A DNA stretch of 64,000 nucleotides from Granulosicoccus antarcticus IMCC3135 (GTDB taxonomy: Bacteria; Pseudomonadota; Gammaproteobacteria; Granulosicoccales; Granulosicoccaceae). The position numbers and the translations under genes are program-made. Positions 1-64,000 of the stretch are shown here, one piece after another; position 1 is the stretch's first letter, and each line of letters opens with the position of its first letter. The stretch covers positions 3,840,501 to 3,904,500 of the forward strand of contig NZ_CP018632.1 in the NCBI RefSeq assembly GCF_002215215.1, written 5' to 3'. The notes beneath the pieces were generated by a model. That model was not told the DNA's origin, made no database searches, and worked only from the letters and a program-made list of their open reading frames with translations.

Positions 1-176
1 GAAAGGGACTTAACAAATTGACGAGAAGACCTCGCGAATTCTGGGTTGTCTTGGGATGTCGTTTTGCGGGGTCTTGCCATGCTGCCTCTCGATTTATCAT
101 TCTAACTGTCAGATGTTCGCCGAGTTCTCAAGCGGTTTAGAGTTGGGAAGAATACCGCTTGTGGGCAAATTTAAAA

Positions 177-195
177 TGCAAAATAATATTTTGCA
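177..195. promoter_or_regulatory. Palindrome upstream of first gene, possible operator
   Basis: TGCAAAAT and ATTTTGCA form a perfect inverted repeat around AAT, 54 bases before the GTG start of the nitronate monooxygenase-like gene. The geometry suits a dimeric regulator. No regulator is adjacent, so the partner is unknown. The first 176 bases show no gene I can support. Confidence 0.35.
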
Positions 196-248
196 GAGCG
201 AAATATATGTGTTTTAATAGGAAATATGAGTCGTAACCCGCAATCAAA

Positions 249-1256
249 GTGAGTGCTTCCGTGCTGAAGACCCGCCTTACCGAGAAACTTGGCATTGAGA
301 AGCCGATCCTTTGTGGAGGGCTCATGTGGCTTGGAACGGCGGAATATGTCGCTGGCGTCGTCAATGGCGGCGCGATGGGATACATAACGCCACGCTCTTA
401 TCCAAACGAGGCCGACTTTGTGGATGCGCTTCGGCGGTGCCGTCGATTGACGGGCGGCCGACCATTCGGGGTAAATCTGTACATCTCGGCGCGACCGGAA
501 GAAAACGTCCGTCTCACACGTTGGATCGAAATTTTGGCACAAGAGGGCGTTCAGCATGTGGAAACAGCGGGCTATAGCCCTGCGAAATTCCTTCCGTCTT
601 TGAAGGCTGCAAATAGCATCGTTGTGCACAAAGCAACAAGTGTGCGTCATGCCGTTGCAGCTGCCAAAGCGGGTGTGGATGTTGTCGTTTTGTTGGGCGC
701 GGAATGTGGTGGACACCCGGGGCAAGCTGATATTTCCTCGATGATTTTGGCCGCACGTGCGTTGGATCAGGTCGATATTCCTGTTGTTGTAGGCGGTGGT
801 ATTGGCAGCGGGGCGCAATTGGCAGCGGCACTGACGCTTGGCGTGGACGGCGTGTTGATCGGCTCCAGAATGCTGGTCGCCGACGAAATCTGGGCACACG
901 CAGACTATAAGGATCACATCTTAAAGCTGGACGAAACTTGTTCGACGACAGTTCTGAGCGCGCTGAAAAACACCTATCGCTGTCTAGCCAATGACACTGC
1001 GGCTGAAGTTAGAGCGCTCGAGGCGTCGGGCGTGCGCGATTATGAAACACTTGGACCGCTGGTTGGTGGACAGGGCCAATTGCCGGCTTACAAGACAGGC
1101 GATCGGACCAAGGGCATTTTGTCTTTGGGTCCGGCAGCCTCTTGGTGTGACCGTCGCGAACCGGCGGCAGCAATTCTGACACGCTTGGCTGATGATGCTG
1201 AAAAGGCGTTGGCGGCTGCGTCTGCGCGCTTTGTTCAGCACGCCGTGCCCGCATGA
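249..1256 (+). CDS. Nitronate monooxygenase-like (NPD family) flavoprotein
   Basis: A 335-residue FMN-dependent TIM-barrel protein of the 2-nitropropane dioxygenase/nitronate monooxygenase family. The family signature with its likely catalytic His is seen as GAECGGHPG near residue 155, followed by the phosphate-binding stretch VVVGGGIGSG. Known members oxidise alkyl nitronates; related proteins in fatty-acid clusters have been proposed to act on CoA thioesters, so the substrate here is open. The start is GTG at 249. An 8-codon reading frame beginning ATG at 226 ends across it, hinting at coupling. It heads a plus-strand run of seven catabolic genes reaching 7842. Confidence 0.8.
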   Translation: MSASVLKTRLTEKLGIEKPILCGGLMWLGTAEYVAGVVNGGAMGYITPRSYPNEADFVDALRRCRRLTGGRPFGVNLYISARPEENVRLTRWIEILAQEGVQHVETAGYSPAKFLPSLKAANSIVVHKATSVRHAVAAAKAGVDVVVLLGAECGGHPGQADISSMILAARALDQVDIPVVVGGGIGSGAQLAAALTLGVDGVLIGSRMLVADEIWAHADYKDHILKLDETCSTTVLSALKNTYRCLANDTAAEVRALEASGVRDYETLGPLVGGQGQLPAYKTGDRTKGILSLGPAASWCDRREPAAAILTRLADDAEKALAAASARFVQHAVPA

Positions 1257-1278
1257 AAATTTAGAGGATAAAGTGACT

Positions 1279-2436
1279 ATGGGACTTGATAACGATACAT
1301 TTCAGCAAGTGCTCAACAGCATTGATCGTTTTGTCGACCGACGGCTGATCCCTGCCGAAGACATTGTTGAAGCTGAAAACGATATTCCGGCAGATATTGT
1401 GCAAGATATGCGTGAGATGGGATTGTCCGGTTTTTCGATACCCGAGGAGTTTGGGGGTTTGGGGGTTAGCCTCGTCCAAGAAGTGAAGATCATGCAAAGT
1501 ATTGGGCGGACGTCAGCGGCGTTCCGGTCGCTGTTTGGCACCAATATCGGCATTGGATCGCAGGGTATCGTCATGGACGGGACCGAAACGCAAAAACAGG
1601 AATACCTTCCGCGTTTGGCGACAGGTGAAATCACTGCGTCTTTCGCCCTGACGGAACCGGACGCTGGCTCGGATGCGGCAGCAATCCGAATGACAGCGCG
1701 GGCTGATGGCGACGATTATGTGATCAATGGCACCAAGCGCTATATCACCAACGCATCCCGCGCGAGTATTTTCACTTTGATGGCGCGCACCAATCCGGAT
1801 GAAAAGGGCGCAGCCGGAATATCTGCGTTCATTGTCCCAACTGACTTGTCCGGTATCACGGTGATGCCCGCGGATCGCAAGATGGGCCAACGTGGCACCA
1901 AAACGCACGACGTGGTGTTTGAAGATGTGCGGGTACCAGCAAGCGCAATCATCGGCGGAACGCCCGGCGTGGGTTTTAAGACTGCTATGAAGGTACTTGA
2001 TCGTGGTCGCTTGAACATTGCCGCATCCTCCGTCGGCGCGGCGGCACGGTTGATCCAAGAGGCGCTGAGTTACGCCCATGATCGTAAAGCATTCGGGAAA
2101 CCGATCGCAGAATTCCAACTCGTTCAAGCGATGTTGGCTGACAGTCAAACAGAATATTATGCGGCCAAAACAATGGTCGAACACGCAGCGTCCGTTTTTG
2201 ATGAAAAAGGCAAAGCCATCGAGGAAGCAGCCTGTGCCAAAATGTTCTGTACTGAAATGGTTGGCCGAGTCGCTGACCGTGCGGTTCAGATACTAGGTGG
2301 TGCAGGTTATATGGCTGAATATCCGGTCGAGCGGTTTTACCGCGATGTACGCCTCAGCCGTATCTACGAAGGCACTACACAAATTCAACAACTGATAATC
2401 GCGCGCCAGATGAGCCGCAAATTCAAAGAAGGGTAA
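1279..2436 (+). CDS. Acyl-CoA dehydrogenase
   Basis: FAD-dependent acyl-CoA dehydrogenase introducing the alpha-beta double bond in an acyl-CoA and passing electrons to ETF. I place the start at ATG 1279, behind AGAGGA, giving 385 residues, the normal family length; the open frame extends upstream into the previous gene. Signatures: ALTEPDAGSDAA (flavin/substrate loop), DRKAFGKPI, and the catalytic Glu in YEGTTQIQ near residue 364. It sits 22 bases after the NPD-family gene and 4 bases before the SDR gene, so it is co-transcribed. Chain-length or branch preference cannot be read from the sequence. Confidence 0.9.
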   Translation: MGLDNDTFQQVLNSIDRFVDRRLIPAEDIVEAENDIPADIVQDMREMGLSGFSIPEEFGGLGVSLVQEVKIMQSIGRTSAAFRSLFGTNIGIGSQGIVMDGTETQKQEYLPRLATGEITASFALTEPDAGSDAAAIRMTARADGDDYVINGTKRYITNASRASIFTLMARTNPDEKGAAGISAFIVPTDLSGITVMPADRKMGQRGTKTHDVVFEDVRVPASAIIGGTPGVGFKTAMKVLDRGRLNIAASSVGAAARLIQEALSYAHDRKAFGKPIAEFQLVQAMLADSQTEYYAAKTMVEHAASVFDEKGKAIEEAACAKMFCTEMVGRVADRAVQILGGAGYMAEYPVERFYRDVRLSRIYEGTTQIQQLIIARQMSRKFKEG

Positions 2437-2440
2437 ACAC

Positions 2441-3289
2441 ATGTTTAAGTCTGGTCTTTACGATGGGCGTTGCGCCCTGATTACTGGTGGCGGTACAGGC
2501 CTTGGTCGCACAATGGCGAACCGATTGGCGGAACTTGGTGCCGAAATTATTATCTTGGGGCGTCGCGAAGATGTGCTCAAGCAAGCGGCAGAGGAAATGG
2601 AAGCGGCCTATGGGAAGCGAGTACGTTATGCCTCGGTCGATATCCGCGATGCTGCAGCAATCGATGTCGCTTTGGACAGCTTCTGGGACGACACGCCGCC
2701 CGATATTTTGGTGAATAATGCGGCCGGAAACTTTACTGCCAAATTCGAAGAACTGTCGCCACGGGCTGTCGACGCCGTTCTGAACATCGTGGTGCATGGC
2801 ACAGCTTATATGACGCTGGCCTGTGGTAAACGTTGGATTGCTGCGGGAACGAAAGCGACGGTTTTGTCGATCACTGTAACTGCAGCATTTACTGGTGCGC
2901 CGTACATGGTGCCGTCCGCAATGGCTAAGGCGAGCGTTTTGGCCATGACTCGCTCGCTGGCGGTGGAATGGGGATCCAAAGGCATTCGGTTCGTCGCAGT
3001 TGCCCCCGGCCCATTCCCAACACCCGGTGCGTGGAAAAATCTATTTCCGCGTCCGGGTTTGGGTGAGCACATGGAAAACCGCCCTCCAGTCGGCCGCCCT
3101 GGTCGCCATGATGAATTTGCGGATCTCATTGCTTATCTTCTTAGCGATCAGGCAGGTTTTATTCACGGTGAACAGATTGTTATCGATGGTGGTAATTGGC
3201 TTAAGCGCGCATCGGCATTTTCCGACCTGGATGTCCTTACAGACGAAGATTGGGCAGAGATGAAGGCAAGACCTGCCGCCAAGAAATGA
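2441..3289 (+). CDS. SDR, 2,4-dienoyl-CoA reductase type
   Basis: A 282-residue short-chain dehydrogenase with the cofactor motif TGGGTGLG and NNAAGNF. In place of the classical YxxxK it has VPSAMAKASVLAM, the Ser/Lys pattern typical of mitochondrial/peroxisomal-type 2,4-dienoyl-CoA reductases (DECR). That makes NADPH-dependent reduction of a dienoyl-CoA the best guess. Such an enzyme helps beta-oxidation of unsaturated or already desaturated chains, consistent with the acyl-CoA dehydrogenase four bases upstream. Its stop TGA overlaps the ATG of the next gene (ATGA). A 3-hydroxyacyl-CoA dehydrogenase role is less likely because the Tyr is missing. Confidence 0.78.
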   Translation: MFKSGLYDGRCALITGGGTGLGRTMANRLAELGAEIIILGRREDVLKQAAEEMEAAYGKRVRYASVDIRDAAAIDVALDSFWDDTPPDILVNNAAGNFTAKFEELSPRAVDAVLNIVVHGTAYMTLACGKRWIAAGTKATVLSITVTAAFTGAPYMVPSAMAKASVLAMTRSLAVEWGSKGIRFVAVAPGPFPTPGAWKNLFPRPGLGEHMENRPPVGRPGRHDEFADLIAYLLSDQAGFIHGEQIVIDGGNWLKRASAFSDLDVLTDEDWAEMKARPAAKK

Positions 3290-3690
3290 CAAATAGCTGG
3301 GGGAAAATGAGCAGATTTACGGAGCTGTTGGGGATCGAGGTTGAAGAATCCGGTCTTGGATACGCCATCCTGACCTGTGCTTGGAAACCGGAATTCGCGA
3401 ACGATTCAAATGTAACGCATGGTGGCGTCATTGCTACGATCATGGATACCGCTTGTGGCGTCGCACTTGTCTCTGACGAAAATGGCAAGCGCGCGAGCCG
3501 CGTTGTGACTGTATCTTTTTCCCTCAGCTATATTGCGCCTTTCAGAGAGGGTGATCGTGTCAGATGCACGGCGCGCTTGGCTGGCGGGGGACGTAAATTG
3601 AAGACGGTGAAGGTTGAGTTAGAAAGTGCTGTAACTTCGGACTTGATTGCCTCGGGGTTTGGAACGTTTAGACAGATAGCGAATCGATGA
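3286..3690 (+). CDS. PaaI-type hotdog thioesterase
   Basis: Small hotdog-fold protein of 134 residues from ATG 3286, which overlaps the preceding stop as ATGA; ATG 3307 (127 residues) behind GGGGGA is an alternative. The PaaI hallmark VTHGGVIATIMDTACG is present: the HGG loop and the Asp of the DTA segment line the active site. The family hydrolyses acyl- or aryl-CoA thioesters, often rescuing CoA from stalled intermediates. Its stop overlaps the next ATG (3687), showing tight operon packing. Confidence 0.8.
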   Translation: MTNSWGKMSRFTELLGIEVEESGLGYAILTCAWKPEFANDSNVTHGGVIATIMDTACGVALVSDENGKRASRVVTVSFSLSYIAPFREGDRVRCTARLAGGGRKLKTVKVELESAVTSDLIASGFGTFRQIANR

Positions 3691-3704
3691 ATAAGGGACA
3701 AAGT

Positions 3705-4817
3705 ATGCACGCCATTGCCGCCATCCTGCATGAGCCAAACACTGATTTCAGTATTGAACCGATTGAATTGGACGCACCGACATCCGGTCAAGTCATGGTC
3801 AAGATTTCCGCTGTTGGCGTCTGTCACACAGACCTCATATTCGCGACTGGAAAGATGGGCACTCCGTTTCCCGTAATTTTGGGACATGAGGGGGCGGGGC
3901 GCATTGCGAGTGTAGGCCCTGACGTCGAAGGGTTAAGTGTTGGCGATAAGGTTCTGTTGACGTTTGAAAACTGCGGGGATTGTCCAAATTGCGCAAGCCA
4001 CGACCCAGCGTATTGCCACAATTACAGGCCACTGAACTTTTCTTGCCTGGATGCGCAAGGCTGCACACCTGCCCATAGCGAAGGGGGTACAGACATTGCC
4101 GCGCGCTTCTTTGGCCAAAGCTCCTTTGCGTCTCATGCCAATGTGAACGCGCGCAATGTGATTAAGCTGCCCGCTGACGCGGACGAAGCGTTGCTCTCAC
4201 CCTTGGGGTGTGGAGTGCAAACTGGTGCCGGCGCAGTGATGCGTTCGCTCAGGGCGAAGGCAGGCAGTTCTATCACCGTGATCGGCGGCGGTGCCGTTGG
4301 GTTAAGCGCTGTCATGGCTGCAAAGATCGTGGGCTGTTCGCCGATCATATTGGTTGAGCCGAACAAAGTGCGCCGCGACTTGGCCAAGGAGCTTGGTGCG
4401 ACCCATGCAATTGATCCAATGGCGAGCGATGCAGCAGAAGACATTCACAAGATCAGCCCTGGCGGGGTTCAATATGTGCTCGATACTTCTGGTAATCTGG
4501 GCGCGATTGAGAGTGGGGTTAAAATGATGGCCCCCAAGGCAATGTTCGGATTCATTGGTATCCCTACAGACAGGCTATCGCCACTGCCCGTATCAATCGG
4601 GCCAATGATCGGGGCGGGATACACCTTTAAAGGGATCATGGCAGGCGACAGTGACCCACAAACGTTTTTGCCCGAACTTGTTTATCTGGTCACGAGCGGG
4701 AAAATGCCGCTTGAGAAGCTGGTGACATACTACCCTTTTGATCAGATCAATGATGCGATCAAGGACAGCCATTCTGGGGGCTGCATCAAAGCGGTCCTTC
4801 GTTTTGATACCAAATAA
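3705..4817 (+). CDS. Zinc-dependent alcohol dehydrogenase (MDR)
   Basis: Medium-chain Zn alcohol dehydrogenase, 370 residues from ATG 3705, which has AAGGGA upstream; ATG 3687 is an in-frame alternative. Catalytic zinc ligands are in GVCHTDL and GHEGAG; the structural-zinc cysteines are in NCGDCPNCASHDPAYC; the Rossmann loop is GGGAVGLS. The segment FFGQSSFASHA resembles aryl/benzyl-alcohol dehydrogenases. It probably oxidises a primary alcohol to the aldehyde taken by the aldehyde dehydrogenase 18 bases downstream. With the dehalogenase at 7853-8731 it could handle the alcohol released from a haloalkane (inference). Confidence 0.88.
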   Translation: MHAIAAILHEPNTDFSIEPIELDAPTSGQVMVKISAVGVCHTDLIFATGKMGTPFPVILGHEGAGRIASVGPDVEGLSVGDKVLLTFENCGDCPNCASHDPAYCHNYRPLNFSCLDAQGCTPAHSEGGTDIAARFFGQSSFASHANVNARNVIKLPADADEALLSPLGCGVQTGAGAVMRSLRAKAGSSITVIGGGAVGLSAVMAAKIVGCSPIILVEPNKVRRDLAKELGATHAIDPMASDAAEDIHKISPGGVQYVLDTSGNLGAIESGVKMMAPKAMFGFIGIPTDRLSPLPVSIGPMIGAGYTFKGIMAGDSDPQTFLPELVYLVTSGKMPLEKLVTYYPFDQINDAIKDSHSGGCIKAVLRFDTK

Positions 4818-4835
4818 AACGGGACTGAAAACAAA

Positions 4836-6251
4836 ATGATTCATGAATACCACATGACCATCGGTGGGCGTGATGCAAGTGCCAAGGCTTTTCTTGACGT
4901 GATAAACCCTGCGACAGAAGATGTCATCGGTCGCGCGCCTGATGCCGGAAATGCGGAACTGGACGCGGCGGTTGAGGCTGCGCAGCGCGCGTTTCCTAGT
5001 TGGGCCGCAACGCCTTGGGCGGACCGTCAGGCTGCATTGGTACACGCGGCGGAAGTCATCAACGAGAATAAAGAAGAGCTGGCGCAGTTGCTCACGCTAG
5101 AACACGGCAAACCATTGGCCGAAGCGCGGCGCGAAATGGATACGTCGAGGCGATGGTGCACGTCCTTGGCGACGTTGGAACTTCCGGTAGAAGTCGTGTC
5201 GGACGAGAACGGGCGCAGGGTAGAAGTGCGTCACGAGCCAATTGGCGTGGTGGCGGGTATATCGCCTTGGAACGTTCCGGTGTCCTCGGCGATTTGGAAA
5301 ATTCTGCCAGCCGTTCTGACGGGCAATACAATTGTGGTGAAGCCTGCACCGACGGCACCTCTGACTGTACTGAAAATTGGCGAACTCCTGCGGGATGTTT
5401 TTCCTGCGGGTGTTATCAATGTTATAACTGGGGGTGACGCTCTTGGACCGTTGATTACGGCGCATCCGGGATTTGGCAAGATTTCTTTTACTGGTTCTAC
5501 CGCTACGGGGCGTGCCGTGATGGCCAGCGCATCGGCTGGGGTGAAACGGCTCACGCTTGAACTAGGTGGTAACGACCCGGCGCTTGTTTTTGCTGATATT
5601 GATATACCCGACACGGCGGCGAAGCTGTTCCGGTCTGCGTTTTTCAACAATGGGCAAGTTTGTGTCGCGACCAAGCGGTGCTACGTGCACGAAGATATAT
5701 ACGACGCCTTTCTGGCCGAAATGACAAGGCTAGTTGCAGGGTCGTTGGTGGCGACGGGGACCACAGATGGCGTCGCTTTAGGCCCAATCCATAACAAAGC
5801 GCAATTTGAAAGCCTGACTGGCATGCTTGACACAGCAAAAGCAGAGGGCCTCGTGCTTATTCAACCTAGCGAGATTCCAAGTGGCAAGGGTTACTTCTTG
5901 GCTCCCACATTGGTCGATAATCCGCCCGAAGATAGCCAGATCATGCAAGAAGAGCAGTTCGGTCCGATCCTTCCGTTGGTGAAGTTCAAAGACACCGATG
6001 ACGTGATCGAACGGGCAAATGCTAGCCAATACGGTCTAGCGGCCACGGTTTGGACCAAAAATAGGGACTTGGCTTTGGATGTTGCTGCACGCCTCGACAC
6101 CGGCAATGTTTGGGTCAATGAACCTTTGGCGTTTTCTCCGTTCGCTGTGTTTGGCGGGAGAAAACAATCAGGCCTTGGTGTCGAACATGGGCTGCGCGGT
6201 CTTGAAGAATTCACGAACTCCAAAGCGGTCACGCTGAACTTCGAAAGCTGA
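4836..6251 (+). CDS. NAD(P)-dependent aldehyde dehydrogenase
   Basis: A 471-residue aldehyde dehydrogenase oxidising an aldehyde to the carboxylate. Catalytic Cys is C276 in NNGQVCVATK and the general-base Glu is E242 in LELGGN; the cofactor motif FTGSTATG and the C-terminal KQSGLG are in place. Full length, no damage seen. It follows the alcohol dehydrogenase by 18 bases and precedes an acyl-CoA ligase by 52 bases, giving the order alcohol, aldehyde, acid, acyl-CoA. The exact substrate is not evident. Confidence 0.9.
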   Translation: MIHEYHMTIGGRDASAKAFLDVINPATEDVIGRAPDAGNAELDAAVEAAQRAFPSWAATPWADRQAALVHAAEVINENKEELAQLLTLEHGKPLAEARREMDTSRRWCTSLATLELPVEVVSDENGRRVEVRHEPIGVVAGISPWNVPVSSAIWKILPAVLTGNTIVVKPAPTAPLTVLKIGELLRDVFPAGVINVITGGDALGPLITAHPGFGKISFTGSTATGRAVMASASAGVKRLTLELGGNDPALVFADIDIPDTAAKLFRSAFFNNGQVCVATKRCYVHEDIYDAFLAEMTRLVAGSLVATGTTDGVALGPIHNKAQFESLTGMLDTAKAEGLVLIQPSEIPSGKGYFLAPTLVDNPPEDSQIMQEEQFGPILPLVKFKDTDDVIERANASQYGLAATVWTKNRDLALDVAARLDTGNVWVNEPLAFSPFAVFGGRKQSGLGVEHGLRGLEEFTNSKAVTLNFES

Positions 6252-6303
6252 GGCGAGATCGTTCCGCAAAAAGTTAAAGTAAAATGTTCTCAGGAGAATA
6301 AAA

Positions 6304-7842
6304 ATGAACCAACCTCACGTATCTTCTCCGCTCTCGGACGCCAAAAGCTATTTGGAAGGTTCCCCATTAAAGTTTCATGAAGCCGCGATGAAATGGATGC
6401 GTGAAACACCTGATCATGTCGCCCTGACCGACGATACGCGACAGTTGACCTACGGCGAGCTTGGAAAGGCGATCACCGACGCTTCTGACTGGTTGGTCGG
6501 GCAAGGCGTGCGACCGGGTGACCGGGTGGCAGTTGTCAATGAAAACTGTATTACGACTGCCGTGTTCATTTTTGCGGTCAGCGCGGCTGGCGGCATCGTC
6601 GCACCCGTGAACGCCCGAATTTCCCAACGCGAAATGGAGGTTGTCTTAGATCGCTTCGCCCCCCGTTGTGTCCTTTATACAACCGACAGCCCCGCCGCTG
6701 CCGAGTATGCGCAAAGTGTGAATGCCACGCCCATGAACATTGAAGGTGTTGGTCAATTTAGCGGTATTTTTGATGAAACGGCCGAACCAGAAACCGGTGA
6801 TTTGCCCGGCGTCGTTGTGTTTACGTCAGGCACGACAGGTAACCCAAAAGCCGTCATGCAAAGCCATCCGTCACTGCTTTATCAGGGCGCAAGCCAAGTT
6901 ATCAGTCGCCGGTTAACGAGTGCGGACTCCGTCTATGTCGTCGCGCCGCTGAGCGTTTCGATTGGTTTAGGTTCAAATTTGATGGGCGCAGTCGTTGCTG
7001 GCGCTGAGGCGATCCTGGTTTTACGATTTACGCCTGCAGGGCTGGCAAAAGCGATAGTGAATGACTTGGTAACTTTCGTTGTGGCTGTCCCTCAGGTCTA
7101 CGCCAAACTTCTGGATTACGCTGACGCAGAAGGAATGGATCTCGGGAGCAGCTCTCGTCTTCGGGTAGTGGGATCTGGCGGAGCATCCATCGATCCAGCC
7201 CTTAGTCGTCGGATTAAATCGGTCTTCGGCTTACCGTGCAGCAACGGGTACGGTTGTACCGAAATGACACCAATTGCCCGAACGCCGGACGGTATGGAAG
7301 CCTCGGGAGATATAATCGGTGTGCCCTCCCCGGGTATCGAAATAAAGCTGATGGACAAAGACGGGAACGAGGTTCCCAAGGGCGAGATTGGCGAGCTTTG
7401 GGCCCGCGGACCTTCACGTATGATGGGGTACTACAAAAACCCCGAAGCATCGGCCGAAGTCATGGTTGGCGACGGCTGGGTGCGCACCGGCGATCTTGTG
7501 CGTCAGGGCGACACCGGTGCCTACCATATTTGTGGCCGCAGCAAAGAGCTGATCATTCGGTCAGGATTCAATGTTTATCCGATCGAGGTCGAAAGCGTGT
7601 TGAATTCTTTTCCGGGTGTTATGCAATCCGCCGTGGTCGGGCGGAAAATTGAAGGTGACGAGGAAATCGTCGGTTTTGTACAGGGTATCGCGGGCACCAC
7701 TTTAAATCTTGAGGAACTGCGCGGGTATTGCCGCAAAAACCTGGCGGGATACAAAGTTCCATCTGAGATTTTTCAAGAAGAACTGCCGATTGGGCCATCG
7801 GGGAAAATTCTTAAGGCGGACCTGGCAAAGAAGATCGCTTAA
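6304..7842 (+). CDS. Acyl-CoA synthetase (AMP-forming)
   Basis: ANL-superfamily ligase of 512 residues that activates a carboxylate to its CoA thioester using ATP. Motifs in order: the P-loop FTSGTTGNPKA, GYGCTEMTP, the adenylate-binding RTGDLVRQGD, the hinge GRSKELIIRSGFNVYP, and the C-terminal catalytic Lys in PSGKILK. CAGGAGAAT precedes the ATG. It ends 11 bases from the convergent dehalogenase gene. The natural substrate is probably the acid produced by the upstream aldehyde dehydrogenase. Confidence 0.9.
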   Translation: MNQPHVSSPLSDAKSYLEGSPLKFHEAAMKWMRETPDHVALTDDTRQLTYGELGKAITDASDWLVGQGVRPGDRVAVVNENCITTAVFIFAVSAAGGIVAPVNARISQREMEVVLDRFAPRCVLYTTDSPAAAEYAQSVNATPMNIEGVGQFSGIFDETAEPETGDLPGVVVFTSGTTGNPKAVMQSHPSLLYQGASQVISRRLTSADSVYVVAPLSVSIGLGSNLMGAVVAGAEAILVLRFTPAGLAKAIVNDLVTFVVAVPQVYAKLLDYADAEGMDLGSSSRLRVVGSGGASIDPALSRRIKSVFGLPCSNGYGCTEMTPIARTPDGMEASGDIIGVPSPGIEIKLMDKDGNEVPKGEIGELWARGPSRMMGYYKNPEASAEVMVGDGWVRTGDLVRQGDTGAYHICGRSKELIIRSGFNVYPIEVESVLNSFPGVMQSAVVGRKIEGDEEIVGFVQGIAGTTLNLEELRGYCRKNLAGYKVPSEIFQEELPIGPSGKILKADLAKKIA

Positions 7843-7852
7843 GCAGGTTTAC

Positions 7853-8731
7853 TTACAAACCGGAAAGCCAACTGCGGATCGCTTGGCCAATGTCATCGGG
7901 CGAGTCTTCCTGAATGAAGTGCAGGCCCGTCACGGTCACTTCGGTCAGATTTTCCCAACTCCTCACGAAATCGCGGACCCGACCTGTGATGAGAACCCCC
8001 GGATCTGCGTTGATAAATAATTTCGGCAGCGGGTCCTTAAGGAGCCATTGGCTATAGTCAGACACAAGGTCGTGGACGTCTTCTGGAAAGCCCTCCACGG
8101 GAACCTGACGTGGGAAGGTCAACGTTGGCCTGCGGTCTTCGCCCGGATTGACAAAGGGGCGTTTGTATTCGTCCATTTCTTCGTCGCTTAGAGTCCGCAT
8201 CACAGAACCGGGCAACATCTTTTCAACGAACATGTTATTCCGCAGAATCATTTCCTCGCCAGCAGCAGTGCGCATCGCTTTGAACCCTGCACGGGCTTTT
8301 TCAGGAAAATAGTCCCATGTGGGCAGAGGCATGACGCGCCCTTCCATGAACGCGATGCCTTTGACGGCCGCTTTGTTATTAAACGCCCAATGACAACTGA
8401 GCGCGACGCCCCAATCGTGACAGACGAGCGTGACATTATCTTTGACGTCGAGCTGTGACAACAGTTCGGCGACATATCGGCTATGTTCTTTGATTGTATA
8501 GCTGTCCGGGCCGCTGTTATCGAGCTTATCAGAATCGCCCATGCCGATGAGATCAATCGCGATCAACCGTCCCATCCCTGATAGATGCGGCATGATGTTA
8601 CGCCACAGAAACGACGACGTCGGATTTCCATGTACGAATACAATGGGATCGCCGGTGCCTTCATCGATATAGGCCATTCGTTTTCCAAGAACGGTGGCAA
8701 ATTTTTTCCTGTCTTTAAACGTCGAGCTCAT
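7853..8731 (-). CDS. Haloalkane dehalogenase, HLD-II (LinB-like)
   Basis: Alpha/beta-hydrolase haloalkane dehalogenase, which hydrolyses a carbon-halogen bond to alcohol plus halide. From ATG 8731 it has 292 residues; a GTG at 8749 would add six. Numbering parallels LinB: halide-binding Asn36 in HGNPTSS, nucleophile Asp106 with Trp107 in CHDWGVAL, acid Glu130 in FMEGR, and base His271 in LHFIQEDSP. The GVAL after the nucleophile replaces the usual GSAL and may reshape the pocket. It lies behind the thiolase gene on the minus strand, separated by a terminator-like hairpin. Of the four dehalogenases here it is the only one embedded in a beta-oxidation cluster. Confidence 0.92.
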   Translation of the reverse strand: MSSTFKDRKKFATVLGKRMAYIDEGTGDPIVFVHGNPTSSFLWRNIMPHLSGMGRLIAIDLIGMGDSDKLDNSGPDSYTIKEHSRYVAELLSQLDVKDNVTLVCHDWGVALSCHWAFNNKAAVKGIAFMEGRVMPLPTWDYFPEKARAGFKAMRTAAGEEMILRNNMFVEKMLPGSVMRTLSDEEMDEYKRPFVNPGEDRRPTLTFPRQVPVEGFPEDVHDLVSDYSQWLLKDPLPKLFINADPGVLITGRVRDFVRSWENLTEVTVTGLHFIQEDSPDDIGQAIRSWLSGL

Positions 8732-8750
8732 AGCGTGGTCACTTTTCACT

Positions 8751-8794
8751 ATTAGAAAACGAAACGCCGCCTACGGTTTTCCTTAAGCGGCGTT
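8751..8794 (-). terminator. Terminator-like hairpin after thiolase
   Basis: AACGCCGC (8763-8770) pairs with GCGGCGTT (8787-8794). Read on the minus strand the stem is followed by TCGTTTTCTAAT, a weak T-rich tract. It lies just past the thiolase stop and before the dehalogenase, so it probably ends or attenuates the hydroxyacyl-CoA dehydrogenase-thiolase transcript. Confidence 0.6.
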
Positions 8795-8803
8795 AAAGGG
8801 AAT

Positions 8804-10021
8804 TTACTGAGACACGTTTTCGAAAACAGCAGTTAAGCCTTGTCCACCACCGATACACATCGTCTCAATACCGTATTTCGCGTCGCGACGATCCATTTCG
8901 CGCAACAACCCGGCAAGAATGCGCCCACCCGTCGCGCCGACGGGGTGACCCAACGAGATGCCCGAGCCATTGACGTTCATGCGATTGAAATCGTCAGCCC
9001 CGAATTTCCACACGCGCGTACACGCCAGAACTTGCGCAGCGAAGGCCTCGTTGAGTTCGATCAGGTCGATATCTTTCAAAGCCAATCCCGCACGGTCCAA
9101 GGCCTTGGCAGTGGACGGAACTGGCCCAATTCCCATCACATTGGGCGCAACGCCTGCCACGGCCCAGCTGACTAAACGTCCATAGGCCTTGAGACCCAAT
9201 TCGTCAGCCTTGGCTTTGGTCGTTACGATACAAGCAGCGCCGCCGTCGTTTTGGCCACTGGCATTGCCTGCTGTCACAGTTGATTTGGGATCAATAGATT
9301 GACGGAGCGCCTTGAGCTTGCCCAAGGATTCAACCGTTGCCTCGGGGCGGGGGTGTTCGTCTTTGGTAATCGTTTCTTCGCTTTTTCGCGTCTTAACAAC
9401 GATTGGAATTATCTCTTCGTCGAACGTTCCATTCTTCTGCGCATTAATTGCACGGCGATGGGATTCAACAGAGAACACATCCTGCTCTTCACGCGAAATA
9501 TCATATTCTTCGCGCAGATTTTCAGCCGTCTCTAGCATTCCGCCTTCGACGGGAAAGTTGATGCCGCCCGCAGTTATCCGTCCGCGAGCGAGCGAGTCTT
9601 CGAAGGACGCGCTCGCACCACGTATGCCCCAACGGTTCTGGGTCGAATAGAACGGTGCATTTGACATGGATTCTGCACCACCAGCAATGACTAGATCAGA
9701 ACCACCCGTAGCGACCTGCATCACCGCGTTAATCACAGTCTGAAGACCGGAACCGCAGCGACGGTCCAGCTGCAAACCGCCAATACCAATAGGCAGTCCC
9801 GCATCCAAACCTACGACGCGACCAAGGGCTGGAGCGTCCATTGATGGGTAACACTGGGCGAACAGCACATCGTCAACTTCATCGACCGGCAGGTTTGTGC
9901 GCTCAATCAACCCCTTCAGTACGGCAGCACCGAGCTCGTGTGCATGCAAAGACTTGTATTGCCCACCATATCGACCCACAGCGGTGCGAACGGGTTCACA
10001 TATTACGACGTCAGTTAACAT
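8804..10021 (-). CDS. Acetyl-CoA acyltransferase (thiolase)
   Basis: Thiolase of 405 residues cleaving a 3-oxoacyl-CoA with CoA, the last beta-oxidation step. Nucleophile Cys89 lies in LDRRCGSGLQ; the other thiolase signatures NEAFAAQ, GHPVGATGGR and CIGGGQG are present. The ATG at 10021 has AAAGGA about eight bases upstream, and an upstream in-frame extension lacks support. It follows the 3-hydroxyacyl-CoA dehydrogenase by 4 bases in the same transcript. Degradative rather than biosynthetic use is inferred from the neighbours. Confidence 0.92.
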   Translation of the reverse strand: MLTDVVICEPVRTAVGRYGGQYKSLHAHELGAAVLKGLIERTNLPVDEVDDVLFAQCYPSMDAPALGRVVGLDAGLPIGIGGLQLDRRCGSGLQTVINAVMQVATGGSDLVIAGGAESMSNAPFYSTQNRWGIRGASASFEDSLARGRITAGGINFPVEGGMLETAENLREEYDISREEQDVFSVESHRRAINAQKNGTFDEEIIPIVVKTRKSEETITKDEHPRPEATVESLGKLKALRQSIDPKSTVTAGNASGQNDGGAACIVTTKAKADELGLKAYGRLVSWAVAGVAPNVMGIGPVPSTAKALDRAGLALKDIDLIELNEAFAAQVLACTRVWKFGADDFNRMNVNGSGISLGHPVGATGGRILAGLLREMDRRDAKYGIETMCIGGGQGLTAVFENVSQ

Positions 10022-10025
10022 TTGG

Positions 10026-11543
10026 TTATTCCTTTTCATTCTTTTCATTGATGTGCATTAGAGAAAGACCAAGTTTTGCGCGCCTGATAAGCCACATGCT
10101 TGGACGATAGCGGGGATCTCCTGTAGCGATTTGGAGATTCTCCAGTATTTCAAGAACCCGTAGCGGTCCAATTTGATCACCAAGCGCGAGTGGGCCAAGG
10201 GGATATCCCAATCCACCAGTCACACCAGCGTTGATATCAAGTGGTGTTGCAATACCCATTTGTGCAATTTCGCATGCGGTGTTGACGATATTTGCGGCGA
10301 CACGTTGCGCAACAAATCCTGGAGAGTCTTGAATGACTGTTATGGATTGGCCTGCGCGCGACAGGCAGGCAACAAGTGCATCCACCCGCGCGGAGTCGGT
10401 GGCCGGAGTGGTCATGACAGTTTGGCGACCGCCTTGTTTTAGCGCCGTTGGGAACAGCAGATCGATGGCCAATGTCCGCGCAGGATCATGCCCAGCGTCG
10501 ATGCATGTAGTGGTCGCATCCCGACCAATCGGGGCTACAATAATCGTGGCAGCAGTTTTTGCAGGTGCCAAGGTCCCGCCGCCCGCGATCAGCAAAGTAG
10601 CTAGCGTTTCGGCTTCGGGGCCGCTTGCATCAATGAAATAGCTGCCAGCATTGGCATTTGAAGCGTGGGGTTCTGTCGGTTCAACACGCTTGTTATCGAC
10701 ATAAGTATAGAACCCGGCACCGGTCTTTCGACCCAAGAGGCCAGCAGCAATGCGTCGGCGCACAAGGGGAGCCGGTCGATAACGGGGCTCTTGATAAAAG
10801 GCGTCGTAAATTTCGTGCAGAACCCGCCCAGACACATCCAAACCCGTGAGGTCGAAAAGTTCGAATGGCCCCATGGGAAGTCCCAAAGACCCCCGTATGA
10901 TCCGATCCACATCGACCGGTTCGGCGACCGTTTCCTGAACGATGCGCAGGCCTTCGGTATAAAGTCCGCGACCCGCGTGATTCACGACAAACCCCGGATT
11001 ATCCGAGCAAATCACGGGGTGATGCTGGGTGCGCTTAACGATGTCCAAAAGAATCTGAACAACCTTTGGATCGGTGCGTTCACCGCTGATCACTTCAACA
11101 ACGCGCATCAACGGAACAGGATTGAAGAAATGCAGTCCAGCAACGCGATCAGGATGTTCGCACCCAAAGGCAATTGAGGTCACTGATAAAGAAGACGTAT
11201 TGGTGCACAGCAGGGTGTCACGGCCAACAACGGCTTCCAGTTCTTTGAACAGGGCCCGCTTGATATCTAGATCTTCGAGGATTGCTTCGATGACAACGTC
11301 TGCCGAAGCCAAATCGCTCAGGTCGCTCACGGGTTTGATACGGCTCACTCGATCGTCTTTGACATCTTGAGAAATTCGATTTTTCGTGACCGCCCGATCC
11401 AACAAACCAACGACAAAGCTGATTGCCTTGTCAGCCGCTCCATCTGCTTGATCATAGGCAAGCACAGTCGCTCCGCTTTCGGCGGCCCATTGGATGATTC
11501 CGCGACCCATGGCACCGGTGCCGATGACAGCAATAGTCGTCAT
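10026..11543 (-). CDS. 3-hydroxyacyl-CoA dehydrogenase, PaaH-type
   Basis: A 505-residue NAD-dependent enzyme oxidising 3-hydroxyacyl-CoA to 3-oxoacyl-CoA. N-terminal Rossmann motif GTGAMGRG, then two 3HCDH C-terminal domains: one around DNPGFVVNHAGRGLY and a second around DSPGFVAQRVAANI. This duplicated architecture is that of the PaaH/3-hydroxyadipyl-CoA dehydrogenase group. That would fit a dicarboxylyl-CoA substrate, though a fatty-acyl role is possible. First gene of the minus-strand operon with the thiolase; its promoter shares the 129-base divergent region with the FadJ-like gene. Confidence 0.88.
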   Translation of the reverse strand: MTTIAVIGTGAMGRGIIQWAAESGATVLAYDQADGAADKAISFVVGLLDRAVTKNRISQDVKDDRVSRIKPVSDLSDLASADVVIEAILEDLDIKRALFKELEAVVGRDTLLCTNTSSLSVTSIAFGCEHPDRVAGLHFFNPVPLMRVVEVISGERTDPKVVQILLDIVKRTQHHPVICSDNPGFVVNHAGRGLYTEGLRIVQETVAEPVDVDRIIRGSLGLPMGPFELFDLTGLDVSGRVLHEIYDAFYQEPRYRPAPLVRRRIAAGLLGRKTGAGFYTYVDNKRVEPTEPHASNANAGSYFIDASGPEAETLATLLIAGGGTLAPAKTAATIIVAPIGRDATTTCIDAGHDPARTLAIDLLFPTALKQGGRQTVMTTPATDSARVDALVACLSRAGQSITVIQDSPGFVAQRVAANIVNTACEIAQMGIATPLDINAGVTGGLGYPLGPLALGDQIGPLRVLEILENLQIATGDPRYRPSMWLIRRAKLGLSLMHINEKNEKE

Positions 11544-11672
11544 AGTATTTCCTTTTGATGTTTCAGCGAAATGAAAGAGAGATTCGATATCGCAATTGTG
11601 TTTTACTTAATGGTATTGATATATCATTATTGAAGTCATTGCAAGTGAGTTTGAATTTTGCGGGAGCATATG

Positions 11673-13793
11673 ATGCTGGAATACAATGTAGACACTAACG
11701 GAATTGCGACGCTCAGTTGGAATATGACTGATCGAGCGGTAAACGTGATGTCCCCGGATGCGCGTATCGCATTGATCTCACGGATCGACGAAGTCATTGC
11801 CGATGAAGATGTGCGCGGTGTCATCATCACGTCTGTGCGCAACGAATTTATCGCGGGCGCAGACCTGACATTTTTGACATCGATGCGGGGTGGGGATCCT
11901 GCCGAAGTCATGAAAACTATGAGTCCAATGCGTGATGCGCTGCGGCGGTTGGAGAAATCTGGCAAGCCAAGCGTTGCAGCGATCAATGGAACTGCATTAG
12001 GGGCAGGCCTAGAAATTTGCCTCGCGTGTACACACCGGATTGCTGCAGACCGTCCAGAGGCCCAGCTAGGACTCCCCGAGGCTACATTGGGACTTTTGCC
12101 AGGCGCTGGTGGGACGCAGCGACTTTCCCGCCTGATTGGCGTTGAGAAGGCGCTGGATTTGATATTGAGTGGCAAGCGCGTTTCACCAGCCGAGGCCCAC
12201 AAACTTGGCTTTGTGAATGACCTTGTTGAACGCGATGAACTTTTAACAGCTGCCAGAACTTGGATTTTGGCACAAGATGGCCCGTGCCTGCAGCCTTGGG
12301 ACCAAAGAGGATTCGTTCTGCCGGGACATGCGGCGGATAGTATGGCGCTGCACCGTTACTTTGTCGCCAAGGGTGCCGAAGTCGAAAAGGCGACCAAGAA
12401 CCTTAGCCCCGCTCCGCAAGCGATATTGTCTTCAGTCTTTGAAGGCGTTCGCGTCCCGTTTGATGCTGGTCTGGCCATCGAGTTTACGCGGTTTATCGGT
12501 TTGCTGATTGGCGAGGTCGCACAAAATACCATCCGCACAATGTTCTTTGGCGTCAATGAGGTGCGCAAGCTTTCGACACGTCCAGATGGTTTTGATCGCT
12601 TCAAACCCGCGAAAATTGGTGTGCTTGGAGCTGGCCTAATGGGATCAGGTATCGCTGAAATTGCCAGCTTGGCTGGGATCGAGGTGGTCTTGCTTGATCG
12701 CGATGAGGCGTCTTCAACCGCCGGGCGTAACCGCGTGAAAGCGACATTCGACAAGCAGGTTGCGCGCGGCTGGATGTCAGAAAAGGTCGCTGTTGATGCA
12801 TTAAGCATGATCACGGCAACACCAGATTTCGCGAAATTGGCTGGTGCGGAAGCTGTTATCGAAGCCGTGTTTGAGGACAAGGCGGTCAAGGCCGATATCA
12901 CGCGCAAAACGTTGGAAGTGACAGGGGCGGATATTTTGTTCGCGTCTAATACGTCCAAAATTCTGATCTCGTCACTGGCCGAAAGCTCTCCACGACCTGA
13001 CCGCTTTATCGGCATGCACTTTTTCTCCCCGGTGGGTCGAATGCCGTTACTTGAACTTATTCGCGGCAAAGAGACTTCGGAAGAAACGCTTGCTCAGGCA
13101 ATGGATATCGGCAAACTGTTCAAAAAAATGCCAATTGTCGTGAACGACGGCCCGGGTTTCTTTACGAGCCGTTGCGTCAGCAGTTATATGAACGAAGGTT
13201 TGATCATGCTGTCCACAGGGGTTCCAGCAGCGTTGATCGAAAATTGTGGCCGCTTGTCTGGCATGCCAGTTGGTCCGCTGACATTGGCGGATGAGATTGG
13301 TATGGATTTGATGTTGCAGGTCAGACGCCAAGAACAGCAGGATTATGGAAAAGCCCCTGGTGGAGAATTTGAAACCCTGAAAGAAATGGCCGAAGGCAAA
13401 AAACGCACAGGCCGCAAAGGCGGCGGCGGGTTTTATGACTACCCAACAGGAGATGCCAAGACCCTTTGGGCGGGTGTTGCGGAAGCCTTTGGCGGAGCGA
13501 CGAAGGCCGACCCCGAAGATATTACAAAACGCTTACTACATGTCCAAGCACTGGAAGCTGCGCGCTGCTTTGATGAAGGTATTATTGACAGCCCGCGAGA
13601 TGCGGACGTCGGGTCCGTGTTCGGTTGGAGCTTTGCCAAGCATACGGGCGGCGTCATTTCCTATATAGATTCCTATGGTTTAGAGGCGTTTGTCGCCGAT
13701 TGCGATCGTTGGAAACAGGAACACGGTGAACGCTTCGCAGTTCCAATCCTCCTACGTGAGATGGCCGAAACGAACAAAAGTTTCCACGCCTGA
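11673..13793 (+). CDS. Enoyl-CoA hydratase/3-hydroxyacyl-CoA dehydrogenase fusion (FadJ/FadB-like)
   Basis: Bifunctional beta-oxidation protein of about 706 residues. The N-terminal crotonase half shows the oxyanion-hole segments FIAGADL and GTALGAGLEICLA, with glutamates in GLEI and LPEATLG. The C-terminal half has a Rossmann motif GAGLMGSGIAE followed by the 3HCDH domain with NDGPGFF. GGGAG lies 6 bases before ATG 11673; ATG 11670 is an alternative. It diverges from the minus-strand hydroxyacyl-CoA dehydrogenase gene. The AT-rich intergenic region carries the palindrome TGATATATCA, a possible shared control site. It overlaps functionally with several single-domain crotonases nearby. Confidence 0.92.
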   Translation: MLEYNVDTNGIATLSWNMTDRAVNVMSPDARIALISRIDEVIADEDVRGVIITSVRNEFIAGADLTFLTSMRGGDPAEVMKTMSPMRDALRRLEKSGKPSVAAINGTALGAGLEICLACTHRIAADRPEAQLGLPEATLGLLPGAGGTQRLSRLIGVEKALDLILSGKRVSPAEAHKLGFVNDLVERDELLTAARTWILAQDGPCLQPWDQRGFVLPGHAADSMALHRYFVAKGAEVEKATKNLSPAPQAILSSVFEGVRVPFDAGLAIEFTRFIGLLIGEVAQNTIRTMFFGVNEVRKLSTRPDGFDRFKPAKIGVLGAGLMGSGIAEIASLAGIEVVLLDRDEASSTAGRNRVKATFDKQVARGWMSEKVAVDALSMITATPDFAKLAGAEAVIEAVFEDKAVKADITRKTLEVTGADILFASNTSKILISSLAESSPRPDRFIGMHFFSPVGRMPLLELIRGKETSEETLAQAMDIGKLFKKMPIVVNDGPGFFTSRCVSSYMNEGLIMLSTGVPAALIENCGRLSGMPVGPLTLADEIGMDLMLQVRRQEQQDYGKAPGGEFETLKEMAEGKKRTGRKGGGGFYDYPTGDAKTLWAGVAEAFGGATKADPEDITKRLLHVQALEAARCFDEGIIDSPRDADVGSVFGWSFAKHTGGVISYIDSYGLEAFVADCDRWKQEHGERFAVPILLREMAETNKSFHA

Positions 13794-13836
13794 TCCGGCC
13801 CTATTAAATTCACAAATTTTCAGAAAAGGACTAAAC

Positions 13837-14517
13837 ATGTCGACACAAACTCAGGCTGAACTTTTCGATCAAATCCTGTCCGAACGCTACAGCTGCCGCG
13901 CGTATCTTGATAAAGCGGTGCCAAAGGACGTCATCGAGAAAATATTCGCCACCGCGCAAAAAACCGCGTCTTGGAGCAACATGCAGCCTTGGGAAGTCAC
14001 AATTGTCTCTGGCGACGCGCTCAGAAAGTTCGGGGCCGCTTTGCAAGGGGACGTTGCCGGAAATGAAGCCTCGCCGGATTTTCCATTCCCAACCTCCTAT
14101 GATGGTGTGTATCAAGATCGCCGTCGCGCCTGTGGTTTACAACTTTATAAAAGTGTCGGCATCGGCCGCGAAGACAAGGCGCAGGCCAAGGCCCAGATGA
14201 TGGCGAACTTCGACGGTTTTGGTGCGCCGCACATGGCGATCATCACTTCGGTCGCTGATTTTGGCACTTATGGTGCGATTGATTGCGGTGGATATGTGTC
14301 GTCGGTTTTGGGTGTTGCACGCAGTCACGGCGTCGCATCAATTGCGCAGGCGGCGATAGCGCGGAATTCAGGGTTCGTAAAGGACCACTTGGGCATTGAT
14401 CCCGGGCGCAACGTCGTGTGCGGCATTTCGTTTGGCTATGAAGATCCCGATCATGTCGCCAACAAATTTCGCACACCGCGTGCGGCTTTGGACGACGTTA
14501 TTACATGGGTCGAATAA
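13837..14517 (+). CDS. Nitroreductase-family flavoprotein
   Basis: FMN-dependent nitroreductase-family protein of 226 residues from ATG 13837, with AAAAGGA just upstream. The N-terminal FMN-binding signature ERYSCRAY, the SWSNMQPW loop and the C-terminal GISFGYEDPDH are typical of the NfnB/nitrobenzoate-reductase branch. Family members reduce nitro groups, quinones or enones using NAD(P)H. Together with the nitronate monooxygenase-like gene at 249 it raises the question of nitro-compound handling, but both may simply serve redox steps on enoyl-type intermediates. Confidence 0.82.
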   Translation: MSTQTQAELFDQILSERYSCRAYLDKAVPKDVIEKIFATAQKTASWSNMQPWEVTIVSGDALRKFGAALQGDVAGNEASPDFPFPTSYDGVYQDRRRACGLQLYKSVGIGREDKAQAKAQMMANFDGFGAPHMAIITSVADFGTYGAIDCGGYVSSVLGVARSHGVASIAQAAIARNSGFVKDHLGIDPGRNVVCGISFGYEDPDHVANKFRTPRAALDDVITWVE

Positions 14518-14533
14518 GGATTTAGGTCGCGAA

Positions 14534-15304
14534 ATGCCTGCCAATATCAAGATTTCACGTCATGATCGGGTGGTTCTTATCACCTTGGACCGCCCCAAAC
14601 AGCTCAACGCGCTCAGTGAAGGCTTGGCGCAGGATGTCGTTGATGCGCTGACTGCACTGGATGCCGACCCGTCAGTGGGTTGTTTTGTCATCACTGGCAA
14701 CGAACGGGCCTTTGCGGCAGGTGCCGAAATAAGGGGTCGGTCCGGCACGACGGAGAACGCAGTCAGTCCGTTTGCGACTTGGAGTGCATTTGCCGCTTTC
14801 AAGACACCAAAGATTGCCGCTGTCCAAGGATATGCCCTTGGCGGTGGCTGCGAACTTGCGATGATGTGCGACTATATATTGGCTGGCGCGTCCGCCAAAT
14901 TTGGCCAGCCCGAGATTAAGCTGGGTGTGATCGCCGGTATGGGTGGGACGCAACGCTTGACTCGCCTGATTGGCCGGACGAAATCGATGCGAATGCATTT
15001 GACTGCAAGAATGATGAACGCTGAAGAAGCAGAGGCTTGTGGTTTGGTTGCGGCAGTTTTCCCGGATGATGAGCTTATCGATGCTGTGCTAAAAGAAGCG
15101 GCGACAATTGCCGGTTTTGACAAATCCACCGTCGAACTCGCCCGTGAGGCCGTCAATAAGGTCGATGAAATGAACCAATCCGACGGATTGGCTTGGGAAG
15201 AGGGCGCTTTCTTGTCAACTCTTGGCACCCCGGCACACACCGAAGGCGTGGCTGCGTTTCGCGAAAAGCGAACCCCCAAATTTAACGTTCCTGACAACAC
15301 TTGA
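14534..15304 (+). CDS. Enoyl-CoA hydratase (crotonase family)
   Basis: A 256-residue crotonase from ATG 14534, 16 bases after the nitroreductase. Oxyanion-hole segments AAGAEI and YALGGGCELAM and the two glutamates expected of a true hydratase, in GGCEL and QPEIKLG, are present. It should hydrate a trans-2-enoyl-CoA. The open frame reaches further upstream but overlaps the nitroreductase, so the internal ATG is preferred. Confidence 0.88.
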   Translation: MPANIKISRHDRVVLITLDRPKQLNALSEGLAQDVVDALTALDADPSVGCFVITGNERAFAAGAEIRGRSGTTENAVSPFATWSAFAAFKTPKIAAVQGYALGGGCELAMMCDYILAGASAKFGQPEIKLGVIAGMGGTQRLTRLIGRTKSMRMHLTARMMNAEEAEACGLVAAVFPDDELIDAVLKEAATIAGFDKSTVELAREAVNKVDEMNQSDGLAWEEGAFLSTLGTPAHTEGVAAFREKRTPKFNVPDNT

Positions 15305-15339
15305 AATGAGTCGCCATTAATCAGAATTGAGGTTTAAAG

Positions 15340-16947
15340 GTGAGAAAACAGACGTATGAGCATATCATCATTGGTGGCGGAACAGCCGGCTGCGCTGCTG
15401 CTGCGGGCTTGGTCAAGAAAGGAGCTCGCGTCTTGGTCCTTGAGGCGGGCACGACCCATCGACACCCATTGCTGGACATGCCCCCTGGTGTTTTCAAGCT
15501 GCTTCAGGGCCGTTCAAAACAGATGAAATTTTACAAATCGGTTACCCAAGATCAGCTTGGTGGCCGCGAGATTGATCTTGTGCAGGGCAATGTTCTGGGC
15601 GGTGGGTCGACGGTGAATGTTCAGGCCTACATTCGTGGGCGGGCAGATGACTACAACGCATGGAACGATGTGCTGCGCGGCAACACCGACCCGCTTGGCT
15701 GGGGGTGGGACGACCTTTTACCTGTTTTCAAGCGGCTTGAAGGCAACAAGCGTTTCGACAACGCGCTTCATGGCAGGGACGGACCTGTCACGGTTTCAGA
15801 TCCCGGTCATGTGAATGAAATGTCACGGGACTTTGTGAAGGCGATGCAGGCGCAAGGCCAGCCTTTCAATGATGATTTCAATGGCGACCGACAAACGGGT
15901 GTCGGATATTTCCAGTTCACTTACGATAAAGGGCAACGGGTTTCGACAGCGTCCGCGTTCCTGGACCCGTTGAGAGGAAACCCAAACCTAGAGGTTGTCT
16001 TGGGCGCAATTGTGCGCAAGATCATCATCGAAAACGGTCGCGCAGTTGGTGTGATTTATCGCGACAGTTCGGGCGAGCACGAGGTGCGATCAGACGGCGA
16101 TGTTGTGCTGTCCGCAGGCACCTTTATCACTCCTAAGCTGCTGATGTTGTCAGGTATTGGCCCTGCGCAACACCTGCATTCTCATGGGATTGAAGTTGTG
16201 GCCGATCTTCCCGGTGTTGGTCAAAACCTTGTGGATCATCCTATTGTGTCAACGATTGCCACGTTGAACGGGCGGTATAGTTATTCGGGCCAAGACCGCG
16301 GGTGGCGTATGATCCGTAACGGGCTGCAATTCAAACTGTTTAAGTCAGGCGTTGTTATGACCTCTGGGCTCGAAGCGGGGGCGTTTATCAATCCGACAGA
16401 TCCGAATGGGCTTGCCACCCACGAGGTCTATTGTCTGCCCGCGATTGCCGATCCTGCAGCGGCAAAGTTGGCGGGCGCTCAAGCGGGGGTGACGCTTTCG
16501 ATTCTATTGCTGAATCCCAAGTCCCGCGGCAACGTGACACTAGCCTCTGGCGATCCCGATGCCCCACCTGTTATTTCGCCAAAATTTATGGACGACCCCC
16601 GAGACATCGAGGCGATGGTCGACGGGGTGGCGTATCTTCGTGAAACACTGGGCACTTCGCCGCTCTCTAACAAGATCCAAGACATTTTGGCCCCTACGTC
16701 AGGGTGTGTTTCGCGTACAGATCAAGCCGCATTTTGCAGATCTACGGTAAAGTCGAACTATCACCCTGTCGGGACAGCCAAAATGGGCGCAGACGATGAT
16801 CCAATGTCTGTTCTGGATGCCCATTTACGGGTCCGTCAGATTGACGGATTGCGGGTGTGCGATGTGTCTGCGGCTCCTACGATCCCATCGGGAAACACGG
16901 CAGCGATCGCTATGGTACTGGGCGATCGCTGCGCATCTTTGATATAG
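15340..16947 (+). CDS. GMC-family alcohol oxidase/dehydrogenase
   Basis: FAD-dependent GMC oxidoreductase of 535 residues, like AlkJ alcohol dehydrogenase and choline dehydrogenase. The FAD-binding GGGTAGCAAA at the N-terminus, GGGSTVNVQAYIRG, and the C-terminal YHPVGTAKMG with the active-site His are present. Start is GTG 15340, with GAGG seven bases upstream. AlkJ-type enzymes oxidise primary alcohols at the membrane and feed electrons to the respiratory chain. Here it offers a second route, besides the Zn-alcohol dehydrogenase, from a dehalogenated alcohol to the aldehyde (inference). Confidence 0.88.
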   Translation: MRKQTYEHIIIGGGTAGCAAAAGLVKKGARVLVLEAGTTHRHPLLDMPPGVFKLLQGRSKQMKFYKSVTQDQLGGREIDLVQGNVLGGGSTVNVQAYIRGRADDYNAWNDVLRGNTDPLGWGWDDLLPVFKRLEGNKRFDNALHGRDGPVTVSDPGHVNEMSRDFVKAMQAQGQPFNDDFNGDRQTGVGYFQFTYDKGQRVSTASAFLDPLRGNPNLEVVLGAIVRKIIIENGRAVGVIYRDSSGEHEVRSDGDVVLSAGTFITPKLLMLSGIGPAQHLHSHGIEVVADLPGVGQNLVDHPIVSTIATLNGRYSYSGQDRGWRMIRNGLQFKLFKSGVVMTSGLEAGAFINPTDPNGLATHEVYCLPAIADPAAAKLAGAQAGVTLSILLLNPKSRGNVTLASGDPDAPPVISPKFMDDPRDIEAMVDGVAYLRETLGTSPLSNKIQDILAPTSGCVSRTDQAAFCRSTVKSNYHPVGTAKMGADDDPMSVLDAHLRVRQIDGLRVCDVSAAPTIPSGNTAAIAMVLGDRCASLI

Positions 16948-16959
16948 CGACGCCGAAAC

Positions 16960-16984
16960 GCGCAGGCACGGATTAGTGCCGCGC
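16960..16984. terminator. Hairpin between convergent genes
   Basis: GCGC-A-GGCAC pairs with GTGCC-GCGC around a 6-base loop, in the 44-base gap between the convergent GMC and crotonase genes. There is no clear T tract on either strand, so a bidirectional terminator is plausible but not certain. Confidence 0.4.
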
Positions 16985-16991
16985 AGTCGAA

Positions 16992-17792
16992 TCACCGGCC
17001 CTTAAAATCAGGTGTCCGCTTTTCGAAAAATGCAGCAGCGCCTTCTTTGAGGTCTTCGCTGGAAAAAAGGATCGCTTGGCTGTCGTTTTCAGCGGACAGA
17101 AATTCCGAAAAACTGAGCGGTAACCGCGCAAGGAGCTGTTTGGTATAGGCGTTGGACAAGGGCGCGGCTTGGGCAATTTCGTTGGCCAACGCAACGGCAT
17201 GCGACGTTGCTGCGCCGTCTTCCGCTACTTCGTCAACAAGGCCCCATTCCGCCGCGCATTCCGCATCAATCCTACGCCGCGTGAACGCGAGAAGTTTGGT
17301 TTTTCCCATGCCGATCCGCGCAGGCAATGTGAACAACGAGCCGAGATCGGGCATGAGTCCCAAGTTTCCAAACGGAGCCGAGAACTTCGCCTGCCGTCCG
17401 GCCACAACAATATCGCACCCTGCCGCAAGCCCGAGACCCGCGCCAACGGCCCATCCTTCAACTGCAGCTATCACAGGTTTTGGCGAATTTACGATCAGTT
17501 GCATCAATTCGGCCGCTGCTTGCATGCGCACACGGCCAGCTGGGGCTGTGACACCTTTCATCGTCGAAATATCGCCACCTGCGCAGAAACTTCCACCTGC
17601 CCCTGCGATGACAATCGCGCCGACAGTGTCGTCTGCAATCGCGTGGCGTAATTCCACTTTCAATAGCTCTCGAACTTCGGCCGTGAGCGCGTTGCGCAAC
17701 TTTGGTTGGTTTATCCAGATCAATCGGGCCTTGTTGTAAGATACCGAAGAGCAAATGGGATCGTTCTCGTTGGGTTCCTGAACGTGAACCAT
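16992..17792 (-). CDS. Enoyl-CoA hydratase/isomerase family protein
   Basis: A 266-residue crotonase with CAGGDIS and VEGWAVGAGLGLAAG oxyanion segments. The position usually holding a hydratase Glu reads GAGLGLA, and the second reads FGNLGLMPD, so the classic Glu pair is missing. It may therefore be an isomerase, a hydrolase or another crotonase activity rather than a hydratase. Last gene of the minus-strand operon IclR-thiolase-crotonase-crotonase, 12 bases after the split crotonase gene; the IS200 insertion upstream could lower its expression. Confidence 0.8.
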   Translation of the reverse strand: MVHVQEPNENDPICSSVSYNKARLIWINQPKLRNALTAEVRELLKVELRHAIADDTVGAIVIAGAGGSFCAGGDISTMKGVTAPAGRVRMQAAAELMQLIVNSPKPVIAAVEGWAVGAGLGLAAGCDIVVAGRQAKFSAPFGNLGLMPDLGSLFTLPARIGMGKTKLLAFTRRRIDAECAAEWGLVDEVAEDGAATSHAVALANEIAQAAPLSNAYTKQLLARLPLSFSEFLSAENDSQAILFSSEDLKEGAAAFFEKRTPDFKGR

Positions 17793-18530
17793 GGACTGTG
17801 CTCCTTATGCTGGATCGGTGAAATTTGGGGCTCTTTTTTCCAGAAACGCAGCTTTGCCTTCCTGAAAGTCAATTGAATTGAAACATATTTCTTGAGACGC
17901 CAGCTCGAATGCCAGCGCATCCTCTAATTCACTTGGACTGTGTTGAAACGCAGCCTTGGTGTAACAAAGAGCGGTGGCCGAAGCTGCGGCGAACTTCGCG
18001 GCTTGGGATTGCGCAACGCTTAGGGCTGTTCCGTTTGCGACCACTTTTTCAACTAGACCAAGATGCGCAGCCTCGGCCGCCGAAAGGACATTGCCCGTCA
18101 TCAAAAAGTACCGCGCCGCGCCGACCCCCATGCGCGCGCGCAAGAACCAAACAGCGCCCATGTCCGGAATAAGACCTATCTTGGTGGCTGCCCCACTAAA
18201 TTTTGCATCTTCCGCCGCAATAACTACATCGCACGCCGCTGCGATCGACATGCCACCTCCCGCAGCGTTACCCTCGACAGCGGCAATCATCGGTTTTTTC
18301 GCTGTAGCGATAAGGCGAACAATGTGCTGAAGGTCAGTTAACCGTTCTACGGATTTCGTAATATTTGAGTCTTTCATGCCCTTCACGTCACCGCCCGCAC
18401 TGAACGTACTTTCTGCGCCAGTGATAACGATGGCCCTGCATTTGGGGTCTAGGGTCGTCTTTTCCAGATGTGCAATTAGGTCTGACTTGACGCCTGGGGC
18501 CAAAGCATTTCGCCCGGACGGGTAATTTAG

Positions 18531-19192
18531 TCGTATCGTAGAAACCCACGTCCTCCGGACGTGGTCAGAGGGCTGAGGCTTTGCCGATAGTCCGACTCAA
18601 TGGTAAACCTCTCGTGAGCTATCCCCATAGCCTCATTCGAGGAATACCAATGAGTCGTTTTAAGAAGCTATCACACACGATATGGCACTGCCAATATCAT
18701 GTGGTTTGGACACCCAAGTATCGGTACCGGGTTCTTGCCGGTTCGGTGAAACAAGAAGTATCCAGTTGTATTAGGGCTTTTTCGGAGCAGAAGAAGTGCG
18801 AAGTGGTGGAGTTGAACGTGCAGATCGACCACGTTCACTTGATCGTGTCGATACCGCCGAAGCTGTCGGTATCGGATTATGTCGGAATGGTGAAGGGGAG
18901 GACGGCAATACGAGTTCTCCAGCGTTTCAAAGAGTTACGGACAAAGCCGTATTGGGGCAATCACTTCTGGACAAAGGGGTACTGCGTTGACACGGTGGGT
19001 TTGGATCTGGAAAAGATCCAGGCTTATGTTCGGTATCAAGATAAGAAGGATCAACAAATAGAGCAGCGCCAGCTCGGGCTGTAGTTATGTAAATGCTGGG
19101 GGGTTGGCTTCCTGGTCGTCTCTGACGGCCAGGCATACCGGGCCCCTATGGGGCCGACTCAAGCCCCTGCGCTCCGCGTAGGGATCTTTTAG
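18531..19192 (+). mobile_element. IS200/IS605-family element, copy 1
   Basis: A 662-bp element encoding only the Y1 transposase. It is inserted directly 3' of TTTAG (18526-18530) and itself ends in TTTAG (19188-19192), with no target duplication, as IS200/IS605 elements do. Subterminal hairpins are visible: CCACGTCC/GGACGTGG at the left end and GCCCC/GGGGC plus CCCTGCG/CGCGTAGGG near the right end. The same sequence recurs at 41539-42200. Confidence 0.92.
18650..19084 (+). CDS. tnpA: IS200-type Y1 transposase TnpA
   Basis: Small HUH transposase of 144 residues from ATG 18650, the usual length for IS200 TnpA. The HUH motif is IDHVHLIVS near residues 60-70 and the nucleophilic Tyr is in AYVRYQDKKDQ near the C-terminus. 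It performs single-strand cut-and-paste transposition through the hairpin ends. No TnpB accompanies it. Identical in sequence to the protein at 41658-42092. Confidence 0.95.
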   Translation: MSRFKKLSHTIWHCQYHVVWTPKYRYRVLAGSVKQEVSSCIRAFSEQKKCEVVELNVQIDHVHLIVSIPPKLSVSDYVGMVKGRTAIRVLQRFKELRTKPYWGNHFWTKGYCVDTVGLDLEKIQAYVRYQDKKDQQIEQRQLGL

Positions 19193-19263
19193 TATTATTG
19201 TTGCAACGCCGTTGCGAAGTTCGAGATCCGCGCGTTCTATGGAAGAGAGCATCCCAATCAACC

Positions 19264-20469
19264 TTAAACGCGTTCAATAATAGTGGCGACACCCATGCCA
19301 CCTGCCACGCAAAGAGTCACCAATGCGGTGTTCAGGTCGCGGCGCTCCAATTCCTCGAGGGCAGTGCTGAGAAGAATCGCGCCGGAGGCGCCCAATGGAT
19401 GGCCCATTGCAATTGCACCGCCGTTTACGTTTACTTTGTCGGGGTCCAGATCAAAGTGGTCGATGCACATGAGCGCGACCGAAGCAAAAGCTTCGTTAAT
19501 CTCAAACAGATCTATGTCAGCAATCGTCATGCCCGCTTTTTCAAGAACAAGCTCGGTCGCACTGATCGGGCCCGTTAACATCGTGGTCGTTTCGACACCC
19601 GTGCTGCTGCACGCCTTGATGCGCGCGCGCGCGGTCAAGCCATGCTTTTTGCCGGCGGCAGCACTTCCCATTAAAATTGCGGCGGCACCGTCAACAATGG
19701 CGCTGGAATTTCCCGCGGTGTGAATGTGCGAAATGCTGGCGAGCTCAGGATGCGCGGCAAAAGCGCGTTCGGTAAAGTCAATTGCTCCGTTCGCAGGGGC
19801 AAAGGCGGCGCGCAGTTTGCCAAGTGCGTCCGTGTTGGAATTAGGGCGGATGTTGTCATCTTGAGAAAGAACTGAAACTCCGTTCAAATCATTTACGGGA
19901 ACAATCGAACGCTCAAAATGTCCGTTTTCACGGGCGACGGTTGCGCGTTTGTGGCTTTCGGCGGCGAAGGAATCAACGCGGCTTCGGTCGTGGCCCAGAA
20001 GCGACGCAATCATGTCAGCGGCAAAACCCTGCGAAACGTAATGTTCGGGGAACGTCAGCAATGGGTCCGATACCCATGATCCGCGATCCGCACCCATTGA
20101 CACGCGCGACATGCTCTCAACACCTCCTGCTATAACAAGTTCATTCTGGCCCGATTTGATCATTGCCGACGATAAATTCACCGCATCTAATCCAGACGAA
20201 CAGAAGCGGTTTATCTGTAATCCGGGAACTTTTTCGGAATAGCCAGCGAGCAGCGCAGCCGACCGTGGGATGTCCCCACCTTGTTCGCCAACAGGTAAAA
20301 CGCAGCCCAATACGACGTCCTCGACGCTGCTTACGTCGAAATCATTGCGCTCCTTTAAGGCCCGCAATGGGGTTGCAGCCAGTTGAACTGGGCTGATCGA
20401 CTGCAATTTGCTGTCCCTTATCTTTCCGCGTGGCGTGCGAACTGAATCGTAAATGAGCGAGTCGAACAT
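19264..20469 (-). CDS. Acetyl-CoA acyltransferase (FadA-like thiolase)
   Basis: Thiolase of 401 residues with nucleophile Cys90 in INRFCSSGLDA, GGVESMSRV, NEAFASVA, GHPLGASGA and the terminal CVAGGMG. It is the second degradative thiolase in the window. It sits between the IclR regulator (64 bases upstream) and the split crotonase gene (12 bases downstream), so it belongs to the minus-strand operon. The N-terminal VRTPRGKIRDSKL is typical of the long-chain FadA group. Confidence 0.92.
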   Translation of the reverse strand: MFDSLIYDSVRTPRGKIRDSKLQSISPVQLAATPLRALKERNDFDVSSVEDVVLGCVLPVGEQGGDIPRSAALLAGYSEKVPGLQINRFCSSGLDAVNLSSAMIKSGQNELVIAGGVESMSRVSMGADRGSWVSDPLLTFPEHYVSQGFAADMIASLLGHDRSRVDSFAAESHKRATVARENGHFERSIVPVNDLNGVSVLSQDDNIRPNSNTDALGKLRAAFAPANGAIDFTERAFAAHPELASISHIHTAGNSSAIVDGAAAILMGSAAAGKKHGLTARARIKACSSTGVETTTMLTGPISATELVLEKAGMTIADIDLFEINEAFASVALMCIDHFDLDPDKVNVNGGAIAMGHPLGASGAILLSTALEELERRDLNTALVTLCVAGGMGVATIIERV

Positions 20470-20533
20470 AAGAATACTCCCATTATTGGTTCGCCTATTT
20501 TACACAGTGAAATTGCTTATGCAAGTTGTGTCC

Positions 20534-21424
20534 TTAAGTTGAGACCAAAGAAGCGACGTTCTTGCTGAGATGGACAAGCCGAGGCCCCACAATGGTTTCC
20601 AAAGTTTCAAGGCTGGCAGCAAACTGTGGGCCTGCTGCATTAAAGGCCATAACTGTAGCCCCGTCACTGGAAACCAAAGGGACCCCCACGGCACGAATAT
20701 CACGCTGCCATTCACCGTCGACGATACAGAAACCACGCTTTTCAATTTGCGCAAAGCTCTTCTTGATAGAAGCCTTCAGTTTTGGCCATTTGGTTCCGTG
20801 CCGCTTTTCAAGCAAGCTGAAAACGTAATCCTGTTCACCTTCAGAGATGCCCCACATGAACGCCCGACCCAGCGCCGTTGTTGCCATGTCCACGCGGCTT
20901 CCGATATCTAGGTGCATCGTCATCATCGTGGAAGGTTGGCACGCGTCCACATAGATCATGCTTAACCGGTCACGTGCGGCTAGCGCCACTGGCAGATTGA
21001 CTTCTTCGGCGAGCTTTTGAAGATGCTCGCGCGCAACCACTCGAGCCTTCATACTGGTAAGAACCGGATACCCAAGCGCAAGGATAGCAGGCGCTGGTTC
21101 AAATTTCCCGAGGCGCTGGTTGTAGCTCAAGTAGCCCAATTCTGTGAGCGTGTGGGTCAATCTGGTGACGGTCGCTTTTGGAACCTGTGTGATTTCAGAA
21201 AGCTCGCTATTTCCAAGTGGCGAGGGCCGAACACTGAAGGCCCGCAGCATTTCCAAGCCGCGTGCGAGCGACCAGTTGAACTTCCGATCCTTACTCAGGC
21301 GCTCGCTGATATCATCGTTGTCATAGATCAGGCTGACTGCGGACCGGGACGCCTTTGGCGCGGTGCCAGGCTCAGCCTTGCTCGGACTCGATGGTGTTTT
21401 GCCACTGCTTTTCTTTTTAGTCAT
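20534..21424 (-). CDS. IclR-family transcriptional regulator
   Basis: A 296-residue IclR regulator with an extended Lys/Ser/Pro-rich N-terminus of about 45 residues. The winged helix-turn-helix follows (LARGLEMLRAF to ITQVPKATVTRLTHTL), then the effector-binding domain with ALGRAFMWG. IclR proteins commonly control aromatic or aliphatic-acid catabolism from adjacent genes. It starts the minus-strand crotonase/thiolase operon and diverges from the methylsuccinyl-CoA module, so it probably controls one or both. The effector is unknown. Confidence 0.9.
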   Translation of the reverse strand: MTKKKSSGKTPSSPSKAEPGTAPKASRSAVSLIYDNDDISERLSKDRKFNWSLARGLEMLRAFSVRPSPLGNSELSEITQVPKATVTRLTHTLTELGYLSYNQRLGKFEPAPAILALGYPVLTSMKARVVAREHLQKLAEEVNLPVALAARDRLSMIYVDACQPSTMMTMHLDIGSRVDMATTALGRAFMWGISEGEQDYVFSLLEKRHGTKWPKLKASIKKSFAQIEKRGFCIVDGEWQRDIRAVGVPLVSSDGATVMAFNAAGPQFAASLETLETIVGPRLVHLSKNVASLVST

Positions 21425-21744
21425 TCGTTATTATCCAATGAAGCGCATTGCGATGTCCGGCGCGATAAGGGCACAGGCTGGGCACTTTGGGTGCCCGTCC
21501 ACGTTGTGATTTTGCCATAGATGCATATTGCAGTTTCATTAGTTAAAACACACAGCAATAATTTGGCTTACCGACTAGGCGATTTCGTCTCAGACTACGC
21601 CCAGAGATCACAGAATGACGCTCAGTATTTGTAATTTGAGGGTGATCGTGTTTTACTCTGCGAAAATCAGTTTCATTTACGAAGCTTTCACATAGTATCG
21701 ATCGCCATGCTGAAATCAACGGATGCAAAGGTGGAAAACAGATA
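21425..21744. other. Intergenic region between IclR gene and module
   Basis: About 320 bases between divergent transcription units. It is AT-rich near 21535-21560 and must hold the promoters of both directions, but I see no perfect operator palindrome or convincing gene. The reverse-strand frame here has no recognisable protein features. Confidence 0.4.
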
Positions 21745-21900
21745 ATGAACGCCAATTCGAACACCCTAACAGACACAACTCTTTGTTTTAGAGCCGTAGC
21801 GATCAACAAAGATGAAGAGGCACCGATTTTTCAGGCCGCTGACTTTGGACTGGTTGCCGACCACTTCGATGATGTTCTCGAATTGACGGGAAAGCTGTAG
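21745..21900 (+). pseudogene. etfA: Relic of electron-transfer flavoprotein alpha C-terminus
   Basis: A 51-codon frame starting ATG 21745 and ending TAG directly before the next ATG. Its last 35 residues, AVAINKDEEAPIFQ and AADFGLVADHFDDV onward, match the C-terminal end of EtfA, which binds FAD and accepts electrons from acyl-CoA dehydrogenases. The first 16 residues do not fit EtfA, and the rest of that roughly 310-residue protein is absent. It is either a deletion remnant or a short frame kept for translational coupling to the hydratase gene. Confidence 0.7.
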
Positions 21901-22764
21901 ATGTCTGCTGTCGCAAATGAAAAGAAGCCGGACGCAGATACGCTACGCGAGGCCATTGGCCGCGAAACGCGATCATCGGATGTAGTAAATCTGGCCCGCT
22001 GCCAGCAATTGGAAGCGACCTTGGATCGAGGTGTCGATAAAGTGGCCGTGGGCGATCCTGCTCCGCTTGGCATTCATTGGTGCGTGAACCTTGCGTGCGC
22101 ACCAATGGCGCAGATTGACACCGACGGGCATCCTAAACGTGGTCAGTTTTTGCCAGATGTGCCGTTGCCGCGTCGCATGTGGGCGGGTGGTCAATTGCGC
22201 CTGCTTGATCCCATTTTGGTCGGTGACCGCGTTGATCAGACATCCATCATTACGGACGTCAGGGTGAAAGAGGGGCGCAGTGGGACGCTGTGCTTTATCA
22301 CCGTTGAACACACCATATCGACCGAACGCGGTGTTGCGATAAGAGAAAAGCAAGACATCGTTTATCGGGGCCAAACCAGCACGCCGAAACCAGCCAGTAT
22401 TTCGGAAGAGGTCGCGAAGTCGGCTACGATCAGAAAGGCGGTGACGGCCAATCCGGTCCTGTTGTTTCGATATTCTGCGCTGACATTTAATGCACATCGC
22501 ATTCACTATGATCGTGATTACGCGCAGCTCGAAGAGGGGTACCCCGGCCTCGTGGTGCACGGACCGCTTCAGGCGACACAGCTGTTGAATTTGGCTGCGT
22601 CCTACAAATGCATGCCGAAAACGTTTCATTTTCGTGGTGTAAGCCCGTTGTTTGATGGCAGCGAATATACGCTCAATGCTGAACCAACCGACGCAGGGCT
22701 GGACCTTTGGACATCGTCGGCAGCAGGGCACGACGCGATGTTGGCCAAGGCGGAGTGGTCGTGA
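21901..22764 (+). CDS. meh: Mesaconyl-C4-CoA hydratase-like (FAS1-like/MaoC dehydratase)
   Basis: A 287-residue protein of the HTD2/mesaconyl-C4-CoA hydratase family with two hotdog halves: RRMWAGGQLRLLDPI in the first and FNAHRIHYDRDYA with VVHGPLQATQLL in the second. In the 3-hydroxypropionate bicycle this enzyme turns mesaconyl-C4-CoA into (S)-citramalyl-CoA. The assignment rests on family resemblance plus the neighbouring lyase and CoA transferase. Itaconyl-CoA hydratase is a close alternative. Its stop overlaps the next ATG (ATGA-type, 22762-22766). Confidence 0.8.
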   Translation: MSAVANEKKPDADTLREAIGRETRSSDVVNLARCQQLEATLDRGVDKVAVGDPAPLGIHWCVNLACAPMAQIDTDGHPKRGQFLPDVPLPRRMWAGGQLRLLDPILVGDRVDQTSIITDVRVKEGRSGTLCFITVEHTISTERGVAIREKQDIVYRGQTSTPKPASISEEVAKSATIRKAVTANPVLLFRYSALTFNAHRIHYDRDYAQLEEGYPGLVVHGPLQATQLLNLAASYKCMPKTFHFRGVSPLFDGSEYTLNAEPTDAGLDLWTSSAAGHDAMLAKAEWS

Positions 22765-23603
22765 TGTATGACATCAGTTCCATCGTGACCCCCCTGTTTG
22801 TTCCGGCGACAAAGCTAGATCGGCTGGCCAAGGCCGCGGCGTCAGGGGCTGACGCGATTATTCTGGATTTGGAAGACGCGGTAGAGCCAAAAGATAAAGT
22901 TCGTGCGCGTGAAGAATTGCTGCAATCCCAGTTGCCCGACCTACCGATTATATTACGGATCAACGCAAGCGATACAGAATGGTTTGTTGATGATGCCAAG
23001 GCTGCGATCGATCTGAATCTAAGTGCGGTAATGCTGCCTAAGGCTGAAGAGATTGCCCAGCTATCCCAGCTTGATGGGATCCTGGGTGGGGCACTCAACA
23101 TCATCGCATTGGTCGAAACTGTGCGCGGTATCGCCAACTTGAACAAAATTTGCGCAACCGCCGCCGTAACGAGATTAGCGTTTGGATCGGTGGATTTCGC
23201 GGCTGATCTTGGATGTGCTCACGTTCGAGACAGTCTGAGTTTTGCGCGGGCGCAAATCGTGTTCGCATCGCGTTTGGCCGCATTGGCCGCACCGCTGGAC
23301 GGGGTCACATTGTCTGTAAGTGACGCAGATGCTGCACAAGATGACGCCCGCTACGCTTCGGATCTTGGGTTTTCCGGCAAGCTCTGTATTCACCCAAATC
23401 AGATAGTGCCCGTAAAAATGGGCTTTTCCCCATCCGAAGCTGATCTCGCATGGGCGAACAAAATTTTGGAGAGCGACGGTGACGGCGCGACCAAAGTGGA
23501 TGGCATGATGGTCGATGCACCGGTCCGCCGTCGGGCGGAACAAATTGTCCGTCGCGCGGTGCCAGCTATAACCCAAACCAAAGGGATCGACCGAAATGTA
23601 TGA
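22764..23603 (+). CDS. ccl: Citramalyl-CoA/malyl-CoA lyase-like (CitE family)
   Basis: CitE-type CoA-ester lyase of 279 residues from ATG 22764. Seen: FVPATKLDRLAKA, the metal-binding ILDLEDAVEPKDK, the Arg of LRINA, ALVETVRGI and AFGSVDFAADLG. These line the Mg-dependent active site that cleaves malyl- or citramalyl-CoA. Between a mesaconyl-C4-CoA hydratase and a mesaconyl-CoA transferase, cleavage of (S)-citramalyl-CoA to acetyl-CoA and pyruvate is the logical reaction. It overlaps the next gene by 8 bases. Confidence 0.82.
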   Translation: MYDISSIVTPLFVPATKLDRLAKAAASGADAIILDLEDAVEPKDKVRAREELLQSQLPDLPIILRINASDTEWFVDDAKAAIDLNLSAVMLPKAEEIAQLSQLDGILGGALNIIALVETVRGIANLNKICATAAVTRLAFGSVDFAADLGCAHVRDSLSFARAQIVFASRLAALAAPLDGVTLSVSDADAAQDDARYASDLGFSGKLCIHPNQIVPVKMGFSPSEADLAWANKILESDGDGATKVDGMMVDAPVRRRAEQIVRRAVPAITQTKGIDRNV

Positions 23604-24822
23604 TTTATTAAAGGGAACCAGGATTGTCGAAGGTGCGTCTTTTATCGCGGGGCCGATCTGTTGCCAGCACCTTGTTCAATTCGGGGCTGAGGTCATTCGG
23701 TTCGACATGATCGGCGGTGGGCCTGACTACAACCGTTGGCCGATCTCGCCTGAAGGCGACAGTCTGTATTGGGAAGGCCTTAATAAGGGCAAAAAATCTG
23801 TCGCTATTAATCTTTCCAGCACCGAAGGACGCGCCCTTGCTATTGAGATCGCGACTGCTCCGGGTGATGACGGAGGAATGTTTGTGACTAACTATCCTGT
23901 GAACGGGTTTCTGTCGCACGAAAAGTTGGCTGAAGTGCGTCCTGATCTCATCACGGTGCGCGTCATGGGGTGGGCCGACGGGCGCAATTCGGTAGATTAT
24001 ACGCTGAACGCCGTTACTGGATTTCCGATGATGACAGGTCCCGCTGAATTGCCTGTGGATCGGCCAGTAAATCATGTTTTGCCCGCGTGGGATCTGATCA
24101 CCGGGTCCTATGCCGCGTTTTCATTGGTTGCGGCGGAAAGACAACGACGCCTTACAGGGCAGGGCGGGGAAATTCGTATCCCGCTAAGCGATATCGCGGC
24201 GACAACCATCGCCAACCTCGGGCAACTCGCAGAAGTCAGCGTCAGTGGGCAAGATCGCCCTCGGTCGGGAAATGATTTGTTTGGTGCGCTGGGACGGGAT
24301 TTTGTCACAAAGGACAACAAGCGGTTGATTGCCGTAGCCATTACATTTCGCCAATGGGCCACTTTGGTCAAAGCGCTCAACCTCAAGGACGACGAAGCCC
24401 GTCTCGAACAAGAATTGGGAGTGTCCTTTGAGGGCGAAAGCGAACGCTTCACCCATCGAAGCCGTATTTTTGACATCGTGCAAGCCAAGATCGAGCAGAT
24501 GACACATGCAGAAGTCGCGACCTGCTTCGATGATGCGGGTGTTTTGTGGAATACGTATCGTACGCTAACGGAATCTATTTCCGAAGAACGCGGGTTCGTG
24601 CGCGATAACCCCATTTTCACACAACACAAACATCCGTCCGGCTACAGCTACCCCACACCAAGCGCCGCCGCGACAATTCCAAAAAAGGAACGCGCAATGC
24701 CCGGATTTGCACCGCGGTTAGGCGAGCACACCGATCAAGTGCTGCAAGAGTTGCTTGGGTTTTCGACACGAAAAATTAACGAATTGCATGACCGCGGCAT
24801 CGTTTCGCGGCCATCCAAATAG
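23596..24822 (+). CDS. mct: Mesaconyl-CoA C1-C4 CoA transferase-like (CaiB/BaiF)
   Basis: Class III CoA transferase of 408 residues. It resembles the Chloroflexus mesaconyl-CoA C1-C4 transferase along its whole length as I remember it: IRFDMIGGGPDYNRWP, YWEGLNKGKKSVAI, the catalytic-Asp segment NSVDYTLN, VNHVLPAWDLITG and APRLGEHTDQVLQ. Known Mct moves CoA within mesaconate from C1 to C4. This joins methylsuccinyl-CoA dehydrogenase (C1 product) to the C4-specific hydratase encoded upstream. The order hydratase-lyase-transferase-dehydrogenase forms a closed set. Confidence 0.85.
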   Translation: MYDLLKGTRIVEGASFIAGPICCQHLVQFGAEVIRFDMIGGGPDYNRWPISPEGDSLYWEGLNKGKKSVAINLSSTEGRALAIEIATAPGDDGGMFVTNYPVNGFLSHEKLAEVRPDLITVRVMGWADGRNSVDYTLNAVTGFPMMTGPAELPVDRPVNHVLPAWDLITGSYAAFSLVAAERQRRLTGQGGEIRIPLSDIAATTIANLGQLAEVSVSGQDRPRSGNDLFGALGRDFVTKDNKRLIAVAITFRQWATLVKALNLKDDEARLEQELGVSFEGESERFTHRSRIFDIVQAKIEQMTHAEVATCFDDAGVLWNTYRTLTESISEERGFVRDNPIFTQHKHPSGYSYPTPSAAATIPKKERAMPGFAPRLGEHTDQVLQELLGFSTRKINELHDRGIVSRPSK

Positions 24823-24833
24823 AGGCTTATGAC

Positions 24834-26492
24834 ATGATTTCGGATAACATGACCCAAGTATTGGCGAACGCGGACCAAGCCGTTTCGCATGCACGTGCTT
24901 TTTTTGAATCGGCGAGACACGCAGTGCGTGACCGCGTTGCGGTATCCGGAAAATTTGACGCTGCATTGGCTGAAAAAGAACAACGCGCGCTGCATGCAAT
25001 GGCATGGATGGCGACAGTCGTAGAGGCATTGGCACAAACCGGGATCTGGGCCCATCGGCTTAACGATGCAGGCACGTTCAATGCGCCGGAGCAGCTTGTT
25101 CTCAAGATTGGCTTTGGCGAGTACCTGACCCAATTGGTTGGCGGAATTCCCATGGGCCCCAACGAAATGGCGCGTCCTGTCGATTTTGGGCTCACGAAAG
25201 AGGCTCAGGCCTTCGCGAGCCACGACGTAGTCGCCACATTTATCACCCACGGAAATTCGCCCGAAAACAGAGCAGAACTTGCAACGCTGATTTCGCAGGG
25301 GTCCGAAATTTCGGACGATCTGTTTGACGAAGAACTGATGATGGTGCGTGATATGTATCGCCGCTTTACAAACGAACGCATCCAACCGCAGGCCCATAAA
25401 TGGCACTTGAACAACGACCTGATCCCTGACGGTATTGTTTCGGAAATGGCCGAGCTTGGCACGTTTGGCGTCTGCATTGACGAAGATTTTGGCGGTTTGG
25501 GCCTTGGCAAACTGGCTATGTGTGTTGTTACCGAAGAGCTGAGCAGAGGGTGGATCGCTGCTGGGTCGCTCGGCACACGGTCGGAGATTGCGGGCGAGCT
25601 GATCTCGACCGGCGGCACATTCAGTCAGAAGGAAAAGTGGCTGCCCAAAATCGCGTCGGGAGAAGTGCTTCCGACTGCGGTGTTTACAGAACCCGACACC
25701 GGTTCGGATTTGGGAAGTCTGCGCACACGAGCGACAAAGGCGGATACCGGCTGGACGCTTAAAGGTAACAAAACATGGATTACGCACGCGTCACGCAGTG
25801 ATCTGATGACGGTATTGGCACGCACTGAGGCTGACAGCAAAGGCTATAGCGGGTTGAGTATGATGCTTGCGCCAAAACCGCGCGGCTCCGAAAACGACCT
25901 ATTCCCTGCTGAAGGGATGAGCGGCGGCGAAATTGAAGTGCTTGGATATCGCGGCATGCGCGAATACGAACTGTCCTTTGACAGTTTCCAAATGCCAGAG
26001 GACGCTGTGCTCGGTGACGAGGTTGGCAAAGGTTTCAAGCAACTTATGCAAACGTTTGAAGGCGCGCGGATTCAGACTGCAGCCCGCGCTGTCGGGGTTG
26101 CGCGCAACGCCTTTGAGTTGGGGTTGAGCTATGCGTTGGATCGCAAGCAGTTTGGCAAATCAATTGTCAAGTTCCCACGCATTGCCGACAAGATTGCGAT
26201 GATGGCTGTCGAGGTCGTGTTGTCCAGAGAGTTGACGTATTTCGCGGCTCGCGAGAAAGACAAAGAAAAGCGCTGCGATATAGAAGCGGGCATGGCCAAA
26301 CTTTTGGCGGCGCGTGTCGCGTGGACGAACGCGGATGCCGCGCTTCAAATCCACGGCGGAAACGGGTATTCAATGGAGTTCGAAATCAGCCGCGTTCTCT
26401 GCGATGCACGAATTCTGAATATTTTTGAGGGAGCCGCAGAAATCCAGGCTCATGTCGTCGGGCGGGGGCTTGTCTCGCCCAGGAATGGATAA
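24834..26492 (+). CDS. mcd: (2S)-methylsuccinyl-CoA dehydrogenase
   Basis: An acyl-CoA dehydrogenase of 552 residues, about 160 longer than usual. The extra N-terminal region is typical of methylsuccinyl-CoA dehydrogenase of the ethylmalonyl-CoA pathway. Other features include FTEPDTGSDLGS, EIEVLGYRGMREYEL, DRKQFGKSIVKF and the C-terminal NIFEGAAEIQ. It oxidises (2S)-methylsuccinyl-CoA to mesaconyl-C1-CoA. It follows the CoA transferase by 11 bases. No crotonyl-CoA carboxylase/reductase or ethylmalonyl-CoA mutase is in the window, so the source of methylsuccinyl-CoA lies elsewhere or is a methyl-branched diacid. Confidence 0.87.
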   Translation: MISDNMTQVLANADQAVSHARAFFESARHAVRDRVAVSGKFDAALAEKEQRALHAMAWMATVVEALAQTGIWAHRLNDAGTFNAPEQLVLKIGFGEYLTQLVGGIPMGPNEMARPVDFGLTKEAQAFASHDVVATFITHGNSPENRAELATLISQGSEISDDLFDEELMMVRDMYRRFTNERIQPQAHKWHLNNDLIPDGIVSEMAELGTFGVCIDEDFGGLGLGKLAMCVVTEELSRGWIAAGSLGTRSEIAGELISTGGTFSQKEKWLPKIASGEVLPTAVFTEPDTGSDLGSLRTRATKADTGWTLKGNKTWITHASRSDLMTVLARTEADSKGYSGLSMMLAPKPRGSENDLFPAEGMSGGEIEVLGYRGMREYELSFDSFQMPEDAVLGDEVGKGFKQLMQTFEGARIQTAARAVGVARNAFELGLSYALDRKQFGKSIVKFPRIADKIAMMAVEVVLSRELTYFAAREKDKEKRCDIEAGMAKLLAARVAWTNADAALQIHGGNGYSMEFEISRVLCDARILNIFEGAAEIQAHVVGRGLVSPRNG

Positions 26493-27870
26493 ACCTTCGT
26501 TTCCTATCTGGATATTGTTGTGCGGTTTCGTGGCGTATTCTCTTACGAAAAGTCCCATCGCACTTTCAATAGCTTGTTTTGCCGCCCTTTACGTAGGGGT
26601 CTTCTCCATTGGAACCCTCTCTCGAGCCGCCAAATTGTTGATCGCGTTGTGCGTTGTCGCAACAATCGCAGGATTTTGGCTCGAACGGTTAAGTTGGGCG
26701 CAACTGCTAGTCTCGATCGAGCGGGGACTGCTTCTTGCTGTCTTCATTCTTTCCCTTGGGATGTTGGTCTTCGCAGCCAGCCGATCCGACATCGTGGCTA
26801 AGGTCGGCGCAAACCTGGCCCGACAACCGCCCGGAAAACGATATTGGGCTCTTTGCGTCGGTAGTGGATTGCTTGGGCCAATGCTAAGTGTGAGCGTCGT
26901 TAGCCTTTTAAATGCCGCTGTCCAGACTGACCTTCGAAAATCTGGGCATAAGCCCGGCGACAAGGCGTACACGATCATCACTCGCCGAACGGCGACGGCC
27001 ATTATGCGCGGGATGAGCATCGTTCCACTTTGGTCACCGATTTCCATCACAATTATTCTAGTCGAAACGCGGATTCCTGACCTTCGTTGGATGGATTACC
27101 TGCCGCTTGGCCTGTTTACAGCTATTCTAATGATTGTCATGGGCTGGGGCCTCGATAAGCTGACGTTTTCGGCACTTAAGGCAAATTTTGCCTACCAGCA
27201 TGAATTCGACTGGCGCCCGATCGGATGGCTTGTCTTAATACTGTCCTTTGTTCCGCTTTGTGCAGGGGCTTTAAGCGATCTAACGGCTATTTCGTTTACC
27301 GAAGGGCTTATCTTTGCCTTTGTGGTTATCAGTTTATTCTGGGTCGGTTGTCAGGAAATAGTGACTTCGGACATGCTCGGTTCGTTGAAACGCTATAGTG
27401 CTTCATTGACTGCGATGAATGATCGGCTATCCAGAGCGACGAATGAAGCGACGTTGCTGTTCGCGGCTGGCGCTCTGTCTGGCATTCTATATCCGTTAGT
27501 GGATGTTGACGAGATCTCGGTCGCAATCGAAAACAGCAATGTCCCCGCGGAAATGTTACTGGTGGCTGCCGTGGTCATAATGATCCTGCTCGTCAATTTA
27601 GGGATCAGCAGCGTCGTGTCTGCGGCGATTGTTCTGGATCTGTTTTTGAACACGCCAAGCTTACAGGTCGAGCAATCGTTGTTGGTGCTTTCTGTCACAT
27701 TGGCGTTTGGAATCGGTGCGATAAGTTCGCCAATTGGTGTCGGAGTCCTTCTCACAGTGCGCGAGATTGGTGTCAGTGCAAATAGAGTCGCATATGTTTG
27801 GAACGCGAATTACGCGCTCACCGCGGTTGGGATTTTTACGATGATCGCATTTTTTCAACTGTACACATAA
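26485..27870 (+). CDS. Polytopic membrane protein, putative carboxylate transporter
   Basis: About 461 residues with roughly 11-12 hydrophobic segments spread over the whole length, for example near residues 7-50, 62-90, 185-215 and 355-400. No signature clearly fixes the family; the general build recalls secondary carboxylate transporters or TRAP large subunits (inference). The start at ATG 26485 overlaps the end of the dehydrogenase gene. ATG 26452 would add 11 residues. Co-transcription with the methylsuccinyl-CoA module suggests import of its acid or export of a product. Confidence 0.6.
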   Translation: MDKPSFPIWILLCGFVAYSLTKSPIALSIACFAALYVGVFSIGTLSRAAKLLIALCVVATIAGFWLERLSWAQLLVSIERGLLLAVFILSLGMLVFAASRSDIVAKVGANLARQPPGKRYWALCVGSGLLGPMLSVSVVSLLNAAVQTDLRKSGHKPGDKAYTIITRRTATAIMRGMSIVPLWSPISITIILVETRIPDLRWMDYLPLGLFTAILMIVMGWGLDKLTFSALKANFAYQHEFDWRPIGWLVLILSFVPLCAGALSDLTAISFTEGLIFAFVVISLFWVGCQEIVTSDMLGSLKRYSASLTAMNDRLSRATNEATLLFAAGALSGILYPLVDVDEISVAIENSNVPAEMLLVAAVVIMILLVNLGISSVVSAAIVLDLFLNTPSLQVEQSLLVLSVTLAFGIGAISSPIGVGVLLTVREIGVSANRVAYVWNANYALTAVGIFTMIAFFQLYT

Positions 27871-28029
27871 AGGTTAACCACTTCCGCTTCGATGTTACTA
27901 GAAATTTTATTCTAATTTATTAGCAAATTTCTACATAGATTTTCGCAAAACTCACTTGTGTTTCACCTAGCGGTACTGTTATGTTGTAGAGCGAGAGAAA
28001 TTGGGTACAAACTTCTGTGAGGAGAGATC

Positions 28030-28149
28030 ATGAAGAATTATTACGCCCCTTTTGTGCAAGAGGGTTTAGACAGAATCACGCAGAGTGGTTGCTGTCAGCG
28101 CTTGACCGATCCGGCCTTTCCCTCACCAACTATGGAGCTGTCTTCATGA
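28030..28149 (+). CDS. 39-residue ORF coupled to TRAP dctQ
   Basis: ATG 28030 has AGGAG six bases upstream. The frame ends TGA at 28147-28149, overlapping the ATG of dctQ (28146) as ATGA. No similarity is recognised; the peptide is polar with adjacent cysteines (SGCCQR) and lacks a membrane segment. It may be a translated leader that couples translation to the TRAP genes, or a remnant of another gene. Confidence 0.45.
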   Translation: MKNYYAPFVQEGLDRITQSGCCQRLTDPAFPSPTMELSS

Positions 28150-28688
28150 AGTGGGCCGTAACTCGTATTTCGAACACGATGGAGTATGCTGCAGCGGCGG
28201 TACTCATGTTAATGATGCTGCACATTGTCATTGATGTGATCGCTAAATATCTATTCTCCACATCGATACCCGGCACCTTGGACGTTGTTGCTAACTATTA
28301 CATGGTTGCCACAGTTTACCTGCCAGTGGCCTTTGTCGAACTGCGCGGACGGTCGATATCCGTTGATCTGTTTTACCAGTGGTTTCCTGATCCGATGAAA
28401 TATCTGGCCCGTGTATTCGGCACGGCTGTATCAATCCTGTTTTTCTCACTGTTGGCGTATCAAACCTCGATTGATGCGGTGCAGTCGTTTGCGAAGGGCG
28501 AATTCGTCGACGGTGCATATATCGTCATTACTTGGCCAGCCAGGTTTGTTCTGCCGATCAGCTTCGGATTGGTTGTTATCGTGCTGCTCGTTCGCATCGT
28601 ACACGAGCTTCGGTCAATCGAAGATACGCCACTGGTTCCCGTCGATCACGACATTGAAACTGAATCCCTTTATGAAGGAGTCGAGTGA
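28146..28688 (+). CDS. dctQ: TRAP transporter small permease DctQ
   Basis: Small membrane subunit of a TRAP transporter, 180 residues from ATG 28146, with four hydrophobic segments and the family segment FVELRGRSISVDLFYQW between helices two and three. It bridges the large permease and links to the solute-binding protein for Na+-driven carboxylate uptake. The ATG overlaps the stop of a 39-residue ORF, and its own stop overlaps the dctM ATG (TGATG). Confidence 0.88.
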   Translation: MKWAVTRISNTMEYAAAAVLMLMMLHIVIDVIAKYLFSTSIPGTLDVVANYYMVATVYLPVAFVELRGRSISVDLFYQWFPDPMKYLARVFGTAVSILFFSLLAYQTSIDAVQSFAKGEFVDGAYIVITWPARFVLPISFGLVVIVLLVRIVHELRSIEDTPLVPVDHDIETESLYEGVE

Positions 28689-29995
28689 TGGATCGGATTG
28701 AAATTGGAATGGCGGGTGTCGCCATTACTCTACTGTTGCTGGCTGTTCGGACTCCCATTGGCGTAACTCTCGGGATCGTGGCATTTGTAGGGATATGGAT
28801 CCTAACCAGTCTGAGCGCGGCCTGGAGCATCGTCACAGCGATCCCCTTCGACTTCATTACCAATTGGAACCTTAGCGCTGTTCCGACGTTCCTGTTGATG
28901 GGTTACGTTGCTTCTGCGACGGGCCTTACCAAGGGGCTATTCGCGTCGATCAGAATGTTCTTTGGCCGCGTGCCGGGCGGTTTGGCGTCCTCAACGGTCC
29001 TTGCGTCCGCGATGTTCGCGTCAGCGTCTGGGTCAAGCGTCGCGACGGCTGCTGCATTTTCGCGGATTGCCGTGCCGGAGATGTTGAAATCGAAATACGA
29101 CCCGGGACTTGCCACAGGGGCCGTCGCCGCATCGGGAACTTTGGGATCGTTGATCCCGCCAAGCATCCTGATGATCTTGTTCGGTATTTTTACGGACACG
29201 TCTGTGGGCGCGTTGTTTTTAGCAGGTGTCATTCCGGGTATAATTTCTGCGGGTATCTACATCGGGATGATCACCGTGCGCAGCTCGCTGAACCCGTCGC
29301 TTGCACCGCCCCACAACGAAACTTACACCCGTGCAGAAAAAATTCAGGGTCTCAAAGAGATTTGGCCGCTTCCAACGCTGATCGTATTTGTCTTGGGTGG
29401 AATTTTCGTTGGTGTCTTTTCCCCAACCGAAGCCGGCGCTGTTGGTGCATTCTTGGCGATGGTGATTGCAGGGTTCCGCGGAACCTTGAACTGGCCCGTA
29501 ATGAAAAAGGCGTTGGTCGAAACGGCCGAGGGAACAAGCACCACGTTTATCATAGCCTTGGGTGCGGTGATGTTTGTGCGGTTCCTTGGACTGAGCACGT
29601 TGCCTGAGTTTGTCGCGGAGGTGTTGCTGCCTGTTACTGATAGCCCAGTTTATCTGATTGCAATGATCGCGGTTCTATATGTCGTGCTAGGCATGTTTGT
29701 GGACCCGATGTCTTTGATGTTGCTGACTTTACCGATTGTTTTGCCGCTAACGACGTCGCTCGGAATCGACATGGTTTGGTTCGGAATTATTGTTATCAAA
29801 CTGCTTGAGATCGGGCTGATAACGCCGCCCGTGGGATTATGCGTCTATGTTATGAAAACATCACTCGGCGACCAGGTATCACTTTCGGTGATGTTCAAGG
29901 GTGTCTTTTGGTTCCTCGCAATGGATGTCCTGACGCTCACTATTCTAGTGGCCTTTCCGATCCTAAGCCTGTGGCTGCCAAGTTTGGCCCAATAA
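28688..29995 (+). CDS. dctM: TRAP transporter large permease DctM
   Basis: Transport subunit of about 435 residues and 12 hydrophobic segments. TRAP landmarks are ASASGSSVATAAAF, AASGTLGSLIPPSI and the C-terminal LITPPVGLCVYVMK. Start ATG 28688 sits in the TGATG overlap with dctQ. It carries the Na+-coupled step of uptake. With dctP 53 bases downstream the system is complete. Its position beside the mesaconate/methylsuccinate module suggests C4-C5 dicarboxylate import (inference). Confidence 0.92.
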   Translation: MDRIEIGMAGVAITLLLLAVRTPIGVTLGIVAFVGIWILTSLSAAWSIVTAIPFDFITNWNLSAVPTFLLMGYVASATGLTKGLFASIRMFFGRVPGGLASSTVLASAMFASASGSSVATAAAFSRIAVPEMLKSKYDPGLATGAVAASGTLGSLIPPSILMILFGIFTDTSVGALFLAGVIPGIISAGIYIGMITVRSSLNPSLAPPHNETYTRAEKIQGLKEIWPLPTLIVFVLGGIFVGVFSPTEAGAVGAFLAMVIAGFRGTLNWPVMKKALVETAEGTSTTFIIALGAVMFVRFLGLSTLPEFVAEVLLPVTDSPVYLIAMIAVLYVVLGMFVDPMSLMLLTLPIVLPLTTSLGIDMVWFGIIVIKLLEIGLITPPVGLCVYVMKTSLGDQVSLSVMFKGVFWFLAMDVLTLTILVAFPILSLWLPSLAQ

Positions 29996-30048
29996 GTACG
30001 GCACGATCAAATCAGAAAATTACAACTAAACCTAATAGGGTGAAAATC

Positions 30049-31173
30049 ATGAAACGGAATACTATCATTATGGGTGCGGCGATAGTGCTGGCGGGACTGT
30101 CCGCGCCTGCTTTTGCCGAAAATTTCGCTGCGAGCACCTGGCTGCCGCAACAAGCCTCGGTGCCGACAGGTTATGTAACGTTTGCAGAACGCGTGGCCGA
30201 AGCCACAAATGGCGACATCAACTTCGAGATCTTCGTGGGCGGCGCGCTGTTGCCACCTCGCGAGACGCTTCAGGGTGTTGGACGCGGTGTTGCGATGATG
30301 GGCCAGATTACCGCAGTTTACACGCCCGCCGATCTTCCGCTTAATAACGTAGTCAACGATTTGGGTTTCCTGACACTGAGCGATGCAGTCGGTTCGCTTG
30401 CTGCGACAGACGTTCGTTTCAACAACGCTGATTTGCAGAGCGAGTGGAGTGATCACAATATCATCTATTCCGGCTCGTTCAGCACGCCGACGTACTATAT
30501 CCAATGTACGTCCCCCATTCGGACACTCGCGGACGCAGCGGGCAAAAATATCCGTGCTACGGTTGGCGCGCAGGTGGACTTCTTAACCAGCATTGGTGCT
30601 GTGCCGGTCAGTGTCCCAGGTTCGGATGTTTATAGTGGCCTCGAGCGTGGCTCGATCGACTGTACGCTTCTCGCGAGTGATGCCTTGCTAAGCCTGAAAA
30701 CAATCGAAGTCGTGACCCACGTAACAGAACTTCCGCTGGGCGTGTTCTTGGGTGGCGCTACTTGGGGCTTTAATAAGGATTTCTGGGCTGACCAAACACC
30801 CGAAAACCGCCGCATCTTGCTCGATCAGACGGCTATCGCGCTCGTTGAGAACATCATCTTTACCACGAATCTTTTGGCCAAAGCGAATGCTGCAGCGGTA
30901 GATAAGGGCCTTGAAATCATCGCGCCAGATGCTGGCCTTCAAGATGCTTTAACAGCATTCAACGCAACCTTCTTGGCCGATCTACCTGCAAGCGAGATGG
31001 AAAAACGCTCCATTGCTGACCCTTCGGATATGGTCAACGAGTATGTGGCAGCGCAAGAAAAATGGACTGCTCTTCTGGCTGATGTTGATCTGACAGACCA
31101 CGCCGCACTGCTTAAACTGGTCAACGCGGAAATCTTCAGCAAGCTGGACGAAAACACCTACGGCCTCAACTAG
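30049..31173 (+). CDS. dctP: TRAP solute-binding protein DctP
   Basis: Periplasmic substrate-binding protein of 374 residues from ATG 30049. It has a clear signal peptide (MKRNTIIMG to PAFA, cleavage near residue 23). The DctP fold is seen in AERVAEATNGDINFEIF, GRGVAMMGQ and GLERGSIDCTLLA, the last region carrying part of the ligand site. The usual conserved carboxylate-binding Arg near residue 165 could be that of KNIRAT. A strong terminator follows at 31212. Confidence 0.9.
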   Translation: MKRNTIIMGAAIVLAGLSAPAFAENFAASTWLPQQASVPTGYVTFAERVAEATNGDINFEIFVGGALLPPRETLQGVGRGVAMMGQITAVYTPADLPLNNVVNDLGFLTLSDAVGSLAATDVRFNNADLQSEWSDHNIIYSGSFSTPTYYIQCTSPIRTLADAAGKNIRATVGAQVDFLTSIGAVPVSVPGSDVYSGLERGSIDCTLLASDALLSLKTIEVVTHVTELPLGVFLGGATWGFNKDFWADQTPENRRILLDQTAIALVENIIFTTNLLAKANAAAVDKGLEIIAPDAGLQDALTAFNATFLADLPASEMEKRSIADPSDMVNEYVAAQEKWTALLADVDLTDHAALLKLVNAEIFSKLDENTYGLN

Positions 31174-31211
31174 GTCGACTGAATCAAGTATCGATCCTCC
31201 CATTTATGAAG

Positions 31212-31241
31212 CGGGCCGCGAGTAGCGGCCCGTTTTCTTTT
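31212..31241 (+). terminator. Rho-independent terminator of TRAP operon
   Basis: CGGGCCGC-GAGTA-GCGGCCCG stem-loop followed by TTTTCTTTT, 38 bases after the dctP stop. This is a textbook intrinsic terminator and marks the end of the Rhodobacterales-like block. Confidence 0.9.
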
Positions 31242-31288
31242 GATCCGCTGGACCTGTAATGGCCTTGACGTGGAAGAGGCCGATGCGC

Positions 31289-31681
31289 TTACGTGCGCGC
31301 CTTTGGAAACTGGGGCAAATGGCTTGGAACATGGTGTCATTCAGGCGCAGAACTTGTCCACACGGCGCTGCCAGGTTCAAGTTTTGGGTCCTGATCCCAG
31401 ACCCCAGATTTCACCGCATATAAACTGGGATATAATTCAAGTTCTGAATACAAAGGCGTGCCGCAGTTTTCGCAGAAACAACGCGTGACCGATTTTGTAC
31501 TGTCTGCGTCCTTGGAGTAGCGTTTGAGCGATCCTTTGACGATATTGAGGTTGGATTTAGGGATCATGACAACCAAAACTGTGCCGCCGCCAGTCGACTT
31601 TTGGCAGTCGGTGCAGTGGCATTGCGCAACAGCGTTGTGCCTGCAGTAAATTAGCGGGCAGGGTGGCTGTGCGATAGCCAT
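31289..31681 (-). pseudogene. GFA/CENP-V-type protein, decayed
   Basis: Zinc-binding GFA-domain protein with [12 protein letters not shown] and CFCENCGTPLY intact. The first Cys pair of the family (a CxCG motif at the N-terminus) is not readable. An in-frame TGA (31337-31339) falls where a Trp is expected; after it the same frame continues HHVPSHLPQFPKART to a stop at 31289, matching the normal family tail. The gene therefore seems inactivated. The family is linked to glutathione-formaldehyde adducts, but function is unproven for most members. Confidence 0.65.
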
Positions 31682-31685
31682 CGTA

Positions 31686-32236
31686 GTAGCACAGTGCGGA
31701 TGCTAAGGCTGGCACGGGAATGCCTGCCAATAACGCGACAATCCAGATTTGAAACTCGTGGAAAGATACTGGCGTAGACTACGACGCAGTTGTGTTGTTT
31801 GAACTGATCGCACAAAGACGGGTTGGAAATCGTCCAACTCGGGTCGAACCACGAGCAATGAAACGAAGACCAAATGCATTCCCTTGGCTCTTCATTCCTC
31901 GAGCCCAGGCGCAGTCAAAGATACGTCTGCACGGACATCCCTAGCGTTAAGTCAGTGCCATTCGACCATAGGCATGTTTGAACAGCGCGATGAAACTGGC
32001 ACGTATGCGCTGTTGTTCCGTTCGGCTTGCGTTCAATTCCGATTGACACATTGTTCGGTTTTCACTGATAAATAGATAGATCGTGAAGTTCGATAGTCTC
32101 AGAAAAAATAAATTCCAATACAATTGGAGGTGAATCTTGATAAACAAAACAGCCGGTATCGTAGGCGTTTTAGTGACCATTGCGATTCCGGATTATCCGA
32201 CAGCTCGGGTTTTTCGCTTGACTACCGATATGTTGA
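31686..32236. other. Non-coding stretch, no supported gene
   Basis: About 550 bases at the edge of the Rhodobacterales-like block. Short frames exist on both strands, but none shows a family signature, a good ribosome site or sensible composition. It is probably decayed sequence. Confidence 0.4.
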
Positions 32237-32629
32237 TTACTGCTCTTCAGTACGGGACCGGCCCAACATCAGAGACCAGAAAGATAGCCCAGACACATTG
32301 ATACTGCCAAAGATATAGATCGTTGCTGTGACAAGATCCATTGCCGCTATCGCTACAAATATCTTCGGTGCAAACCCCAGTAGCCCGGCATAGGCTACGG
32401 CGACGAAACCCGCGTACCTCACTAGTCCGCCCCAGACAACAACGGGAGCACGATTTCTGATGTCAGAAACAGCCCAGAGTAATGCGACCCCTGTGAAAAT
32501 CATGAAAGCACCTAATACAACTGTAATGACAAATGTATCCGGTTCAGGAGCGTTGATTGCCGGAAACATCATTACCAGTGCTATTGGAAAATTCAGTAGC
32601 GCAGTTATTTGTACGAATTTCTTGAACAT
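32237..32629 (-). CDS. Small four-helix membrane protein
   Basis: A 130-residue hydrophobic protein with four predicted membrane segments (about residues 7-25, 33-55, 66-85 and 88-112). I do not recognise the family. Charged residues cluster in the loop after helix two (SDIRNR) and at the C-terminus. No operon partner: the IS427 element begins 58 bases beyond its start and decayed sequence lies downstream. Confidence 0.55.
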   Translation of the reverse strand: MFKKFVQITALLNFPIALVMMFPAINAPEPDTFVITVVLGAFMIFTGVALLWAVSDIRNRAPVVVWGGLVRYAGFVAVAYAGLLGFAPKIFVAIAAMDLVTATIYIFGSINVSGLSFWSLMLGRSRTEEQ

Positions 32630-32764
32630 TGAAAAATCAGTTGCCTTGTGGAATCAGATAGGGTGTTACATGAATTGCGCTGCCTAGGGCATGTCATCAA
32701 TTAAAAGATAGATATTTTGACTTGTCGACCCGTTATAGTTGACGCCTACAGAGAACAGGCGTCG

Positions 32765-33124
32765 ATGGGGCTCCAAACCATGGTTGGACGATACGGGCTT
32801 TCCGACAGACAATGGCAGCAACTTGGCCCGTTGTTACCTGGTCGTGCTGACACGGTCGGTGTCACAGCCAAGGACAACCGACTATTTGTCGATGCCGTAC
32901 TTTATCGCTACCGTGCCGGTATTCCCTGGCGGGATCTGCCAGCTCGTTTTGGTGACTTTCGTGTCATTCATACTCGCCATTGTCGGTGGTCGAAAAAAGG
33001 GATATGGGAGCTTGTTTTCAAGGTATTAAGCGAAGACGTAGACAATGAATACGTGATGCTTGACAGTACGATTGTAAGAGCACATCAGCACAGCGCTGGC
33101 GCGGCTGGGAGCGAAAAAAAATAG
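32765..33124 (+). CDS. IS427-type transposase, frame A
   Basis: N-terminal part of an IS5-family transposase, 119 residues. It has the DUF4096-type GLSDRQWQQLGPLLPG and WRDLPARFG and ends with the first catalytic Asp in VMLDSTIVRAHQHSAGA. It stops at 33124, just after AAAAAAAA (33114-33121). A -1 shift on this run would continue into frame B with a normal joining sequence. Start ATG 32765; ATG 32780 is possible. Confidence 0.85.
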   Translation: MGLQTMVGRYGLSDRQWQQLGPLLPGRADTVGVTAKDNRLFVDAVLYRYRAGIPWRDLPARFGDFRVIHTRHCRWSKKGIWELVFKVLSEDVDNEYVMLDSTIVRAHQHSAGAAGSEKK

Positions 33125-33540
33125 AGTGCCTTGGGTTGTCGCGAGGGGGAATAAGTACCAAAATTCATGCACTGTGCGATGCATTGGGAAATCCGATCAG
33201 CTTCAAGCTCACACCCGGACAAGCATCGGATCTAGAGGGCGCTGACGCACTGCTGCCAGGACTCACGGCCGGTGCGCTGCTGGCCGATCGAGCTTATGAT
33301 GTCGAGCAACGCGTGCGTAAGCGATTGCGAGAGGCGAACACTGAGGCCGTTATTCCCAGTAAGAAGTCTCGCCTTGTAAAGATCGAACATGACCGTGATT
33401 TGTACAAAGCTCGACATCTGATCGAAAATTTCTTCGCTAAAATCAAGCAGTACCGTGCGATTGCGACGCGCTACGACAAGCGAGCATGCAATTTTCTGGG
33501 AGCGATTCACTTGGTTGCCGCCATTGAATGGCTTAATTGA
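33115..33540 (+). CDS. IS427-type transposase, frame B
   Basis: C-terminal catalytic part of the same transposase, read in the -1 frame from the A8 run: IECLGLSRGGISTKIHAL, second Asp in LLADRAYD and Glu in RHLIENFFAKIKQY, completing the DDE triad. The frame on its own could begin at TTG 33136. Production is expected through programmed frameshifting, so the element may still be active. Confidence 0.85.
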   Translation, partial: KKIECLGLSRGGISTKIHALCDALGNPISFKLTPGQASDLEGADALLPGLTAGALLADRAYDVEQRVRKRLREANTEAVIPSKKSRLVKIEHDRDLYKARHLIENFFAKIKQYRAIATRYDKRACNFLGAIHLVAAIEWLN

Positions 33541-33630
33541 TGACAGGCCCTAGTGGTGTAACCGCTTGATAAATTCCAGTTATAGTCTAACTTCATAATA
33601 GTACTTTGCAACCTGTTGAAGTGATTGAGA

Positions 33631-34113
33631 ATGCCTAAGCGTCATGTGGTTAAGTTGTCCGAAGAAGAGCGCCATGCTCTGGAGCAGATCTGTAAAACGG
33701 GACGCATAGCGGCGCAGAAGCGACGACATGCACAGATTTTGTTACTGGTTGATCAAGGAGAGCATGGTCCTTCGATGACCGATGCCGAGGTTGCTGAGCG
33801 AATGGAACTGACCACCCGTTGCATCGCAAAGACACGCCAGCGATGTGTGGAAGAAGGATTGGAACTGGCGCTGCAGCGTAAGAGACGCAGTCGAGAGCGA
33901 ACGGCAAGATTGGATGGCGATGCGGAGGCCAGGCTAGTAAGCCTGGCTTGCAGTGATGCGCCAGAAGGCCAGGTGCGTTGGACGTTGAAGCTGTTGAGCG
34001 AGCGTCTGATTGAGCTGGAAATTGTCGAAAGCGTGGCTTATGAAACGGTGCGTCAAGTTTTAAAAAAACATCATAAAACCTTGGCAGAAACGCATGTGGT
34101 GCATAGCGCCTAA
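33631..34113 (+). CDS. IS630 transposase, N-terminal frame
   Basis: N-terminal DNA-binding half (160 residues from ATG 33631) of an IS630 transposase, with the HTH region MTDAEVAERMELTTRCIAK and the linker EGQVRWTLKLLSERLIEL. It loses the conserved KPW...MWCI segment because of a shift in an A-rich stretch near 34062-34078. Confidence 0.82.
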   Translation: MPKRHVVKLSEEERHALEQICKTGRIAAQKRRHAQILLLVDQGEHGPSMTDAEVAERMELTTRCIAKTRQRCVEEGLELALQRKRRSRERTARLDGDAEARLVSLACSDAPEGQVRWTLKLLSERLIELEIVESVAYETVRQVLKKHHKTLAETHVVHSA

Positions 34114-34768
34114 AGAGGACGCGGGGTTTGTCTGCCAGATGGAGGCTGTACTGGATGTGTATAAAAGACCTTTTGATGCAGAGTATCCTGTGGTTTGTAT
34201 GGACGAGACAACCAAACAATGCACGCGTGAGGTACAAAAACCGATCCCGGCATCGCCTGGCCAAAGTGAGCGCTACGACGGAGAGTACGAGCGCAATGGA
34301 GTTGCCCACCTGATGGTGTTCTATACGCCATTGGAGAGTCGACGCACGGTGCGTATTGCCGACAATCATGCGTCGGGCGAATGGGCCGAAGGCGTCCGTG
34401 ACCTGGTGGAGAATCAATACCCCCACGCGAAAAAGATCACGCTGGTTATGGACAACCTGAGCACTCATAGCGGAGCCTCCCTATACAGAACGTTCGAACC
34501 CGCCGTGGCACATGCGCTTATGCAGAAGCTTGAGTTTGTCTTTACACCCAAGCATGGCAGTTGGTTGAATATGGCTGAATGTGAGTTCAGCGTTCTGGCC
34601 AGGCAATGTTTGGATCGACGCATTGCCGACGTGCCTACGCTGACCAAGGAGATAGCCGCATGGCAGACCCATCGCAACGAGAACGCCAAGCCTGCCGACT
34701 GGCGCTTTACAACCGACGATGCTCGTATCAAACTCAAAAGGCTTTACCCGAAAGTATCATGCAGTTAA
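34094..34768 (+). CDS. IS630 transposase, C-terminal frame
   Basis: Catalytic half of the IS630 transposase with the first Asp in VCMDETTKQC, second in LVMDNLSTHSG and Glu in SWLNMAECEFS. Upstream in this frame reads KPWQKRMWCIA, which should be fused to the N-terminal half. The needed shift is +1 relative to the first frame at a run of A. Either a frameshift mutation or programmed shifting; I favour mutation. Confidence 0.8.
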   Translation: MWCIAPKEDAGFVCQMEAVLDVYKRPFDAEYPVVCMDETTKQCTREVQKPIPASPGQSERYDGEYERNGVAHLMVFYTPLESRRTVRIADNHASGEWAEGVRDLVENQYPHAKKITLVMDNLSTHSGASLYRTFEPAVAHALMQKLEFVFTPKHGSWLNMAECEFSVLARQCLDRRIADVPTLTKEIAAWQTHRNENAKPADWRFTTDDARIKLKRLYPKVSCS

Positions 34769-34771
34769 CCT

Positions 34772-34832
34772 ACTAGTGGGTCGGTCGGAAAACAAGGTGA
34801 GTATTACCTTATTCCCCGATCGACCCACTAGT
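34772..34832. repeat. 61-bp MITE-like palindrome
   Basis: Arms of about 27 bases, beginning ACTAGTGGGTCG on both strands with about five mismatches, meet at a short centre near 34800. TA sits within CTAG at both ends. It looks like a miniature element of the IS630/Tc1 type or a solo hairpin left by one. It lies directly beside IS630 copy A. Confidence 0.7.
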
Positions 34833-34895
34833 TCGTACAATTCGATGATCCATGAATTATCCGGGCTGGTGAGACATGATCCTTTAGCCCTGCAT

Positions 34896-35771
34896 CTAGT
34901 GCTTTTTTATCCAACCTGCTATTGCCACACCAATCTCATCAGGTGAATCCTCCTGCATAAAATGAAGGCCGGGTACCGTCACTTCTGTCAGATTTTTCCA
35001 TGTCCGAACGAAGTCCTCCACGGAACCGGAAATCATCACCCCGGGATCGGCATTGATCCAGAGTTTGGGGACTGGGGTTTCCACCAGCCATTGGGAGTAG
35101 GCGGCAACCCATTGGAATACATCAGCGGGCTCTCCCTCGATAGGGATTTGTCGAGGAAAGGTCAGCGTTGGGCGACGATCTTCACCGGCATTGAGAAACG
35201 GTCTGCGATACTCAGCCATTTCTTCGTCACTCAGGTCTCTCAGAATGGAGCCTGGCAGAATTTTCTCAACAAACAGATTGTTGTCGAGAACCATCTGCTC
35301 TCCAGCCGGCGAACGCATCGCCTGGAAGCCTGCGCGAGCTCCTTCTGGAAAATTGTCCCAGCTGGGTATCGGGGCGACAATGGCTTCCATGAAAGCGATT
35401 CTCCGGACCGCTTCGGAGTGTGTATGAGCCCAATGGAAGCCTAGTCCGGACCCCCAGTCGTGCAAAACCAATGTCACGTTTTCCTTGACACCCAGCTGTT
35501 CCAGAAGCTCAAACAGATAGTCGCGCTGTTCTGCAAAGGTGTAGCTATCAGGCCCGCTGTTATCAAGTTTTTCAGAGTCGCCCATACCGATCAGGTCTGG
35601 TGCGATCAATCGGCCAAGTCCACTCAGGTGCGGCATGACGTTGCGCCATAGGTAGGACGACGTTGGGTTGCCATGCAAAAATACAATCGGGTCGCCTTCA
35701 CCCTCTTCGATGTAGGCCATTTGCTTGCCACGAACAGTGGCGAATTTCTTTCGATCGATAAAACCTGCCAT
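34896..35771 (-). CDS. Haloalkane dehalogenase, HLD-II
   Basis: Second LinB/DhaA-like dehalogenase, 291 residues from ATG 35771 (ATG 35819 would add 16 residues but runs into the divergent promoter). Asn35 in HGNPTSS, nucleophile Asp105-Trp106 in LHDWGSGL, Glu129 in FMEAI and His270 in LHFMQEDSP form the expected catalytic pentad. Similar to but clearly different from the enzyme at 7853. It is divergent from a TetR gene with a palindrome between them, an arrangement recalling dhaR-dhaA of rhodococci. No alcohol dehydrogenase sits beside it; a 61-bp palindrome and IS630 lie downstream. Confidence 0.92.
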
Positions 35772-35800
35772 GACTCTGGTCTCGTTTTGTGATGAGATGG

Positions 35801-35830
35801 ATTGTAGCGGAACGTTCATTCTATTACAAT
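35801..35830. promoter_or_regulatory. Candidate TetR operator between dehalogenase and regulator
   Basis: ATTGTA (35801-35806) and TACAAT (35825-35830) are inverted around GAACGTTC (35810-35817), itself a palindrome. The site lies in the 66-base gap between the divergent dehalogenase and TetR starts, where it could repress both. Confidence 0.5.
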
Positions 35831-35837
35831 GGTCAGT

Positions 35838-36446
35838 ATGCCAAGAGAAAAATCAGCATCCAGAACAGATCTGCTTGACACTGCCATGAAAGCCTTTTGG
35901 GAAATCGGTTTTCATGTGGTGTCAATGAGTGATCTGGTACGAGAGACCGGTGTGAGTCGCGCCGGTATTTACAGCGACTTTGCGAACAAGCGAGAGCTGT
36001 TCCATGCCTGTCTTGATCGTTATCAGGAAGTCGTGGTGGCTCCGCACTTTGCCCCGGTTGAGGCCGATGGCGCAGGAATCGATAGCATTGAGACCTACCT
36101 GAACAATCTACTGATGCGCTTCGAAGATGCGGGCGGGTTTGGCAAGGGATGTCTTGTTGGAAACACGCTTACTCAGATCCCCGAAGAAGCGCTGGAAACC
36201 CGACAAAAGCTGTGCGCCCATTGCGACCGTCTGACGAGTGGCTTCCATCAGGTGATCGCAAATGAAAATGGTGCTCACGGACCGCTTACCCAAGCCGAAA
36301 TCACTGATCTTGCGCGCTACTCCATGATCTCGGTGCAGGGCATTTGGTCCTATTCTCGGCTGACCGAAGATGTTTCCGAACTGCGCGCGGCTTCTGACAC
36401 CCTCGTTTCGGTTCTGAAGGCACGGTTGCGCGGGTCGACTCAATAA
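35838..36446 (+). CDS. TetR-family regulator beside HLD-II
   Basis: TetR/AcrR repressor of 202 residues from ATG 35838 (ATG 35829 adds three). N-terminal [26 protein letters not shown]; the C-terminal ligand domain includes [16 protein letters not shown]. The divergent layout and the palindrome in between suggest it represses the dehalogenase and itself, released by a haloalkane or product (inference by analogy with DhaR). Confidence 0.88.
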
Positions 36447-36448
36447 CC

Positions 36449-36721
36449 TCACCTCTGCCGGATGGGGATTTCCAGTTCATCGCACTGCATGTCGAAACCG
36501 CATAGAGTGACAGCGCGAGCACCTGCCAGATCGGAATCGCCTGTGTCGGGAATGATGAAATCACCCGCACGTGGTCGACATATGTCGACCCGCAAATGCC
36601 ATTCGCGCCGTTTAAAATTGATTCGCACGAGATCGGGTCCGTATTCCGTGAGAAACGCGCGAATGCCTGTTGGTGCGACGGGTGGGGTTACCGGTATGAC
36701 GCTCGTGGCGCAGAGTGTGGT
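36449..36721 (-). pseudogene. Unidentified gene fragment, no start
   Basis: An open frame of about 90 codons on the minus strand without a plausible start, ending TGA at 36449. Part of it reads GIRAFLTEYGPDLVRINFKR and ends FDMQCDELEIPIRQR, which looks protein-like in composition. I do not recognise it. It may be the 3' end of a gene truncated by the IS21-like end immediately beyond. Confidence 0.3.
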
Positions 36722-36732
36722 TTAGAGGTGAC

Positions 36733-36856
36733 AAGTGAGATCTGGTGGCAGATAAAGTGGTTTCATTCGCACGCAAAGTGGTTTGAGCAGCGCCGATAGT
36801 GTCACGTAAAGTGATCGGGAAATCGCGATAAGTGCAGTTCGGGCGCTCGATAAGTG
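36733..36856. repeat. Periodic AAGTG repeats, IS21-type end remnant
   Basis: AAGTG occurs at 36733, 36755, 36776, 36809, 36830 and 36852, plus TAGTG at 36797. Most are spaced 21-22 bases apart, several within a longer AAAGTGgtttg-like unit. Phased short repeats of this kind mark the ends of IS21-family elements. No ist gene adjoins, so I read it as a left-over terminus. Confidence 0.55.
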
Positions 36857-36869
36857 CGAGCCGTTACAC

Positions 36870-37478
36870 CTATGGGTCGATCTGAGACGGACGCCAGGAA
36901 TCAATCGTATAGAGCGCCATGTTGATCAGGCCTGTCGACGCGGTAACGTCCCCTGCGTCCCGGCTGATGATCGCTGCTGCCATGAAAACACCTTTCACGA
37001 ACTCCGCAGCGCCCGTCGAGTCCACATCTGAGCGGACTGTGCCTTTTGCCTTGGCGCGATCTACCAGCCCCGTCACTGCGTTCAACAGATCACTGAAATA
37101 GGCATCGGTCAGTTCTCGGATGTCGTTGTTTTGCAGCGCTGCATTCTCGACCGTGGTGTTCAGAAACAAACAACCGAATTTACCGTTGACATCCGATTCG
37201 GGATCAAGACCAGCGGACATGAGATTCGACAACACATCAAGATTATCGGCCTGCTCAATGGGTTGAATGACGGCTTGGTGAATGTCCTGTCCATAGAGCT
37301 TCATCGCCTCAATGAACAGGCCCTCCTTGCCACCGAATTCCGTGCGAATGGCAAAGCGCCCGATGCCGACGATATCTTCGATGGCGCGTATGCCTAGGGT
37401 CTGAAACCCATTTTCGCGAAACGCATCGCGCGCCCGCGCCACAGCTTCTTGCCGGTCATAGCTTTTTTGTCTAGCCAT
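36870..37478 (-). CDS. TetR-family regulator beside HLD-III
   Basis: TetR regulator of 202 residues from ATG 37478. HTH region FRENGFQTLGIRAIEDIVG is followed by IGRFAIRTEFGGKEGLF. The C-terminal part GCLFLNTTVENAAL resembles the TetR_C group of NemR/AcuR-like regulators. It diverges from the exported dehalogenase gene; two tandem palindromes in the intergenic promoter are the probable binding sites. Confidence 0.88.
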   Translation of the reverse strand: MARQKSYDRQEAVARARDAFRENGFQTLGIRAIEDIVGIGRFAIRTEFGGKEGLFIEAMKLYGQDIHQAVIQPIEQADNLDVLSNLMSAGLDPESDVNGKFGCLFLNTTVENAALQNNDIRELTDAYFSDLLNAVTGLVDRAKAKGTVRSDVDSTGAAEFVKGVFMAAAIISRDAGDVTASTGLINMALYTIDSWRPSQIDP

Positions 37479-37532
37479 AATTTTCTTCAAACGTCACGGT
37501 TGCGTGTCATGCCAAATTTTTAAGATGTCTGC

Positions 37533-37585
37533 TTGACAATATATCACTTCGAGTGTAGTGTAACAATCACTTCGTTCGTAGTGAT
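37533..37585 (+). promoter_or_regulatory. Promoter with tandem TetR operators
   Basis: TTGACA (37533-37538) and TAGTGT (37556-37561), 17 bases apart, form a promoter toward the HLD-III gene. Two copies of ATCACTTCG..GTAGTG(T/G)A lie at 37543-37562 and 37566-37585; the second is a near-perfect palindrome (ATCACT-N8-AGTGAT). Centres are 23 bases apart. The first covers the -10/spacer, so binding would block transcription. Confidence 0.65.
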
Positions 37586-37731
37586 AAATTAAATGTCTCG
37601 CCAACATGTTTGGTTGGATGAAGATTCTCGCAGTGAAACAGACGAAGAACAGACACGATTCACAGGCTGACGCGGATGTTCCACGCCACCTGGCGATGCC
37701 CCATTCAACCCCTTCCGATCAGAAATCAATC

Positions 37732-38751
37732 ATGACCAGAAATACGTTCACTCGGTACATCGTGGCCGGGCTGGTGGCGCTTGCGCCGCTGACCACGCCA
37801 GTCCTGGCCGATGCCATCATCTATGAGCAAAGCGCCGACCCGGTTGCTTTCAACGCCGACCCCACGGACGAACGACTCCGACCGTTCGTCGTCGACAAAG
37901 AGGAATACCCGTTCAAGAGCCACTGGTTCGAACGCAATGGTGTGGCGATGCACTACATAGACGAGGGAGAAGGTTTCCCCATCGTTCTGACTCACGGCAA
38001 TCCTGACTGGTCTTTCCTGAACCGCAACATCATCAAGGACATGGCAAGTGAGGCACGCGTGATTGCCTATGACCTGCCAGGGTTTGGTTTTTCAGAATCA
38101 CCTGAAGGGTTCAACTGGACGCCACAAGAACATGCCGAGTGGATCAGTGCGCTGGTGAACGAGCATCTCGGGCTGGAAAAATTCATCCTGGTTGTTCAGG
38201 ACTGGGGCGGGCCCACCGGATTATCCGTAGCCACGGATAATCCTGAAAAAATTGCAGGTCTTGTTGTCAGTAACACATGGGCTTGGCGACCCGCAGCTGC
38301 ACTGGCCGATTTCTCCAAGCAGATGGCGACCCCGGAAATGCAGCGAAAACTGATCGACGAGAACTTCTTTACTGCGGAGATGATGCCGGCCGGAATAAAC
38401 CCGGTTTCCGCCGCGAATACAGCTGTGACGGATGCCTACCGGATGCCGTTCCCGACACCTGAATCCCGCGAAGGTGCGGCATATTTCCCGGTTGCGATCA
38501 TCGATCAACAGGAATGGGTTTCGCAGATTGAAGAACAATTGCACCTCCTGGCTGACAAGCCAGCAGAGCTGATTTTCGGTGAATTGGACGAACTTTTGGG
38601 CCAGAGCGACACCGTCGCCCGATGGAGGGGGCATTTCCCTGATGCGCCAGTGCAATTGCTACCACACGCGAACCACTTCACTCAGGAAGACAGTCCCGAA
38701 AGCTTCGGCCTGTCCTTGCGCCGCCTGCTGAGCCAGATCGAAAGCGAATAG
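37732..38751 (+). CDS. Exported haloalkane dehalogenase, HLD-III-like
   Basis: Dehalogenase of 339 residues from ATG 37732; the frame is open to 37606 but the segment from 37732 is a clear signal peptide (TRNTFTRYIVAGLVALAPL...VLADA). Mature motifs: HGNPDWSFLN, nucleophile Asp157-Trp158 in VQDWGGPTGL, the halide-binding Trp183 in SNTWAW, acid Asp286 in GELDE and His315 in HANHFTQEDSP. VQDWGGP plus NTW points to the HLD-III (DrbA/DmbC) or HLD-I side rather than LinB. A periplasmic location would release halide outside the cytoplasm. It is controlled by the divergent TetR gene. Confidence 0.85.
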   Translation: MTRNTFTRYIVAGLVALAPLTTPVLADAIIYEQSADPVAFNADPTDERLRPFVVDKEEYPFKSHWFERNGVAMHYIDEGEGFPIVLTHGNPDWSFLNRNIIKDMASEARVIAYDLPGFGFSESPEGFNWTPQEHAEWISALVNEHLGLEKFILVVQDWGGPTGLSVATDNPEKIAGLVVSNTWAWRPAAALADFSKQMATPEMQRKLIDENFFTAEMMPAGINPVSAANTAVTDAYRMPFPTPESREGAAYFPVAIIDQQEWVSQIEEQLHLLADKPAELIFGELDELLGQSDTVARWRGHFPDAPVQLLPHANHFTQEDSPESFGLSLRRLLSQIESE

Positions 38752-38754
38752 GCC

Positions 38755-38892
38755 CTACGACTCTTACGGCCCCAAATCGCATACCACACGACTGTTCGCC
38801 CAAACATCACTGCATGGTACGAGCGTTTGTTCGAACGTCCAGCCGGTCTGACTGTACGCAATCTCAAGGTTGCAGGGAATCTGCAACCTTGA
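38755..38892 (+). pseudogene. Glutathione S-transferase C-terminal remnant
   Basis: A 46-codon open tail with no start. It contains RPNITAWYERLFERPAG, the typical C-terminal helix of glutathione S-transferases (PxxxxWYxRxxxRPA). It begins three bases after the dehalogenase stop, so a deletion seems to have fused the dehalogenase cassette to the end of a GST gene. Confidence 0.55.
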
Positions 38893-38927
38893 CCCCGTAA
38901 AAACCCCAACTTCAGAGAAATACGAAA

Positions 38928-39665
38928 ATGAACAACATTGCAAACAAAGTCGTCGTCATCACTGGCGCCAGCAGCGGTCTGGGCGAAGCCACCGCCCGGC
39001 ATCTGGCCTCTCTCGGTGCGATGGTCATGCTCGGCGCGCGCCGCCAGGATCGCCTGGAGGCGATTGCCAACGACATTCGCACCGCCGGTGGCAAAGCCGA
39101 GGTACTGGCTACCGACGTCGCACAGGCCGATCAGGTTCAGATGCTTGTCGACAAGGCGATTGAGACCTTTGGACGCTTAGATGTAATGATCAACAATGCC
39201 GGCTTGATGTCAGTTGCTCCGATTGCTGAGGTTAAGGTTGATGAATGGGATCGCATGATCGACATTAATATCAAAGGGGTACTTTACGGTATCGCCGCTG
39301 CACTTCCAGTGTTTACAAAACAAAATAGTGGTCACTTTATTAATCTCGCTTCCGTTGCTGCACATAAAGTTTCACCGGGAACGGCTGTCTATAGCGGTAC
39401 AAAATTTGCGGTTAAAGCGATAACGGAAGGATTGAGAGCGGAAGTAGGTGGCAATATACGTACAACGCTATTATCACCCGGCTTAATTGATTCTGAATTA
39501 AAATTCGGCAGTTCGGATGAAGCCACCTCTCAATTTGTTCAAAATATTTATAAAGACGCCATTCCAGCGTTATCTATTGCCAAAGCTGTCGCCTATGCGA
39601 TTGAACAACCAGATGATGTCGATATTAACGAAATTATTATCAGACCAACAATTCAAGACTTCTAA
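38928..39665 (+). CDS. Short-chain dehydrogenase, chimeric GC-rich/AT-rich gene
   Basis: Classical SDR of 245 residues: TGASSGLG cofactor motif, NNAG, Ser in NLASVAAH and YSGTKFAVK with the catalytic Tyr/Lys. The first ~83 codons are GC-rich with GC-ending codons; from about 39170 onward, near FGRLDVMINNAG, the codons become AT-rich and stay so. No frame break occurs. This looks like homologous recombination between two SDR genes at a conserved segment, and it marks the border of the AT-rich cassette. Possible role: oxidation of an alcohol from dehalogenation. Confidence 0.85.
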   Translation: MNNIANKVVVITGASSGLGEATARHLASLGAMVMLGARRQDRLEAIANDIRTAGGKAEVLATDVAQADQVQMLVDKAIETFGRLDVMINNAGLMSVAPIAEVKVDEWDRMIDINIKGVLYGIAAALPVFTKQNSGHFINLASVAAHKVSPGTAVYSGTKFAVKAITEGLRAEVGGNIRTTLLSPGLIDSELKFGSSDEATSQFVQNIYKDAIPALSIAKAVAYAIEQPDDVDINEIIIRPTIQDF

Positions 39666-39997
39666 TCTAATGTGAGTTGATCCTGCCTTTTTTGTATTTT
39701 GTTTGGCAGGTCAACGTGAAACAGTTGCTTTAAAAGGTATAAAAAATGAAAAAAACACTCGTTATTGGCGCTAATGGCCAGATTGGTAAAATAGTGGTTG
39801 AGTTGCTTCACAATCAGGATCGCCCAGTGCTCGCAATGGTTCGTAGCAAACAACAAGCTGAGAAGTTAGAAAATATGGGTGTAGAGGCTGTTGTTGGCGA
39901 TCTTGAAACTGATTTTGAACACGCTTTTAAGGGCTGCGATAAAGTAGTATTTAGTGCAGGTTCTGGCGGTAATACAGGCGACGATAAAACACTTTTA

Positions 39998-41306
39998 GGG
40001 CTTGTGAATAAATAAACTATATATTTATATTGTTTGTTTATTCTCGTGGTCTTATCGTGTAATTCCACTCACCATGAAACCGATCAGGGTATAAGTTGAT
40101 CGATTCCATTTGCTCGTCAGTAACCTTTTTTCCCTTTTCATAGGGATTCTGGTCAAGCTCACAATGCACCTCGAGTCCTTCCCGAGTTTTTGTCGCTCCG
40201 ATCAGCTCGACGACTGTTCGATAGTCCTCCAGTGGCTTGCCGCGCCAGTTCAACGTGATGAAGCTGAATAAACGGTGCTCAATCCGATTCCATTTGCTGG
40301 TTCCTGGAGGGAAATGACTGACGCTAATGGCAATGCCCAACTCATCGCTGAGCTTCTGCAGCTCCAGCTTCCAGAGCCTGCTGCGGTAACCGTTGCTGCC
40401 GCCACAGTCGGCTGTGACGAAAATTTCGCGCGTGGTGCCGTAGTAGCGTTTCTGACCCAGCTCTTGCCACCAGCGACGCAGGCTGTGCACAGCGAACTCG
40501 GCGGTGTCGGCACTGATGCCGACACTCACCCATGCCTCGTTGTCACCGATATCGTAAACCCCATAGGGGCTTACCCGACCCAGTTCGCCCTTGAAATCGT
40601 GAGTCTTCACCGGCTCCGGTTTACCCTTCGGGCGGTACTCCTTGCCGCCGTTTTTATAGGACCCTACCAGTTCCTTTTTCTTGGTGTCCACTGACAGGAC
40701 GGGCTCTCCTGCCTTGATCCGCCGCTTGCTCTGGCGAGCAATATGACGAAACTGTGCATCACGATCCTCATGCTGGGCACCTTCGAGCTTCTTGGCGTTG
40801 CCTTGCAGCGAATAACCCAGCTTCTTGAGCAGATGACCCACCGTGCGATAGCTCACCGTGTGACCAAGCTGGCTCAACTCGCCAGCGAGCACCCGTAGAC
40901 TCTTGAGCGTCCAGCGTAGCGGCGACTGCGGGTCCCCGCGCGTGACCGGCTCCACCAGTGATTCCAGTGCACCGAGCAGCTTGGGATCCTCAGACACTTT
41001 TGTTGGTCGGCCAGCGCCGGGCTGGCGAACCCGCCTTGCCAACTGAGGCTGAGCATCGCCTCGTTCTCGCAATTCTTTAATACCACGAGTGATGGTGATA
41101 CGCGACAGGTCGGTGGCTCGATGAACAATCGCTATGCCACCATAGCCCAGAGTCATTGCTTCCGAGGCGGCCCACTCACGTCGTCCACGCTCATCAAGTG
41201 AGGAGAGAATCTGAGAATATTGTTGCCGAATTTGCTTTTCGCTTTTCATTATCGAATAAGCTTAGCAGATATAATCAAAATGTATATATAATATATTCAC
41301 AAGCCC
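39998..41306 (-). mobile_element. ISAzo13-family element, copy 1
   Basis: A 1309-bp element with inverted ends GGGCTTGTGAATA and a 3-bp target duplication TTA (39995-39997, 41307-41309). One transposase gene on the minus strand. It splits the SDR-like gene at 39746-42355. A diverged relative sits at 59518-60846. Confidence 0.9.
40038..41249 (-). CDS. ISAzo13-family transposase, copy 1
   Basis: DDE transposase of 403 residues of the 'Rhodopirellula transposase' kind. Acidic residues lie in VLSVDTKKKEL, FVTADCGGSNGYRS and GTSKWNRIEHRLFSF. It spans nearly the whole element, and the frame is intact. The protein is clearly homologous to the one at 59573-60805 but differs throughout, so the two copies arrived independently. 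Confidence 0.9.
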   Translation of the reverse strand: MKSEKQIRQQYSQILSSLDERGRREWAASEAMTLGYGGIAIVHRATDLSRITITRGIKELRERGDAQPQLARRVRQPGAGRPTKVSEDPKLLGALESLVEPVTRGDPQSPLRWTLKSLRVLAGELSQLGHTVSYRTVGHLLKKLGYSLQGNAKKLEGAQHEDRDAQFRHIARQSKRRIKAGEPVLSVDTKKKELVGSYKNGGKEYRPKGKPEPVKTHDFKGELGRVSPYGVYDIGDNEAWVSVGISADTAEFAVHSLRRWWQELGQKRYYGTTREIFVTADCGGSNGYRSRLWKLELQKLSDELGIAISVSHFPPGTSKWNRIEHRLFSFITLNWRGKPLEDYRTVVELIGATKTREGLEVHCELDQNPYEKGKKVTDEQMESINLYPDRFHGEWNYTIRPRE

Positions 41307-41538
41307 TTAATAGATTTATGGGCAGCAAAAAAAGCAGTTGATTATTCTTTAAAGGAAGGTATACAACATTTTGTAATGGTAAGTGGTTTAGGCGCACAAG
41401 ACCCTGACGAATTTGAATCAGAAATAAAACCCTATTTGGTGGCAAAGTATTTTTCCGATTATTATTTAATAGAAAGTAGTTTAGATTATACGATTTTACG
41501 CCCCGGTAGTTTAACCAATGAAAATGGAACGGGTTTAG

Positions 41539-42200
41539 TCGTATCGTAGAAACCCACGTCCTCCGGACGTGGTCAGAGGGCTGAGGCTTTGCCGATAGTC
41601 CGACTCAATGGTAAACCTCTCGTGAGCTATCCCCATAGCCTCATTCGAGGAATACCAATGAGTCGTTTTAAGAAGCTATCACACACGATATGGCACTGCC
41701 AATATCATGTGGTTTGGACACCCAAGTATCGGTACCGGGTTCTTGCCGGTTCGGTGAAACAAGAAGTATCCAGTTGTATTAGGGCTTTTTCGGAGCAGAA
41801 GAAGTGCGAAGTGGTGGAGTTGAACGTGCAGATCGACCACGTTCACTTGATCGTGTCGATACCGCCGAAGCTGTCGGTATCGGATTATGTCGGAATGGTG
41901 AAGGGGAGGACGGCAATACGAGTTCTCCAGCGTTTCAAAGAGTTACGGACAAAGCCGTATTGGGGCAATCACTTCTGGACAAAGGGGTACTGCGTTGACA
42001 CGGTGGGTTTGGATCTGGAAAAGATCCAGGCTTATGTTCGGTATCAAGATAAGAAGGATCAACAAATAGAGCAGCGCCAGCTCGGGCTGTAGTTATGTAA
42101 ATGCTGGGGGGTTGGCTTCCTGGTCGTCTCTGACGGCCAGGCATACCGGGCCCCTATGGGGCCGACTCAAGCCCCTGCGCTCCGCGTAGGGATCTTTTAG
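41539..42200 (+). mobile_element. IS200/IS605-family element, copy 2
   Basis: Same 662-bp sequence as copy 1, inserted 3' of TTTAG (41534-41538) and ending in TTTAG (42196-42200). It lies inside the third part of the interrupted SDR-like gene. I see no differences from copy 1 in the stretches compared. Confidence 0.92.
41658..42092 (+). CDS. tnpA: IS200-type Y1 transposase TnpA, copy 2
   Basis: 144-residue HUH transposase identical to that at 18650-19084 (HVHLIV motif, catalytic Tyr in VRYQDKK). Its host here is an AT-rich gene while copy 1 sits in a GC-rich one, so the element moved after the two DNA blocks came together or entered both in parallel. Confidence 0.95.
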   Translation: MSRFKKLSHTIWHCQYHVVWTPKYRYRVLAGSVKQEVSSCIRAFSEQKKCEVVELNVQIDHVHLIVSIPPKLSVSDYVGMVKGRTAIRVLQRFKELRTKPYWGNHFWTKGYCVDTVGLDLEKIQAYVRYQDKKDQQIEQRQLGL

Positions 42201-42417
42201 TTAGAACGACAAGAGCTGAAAGTTTTAAAGAGTTAATCATTCCACGAGAAGATGTAGCAGCGACAATTACGTATTGTTTAAACGCCGATAATACTAAAGG
42301 AAAAACGTTTGAGCTATATAGTGGGAAAGAATCCATTCGTGAATCTTTAAAATAAGCTAATCATTCTGTTCTACAAAACAAAAACTTAACACCAATATAA
42401 TGATTAAAGAGAAAAAG

Positions 42418-42861
42418 ATGAAAAATACATTAGAACAAAGAATTCAAAAATTAGAAGATTTAGAAGCTATAAGAACACTCCAAGCTACATATGGTCATTA
42501 TGTAGATAAAGGTTGGAATGAGAAAGAGATGGATATTAAAAAGCTCACTGAAATATTTACCGAAGATGCTTTATGGGAAGCGCCAGCAGCTGGAGTATTA
42601 GCTAATGGACACAAAGAAATAATCGAATCTTTTAAATCTTTTGATGCAAAGAATAAATTCTTTATTCATAGTTTTACTAACCCCATTATTGAAATTAATG
42701 AAGATAAAGCGACAGCAAAATGGATTCTTTTTTCTCCTGCTATTGATGGCGAAAAAGTAATTTGTATGCTTGCCAGTTATGATAATGATTATGTTAGAAC
42801 GACAAATGGTTGGCGTATTAAAAGTTTAAGACTCAACATGGCTAATGTACTTGGCGCTTAA
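42418..42861 (+). CDS. SnoaL-like (NTF2-fold) protein
   Basis: A 147-residue alpha+beta-barrel protein of the SnoaL_4 type, with the N-terminal helix LEDLEAIRTLQATYGHYVDKGW and FTEDALWEAP. Family members are isomerases, dehydratases or ring-modifying enzymes; no catalytic role can be assigned. ATG 42418 follows GAGAAAAAG; ATG 42400 would add six residues. Codons are AT-rich, like the next three genes, with which it forms a cassette. Confidence 0.75.
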   Translation: MKNTLEQRIQKLEDLEAIRTLQATYGHYVDKGWNEKEMDIKKLTEIFTEDALWEAPAAGVLANGHKEIIESFKSFDAKNKFFIHSFTNPIIEINEDKATAKWILFSPAIDGEKVICMLASYDNDYVRTTNGWRIKSLRLNMANVLGA

Positions 42862-42985
42862 TAATAGTCATTCAAGCATTAACATTGGGCTAATCGAATT
42901 AGAAGGTCGTTTAAAATCCTCCCAGGTAAATGTGTTGAATTCATTTTTCACTCAGAAGTATTATGTAACAAACTAAGGAATAATC

Positions 42986-43960
42986 ATGACTCAAAATAAA
43001 ACAATCTATCTTAATAAAGTACTTGAAGAACATTCTCAAGATATGACAAGTAAAGTAGTTGCCATTACAGGTACTACAAGTGGTACGGGATTTGTATTCG
43101 CAAGAGAAGTTGCTAAGAAAGGGGCTACAGTCCTACTGCTTAATCGTACAAGTGCAAGATCAGAAAATGCCTATAAGCAGTTAACCGAAGCAGTTCCAAG
43201 TGGAAAATTTGAAGCAATAGCGTGCGATTTGCAAGATTTTGAAAGTGTAAAACAAGCAGCTGAACAAATTAAATCGGAATATAGTGTTCTTGATGTTTTA
43301 GTCAATAATGCTGGTATTATGGCTGTAAAAGATGAAGCGACTAAAGATGGTTATGATGTTCAAATGCAAACAAATGCCATATCTCACTTTCTTTTAACCA
43401 AAGAATTGTATCCTTTACTTAAAAACAGTTGTGAAGCTAGAGTCATAAACCAAACGTCGTTAGCTAGATTAGGTGGACCATTAGAATCTGCCTATTTTGA
43501 GAAAAATGGAGGTAACTTAGGAGGTAATGGCACACTTGAAGAAACCGCAAATTTTCAAGGCGCTAGATGGGAGCGTTATCACCAAACTAAATTGGCAAAT
43601 GCCACTTTTACCTATGGTTTAAAAAAGAAACTTTTAGAGGCTAACGTTAAAAATATTATTTCATTATTGGCGCATCCTGGCGTAGCCATAACCAACCTTC
43701 AAGCAACTTCAGCTGAAACAGGTGGAATGGATGTTAACGGAGGCGTTATGAGCCAAGCACAGTCTGCTGAAGATGGCGCCGCTGGAATTATTAGAGCTGC
43801 TATGGATAAAGAGGCGAAATCTGGTGATTTTTATGGACCAACTGAAGGGATAAGTGGCTTTCCAAATTTGTTAGAACCAGAAGAACTACTTTTTGACGAA
43901 TCTAATGTCGCTATCAATTGGAATGGGTGTGAAAAAGCTGTTGGTGAATTTAAAATATAA
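42986..43960 (+). CDS. SDR oxidoreductase (retinol dehydrogenase-like)
   Basis: A 324-residue extended-loop SDR with TGTTSGTG, NNAGIMA and the catalytic YHQTKLAN. Ser is in NQTSLARLGG. Related proteins oxidise or reduce alcohols/aldehydes. AAGGAA precedes the ATG. It lies 124 bases after the SnoaL-like gene in the AT-rich cassette and may serve the alcohol from the downstream dehalogenase (inference). Confidence 0.85.
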   Translation: MTQNKTIYLNKVLEEHSQDMTSKVVAITGTTSGTGFVFAREVAKKGATVLLLNRTSARSENAYKQLTEAVPSGKFEAIACDLQDFESVKQAAEQIKSEYSVLDVLVNNAGIMAVKDEATKDGYDVQMQTNAISHFLLTKELYPLLKNSCEARVINQTSLARLGGPLESAYFEKNGGNLGGNGTLEETANFQGARWERYHQTKLANATFTYGLKKKLLEANVKNIISLLAHPGVAITNLQATSAETGGMDVNGGVMSQAQSAEDGAAGIIRAAMDKEAKSGDFYGPTEGISGFPNLLEPEELLFDESNVAINWNGCEKAVGEFKI

Positions 43961-44012
43961 AATCACAAACGGTTGGTAATTTCTTTAAATCGGCATTAGA
44001 GTTTTAAATAAT

Positions 44013-44711
44013 ATGCAAAACTACCTTCAAGAAATAGAAACAATCACTTCTAAAGCAGGTGAAACCGTTCCTTTGCAAAGAAAAGCTTTTGAAGGAGGTT
44101 TTTCTTTTAAGCAATTGCCTTTTGATAAACAACTAGCGATATGGAGTTATATCTGGACGAACACCAAAGTGTATAGAGCAGAAATGTTTTGTTTGTATTT
44201 CTTGGAGAAGCATATTAAAAACAAAGATGAAATGCTGGCCGCTTGGCCAACGATTAAATTATGGCAAGACAAAATTAATCGATGGGAAACAAGCGATGGC
44301 ATTTCAAAAATATATGCTCAATTAGTAGAATATGATGCAGCATTAATTTTGCCAACGTATAAAAAATGGAATACGTCTACAAACCCATGGCATAGAAGAC
44401 AAAGCATAGTGGGTTTACTTTATTACAGCGCTCATAGAAAACACTATTTACCTTTTCAAGTACTTATAGATTTGGTAGCACTTTTAATTTCTGACCACGC
44501 TTATTATGTTGAAAAAGGAGTGGGTTGGACACTTAGAGAAATAGGAAATATATACCCTAAAGAGCAGGAAGGATTTCTATTTGAAAACGCAACTAAAATT
44601 TGTGCTTACGGATATAGCGCGGGTACAGAAAAGTGGGATAAAAAAAAACGAGAAAAACTGAAGCAAATTAGAAAAGCAGCAAGAGGTTTAAATCGCAAAA
44701 ATTCAATTTAA
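44013..44711 (+). CDS. AlkD-type DNA-alkylation repair protein
   Basis: A 232-residue HEAT-repeat protein of the AlkD/AlkC (COG4912) kind. Landmarks are NPWHRRQSIVGL and the late VEKGVGWTLREIG, which surround the DNA-binding groove in AlkD. AlkD excises positively charged alkylated purines. It lies 52 bases after the SDR and 20 bases before a haloalkane dehalogenase, so repair of DNA damaged by alkyl halides would be co-expressed with their detoxification. Whether catalytic residues all remain cannot be judged here. Confidence 0.78.
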   Translation: MQNYLQEIETITSKAGETVPLQRKAFEGGFSFKQLPFDKQLAIWSYIWTNTKVYRAEMFCLYFLEKHIKNKDEMLAAWPTIKLWQDKINRWETSDGISKIYAQLVEYDAALILPTYKKWNTSTNPWHRRQSIVGLLYYSAHRKHYLPFQVLIDLVALLISDHAYYVEKGVGWTLREIGNIYPKEQEGFLFENATKICAYGYSAGTEKWDKKKREKLKQIRKAARGLNRKNSI

Positions 44712-44731
44712 ACATTTAAAAAGGAATAAAT

Positions 44732-45631
44732 ATGTCAAACAACAAACCAATATCAGCAGCGTTTACTTTTGAATCTAAATTTCAAGTAGTATTAGATTCT
44801 AAAATGCATTATGTAGATGAAGGAGACAAAAATTCTAAAGATACTTTTTTACTCATACACGGAAACCCTACATCAAGTTATTTATGGCGAAACATCATTC
44901 CGTATGTAAGTGCCTTAGGTCGTGTGGTTGTTCCTGATCTTATTGGAATGGGTAAGTCTGACAAGCCCGATATAGATTATACATTTGAAGACCATATTAC
45001 CTATTTAGATGCGTTTATTGAAAAGTTAGCCTTAAAAAATATCATTATAGTCATTCAAGATTGGGGTTCTGCTTTGGGTTTTAACTATGCCAATCAGCAT
45101 AGAGAAAATATAAAAGGGATTGTTTTTTTTGAAGCTATGTCTCAAGTTTCTTATTGGAAAAATACGACTAAAGAGACAGAAACATTATTTAAAAAATTTC
45201 GTGACCCTGCAGAAGGGCATGAAATGATTGTTAAAAACAACTTCTTTATTGAGGCTATGCTACCCATGATGGCGGGCAGAGAATTAACTCAAGAAGAAAT
45301 GGACCATTACCGAGCGCCTTATTTGGAAGAAAAGAGCCGTAAACCACTGCTTATGTGGCCTGGTCAAATTTCGTTTGATGGCGTCCCAAAATTTACCACT
45401 GACATTGTTAATTCATATAATGAATACCACAAAAATTCAGATGTGCCTAAGTTGTTATTTTATGCAGAGCCAGGACTAATCATTAATCGAGAATTAGGTG
45501 AGCATATCGCTGAAACGTGGAAAAATATTACTGCAGTAGATTTAGGTGAAGGAAAGCATTATCTACAAGAGTCGCATCCACACGAAATTGGTGAAGGTAT
45601 TGTCGATTGGTATAAAAAAGTTATTAAATAA
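44732..45631 (+). CDS. Haloalkane dehalogenase, HLD-II, AT-rich
   Basis: Third HLD-II-type enzyme, 299 residues. Asn45 in HGNPTSS, Asp110-Trp111 in IQDWGSAL, Glu134 in FFEAM and His276 in KHYLQES complete the pentad. It differs from the other dehalogenases in lacking the SGPDSY segment and in many surface positions. Its AT-rich, Lys/Asn-heavy composition suggests origin in a low-GC bacterium, perhaps Bacteroidota. AAAGGAA lies upstream of ATG. It ends 18 bases from an IS630 element. Confidence 0.92.
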   Translation: MSNNKPISAAFTFESKFQVVLDSKMHYVDEGDKNSKDTFLLIHGNPTSSYLWRNIIPYVSALGRVVVPDLIGMGKSDKPDIDYTFEDHITYLDAFIEKLALKNIIIVIQDWGSALGFNYANQHRENIKGIVFFEAMSQVSYWKNTTKETETLFKKFRDPAEGHEMIVKNNFFIEAMLPMMAGRELTQEEMDHYRAPYLEEKSRKPLLMWPGQISFDGVPKFTTDIVNSYNEYHKNSDVPKLLFYAEPGLIINRELGEHIAETWKNITAVDLGEGKHYLQESHPHEIGEGIVDWYKKVIK

Positions 45632-45649
45632 ACACTAATTATAGGGCTA

Positions 45650-46824
45650 GTGTACTGAAACATTCAAAACACTCCAATAGTATATAATTAATAAGTGTCT
45701 CTGGTTGAATGAAATTGCATGCCTGCCCCGATATTCATTGAAATTACCGAAGTGGAACGCGAGGAGTTTCATCGGCTTTGCCGCAGTGGTAAAACACCGG
45801 TACGCCTGAAAGAGCGTTTATCCATCGTTTTGCTAGCTGATGAAGGGTTGACGAACACGGAGATCGCAGAGCATGTGCCACTCAGTGCACATGCGATAGG
45901 TCGATGGAGGAAGCGATTCAGTGAAAACGGCATCGAGGGTATCGAGAAAAACCTGCCCCGTGGCCTCACAAGAAACGGTAGCAAGAACGCCAGTTATGCC
46001 AAGCTACGTCAACAGATCATTGATATCACTACCCGGGAAAAGCCGGAGGGCCAGACTCATTGGAGCACTCGTACACTGGCAGCAAAACTGGGTATCAACC
46101 AAATGTTTGTGTCACGTGTATGGCGTGAAAATGGTCTGAAGCCACATTTGATTAAATCGTTCAAAGTAAGCAATGATCCTCACTTTGAGGAGAAGTTGAA
46201 AGATGTGGTGGGGCTATATATGAATCCACCTGAGAACGCGGCCGTATTCTGTGTTGATGAGAAGAGTTCGATTCAGGCACTGGATCGCACCCAACCGGGT
46301 CTTCCGCTGAAGAAAGGTCGTGCAGGGACGATGACACATGACTACAAGAGAAACGGCACCAGTACCTTGTTTGCTGCACTCAATGTGTTTAGTGGTGAGG
46401 TTATTGGTGAGTGCAAACAGCGCCACCGACATCAGGAGTTCTTGTCGTTTCTTAAAACGGTGGAGAAACAAACGCCAAAGGAGTTGGGCCTGCATGTCAT
46501 CGTGGACAATTACTCCACGCACAAGCATAAGAAAGTAAAAAACTGGTTGAAGAGAAACAAGCGAGTCACCCTTCACTTTATACCAACAAGCTCATCGTGG
46601 CTGAATTTGGTTGAGAGATTCTTCGGTCTGATTACTGACAAAGCCATCCGACGCGGCGTATTCACCTCAGTAAAAGACTTGGAAGATAAACTGATGAGCT
46701 TCATTAATATTCACAATATTAATCCAAAGCCATTCGTGTGGACAAAGTCAGTTGGAATAATTCTTGAGAAAGTATCACGAGCGAGAGACTCGCTCATTTG
46801 AATTCTTTGTATGTTTCACTACAC
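45650..46824 (+). mobile_element. IS630-family element, copy B (intact)
   Basis: A 1175-bp element with inverted ends GTGTACTGAAACATTCAAA / GTGTAGTGAAACATACAAA and TA duplicated at 45648-45649 and 46825-46826. One uninterrupted transposase. It bounds the AT-rich dehalogenase cassette on the right. Confidence 0.9.
45719..46801 (+). CDS. IS630-family transposase, copy B
   Basis: DDE transposase of 360 residues: HTH TNTEIAEHVPLSAHAIGRW, first Asp in FCVDEKSSIQ, second in VIVDNYSTHKHK, and Glu in SSWLNLVERFFGL. Full length and undamaged, so the element is probably functional. It is only distantly related to copy A. Confidence 0.92.
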   Translation: MPAPIFIEITEVEREEFHRLCRSGKTPVRLKERLSIVLLADEGLTNTEIAEHVPLSAHAIGRWRKRFSENGIEGIEKNLPRGLTRNGSKNASYAKLRQQIIDITTREKPEGQTHWSTRTLAAKLGINQMFVSRVWRENGLKPHLIKSFKVSNDPHFEEKLKDVVGLYMNPPENAAVFCVDEKSSIQALDRTQPGLPLKKGRAGTMTHDYKRNGTSTLFAALNVFSGEVIGECKQRHRHQEFLSFLKTVEKQTPKELGLHVIVDNYSTHKHKKVKNWLKRNKRVTLHFIPTSSSWLNLVERFFGLITDKAIRRGVFTSVKDLEDKLMSFINIHNINPKPFVWTKSVGIILEKVSRARDSLI

Positions 46825-46826
46825 TA

Positions 46827-46914
46827 GTGGTCAAATAGAAAAAATGCTTAAGCGTTATATTGGGTAGACTACGGAACCATGAGCGGATTTATTTGATCGC
46901 TATAATTTGACCAC
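46827..46914. repeat. 88-bp MITE-like element
   Basis: GTGGTCAAAT (46827-46836) and ATTTGACCAC (46905-46914) are perfect inverted termini of an AT-rich, non-coding 88-bp unit beginning next to the TA shared with IS630 copy B. The right flank lacks a clear TA. It is likely a miniature or deleted transposon. Confidence 0.5.
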
Positions 46915-46930
46915 GACAAAGGAAGTACCG

Positions 46931-47055
46931 ATGGCAGCTAAATTATCCAAGTTTGAAGCAGTCGATGGCTCTGCTACATTATATACCGCCACCAAAAATA
47001 GCCTTAGATGCACGGCTATTAAACTGAGAACAGGTGGCGTTTGTTTATATAGTCG
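46931..47055 (+). pseudogene. N-terminal fragment of DUF4336-like protein
   Basis: ATG 46931 begins a frame reading FEAVDGSATLYTATK, then LRCTAIKLRTGGVCLYS, which recalls the start of metallo-beta-lactamase-like DUF4336 proteins. It is cut at about 47055 by the end of an ISL3-type element (GGGTCTTCC), after which the frame soon stops. The rest of the gene is not in view. Confidence 0.45.
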
Positions 47056-47491
47056 GGTCTTCCGGTTTCCGTGTGGGTAAGTTAGCCTTGATGGCATGAA
47101 TGATAAAGATCTGTACCAGCAAATTCTGGGAATTCCGAAGCCATGGAGCGTCACTGACGTCGGCCTGAAGCTGGACGGTGGCAAGATTGAAGTTCGTGTC
47201 AGTGCTCCATCATCAGCTGACATGCATTGCCCGGTGTGCCAGAAGGTCTGCCCACGCCATGACAAGCGAGAGCGTCGATGGCGTCATCTGGACACGTGTC
47301 AGTACCAGACGGTTCTGGTTGCGCAAGTGCCTCGTGTGAAATGCGAGGAGCATGGTATCAAGCAGATCAATGTCCCTTGGGCAGAGGAGCGTTCTCGATT
47401 CACGGCTTTGTTCGAGATTCTGGTTATTGACTGGCTCAAGGAGGCCTCTGTCAGCGCTGTTGCCAGACAGCTGGACATACGCTGGGAGTAA
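47056..47491 (+). mobile_element. Truncated ISL3-family element
   Basis: Begins with GGGTCTTCCGG, like ISL3 termini (GGCTCTTC), and carries only the first third of the transposase. The right end is missing, replaced near 47491 by the integrase-core element. Confidence 0.6.
47096..47491 (+). pseudogene. ISL3 transposase, N-terminal part
   Basis: 131 residues containing the ISL3 zinc-binding region MHCPVCQKVC, RRWRHLDTCQYQTVL and RVKCEEHGIKQI, followed by WAEERSRFTALFE. The DDE domain (about 270 residues more) is missing, so it is inactive. Confidence 0.85.
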
Positions 47492-47603
47492 GCGCCAAGA
47501 TATAAGGGTGTAGACAAGCCTTTTTCCTCGCGCGAAGCTGAGCTTCTTTATAACAGGAGCTCATCATGCCAACCCAATCACCTGTGCATGGCGAATTCCT
47601 ACT

Positions 47604-48692
47604 TCATGCAGCGATTGGAGTCTGGAAGAGCCCATTGCAGTGTGAATGCCATGAATAGTGATCGAGCAGTGCGCATCGAGATTGAACTTCACTGCTGACA
47701 GATTCAGGAGTTTTGCCATTAAGTGACTGATGGGCTCGATTCTGATTATAGTATTGAGCAAAATCAGCGAGTTTTCGCTCCAAGTCTTGCATATTCCAGA
47801 AAAACAACTGATCAAGGTACTCACGCCGAATCGTTCCAATTAGTCGTTCAATGAACGGATGCGACGTCGGCGAATAGGGCACACTCTTGATTTCCTCTAT
47901 GTCGAGAATTCGTAGATTGGCTTGCCATTGGTGATGCCGAAATAGGGGATCGTTATCAGAACTCAATCGCTGTGGGATGCCTTTGCCCGATATGACTTTG
48001 TTGAACATGCAGCATAGCGAAATACCGTCCACCGCGCCGGCTTGTATTCCAAAGCCGATGATGCGCCGAGTAAACTGATCCATGACAACGAGCACCCAGT
48101 GGCTCTTGAGAAGAATGGATTCACACTGAAACAGATCCACACTCCAGAGACTGTCCTTGGTATGGCCCAAGAAGGTCAACCAGGATGGACCGTCGCCACC
48201 CGAATCACGCGGGTAGTGTGCAGCCAAGACTCGCCTGACGACATCCTTATCAATATTGGTGCCGAACGCAAGGTTGATTTGTTGCGCGATGCGTGGGCAA
48301 CCAAAGGTGGGATTGCGTCGTTTTATGTCGATAATGGCATTAATGAGTTCCTTTGACGGGCCCTTTGGGCCAGGTTTGCAAGTGCCACAGGAAGAATAAA
48401 GAAGACGATATTTGCGCTGTTTGAGCAATTGGTGAAATTTCAACAGCGTCGAGGGCCGGACAATCACGGCCGCTCTTAGAATATGGCGATGCAGAAGGAA
48501 AAGAGAGCAGAAACCCATCAGGAAGCGATCCAGTGCCGTCAGTTTTGGCGAACGGCGCCGGGTGCGATTGATGATCAGAAGCTGCTGTTTCGTTAGCAGG
48601 CTATCGGCAACAATGGCTCTCGCGCCGCCAGGTCCCAGAAGTTTGGCGATCGTGGTCAACAGATGCGCAAGGAGTAAAAAGAGGTCCTTCAT
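47604..48692 (-). CDS. Integrase-core (rve) transposase, IS3/IS481-like
   Basis: A 362-residue transposase with an N-terminal hydrophobic helix region, an HTH_21-like NPTFGCPRIAQQINLAFG and an rve core: Asp in WSVDLFQCES, Asp in LSSDNDPLF and Glu in HPFIERLIGTIRREYL. The frame is intact. I could not fix the ends of the element; it lies between the ISL3 break at about 47491 and roughly 48750. The C-terminal 25 residues look unrelated to the family and may be read into flanking DNA. Confidence 0.78.
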   Translation of the reverse strand: MKDLFLLLAHLLTTIAKLLGPGGARAIVADSLLTKQQLLIINRTRRRSPKLTALDRFLMGFCSLFLLHRHILRAAVIVRPSTLLKFHQLLKQRKYRLLYSSCGTCKPGPKGPSKELINAIIDIKRRNPTFGCPRIAQQINLAFGTNIDKDVVRRVLAAHYPRDSGGDGPSWLTFLGHTKDSLWSVDLFQCESILLKSHWVLVVMDQFTRRIIGFGIQAGAVDGISLCCMFNKVISGKGIPQRLSSDNDPLFRHHQWQANLRILDIEEIKSVPYSPTSHPFIERLIGTIRREYLDQLFFWNMQDLERKLADFAQYYNQNRAHQSLNGKTPESVSSEVQSRCALLDHYSWHSHCNGLFQTPIAA

Positions 48693-48796
48693 GGCAGAGC
48701 AGAATAGGGCAGACAGCCGGCAAGAACAAGTCTATCCAAAGTGCTGCATTTCGGCGATAATTTGGAATTCGCCATGGACAGGAGGCGCTTCAGAGC

Positions 48797-48913
48797 ATGA
48801 TGACGTCACGGCTCGCCGACAAGGATGAGCTGATTGCCAGCCTCCTACGACAGATTACCGAGCCACCCAAAGACTCGGATATGGGCTTGGAAAGCGACAC
48901 CGGTGACGCCTGA
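48797..48913 (+). CDS. Short hypothetical ORF (38 residues)
   Basis: ATG 48797 with AGGAGG about 11 bases upstream encodes a small acidic peptide with the helix-like DKDELIASLLRQIT. No family recognised. It could be the tail of a lost mobile-element gene. Weak support. Confidence 0.25.
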   Translation: MMTSRLADKDELIASLLRQITEPPKDSDMGLESDTGDA

Positions 48914-48980
48914 TGGGCGGGTTCGAAAGTTGGGTGTGTCGTTTTTTCCGTGATTGAAAAGTTACCGAAAGCGACCACCC

Positions 48981-49011
48981 CGAGTTATCCACAGTTTGCG
49001 GGGATAACTCG
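48981..49011. promoter_or_regulatory. Palindrome containing a perfect DnaA box
   Basis: CGAGTTATCC and GGATAACTCG are perfect 10-bp arms around an 11-base loop. TTATCCACA (48985-48993) matches the DnaA box consensus. It could belong to a replication or transposon-end region; no iterons or rep gene accompany it. The rest of 48693-49235 shows no clear gene. Confidence 0.4.
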
Positions 49012-49235
49012 GTGAGTAAGGACATGAAGTGGTTGATCGCACACACGTTTTTAACTTGGTCATAAATTGAACACGGTGTCGCGGACAGATGGGCAAGGTT
49101 CAGGTCTGGAGCATTTGGATAAGCCCACCACGATCCGGTGTTCCAAAACCAAAGAGAGTGGCAGACTCTCAGCCCCAGAGCCCGGTGCGCACGCTATCAT
49201 CAGTTACTACTTTGAACATAACTTGTGCAAGGAGC

Positions 49236-50164
49236 ATGAACAACTCACCCGAATCAGATCAGGGCTATCAGCAGATTCACGAAAGTATTGCTGGTGTCGT
49301 AGAGGCAGCACGTTCGGCTGCGGCGCGCAGCGTCAATCGTTTGATGACGGCGACATACTGGGAGATTGGTCGACATATCGTATTGACCGAGCAGGGGGGT
49401 CATGATCGCGCTGGGTATGGAGATTCCTTGGTGGAGCGGCTGGCGGCTGATCTGACTGAGCGTTTTGGACGTGGCTTCAGTCGTCAGAATTTGTGGCAGA
49501 TGAGGGCCTTTCATTTAGGCTGGCCGGAAGAGCGAATTCTCCAGACACTGTCTGGAGAATCGGTACCAGCAAAACAACTCCGGGTGTTGACGGACAATTC
49601 AACCGATCTTGCCTTGCTTTCGCAGGCATTCCCGCTGCCCTGGTCGGCCTACGTCCGTCTACTCGGCGTCAAGAACGAGCAAGCTCGAGCCTTCTATGAG
49701 GCAGAGGCATTTCGTGCCGGATGGTCGGTTCGGCAGCTCGACCGGCAAGTCAATAGCCAATTCTATGAGCGTGCTGCTCTCTCTCGAGACAAGGCCGCGA
49801 TGCTCAGGCAAGCGGAGACCGATACCGACAAGCAACCACTAACAGCGGCTGATGCGATCAAGGATCCTTTTGTTCTCGAATTTCTAAATCTGAAAGACCA
49901 GTATTCCGAGTCCGATCTTGAGGAGTCGCTAATCCAGCACCTGACCGATTTCCTGCTCGAGTTGGGCGATGATTTTGCATTCGTTGGCCGTCAGCGATGA
50001 CTGAGGCTCGATGATCGTTGGTTCCGGGTAGACTTATTGTTCTTCCATCGCCGACTGCGGTGTTTGCTGATCATCGACCTGAAAGTCGGGCGATTTAGTC
50101 ATGCCGACGCCGGTCAGATGCATATGTATTTAAACTATGCACGTGAACACTGGACGTTGCCAGG
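49236..50164 (+). pseudogene. DUF1016 (YhcG-type) nuclease-like gene, broken
   Basis: DUF1016 protein with the N-terminal domain (TYWEIGRHIV, RGFSRQNLWQMRAF, GWSVRQLDRQVNSQFYER) and the PD-(D/E)XK-like C-terminal domain. An in-frame TGA (49998-50000) sits in GRQR-stop-LRLDDRWFRVDLLFFHRRL, where the family has another Arg, so CGA to TGA is likely. The frame goes on through LIIDLKVGRFSHADAGQ to HWTLPG and is cut at 50164 by the IS21 end. These proteins accompany restriction systems and mobile DNA. Confidence 0.82.
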
Positions 50165-50438
50165 TGTTATTGCCAGCCTAATACCGCGGCTATTTGCCGC
50201 GGACCCCGAGCGGATGATGTCAGCTGAAGTGCCGTTTCGACGACTCGGAAATATTTTGCAGGGGTGACAAGGCAGGCACTCTCCGGTATCACAGGTAAGC
50301 CGAAGAGAAAGACACAGCGCCAGCCAAAGATGTAGGAGTCCAAACTGACGCCGTGCCCCGAACCGTGCGTTAGCACAGCCCGTTTAGTGTCTCACTGGAC
50401 CGGGTATAAATCCAGCACTCATCGGCTTGAGAGCACCG

Positions 50439-50870
50439 ATGAAGCCTTCCGGCCGGTTATTCAATTGCGCTCGCTGCCACGCGCAGTGTCTGATCTGCCA
50501 AAGCTGTGATCGAGGCCAACGTTATTGCCCTTCAATTTGTGCGGCTGCAGCCCGTCGTGAATCGCTCAAACGAGCAACTCGTCGCTATCAGAATACCCGC
50601 CGTGGCCGACACGCCAATGCCGCTCGTCAACGTCGCTATCGGGAGCGTCAGAGGCAGAAAGTAACGCATCAGGGTTCCCCCAACGCCATTGCTTTACTGC
50701 CTCTCAGAGCTGAGAACGTTGATGATGCATCGCCACTCAGTCACAGGTCTCGGCAACCAGCCTTGCATTGTCACTTTTGTGCTCGGCCATGCGACCCATT
50801 TCTGCGACGTGACTTTCTCCGCTCTCCATCACGACGCCCTCATTGGCGTCGTTCGACACGTGAGCCATGA
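50439..50870 (+). CDS. Cys-rich accessory ORF of IS21 element
   Basis: 143 residues from ATG 50439. The N-terminal cluster CARCHAQCLICQSCDRGQRYC suggests zinc binding; a very basic stretch ARQRRYRERQRQK follows and could bind nucleic acid. ORFs of this kind occur just before istA in IS21 relatives; role unknown. The C-terminal part is Arg/Pro-rich and may be poorly conserved. Confidence 0.6.
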   Translation: MKPSGRLFNCARCHAQCLICQSCDRGQRYCPSICAAAARRESLKRATRRYQNTRRGRHANAARQRRYRERQRQKVTHQGSPNAIALLPLRAENVDDASPLSHRSRQPALHCHFCARPCDPFLRRDFLRSPSRRPHWRRSTREP

Positions 50871-51275
50871 GGGCTCGACCGTATAGGAGGCCGAAGAGCA
50901 TGAGCATCGACAAAGAAATGGAGGCGAAGATTCTGCGCTACCACTTCGTTGAACACTGGGGTGTCAACACCATCGCGGTGCAGCTGGGCGTTCATCACAC
51001 CACCGTTGATCGGGTGCTGTGTCAGGCCGGGCTGCCGAAGCTGGAACGGGCACGCAAAGCCTCAATCGTTGATCCCTATTATCCAATGATTCTGGAGGAG
51101 CTGGCGAAGTATCCCAAGTTGAGCGCCACACGGCTGTTCGTCATGGCACGCTCACGTGGGTATCCAGGTAGTTCGAGCCAGTTCCGAGCGCATGTGTCGC
51201 AGCTGAGACCGAGAAAGACACCGGAGGCTTACCTTCGGCTGAAGACCTTACCAGGAGAACAAGGTCAGGTCGACT

Positions 51276-51305
51276 GGGGTTTATGCCGAGCTCGGCATAA
51301 ACCCC
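51276..51305. repeat. 30-bp perfect palindrome at RIT left end
   Basis: GGGGTTTATGCCGAG and its complement CTCGGCATAAACCCC abut at the junction between istA and the RIT element. It contains the TATGCCGAG core also found twice in each terminal inverted repeat. No such extra palindrome exists at the right end. Confidence 0.85.
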
Positions 51306-51395
51306 ACTATCCCGAGCATCAAACTATGCCGAGTTGACTCTGAGAAGCATGACAGCTGTAGGCTGCACTCCTAATCACTCGGCATAGTATTGCTC

Positions 51396-52394
51396 TCACA
51401 ATGATTTCAAGAATTCGAGTAATGCGTCATCGGCCTTGAACCCTGCGGTCTGTGCCTGATGCGGTGTAGTTTTCGCTAGGGCACACCGTTTCATTTCCAG
51501 GTCTGCCTCGAGGTAGATCCGTGTGGTGTCGAGAGACTCGTGACCAAGCCAGAGCGCGATTACAGTCACATCAACACCTGCCTTCAAAAGCTCCATGGCA
51601 GCCGTATGTCTCAGCTGATGAGGTGATACTCGCTTGTCTTGTAACGAAGGGCACAGCGTTGCAGCCTTCCTGCAATGCTTGGACAGGAGATACTGGATGC
51701 CATCATTGCTCATGGATTTTCCACGCAAGCTGGGAAAGAGAACACCTTCTGTCGAAGTATCCGATTCCGTCATCCAGGACTTCAACGCTGTTACCGTCTC
51801 TCGTGTTAACGGCGTGTACCGCTCCTTACGGCCCTTGCCAACCACGTACACGTAGGCTCCGGTGCCTAACTCGATGTCCTTACGTTTGAGACTCGTCAAT
51901 TCTGAGACGCGAAGTCCAGTCTGTACGGCGGTGATCAACCAAGCGTGATCACGCCTACCAGCCCACGTCTCCTGGTCGGGCACGGCAAGCAGGGCATCTA
52001 CCTCTGTACGCGACAGGTAGCCGATCTGTCTTCGCAACGTGCGCTTGGGCGGGATAGCAAGGATACGTTGGACGAGCGCCATCCGCTCAGGTAACTCAAA
52101 TGAAGAAAATCGAAAAAAGGATCGGATCGCGCTCAAGCGGAGATTGCGAGTTTTGGGACTAATACCATTCTGCTGTTCCTGCTGATCAAGAAACGCACAG
52201 ATCAACGGCGCATCAATATCTTCCCATGCCAGCGCTGAAGGATCTTTGCCCAGTTCACTGCAAGCAAATCGTAGGAGTAGACGAAACGTATCTCTGTACG
52301 AGCTAATGGTGTGCGGACTCACACGCTTTTGCTGTATCAGCCGCTGACTGAAAAACTTGGTTAAAAGCGTGGGAAAAGTCGATTCAACGCTCAT
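51396..52394 (-). CDS. ritC: RIT tyrosine recombinase C
   Basis: Third recombinase, 332 residues from ATG 52394, which overlaps the stop of the second gene (ATGA). Catalytic residues: Arg in QTGLRVSELT, Lys region GKGRKERYTPL, HQLRHTAAM, His in LGHESLDTTRIYLEA with the nucleophilic Tyr. A SAM-like N-terminal core-binding domain is seen in SYRDTFRLLLRF. Expected to act with the other two at the inverted repeats. Confidence 0.9.
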   Translation of the reverse strand: MSVESTFPTLLTKFFSQRLIQQKRVSPHTISSYRDTFRLLLRFACSELGKDPSALAWEDIDAPLICAFLDQQEQQNGISPKTRNLRLSAIRSFFRFSSFELPERMALVQRILAIPPKRTLRRQIGYLSRTEVDALLAVPDQETWAGRRDHAWLITAVQTGLRVSELTSLKRKDIELGTGAYVYVVGKGRKERYTPLTRETVTALKSWMTESDTSTEGVLFPSLRGKSMSNDGIQYLLSKHCRKAATLCPSLQDKRVSPHQLRHTAAMELLKAGVDVTVIALWLGHESLDTTRIYLEADLEMKRCALAKTTPHQAQTAGFKADDALLEFLKSL

Positions 52395-53317
52395 GATCTG
52401 CCCTCCCAGCGAGACTCTAGTCGTCGCCGCGCAGCATCCATGAGCTCGGGACATGCGCTGATGTACCAGTACGTATCCCGCACTTCGACATGTCCCAAGT
52501 ACGTAGAGAGTACCGGCAGCCAACTTTGAACATCAGTGCCATCGTGGTACCAGTTCAGTAATGTCTTTACTGCGAACCGATGCCGGAGATCATGCAATCG
52601 AGGACGCCGGCGCCCCGGCTGATCGGGAAAGTCATTCGATAAGCGACGGAACCGTCGGTATATGTTGTCATAGCATGGTCTCTGTGCCTTCGCGTTGCGA
52701 AATAAGGCAACCGGCTTAAATACAGTTGTCATGCTTGTAGCGGATGAAAGGTAGTCCATCAACAGAGCTACCACCGACGGGTGCAAGGGAATCAATCGTG
52801 ACTTGCCAAACTTGCTAACACGCACGTACAAAACCCCCTGCTCGGCATCGAAGTCAGCAACATCTAGTCGAAGGGCTTCGCTGATACGCAGGCCGGTTGT
52901 ACAAAGGAGGCTGAGAATGCAATGAGTAGTTTTGCCTGATACTCCAGCACTATCGTCTTGTACCAGACTTCGTTGCAGCAGTTGCTTAACGTCAGCGTCA
53001 CTGAAAAAGTAGGGGCTTGATCGTTGTTGGCACGCGGGGAGTAGCTGAGACGGAGGAACCTCAGAGCACTGATCAAAGGCGCGGCAATATTTTGCAAATC
53101 CGCGCACAAACCCTAAGCGGCGTGACCAGTGATTGGCCTTGACATTCTTTGGTGAGGTTGCCCACGAAATTGCTAGCTCGTTGGTGATGTGTATTGCATC
53201 GTTGAGTTCCATGAACTCGACAAACGACAAAAGGGCGGTTCCGTCTGATTGCAGTTTGAAGCCGAGACCGCGACGCATGACCAGATAGTCTTCCAACCGA
53301 TCGGACAGCAGGCTCAT
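52391..53317 (-). CDS. ritB: RIT tyrosine recombinase B
   Basis: Second recombinase, 308 residues, overlapping the first gene's stop by 4 bases. Catalytic features: TTGLRISEALRL, FGKSRLIPLHPS, HDLRHRFAVK and LGHVEVRDTYWYIS with the Tyr. The gene order and ATGA overlaps imply fixed stoichiometric expression of the trio. Confidence 0.9.
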   Translation of the reverse strand: MSLLSDRLEDYLVMRRGLGFKLQSDGTALLSFVEFMELNDAIHITNELAISWATSPKNVKANHWSRRLGFVRGFAKYCRAFDQCSEVPPSQLLPACQQRSSPYFFSDADVKQLLQRSLVQDDSAGVSGKTTHCILSLLCTTGLRISEALRLDVADFDAEQGVLYVRVSKFGKSRLIPLHPSVVALLMDYLSSATSMTTVFKPVALFRNAKAQRPCYDNIYRRFRRLSNDFPDQPGRRRPRLHDLRHRFAVKTLLNWYHDGTDVQSWLPVLSTYLGHVEVRDTYWYISACPELMDAARRRLESRWEGRS

Positions 53318-54552
53318 TGGTCTTCACCTGGTAGGGGCAGGCACAACATTCGCAAAGAGTTGATATCAACCTTTGCGTAGAGCCTCGTTGTTTTAGCTTT
53401 GCGATGTCTCAGCACGGAGCCAATCTCATCCAAAGTGGCTCCACCGTTCATCATGGAGCTGGCCAACGCGTGTCGAAACTGATGAGAGCCATAGCTCGTG
53501 GTTTGTATTCCAGCACGTCTGATAGCTGCGCAAACAATAGTGCCTACTGTTGTTGGTGACCCAAGCCCTTGCATCGGTGCCAACCCACGCAGAAACAGTG
53601 CACGGCTATCGCAATGGGGCCTAGCGTGCTTTAGATAGTCTGCCAGCGCTTCTCCTACGTCGGATGTCATGGGCAACTCCGCTGGTTGGCTACCTTTACC
53701 GACAAAGGACAAGGAGCTGTTACCCCAGTCAATACTGTCCAACGTAAGGGATACAACCTCACTGGACCGAAGTCCGAGTCGAGCAAGCATCAGCAGGATC
53801 GCGTAGTCACGCAGGCCAATAGCGGTGTGTCTGGGGCAATTATCAAGCACTTGTCGAGCATGATCTGCGGAGATCGAACGAGGAATTTCACTCAACGACC
53901 AGTTCGGTACAGTAGGTACCGCACCAACCAGATCAGACTTGATATGTCCCATGTAGTTCAGATACTTGAGATAAGAGCGAATGGCAGTTGCTGCAGACTT
54001 TGCCTGTGAAATACTTACCACCGATGCTAGTTTGGTGAAGTAGCACATCACATCGGCGGCTCCTATATCGCAGCAAAAAGGTGAAACACCATCGGTATTC
54101 TTGAGCAAGAAGTCTTTTACAAATGGGCAGTACTTGGTGATAGACAGCTCAGTGATACCGACTTTGTGACGAAGGTACTGGGCATACTGCATAACAGCGA
54201 TATCGACTGGAGAGTAGCTTTTAACTTGCGGTTGACATACAGGTATAACCTCAAGATTGCGCAAATGATCTAACAATCGACCAACTGATTTAACATGGCC
54301 CTGACGACTAGAGTGTTGCCACGGTTGGCAGCTGAAGAACGTTTGTTGATGCTCTGGGGTGATATCGCTCGCCAAGACATTCTGGCGTTGCAGCCAATTG
54401 CTAAACCTGGCAACAACACGAAGCTGGCAATGGATAGAGCGTTGGCTAAATCCCTGCTTCTCAAGACTGAGAATAAGTGACTGGCGAAACTGCGAGATCG
54501 GACCTTCGATCTCATGTAAAAGATAAGCACGTTGAGCTGATGCTGTAGTCAT
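53314..54552 (-). CDS. ritA: RIT tyrosine recombinase A
   Basis: First recombinase of the trio, 412 residues, starting 41 bases inside the right inverted repeat. The N-terminal core-binding domain is longer than usual. Catalytic features: LARLGLRSSEV, FVGKGSQPAELPM, HQFRHALASSM and LRHRKAKTTRLYAKV with the Tyr. The intact frame suggests recent activity. Confidence 0.9.
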   Translation of the reverse strand: MTTASAQRAYLLHEIEGPISQFRQSLILSLEKQGFSQRSIHCQLRVVARFSNWLQRQNVLASDITPEHQQTFFSCQPWQHSSRQGHVKSVGRLLDHLRNLEVIPVCQPQVKSYSPVDIAVMQYAQYLRHKVGITELSITKYCPFVKDFLLKNTDGVSPFCCDIGAADVMCYFTKLASVVSISQAKSAATAIRSYLKYLNYMGHIKSDLVGAVPTVPNWSLSEIPRSISADHARQVLDNCPRHTAIGLRDYAILLMLARLGLRSSEVVSLTLDSIDWGNSSLSFVGKGSQPAELPMTSDVGEALADYLKHARPHCDSRALFLRGLAPMQGLGSPTTVGTIVCAAIRRAGIQTTSYGSHQFRHALASSMMNGGATLDEIGSVLRHRKAKTTRLYAKVDINSLRMLCLPLPGEDQ

Positions 54553-55808
54553 GACGGTCCTCCATCCGCGAATGCGGAAGTGAACGAGGAAAATACTATG
54601 CCGAGTGATCTGTAGTACAAACTGCAGCTGCCATGCTTCTCAGAGTCAACTCGGCATAGTTTGATGCTCGGGATAGTGGGGTAGCTTCGGACATCTGCAG
54701 GTCGGCCGTGCTCGTCGCCCATTGATGGCCTTTGTTGTGGTGCTGAGTTGGAGTCGTCGGATCTTTTTGCGCTTTTATCTCAATCAACGCATGGATAATT
54801 TCCTGCGAGGGCACGTGGCGGCCTTCACGCAATGGAACGCACTTCCCCGGATCCTGTTGTACGACAACCTGAAGTCGGCGGTGCTCGAGCGTCAGGGCGA
54901 CACCATCCGTTTTCATCCGACGCTGCTCGAGTTATCAGCACACTACCGCTTCGAACCAAGGCCATGCGCGCCATATCGAGGAAATGAGAAAGGACGCGTC
55001 GAGCGTGCCATTCGCTATATCCGCGACAACTTTTTTGCCGGTCGTCAGTGGACGGATCTGGACGTTCTGAACGCCGAGGCAAAATTGTGGTGCGAGACAA
55101 CGGCCTCTGAGCGACGGTGTCCTGAAGACCCGGATATGAGTGTCGCAGAGGCCTTCGAACAGGAGCGCCCTGCGCTGATCGGACTGCCCGACAATCCATT
55201 CCCCACGCATGAACGTGTTGAAGCACGCATTGGCAAGACACCCTATGTTCGCTTCGATTTAAATGATTACTCGGTTCCGCACACCGCCGTACGTCGCGGC
55301 GCTACCGTGACCGCCACGCTCAAGACGGTTGCCGTGTTGCAAGACGGTCTCGAGATCGCCCGCCACCAACGTACCTTTGGCAAGGGGGAGCAGATTGAGA
55401 ATCCGGAACATGTAGCTGCCCTGATCGAACGAAAAAGACAAGCCCGTCACCACCGCGGCCAGGACCGATTGGCCAAGGCGGCCCCCTCGAGTGTGGCGTT
55501 CCTGTCAAAGGCCATTGAACGAGGTCATCGCCTGGGCTCAACCATCACAGAGCTTGAAAATTTGCTGGATCAATACCACGCCAGCGAACTGGAAGCGGCT
55601 CTGGCCGAAGTGCTCGATCACGATGCCGCACACCCGCAGAGTGTGCAACAAGTGCTTGAGCGGCGCCGCGAGACGCGCAACGAGCCGCCACCGCTGGCAA
55701 TGCCGTTGACGCGGCACGAGCAGCTGCGACAGCTATCGATGCGTCCAGCATCGTTGGCCGGCTACGCCCACTTCACGGACACGAGTGCCGATAAAGAGGA
55801 ACAAAACG

Positions 55809-56618
55809 ATGACAACTCCTGAGATACCACTAGATCATGCGGTACTGAACAGCCGCGTTGCAGCTCTTCAATGGCCGGGATTACTAGCCCACTGGGATGA
55901 GCTTGATGAAGCCCAATTGAACTGGATTGCCACGATGGTCGGATGGGAGGAAATTGAACGGCGCCGTCGAGGGCTTGAGCGCCGGTTGCGGCATGCGCAT
56001 CTGGGGCGGTTCAAAATGCTGGCCGACTTCGACTGGACATGGCCTGAGCGCTGTGATCAGACGGCCGTTGCCGAGATGATGAAGTTGGACTTCATTAAGG
56101 AGTCCACCAATCTACTGCTGGTCGGCAACAACGGTGTTGGCAAATCCACCATCGCACAAAATATTGCACACCAGGCTGTCTTGCAGGGGCACAGCGCTTT
56201 ATTTATCAACGCCGCTCAGATGCTGGGAGATCTGGCTGGACGAGACAGTGACAGTGCGCTGCACCGACGGCTCAAACACTACGCCCGTCCGGACGTCCTG
56301 GTCATCGATGAAGTGGGCTACCTCAGCTACGCCAATCGCCATGCCGATCTGTTGTTCGAGATCGTTAATCGACGCTACGAACTCAAGCCAACCATTGTTA
56401 CAACCAACAAACCATTCAGTGACTGGGGCGAGGTCTTCCCTAACGCTGCCTGTGTTGTGTCGATCGTTGATCGCCTCGTTCATCACTCACAGGTTCTGCT
56501 CATTGAGGGCGAATCCTATCGCATGCACGAAGCCAAACAAAGGGCTGACAAGCAGAAACGCACCCGAGCAGCCAAGAAAAAAACGAAACCCATTACACCA
56601 AGAGGGATCGACTCATGA
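55809..56618 (+). CDS. istB: IstB-like ATPase
   Basis: AAA+ helper of IS21 transposition, 269 residues from ATG 55809 with GAGGAA upstream. Walker A GNNGVGKST, Walker B VLVIDEVGYL and sensor TTNKPFSDWGE are intact; the C-terminus is very Lys-rich. It regulates target choice by the transposase. The gene overlaps the end of istA. Confidence 0.92.
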   Translation: MTTPEIPLDHAVLNSRVAALQWPGLLAHWDELDEAQLNWIATMVGWEEIERRRRGLERRLRHAHLGRFKMLADFDWTWPERCDQTAVAEMMKLDFIKESTNLLLVGNNGVGKSTIAQNIAHQAVLQGHSALFINAAQMLGDLAGRDSDSALHRRLKHYARPDVLVIDEVGYLSYANRHADLLFEIVNRRYELKPTIVTTNKPFSDWGEVFPNAACVVSIVDRLVHHSQVLLIEGESYRMHEAKQRADKQKRTRAAKKKTKPITPRGIDS

Positions 56619-56839
56619 ACATAAAGGCACTCGATGTTGCGTACTACTGGTCGCCCAGAGAAGCCGCCGCCATCCTCGACTATCTGGACCGACTGCGCGA
56701 TCTGGTATGGGATCTCTACGGCGAGGAGATCATTGAACTGCGACAGGTTGAGGATGAAAGTGGCGAGGAGCCAATTGAAGAGGCAGGCAGTGATCATGTG
56801 CCTGACTCTCAGCAACCGTTCAACTTTGACAACTATTGA
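56615..56839 (+). CDS. Small acidic ORF at IS21 end
   Basis: 74 residues starting in the ATGA overlap with istB. N-terminal half WSPREAAAILDYLDRLRDLVW is helical, C-terminal half acidic. Similar small ORFs follow istB in some IS21 relatives; no known function. It lies inside the IS boundary at 56895. Confidence 0.6.
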   Translation: MNIKALDVAYYWSPREAAAILDYLDRLRDLVWDLYGEEIIELRQVEDESGEEPIEEAGSDHVPDSQQPFNFDNY

Positions 56840-56968
56840 AATTGTGCCGGAACCGGTCCGCGGCAAATAGCCGCGGGTCTACGTCGGCACTAACACCGCA
56901 ATGTTAATTGCGGCGAAACGTTGATATTCCTTTATCTGCCCCGGCATTGACCGTATCTTTTTCTTCAC

Positions 56969-57211
56969 TCAAGTAAACATTTTTCTGTTCTCGGCCTCAG
57001 CGCACAACGATGCTGGCTCTCTCGCCCAAGCTAAATGTAATGTTTCGATTCTGAAGCTCGCAAGGGAGAGTAGCGGTTGTGAGGGCAGGCCGAACTGGTA
57101 GTTGAGCGAATGAGCGAACTCGTGGACGATCTGATCCGCACCACGCCACGTAGTGTCGTTCTTCCGACTCTCAACCCCTTTGTCACGGATCATCTCCTCA
57201 GTTTTGGACAA
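56969..57211 (-). other. Possible HExxH metallopeptidase fragment
   Basis: An open frame of about 80 codons, TTG start only, containing WRGADQIVHEFAHSLN. HEFAH fits the HExxH zinc-protease motif in a suitable hydrophobic setting. The remainder shows no family, so this may be chance or a relic. The region 57212-57640 holds no other gene candidate. Confidence 0.25.
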
Positions 57212-57447
57212 GGCCCGAGTAAGCGTACACGGGGCTTAGCTGGTCGAAATTCTGGATAGGTTCAACTGGGACGAATATCGAGCAACTTCAGCGGTAAATA
57301 TCGATTACCGAATGAGATGTTGAGGGCGCCTGGAAGCCTCGGTTTCAGTGACATTTCACTTGCTTAACGTACGATAATTTTCGTTTCCTGTGTCGACCCC
57401 TTATAGCGTGAAAAACAGACAACATTTGTGTGTTTTTTAGTGAATAA

Positions 57448-57480
57448 AATCAGACGCTTGATCTAAATAAGTGTCTGATT
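57448..57480. terminator. Hairpin upstream of second TRAP operon
   Basis: AATCAGAC-CTT and AAG-GTCTGATT form a long stem with one mismatch around GATCTAAAT. It is followed by TTATC, not a full T tract. Could end transcripts from the IS21 side or be a relic. Confidence 0.4.
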
Positions 57481-57649
57481 TATCACGAATGGTGGCCGTA
57501 CCTCGGCACTTTGTCGACTGAGAGGCTATGTGCTTGCGAACGAGAAGGAGTCCATATACGTGTGAAATGGACTATTGCTGAGCGTAGCGTGGCCAGCGCC
57601 TGTATTCCCAACATTCAATAAACGATTCCAGTCCCGTGAGGCGAGAGGG

Positions 57650-57705
57650 TTGACAGAATGGTTTTGTCACGCTAATATTATTCCATTAATCCGATCCGAT
57701 CGGAT
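57650..57705 (+). promoter_or_regulatory. Sigma-70 promoter with GntR operator
   Basis: TTGACA (57650-57655), 17 bases, then TAATAT (57673-57678): a near-consensus promoter. The perfect palindrome ATCCGATCGGAT lies at 57694-57705, just after the expected start point, where a repressor would block initiation. The same palindrome occurs at 63102-63113 beside the GntR gene. Confidence 0.75.
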
Positions 57706-57830
57706 ATATTATGTGTCGTACATCAAGTGAAAGGATTTGCGGTTGGTACAAATATACTAAAAACCCACTGCGCGACACGGGACGTTCTGCTCGGGCAGAT
57801 TCATCTAGCTGGAATTGGAAGAGGAATACC

Positions 57831-58910
57831 ATGTTTAAAAGCAAGCATCGAGTGAGGTCTGTTGGTGGATTTTTTGGGGTGGCAAGTATTGCCTGCTCCG
57901 CCATTTTTGCAACACCGTTAGTTGCTCAAGATAAAGTGACGAAACTGGACATCGCAAGCGTCTTTGGAACCAGTAATTATCTAGGCCAGAAGGCTGAAAA
58001 AATCGCTGAAGATATTAAGGCTATCAGTGGCGGCACATTGGATATGCGAGTACACAATCCGGGCGATCTGGTACCAGCACTAGAAGTATTCAACTCTGTT
58101 TCATCAGGTGCTGTCCCTGTAGGCTTTGATTGGCTAGGTTACTGGGGAGGTACTATTCCTGTCACTGGCCTGTTCGGTGGATTGCCTTTTGGTCCAAATG
58201 CTGAAGTGTTTAACTCATGGGTATTTGATGGCGGTGGTGTAGAAATACTGCAGCGAGCATATGATCCCTACGGCGTTCATGTGGTTCCTTGCATGATTTC
58301 TCCTCCTGAAACTGGCGGATGGTATTCCAAGGAAATCACAGGGCCAGAAGACTTTGATGGCCTGACTATTCGAATTGCTGGTTACGGTGCTAAGGTTCTA
58401 AGCAAGCTGGGCGCATCGACTCAGCTTATTCCTGGCGGCGAAATCTACCTTGCACTAGAGCGTGGTCGTATCCAGGCTGCAGAATTTGCCACTCCGATGA
58501 TTGATATCGCGATGGGGTTCGACGAGGTTGTCGATCACTATCACTTTCCGGGCTGGCACCAGCGCTCTAACTGGGATTCGTTGATTTTCAATCAAGAAGT
58601 TTGGGATGAATTAAGCTCAACCCATCAGTTACAAGTAGAGCTTGCATGCCGAGCCAATATTCAGCGCGCATTATCAGATCATATGCCGCTGCAGGCTGCT
58701 GCTATGGATACATTCAAGGGGAAGGGTGTGCAATTTCACCGTTTTTCGGATGAAACGATGGAAGCGTTAAGCAATGCATGGGACGAGGTGCGTACCGAAG
58801 AGTTTGCTAAAGATGAGTTGCTTCAAGAGGCATACGACTCGTTGATGAAGCATGCGGCCATGTTTGCAGAGTGGGACAAGCTTCAAGATCTGAGTTTCGC
58901 GCCAGAGTGA
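57831..58910 (+). CDS. dctP: TRAP solute-binding protein DctP (second system)
   Basis: Periplasmic binding protein of 359 residues from ATG 57831, with AGAGGAA upstream. The signal peptide is MFKSKHRV to ATPLVAQ (cleavage near residue 32). DctP features: YLGQKAEKIAEDIKA, the carboxylate-binding Arg region LTIRIAGYG and ALERGRIQAAEFATP. The sequence belongs to the TRAP group often binding 2-oxo acids or taurine-like ligands, so it differs from the first system. Its leader region holds the GntR operator. Confidence 0.9.
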   Translation: MFKSKHRVRSVGGFFGVASIACSAIFATPLVAQDKVTKLDIASVFGTSNYLGQKAEKIAEDIKAISGGTLDMRVHNPGDLVPALEVFNSVSSGAVPVGFDWLGYWGGTIPVTGLFGGLPFGPNAEVFNSWVFDGGGVEILQRAYDPYGVHVVPCMISPPETGGWYSKEITGPEDFDGLTIRIAGYGAKVLSKLGASTQLIPGGEIYLALERGRIQAAEFATPMIDIAMGFDEVVDHYHFPGWHQRSNWDSLIFNQEVWDELSSTHQLQVELACRANIQRALSDHMPLQAAAMDTFKGKGVQFHRFSDETMEALSNAWDEVRTEEFAKDELLQEAYDSLMKHAAMFAEWDKLQDLSFAPE

Positions 58911-59536
58911 GAAAGGCTACCGATGCTGCACGCAGCGCGGTCCTCTGCGATAAGCTGGCCCGACCATTGATCCGATTGGGAGTGGTGGTTGGTCAGCTGA
59001 GCAGTTGGCTTGTCCTTTTCGTTATGTTGTCAGTTCTGGCAACCGTTGTGCTGAACACGCTTGGTCTTAACGAGATCATACGCTGGGAGGGCGATGTACT
59101 TCTACTCGGCGATGCGATCACTATCAATTCGATGACTGAGTTGCAATGGCATTTTTTTGGAGTTCTGACATTGTTGGGGGCCACCTACGCCCTGCATCGT
59201 GACTCGCATGTCAGGGTAGATCTTGTCTATCACAATTTAAGTCCTCGGGCTCGTGCAATTGTTGATGTAATCGGACATGTTGTTTGCTTGATTCCATTCT
59301 GTTTGATCATTGCTTGGCTGTCGATGCACTCTGTGCGCATGGCCTATATATCCGGCGAAATGTCGAATTATGGTGGCCTGTCAGACAGGTATTTGATCAA
59401 GGCGATGCTGCCTATTGGCTTGGTATTTCTAGCAATCGGTGCAGTAGGGCAGTTGCTTGCCAAGTTCGCCATCATCATTGATCCGATCAATTTTGGACAC
59501 GCTTCCACACTAACTAAGGGTCTGTGCAAATATTAA
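58907..59536 (+). CDS. dctQ: TRAP small permease DctQ with IS-altered C-terminus
   Basis: Small permease of about 209 residues from GTG 58907 (GTGA overlap with the dctP stop). Four membrane segments and the HVRVDLVYHNLSPR loop are present. The ISAzo13 copy entered at 59518, so the last residues KGLCKY come from the IS. Joining across the TAA duplication gives the original tail NVNQQVSSD, with a stop overlapping the dctM start. The protein core is intact, but translation coupling and transcription into dctM are broken. Confidence 0.82.
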   Translation: MRKATDAARSAVLCDKLARPLIRLGVVVGQLSSWLVLFVMLSVLATVVLNTLGLNEIIRWEGDVLLLGDAITINSMTELQWHFFGVLTLLGATYALHRDSHVRVDLVYHNLSPRARAIVDVIGHVVCLIPFCLIIAWLSMHSVRMAYISGEMSNYGGLSDRYLIKAMLPIGLVFLAIGAVGQLLAKFAIIIDPINFGHASTLTKGLCKY

Positions 59537-60846
59537 TATTCAAATTATAAGAATATCTGCTACGCTCAGCACATGAGCAGAGAAGAATTGTCGCGCAAGC
59601 GTCTCGTAGATAAAATTGGTTTGAAATATTCGCAAATCCTTCCCTCACTCGACGAACGAGGCCGGCGCGAATGGGCTGCCACCGAGGCGATGGCATTGGG
59701 TCACGGCGGCATCACGATCGTTCACGAAGCAAGTGCCCTATCGATGCCTACTATACGTAGCGGCATCGCCGAGCTGATGGAGCGCAACGGCGGCGCGATT
59801 GAGTCTCCGCGTCGAGTTCGTCGTCCGGGTGCCGGACGCCCCTCGAAACTTGCCGAAGACCCCGAACTGCTCGGTGCTCTGGAGTCGCTTGTGGAGCCGG
59901 GCACACGCGGCGATCCACAGTCGCCGCTGCGTTGGACGACCAAGAGCGTGCGGGTGCTCGCAAACGAGCTTGGCGCGGCAGGGCATTCAGTGAGTTTCCG
60001 GAGCGTGTCGACGCTGCTCAAACAGTTGGGCTACTCTTTGCAAGGCAACGCAAAAACGATCGAAGGAGCTCAGCATCCAGACCGCAACGCGCAATTTCTA
60101 TATATCGCCAAACAGAGCAAGCGACACATAAAGGCTGCACAGCCTGCGCTGTCGGTAGACACGAAAAAGAAGGAGCTTGTCGGAGCCTTCAAGAACAGCG
60201 GCCAAGAATATCGCCCCAAAGGTGAGCCGGAGAAGGTCAAGACCCACGATTTCAAGGGTGAGCTTGGCAGGGTGGCTCCGTACGGCGTTTACGACATCGC
60301 GGACAACGACGCCTGGGTGAACGTCGGGATCAGTGCGGACACGGCCGAGTTTGCGGTGCAAAGCATCCGCCGCTGGTGGCAGACATCCGGCAAGGCACGT
60401 TACGGATCGGCGCGCGAGATTTTTATCACCGCCGACTGCGGGGGCAGTAACGGTTACCGCAGCCGGCTCTGGAAGCTTGAACTTCAGGGGCTCAGTGACG
60501 AGCTGGGTCGATCAATCAGCGTCAGCCACTTTCCGCCGGGCACGAGCAAATGGAATCGAATCGAGCACCGACTCTTCAGCTTTATCACCATGAACTGGCG
60601 CGGCAAGCCGTTGTACGATTATCGCACGGTAATCGAGCTGATCGGAGCGACGAAGACAGAACAAGGACTAGAAGTACGCTGTGAGCTTGACACAAACACC
60701 TACGAGAAAGGGCGCAAGGTAACGGACGAAGAAATGGAGTCAATCAACCTGCACCCCCACAAATTCCATGGCGAGTGGAACTACACGATAAAACCACGGG
60801 AATAATGCAACTCTGTGTAATTGAATAGTTATTTATGCACAGGCCC
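59518..60846 (+). mobile_element. ISAzo13-family element, copy 2
   Basis: 1329 bp, ends GGGTCTGTGCAAATA and the complement of GGGCCTGTGCATAAA, target duplication TAA (59515-59517, 60847-60849). It is inserted at the dctQ-dctM junction in the direction of transcription. Related to, but diverged from, the copy at 39998. Confidence 0.9.
59573..60805 (+). CDS. ISAzo13-family transposase, copy 2
   Basis: 410-residue transposase with acidic residues in ALSVDTKKKEL, FITADCGGSNGYRS and TSKWNRIEHRLFSF. Intact. Its orientation matches the TRAP operon, so read-through from this gene might supply some dctM transcription. Confidence 0.9.
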   Translation: MSREELSRKRLVDKIGLKYSQILPSLDERGRREWAATEAMALGHGGITIVHEASALSMPTIRSGIAELMERNGGAIESPRRVRRPGAGRPSKLAEDPELLGALESLVEPGTRGDPQSPLRWTTKSVRVLANELGAAGHSVSFRSVSTLLKQLGYSLQGNAKTIEGAQHPDRNAQFLYIAKQSKRHIKAAQPALSVDTKKKELVGAFKNSGQEYRPKGEPEKVKTHDFKGELGRVAPYGVYDIADNDAWVNVGISADTAEFAVQSIRRWWQTSGKARYGSAREIFITADCGGSNGYRSRLWKLELQGLSDELGRSISVSHFPPGTSKWNRIEHRLFSFITMNWRGKPLYDYRTVIELIGATKTEQGLEVRCELDTNTYEKGRKVTDEEMESINLHPHKFHGEWNYTIKPRE

Positions 60847-60869
60847 TAACGTAAACCAACAGGTGTCCA

Positions 60870-62228
60870 GTGATTGAATTCGTTCAACAGTACCCCTTGG
60901 CAATACTGATGGTTGTCTCGCTTTTGCTGGGGATTTTCTCTGGATATCCGGTGGCGTTTTTGCTGGGCGGTATAGGCATTGTGTTTTCGTTTATAGGCGA
61001 CATTCCGGTAGCCTTTCTTGGCACGGTCAGCTCTCGAATTTTCGGTGGTATTATCGAAAATTGGCTGTTACTTGCGGTGCCGCTCTTCGTTTTCATGGGC
61101 CTGACACTTGAACAATCCGGGGTAGCCAAGAATTTACTGCTGACGCTTCAGCGTCTGCTGGGGCGAACGCCCGGAGGTTTGGCAATATCGGTTGCCATTC
61201 TTGGCGTGGTAATGGCAGCTTCCACGGGCATTATCGGGGCATCGGTAGTGATGCTCGGGCTATTGTCGCTGCCGGTCATGATGAAGCAAGGCTACAAAGC
61301 TGAGATGGCGTGCGGTGTTATTGCAGCCTCTGGTACGCTTGGTATCCTCATTCCGCCATCGATCATGCTGGTGATCATGGGCTCCATTCTGCAGATATCT
61401 GTCGGAGATTTGTTCAAGGCTGCGATTATCCCAGGTCTGCTTCTGGGAGGGCTTTATATTACGTATATTTTCGTGACTGCATCAATCAAGCCTGAATGGG
61501 CACCTCCGGCCAGTGAGGCGCCGGAGGATATAGATGACACGCCGCTCTATTTTGCCTTGCTGCGAGATCTGATGGGGCCGTTGTTCTTGATTGCCGCGGT
61601 TTTGGGGTCTATCATCATGGGGATAGCGACACCAACTGAGGCTGCCGCGATCGGAGCCGTTGGTAGTCTTTTGTTAGCGGCAATGGCGCGACAACTGAAC
61701 TTTGAAAATCTCCGCACAACGGTGCGCAACACGTCCAACACATCGGCAATGATTCTATTCGTTGTGATTGGAGCGACTTGCTTCTCAGTGATATTCAAGC
61801 GCCTTGGCGGTGATTATATGATTGAACAGCTTATCACTGGCACAGGCTTCGGGCCATTTGGTCTTTTGATGCTGATAATGGGGATTATCTTTGTTCTGGG
61901 ATTCTTTCTGGAATGGATCGAGATCAGCTTTGTTGTGCTGCCGTTGGTTGCGCCTGTTATTGAAACGCTTGATTTCGGCCTTGGTCTTAGTGGGCAAGCG
62001 GTTCTTGTGTGGTTTGCAATACTGATTGCAATAAATTTGCAGACAAGCTTTCTGACACCACCTTTTGGATACGCATTGTTTTATCTAAAAGGGATAACCG
62101 GTGGGGAAATTAGCATAGGCACAATTTATCGATCAATCATCCCCTTTGTTTTGCTTCAAGTGACGGGTTTGGCTTTGTGTATTTACTTCCCCGCCATCGT
62201 GCTGTGGCTGCCAGGCCTCATGCCCTGA
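60870..62228 (+). CDS. dctM: TRAP large permease DctM (second system)
   Basis: Large permease of 452 residues with about 12 membrane segments. GTG 60870 originally overlapped the dctQ stop. Landmarks are ASTGIIGASVVMLGL, AASGTLGILIPPSI and LTPPFGYALFYLK. It has an acidic linker near residues 210-225 (PEDIDDTP). Separated from its promoter by the ISAzo13 copy. Confidence 0.92.
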   Translation: MIEFVQQYPLAILMVVSLLLGIFSGYPVAFLLGGIGIVFSFIGDIPVAFLGTVSSRIFGGIIENWLLLAVPLFVFMGLTLEQSGVAKNLLLTLQRLLGRTPGGLAISVAILGVVMAASTGIIGASVVMLGLLSLPVMMKQGYKAEMACGVIAASGTLGILIPPSIMLVIMGSILQISVGDLFKAAIIPGLLLGGLYITYIFVTASIKPEWAPPASEAPEDIDDTPLYFALLRDLMGPLFLIAAVLGSIIMGIATPTEAAAIGAVGSLLLAAMARQLNFENLRTTVRNTSNTSAMILFVVIGATCFSVIFKRLGGDYMIEQLITGTGFGPFGLLMLIMGIIFVLGFFLEWIEISFVVLPLVAPVIETLDFGLGLSGQAVLVWFAILIAINLQTSFLTPPFGYALFYLKGITGGEISIGTIYRSIIPFVLLQVTGLALCIYFPAIVLWLPGLMP

Positions 62229-62335
62229 TTTTATTAAGATAAGGCTGGTCGATATCAACCGCCAGATGCTCAACACCTAGTACCATTTGGTGTCGAGCTT
62301 CTGGCTAAGCCGAGACATTGGTGTTTCTTTTTGCA

Positions 62336-63052
62336 TCACTCCCCAAAGTAGGGGACCATGCGCTTGAAGGAGGCTTCTATATGATTGAACATTGCATCTC
62401 TAGCGAGAAGAGCCTTTCTCTTTATTACGGCGTTAAATATTGCACGGTGCTCCACGATTGCCTCTTCGGTTACAGTGTGGTGATTGCGCAACCGAAACAA
62501 ATGAGTGTGTGTATGTAGTTGCTCAAGTGCATGGGTGGTAATGCTATTGCCCGCTTTCTCTGCGATCCACATGTGAAATTTCCCGTCATCCACCGCGAAC
62601 TGACCATAGCGCAGATTGAGCTCTTTTTGAACAGGGTCTTCCATTCTAGCCATCAAAACTTCCAGCTTGCTGACGTCTTTCTTGCTCATGTTCTCAGCTG
62701 CCATACGCGCAACTTCGGGCTCAACAAGTAATCTGAATTGGAAAATATCCTTGTAGACTTTAGCCGAAGGCAGCGGCGCTGTTGAATAACCAACGTTCTG
62801 TGCCTTCACCACCAATCCTTGTGCCTGTAATCTAACCAGTGCTTGCCGAATTGGAGTTTGAGACACCTTAAGATCACGCCCGAGAGCATCCACTGACAGG
62901 CGGCTGCCTGGAGGGGTCTTGGGCGAAATTATTAGCGCAAGAATTTTCTCATAGACCGTCTCGGCCAGTGATGCTCTGCGCGGCACCGGCGAAAGTTTCA
63001 CGGCAGATTTCCCGACTTTTTCTGACATAAGATTTCTTTTATAATCCTTCAT
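62336..63052 (-). CDS. GntR-family (FadR/FCD) regulator
   Basis: A 238-residue GntR regulator with an N-terminal winged helix (LGRDLKVSQTPIRQALVRLQ) and an FCD ligand domain (EPEVARMAAENM, DDGKFHMWIAEKAGN, with metal-binding His of HTHLFRL and EHRAIF). ATG 63052; ATG 63028 is possible. FCD regulators sense carboxylates or sugar acids. It probably represses the TRAP operon and the divergent SDR gene through ATCCGATCGGAT. Confidence 0.88.
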   Translation of the reverse strand: MKDYKRNLMSEKVGKSAVKLSPVPRRASLAETVYEKILALIISPKTPPGSRLSVDALGRDLKVSQTPIRQALVRLQAQGLVVKAQNVGYSTAPLPSAKVYKDIFQFRLLVEPEVARMAAENMSKKDVSKLEVLMARMEDPVQKELNLRYGQFAVDDGKFHMWIAEKAGNSITTHALEQLHTHTHLFRLRNHHTVTEEAIVEHRAIFNAVIKRKALLARDAMFNHIEASFKRMVPYFGE

Positions 63053-63101
63053 TCAATGTGCAGGAGAATATACAAGGATACGCTCTTTTCGGCCAGCCGT
63101 G

Positions 63102-63113
63102 ATCCGATCGGAT
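63102..63113. promoter_or_regulatory. GntR operator between regulator and SDR
   Basis: ATCCGATCGGAT, a perfect palindrome, within GTGATCCGATCGGATGTAC. The identical 12-mer lies after the TRAP promoter at 57694-57705. The location between divergent GntR and SDR genes fits autoregulation plus control of both. Confidence 0.72.
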
Positions 63114-63217
63114 GTACTATTGATGCAAATGTGTGCTTGTTCCATGCGCAAGCAGTCCGGTGAGCAACGCTTTTATTGATTAGTAGCGCTGCTATAACGT
63201 AAAAGAGGGATTCTGAA

Positions 63218-63964
63218 TTGGATAAAACTGTTCTTATAACGGGTGGCAGTCGCGGCATTGGCGCCGCCACAGCCGTTTTAGCCGCGCAAGTTGGATATGA
63301 TGTGGCAATCAACTTTACCGCCAATGAGGCCGCTGCGGAAGAGGTTGCGAAGCTTGTGCGCGCAACTGGACAGCGTGCCATGACAGTTCGCGCTGATGTG
63401 TCGAAAGATAATGACGTCATCAAAATGTTTCAAGCCATCGACAATCAGCTTGGCAATCTGAGGGCGTTAGTTAACAACGCGGGTATGGTTGATACGGTTT
63501 GCCTGGTTGAAAACATGTCTGTCGAGCGGGTTCGACATCTGTTCGATGTGAATGTCATTGGCACCTTTGCCTGCGCCCGTGAAGCCGTTCTGCGCATGTC
63601 GCTAAAGCACGGCGGTAGCGGCGGCGCAATCGTGAACATGTCATCAGTGGCAGCCCGTTTGGGTGCGCCAAACGGGGCGGTGGACTACGCGGCAACCAAG
63701 GGGGCGATAGATGTTTTCACCAAAGGCCTGGCCATCGAGGTGGCTGCGCAGGGTATCCGTGTTAATGCTGTCAGGCCCGGGCTGATCGATACGGATATGC
63801 ATGCCTCGCAAGGTCAGCCTGATCGGGTTAGAGAGTTGGGGCCAACCGTTCCGATGGGACGCTATGGCACTGCGAATGAAGTCGCCGCCAGTATTCTATG
63901 GTTGTTATCCGATGCTGCATCGTACGTCACCAGTACGATAGTTGATGTCAGTGGTGGACGTTAA
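63218..63964 (+). CDS. SDR oxidoreductase (glucose/3-oxoacyl reductase-like)
   Basis: Classical SDR of 248 residues beginning TTG 63218 behind AGAGGGA. TGGSRGIG, NNAGMV, Ser in NMSSVAARLG and YAATKGAID with the catalytic Tyr/Lys are present. Resembles sugar or 3-oxoacyl dehydrogenases. Divergent from the GntR gene with the shared operator, so it likely works on the compound imported by the second TRAP system. Confidence 0.88.
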   Translation: MDKTVLITGGSRGIGAATAVLAAQVGYDVAINFTANEAAAEEVAKLVRATGQRAMTVRADVSKDNDVIKMFQAIDNQLGNLRALVNNAGMVDTVCLVENMSVERVRHLFDVNVIGTFACAREAVLRMSLKHGGSGGAIVNMSSVAARLGAPNGAVDYAATKGAIDVFTKGLAIEVAAQGIRVNAVRPGLIDTDMHASQGQPDRVRELGPTVPMGRYGTANEVAASILWLLSDAASYVTSTIVDVSGGR

Positions 63965-64000
63965 TAGCACAACCAGCCCTCGCCAGTAACTCAACAGTTT

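Follow-up and report, generated by a model that had tools for sequence, protein, structure and literature searches.

The question raised by this locus of Granulosicoccus antarcticus IMCC3135 is why four intact haloalkane dehalogenase genes should lie within 38 kb of one another. The window, the whole stretch of 64,000 nucleotides that was analysed, carries HLD1 (7853..8731) and HLD2 (34896..35771) on the minus strand and HLD3 (37732..38751) and HLD4 (44732..45631) on the plus strand; a fifth gene, HLD5, is located 2.6 Mb off on the same 7.78 Mb contig. To find five such genes on a contig of 7.78 Mb, with four crowded into 38 kb, exceeds the expectation of chance; the count omits weaker alpha/beta hydrolase matches at 5509922, 2060025 and 3595799, of which the one at 2060025 reaches 56 bits (cut-off, 241 bits). 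The starts at 8731, 35771, 37732 and 44732 lie at or inside the longest open reading frames and agree with homologue lengths. The coordinates and full catalytic sets reported in the preliminary description were confirmed, all four catalytic pentads being complete.

Family assignment of the dehalogenases

HLD1, HLD2 and HLD4 pass the NCBIfam haloalkane dehalogenase model NF002938 with 399, 420 and 365 bits, respectively (cut-off, 241 bits), and alignment locates the pentads N42 D112 W113 E136 H277, N51 D121 W122 E145 H286 and N45 D110 W111 E134 H276 in the same order. For DadB, the pentad is given as Asp-His-Glu with Asn and Trp (PMC3938430). In a tree for which the program gave a long-branch warning, these three proteins fall into a 33-row half that also contains the characterised LinB and HanR (support 100/100), and HLD5 belongs to the same clade as HLD2 and HanR. 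HLD1, HLD2 and HLD4 are assigned by these similarities to subfamily II, for which halide release is predicted. Among solved structures, HanR of a marine Rhodobacteraceae is the closest to HLD1 and HLD2; described as a single enzyme, it has the same pentad, and HLD1 has diverged from it near the nucleophile elbow. PDB entries 4BRZ/4C6H are taken to be HanR, a name used in PMC10503415.

HLD3 stands apart from the other three. Its pentad, N90 D157 W158 D286 H315, is complete in the subfamily III form, Asp-His-Asp with Asn and Trp (PMC10503415), in an alignment in which the Haloferax sequence is displaced by one residue at the position of the acid. It reaches no NCBIfam cut-off; the best model is NF002873 (218 bits against 466), a haloalkane dehalogenase equivalog model that is narrower than subfamily III. 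Because this equivalog cut-off is missed, HLD3 is named subfamily-III-like rather than a member of the equivalog; its closest neighbours, both in the tree and by fold, are of subfamily III. By sequence and fold, the nearest solved relative is DhmeA of Haloferax mediterranei (8CKP, 8OOH; PMC10503415), which likewise has an Asp acid and an Asn/Trp halide pair and is 32% identical over the fold match. HLD3 differs from DhmeA in its signal-peptide-like N-terminus and in its genomic company, which includes a TetR partner and a nearby HLD-II gene.

The four genes had been said to differ in subfamily and in base composition. The former is correct in that HLD3 is separate from the others, but there are two subfamilies, not four; the latter holds for HLD4, with a GC3 of 0.27, and not for HLD1 to HLD3 (0.56-0.64). 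Values of dN/dS of 0.07-0.11 in the HLD2/HLD5, HLD3 and HLD4 comparisons indicate strong purifying selection.

Regulators and palindromes

TetRa (35829..36446, plus strand; Pfam TetR_N), a TetR-family regulator, is divergent from HLD2, and the spacer between the two genes contains the palindrome AGAATGAACGTTCC (35809..35822, minus strand), a putative TetRa operator. The sequence GAATGANCRTTC is present in seven of eight aligned TetR/HLD-II spacers. The palindrome is also found in Rhodobacterales, and its degenerate pattern matches at HLD2 and HLD5 and nowhere else in the 7.78 Mb genome. Since the spacer as a single strand has no stable fold (z 0.69), the palindrome is taken as a putative protein site.

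TetRb (36870..37490, minus strand), another TetR-family gene, is divergent from HLD3; Pfam TetR_C_13 scores above its cut-off and TetR_N just below. The putative TetRb operator, TCACTTCGTTCGTAGTGA (37567..37584), differs from the palindrome of HLD2, occurs as a pattern at a single place in the genome and has this pattern in common with Monaibacterium. The palindromes suggest that each TetR would bind its own operator to repress the dehalogenase gene from which it diverges, and would leave the operator once a halogenated compound or its product binds to the regulator.

Probable joining of two versions of a gene set within SDRa

The left part of the cluster, consisting of DUF130, HLD2, TetRa, TetRb, HLD3 and the 5′ part of SDRa, is by its sequence affinities an alphaproteobacterial version of the gene set. 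In Monaibacterium marinum, HLD2 and HLD3 again occur side by side in one gene set, and the same six genes are present with identities of 78% for HLD2, 74% for TetRa and 70% for TetRb, the DUF130-HLD2-TetRa block being in inverted orientation relative to Monaibacterium. DUF130 (32237..32629, minus strand), a protein of 130 amino acids with no match in Pfam or NCBIfam, is common to HLD2-type and HLD3-type neighbourhoods.

The right part, consisting of the 3′ part of SDRa and the NmrA-like, SnoaL, SDRb, AlkD and HLD4 genes, is on the same kind of evidence a Bacteroidota-type version. From the NmrA-like gene to HLD4 it forms a low-GC cassette on the plus strand. In Flavobacterium sp. 14A the cassette is colinear and comes after that organism's own HLD3 and SDR genes; the colinearity takes in the SDR and NmrA-like genes through which the cassette is connected with HLD3. 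Pfam identifies the SnoaL-like protein (42400-42861), SDRb (42986-43960) and the AlkD-like DNA alkylation repair protein (44013-44711), which are 93%, 95% and 88% identical, respectively, to those of Flavobacterium sp. 14A. The nucleotide match to that strain is 90% across 42968-45632 and stops at 45632. HLD4 belongs to a Bacteroidota/Psychrobacter clade and is 95% identical to a Psychrobacter protein.

These two halves meet, as far as composition and similarity indicate, inside the single mosaic short-chain dehydrogenase gene SDRa (38928..39665, plus strand), with change-points at 39210-39373. Its GC3 falls from 0.71 to 0.31 (0 of 10000 permutations), and its nucleotide allegiance switches (at most 1 in 10000 in each of six tests); on amino-acid sites alone the mosaic is not significant (1015 of 10000). 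The simplest explanation of the join would be that two SDR genes underwent homologous recombination, and SDRa would then exemplify a degradation cluster that arose by recombination of homologous gene sets and not by IS transposition alone. It is probable that positions 32237-45631 of the window constitute one inducible organohalogen-processing module in which two versions of one kind of gene set are combined. Evidence against a single module is the presence of IS elements at two of its edges.

Proposed function of the module

The gene content is best explained by a TetR-controlled module for organohalogen detoxification or degradation, to which alkylation repair appears to be attached. HLD2, HLD4, HLD1 and HLD5 would turn alkyl halides into alcohols through the Asp-ester mechanism of their family, and HLD3 may hydrolyse alkyl halides outside the cytoplasm. 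The dehydrogenases would process the alcohols, and AlkD would repair alkylated DNA. A more tentative proposal is a transferable two-compartment organohalogen defence module, found in Alphaproteobacteria and Bacteroidota, with an exported HLD-III, cytosolic HLD-IIs, two of these enzymes with their own TetR operators, SDRs and alkylation repair, of which two phylum-level versions recombined in a shared gene; this is possible but doubtful. If true, it would provide a physiological role for subfamily III, and the association of an HLD-III with HLD-IIs of two clades, its own TetR and palindrome, and an alkylation-repair gene makes this function testable.

The most serious alternative concerns HLD3, which might belong to another pathway as a hydrolase or decarboxylase, comparable to OleB, in a module directed at another electrophile or lipid. 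OleB keeps company with oleA, oleC and oleD genes; the genes annotated from HLD2 to HLD4 include none of OleA or OleC type, and a thiolase and a CoA ligase occur near HLD1. The alternative is favoured by the failure of HLD3 to reach any NCBIfam cut-off and by nitroreductase and old-yellow-enzyme-type genes among the neighbours at other loci. It also agrees with the account of subfamily III enzymes as outliers of low activity and open function, one of which, OleB, acts mainly as a beta-lactone decarboxylase (PMC10503415). However, the complete subfamily III pentad, the nearest fold being that of DhmeA and the linkage to HLD-II genes from two different clades all argue for a dehalogenase, and the alternative is considered unlikely.

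The organohalogen module can be compared by description with ZGAL_234/ZGAL_235 of Zobellia galactanivorans, a marine bacterium, in which an HLD-domain protein gene adjoins a TetR-family gene, the two are up-regulated by kappa-carrageenan, and the authors propose help against algal halogenated compounds (PMC5613140). The Zobellia locus differs in having, as described there, one dehalogenase-type gene, which adjoins a carrageenase gene (PMC5613140). No account of the present module was found in the open-licence PMC literature.

HLD1 lies 26 kb from the clustered HLD2-HLD4, beside beta-oxidation genes. On the plus strand are genes for an alcohol dehydrogenase (3687-4817; Pfam ADH_N/ADH_zinc_N), an aldehyde dehydrogenase (4836-6251; Aldedh) and an AMP-binding CoA ligase (6304-7842; AMP-binding); a thiolase (8804-10048) and a 3-hydroxyacyl-CoA dehydrogenase (10026-11543), both identified by Pfam, are upstream of HLD1 and co-oriented with it on the minus strand. 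The products of HLD1 may be passed to these enzymes. In the Rhodococcus dhaA cluster, similarly to HLD1 and HLD2, the HLD-II gene is regulated and has genes for alcohol and aldehyde dehydrogenases in its vicinity; that cluster contains one dehalogenase and is not known to include an HLD-III, AlkD or a mosaic SDR. Among 26 congeners, eight match the HLD1 cluster (3600-11600), only in patches of 38-180 bases.

Origin of the cluster

The preliminary description regarded the four genes as assembled by IS activity into a dehalogenation island with layered substrate ranges. In the full form of this account, IS elements gathered each gene independently while the host was exposed to halogenated pollutants. 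The dehalogenase genes are indeed of different clades, and IS genes adjoin HLD2 and HLD4: an IS5-type element (plus strand; Pfam; inverted repeats 32684-32704/33533-33553) and an IS630-type transposase (33625-34768, plus strand; Pfam) are located between DUF130 and HLD2, and a second IS630-type transposase (45719..46801, plus strand; Pfam DDE_3) adjoins the right end of the low-GC cassette. These elements, on the DUF130 side of HLD2 and the 3′ side of HLD4, may have had a part in rearrangement or delivery. Most of the IS account is nevertheless unsupported in view of the HLD2-HLD3 unit that recurs in Monaibacterium, of the colinearity with Flavobacterium, in which the HLD4 cassette runs on into the SDR gene adjoining HLD3, and of the SDRa mosaic; at HLD1, for which an IS junction had been claimed, there is none adjoining, the flanking genes being those for the CoA ligase and thiolase. 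The NmrA-like gene of the cassette is interrupted twice, by an element of the ISAzo13 family (about 39998-41306) and by one of IS200 type (about 41539-42195), which divide it into three pieces (39746-39997, 41307-41538 and 42196 to about 42350), and because they interrupt this gene they are regarded as later arrivals. At least two IS elements would have entered afterwards.

The sole like pair of IS elements seen, the IS200-type copies at 18526-19193 and about 41534-42202, brackets HLD2-HLD3 from afar and leaves HLD1 and HLD4 outside, its right copy being the one in the NmrA-like gene. Assembly as a composite transposon is rejected on grounds of colinearity and IS position, in a test based on the IS200-type pair. 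Overall, independent gathering by IS elements is improbable.

Just as improbable is the passive accumulation of dehalogenase genes, without a common function, in an insertion-tolerant island. The many IS and recombinase genes in the region, the broken cassette gene and the separate position of HLD1 would fit such a pile-up, but it is opposed by the shared palindromes, the recurrent linkage and the low dN/dS values, which show HLD2/HLD5, HLD3 and HLD4 to be under strong purifying selection. In-place duplication of all four genes, which the preliminary description had already discounted, is rejected because of the tree, in which HLD3 and HLD4 are in distant clades, and is very improbable even though HLD1 is 70% identical to HLD2 and HLD2 is close to HLD5 (85% nucleotide identity, each with a TetRa-type gene beside it), HLD5 being remote in the genome and its TetR gene only 62% identical to that of HLD2.

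Occurrence in other genomes

Within 10 kb of the 14 closest HLD3 relatives, an HLD-II gene occurs at 3 loci, an SDRa homologue at 6 and a DUF130 homologue at 8, as against 1, 0 and 0, respectively, at the other 66. Against the module reading, no HLD-II is found within this distance at 11 of the 14 closest loci, 2 of the 14 being on contigs shorter than 7 kb. In this neighbourhood survey, AlkD is beside HLD4 at one other locus only. The Flavobacteriaceae HLD3 carriers G454 and G621 have no HLD-II match.

A plasmid origin of positions 31000-50000 was not found: two plasmid records match over 245 and 130 bases, and among plasmid HLDs the best matches to HLD4 and HLD1 have identities of 42% and 60%, respectively. 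In one order, 49 of the 390 genomes compared have an HLD-II match, and in one family 6 of 397; congeners mostly lack such genes, an HLD-II being present in 1 of 26. Two separate HLD-II places occur in one genome each of the order and family samples (G124 and G803), and in G110 and G114 an intact HLD-II gene is accompanied by an adjoining broken second fragment.

Gene order around the dehalogenases

Judged from gene content and order, the haloalkane dehalogenase (HLD) cluster is most likely a shared module and not a collage of insertion sequences (IS); the assembly by IS activity proposed in the preliminary description is mostly not borne out, because its gene sets recur in Monaibacterium and in Flavobacterium sp. 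14A and two of the IS are later than the cassette that they occupy. Monaibacterium marinum has the order TetRa-HLD2-DUF130-TetRb-HLD3-SDRa, in which the TetR-family genes TetRa and TetRb belong to HLD2 and HLD3, respectively, DUF130 encodes a 130-residue protein and SDRa a short-chain dehydrogenase. All six genes are present in the window (74, 78, 40, 70, 75 and 68% identity, respectively), where the DUF130-HLD2-TetRa block is inverted and two IS elements separate DUF130 from HLD2. Flavobacterium sp. 14A carries, after HLD3, TfoX-like, NAD-binding, DUF130, SDRa, NmrA-like, SnoaL, SDRb (a second short-chain dehydrogenase), AlkD and HLD4 genes; the window is colinear with this locus from SDRa through HLD4, with 90% nucleotide identity over 42968-45632. 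Labilibaculum filiforme has homologues of DUF130, SDRa, HLD4 and HLD3 inside 7 kb.

A search of genome contigs for the HLD3 family, with a 15-row alignment as the query, gave at least 80 loci. Among the closest 14 listed (at least 54% identity, L025-L038; two on contigs shorter than 7 kb), homologues of DUF130, SDRa and subfamily II dehalogenases (HLD-II) lay within 10 kb at 8, 6 and 3 loci, respectively, versus 0, 0 and 1 of the 66 others listed. Because HLD-II was not found within 10 kb at 11 of these 14 loci, nor at E 1e-40 in two Flavobacteriaceae with HLD3 (G454, G621), the HLD-II/HLD3 pairing is not obligatory; the HLD3 loci of the latter two had neither an SDRa nor a DUF130 match within 20 kb.

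Other arrangements were also observed. In Ktedonobacter sp. (L069, 8889-10873), an HLD-II gene with 56% identity to HLD2 lies about 200 bases ahead of an HLD-III-like gene. The metagenome proteins P0015 (HLD4-like) and P0171 (HLD3-like) share a longest-contig figure of 14190 and are possibly another linked pair. HLD4-like genes (61-63%) stand end to end with a gene named by eye as quinone-oxidoreductase-like in L170 (8384-10323) and L171 (8568-10477).

Insertion sequences and the SDRa junction

The NmrA-like gene of the low-GC cassette starts at 39746 and is broken twice: once by an ISAzo13-family element whose 38-nt inverted repeats are 79% complementary, with the two flanking matches overlapping by three bases, and once by an IS200-type element, of which the genome has six near-identical copies. 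Because both interrupt this gene, the two insertions postdate the cassette. The IS5 and IS630 elements that adjoin HLD2, and an IS630 gene following HLD4, are at or near the module edges and could have taken part in rearrangement.

GC3 of SDRa falls from 0.71 at its start to 0.31 at its end, changing at about 39210, a step reached by 0 of 10000 permutations; the homologues' own steps were reached in 1575 of 2000 (Monaibacterium) and 191 of 2000 (Flavobacterium). Three Bacteroidota sequences were each set against Monaibacterium at the nucleotide sites that tell them apart, taken as all sites or as codon positions 1 and 2; allegiance flips at 39303-39373 in all six tests (1, 0, 0, 0, 0 and 0 of 10000 permutations). 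Because of the GC3 step and this switch, we infer that homologous recombination joined two versions of the module inside SDRa. The mosaic was not significant on amino-acid sites alone (1015 of 10000), and a seven-row protein tree of SDRa was mostly without resolution.

Elsewhere in the window, three successive tyrosine recombinase genes with overlapping ends (51396-54552, minus strand; Pfam Phage_integrase in all three) resemble a 'recombinase in trio' element. A GFA-family gene (31337-31681, minus strand; Pfam GFA) is matched at 98% identity by a sequence lying immediately upstream of the window (L188, 13222-13515).

Phylogeny, selection and rarity

HLD1-HLD4 occupy separate places in a 52-row tree that included HanR and Haloferax subfamily III proteins, in agreement with the earlier statement that they differ in sequence; the branches that connect the two halves of this tree were flagged by the program as long. 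In the half with the Haloferax proteins, HLD3 forms a group with the Monaibacterium protein and one metagenome protein (100/100). HLD5, a gene 2.6 Mb away, is sister (100/99) to the pair made up of HLD2 and its 99% identical copy from a metagenome, within a clade of HanR and Rhodobacterales proteins, close to whose base HLD1 forms a weakly placed long branch (92/62). HLD4 pairs with a Psychrobacter protein (99/91) in a clade of mostly Bacteroidota proteins. Because it is 95% identical to that protein and 91% identical to Cellulophaga and Flavobacterium proteins, the HLD4 gene crosses phyla.

dN/dS was 0.08 for HLD2/HLD5, 0.09 for HLD3 versus Monaibacterium (dS 1.7), 0.11 and 0.07 for HLD4 versus Flavobacterium (dS 0.40) and Labilibaculum (dS 1.75), and 0.08, 0.09 and 0.21 for SDRb, SnoaL and AlkD; HLD1 versus HLD2 yielded no dS value. 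HLD-II occurs in 1 of 26 congeners (60% identity) and in 7 of 57 genomes compared, our own included. With the sample centres (G057, G061) counted and the top few candidates per genome scored, HLD-II was found in 49 of 390 genomes from the order of Monaibacterium and 6 of 397 from the family of Flavobacterium, and the HLD3 family in 2 and 3, respectively. Two genomes of the former order (G114, G110) have a broken HLD-II fragment of about 115-125 residues beside an intact gene (L183, 8984-9313; L184, 10255-10584), a decayed tandem copy.

Regulation

TetRa is divergent from HLD2, and a homologue (62%) is found at HLD5. Among 11 loci of the Monaibacterium order that were selected as the best HLD1 matches (L025, L176-L185), six have a TetRa homologue (41-74%) adjoining and divergent from HLD-II; in a further two, L183 and L184, there is a match of 30% at 1.3 kb. 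When eight TetR/HLD-II spacers were aligned (window, HLD5, L025, L176, L177, L179, L180 and L181), GAATGANCRTTC was present in seven, with a variant in the eighth. The pattern AGAATGAWCRTTCY matched the genome only at HLD2 and HLD5, and its reversed control nowhere; because it was derived from these very sites, the search informs by the absence of others. The TetRb-HLD3 spacer holds another palindrome, common to the window and Monaibacterium, whose pattern occurs at one place in the genome; it was not evident in the Marivita locus.

Function and location

HLD1 is separate from the HLD2-HLD4 module. Genes for 3-hydroxyacyl-CoA dehydrogenase and thiolase precede it in the same orientation, and it faces genes for ADH, ALDH and a CoA ligase; this neighbourhood would plausibly form a route from alkyl halide to acetyl-CoA. 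The surroundings of other HLD genes, compared in 17 stretches (L170-L174, L176-L187), gave no match to the thiolase, 3-hydroxyacyl-CoA dehydrogenase, ADH or CoA ligase found near HLD1; in two of them there was an ALDH match of 33% at a distance of several kb.

HLD chemistry is described in passages of PMC10503415, which present subfamily III as weakly active and of open role, with OleB as an exception. Natural organohalogens from algae, as an exposure in the sea, find support in parts of PMC8490876 and PMC5613140, and the latter reports a Zobellia TetR gene and an HLD-domain gene up-regulated on carrageenan. From its hydrophobicity, HLD3 may be exported; a hydrophobic signal-like N-terminus is present in 61 of the 120 relatives listed (P0126-P0245) and absent from the rest, and cellular location seems to vary within the family. 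An alpha/beta hydrolase elsewhere in the genome (L007, 1459-2370, minus strand; G000:C1, about 2060025) contains HDRGARV and YWHWFF stretches and reached no NCBIfam cut-off; by this signature, we take it to resemble fluoroacetate dehalogenases.
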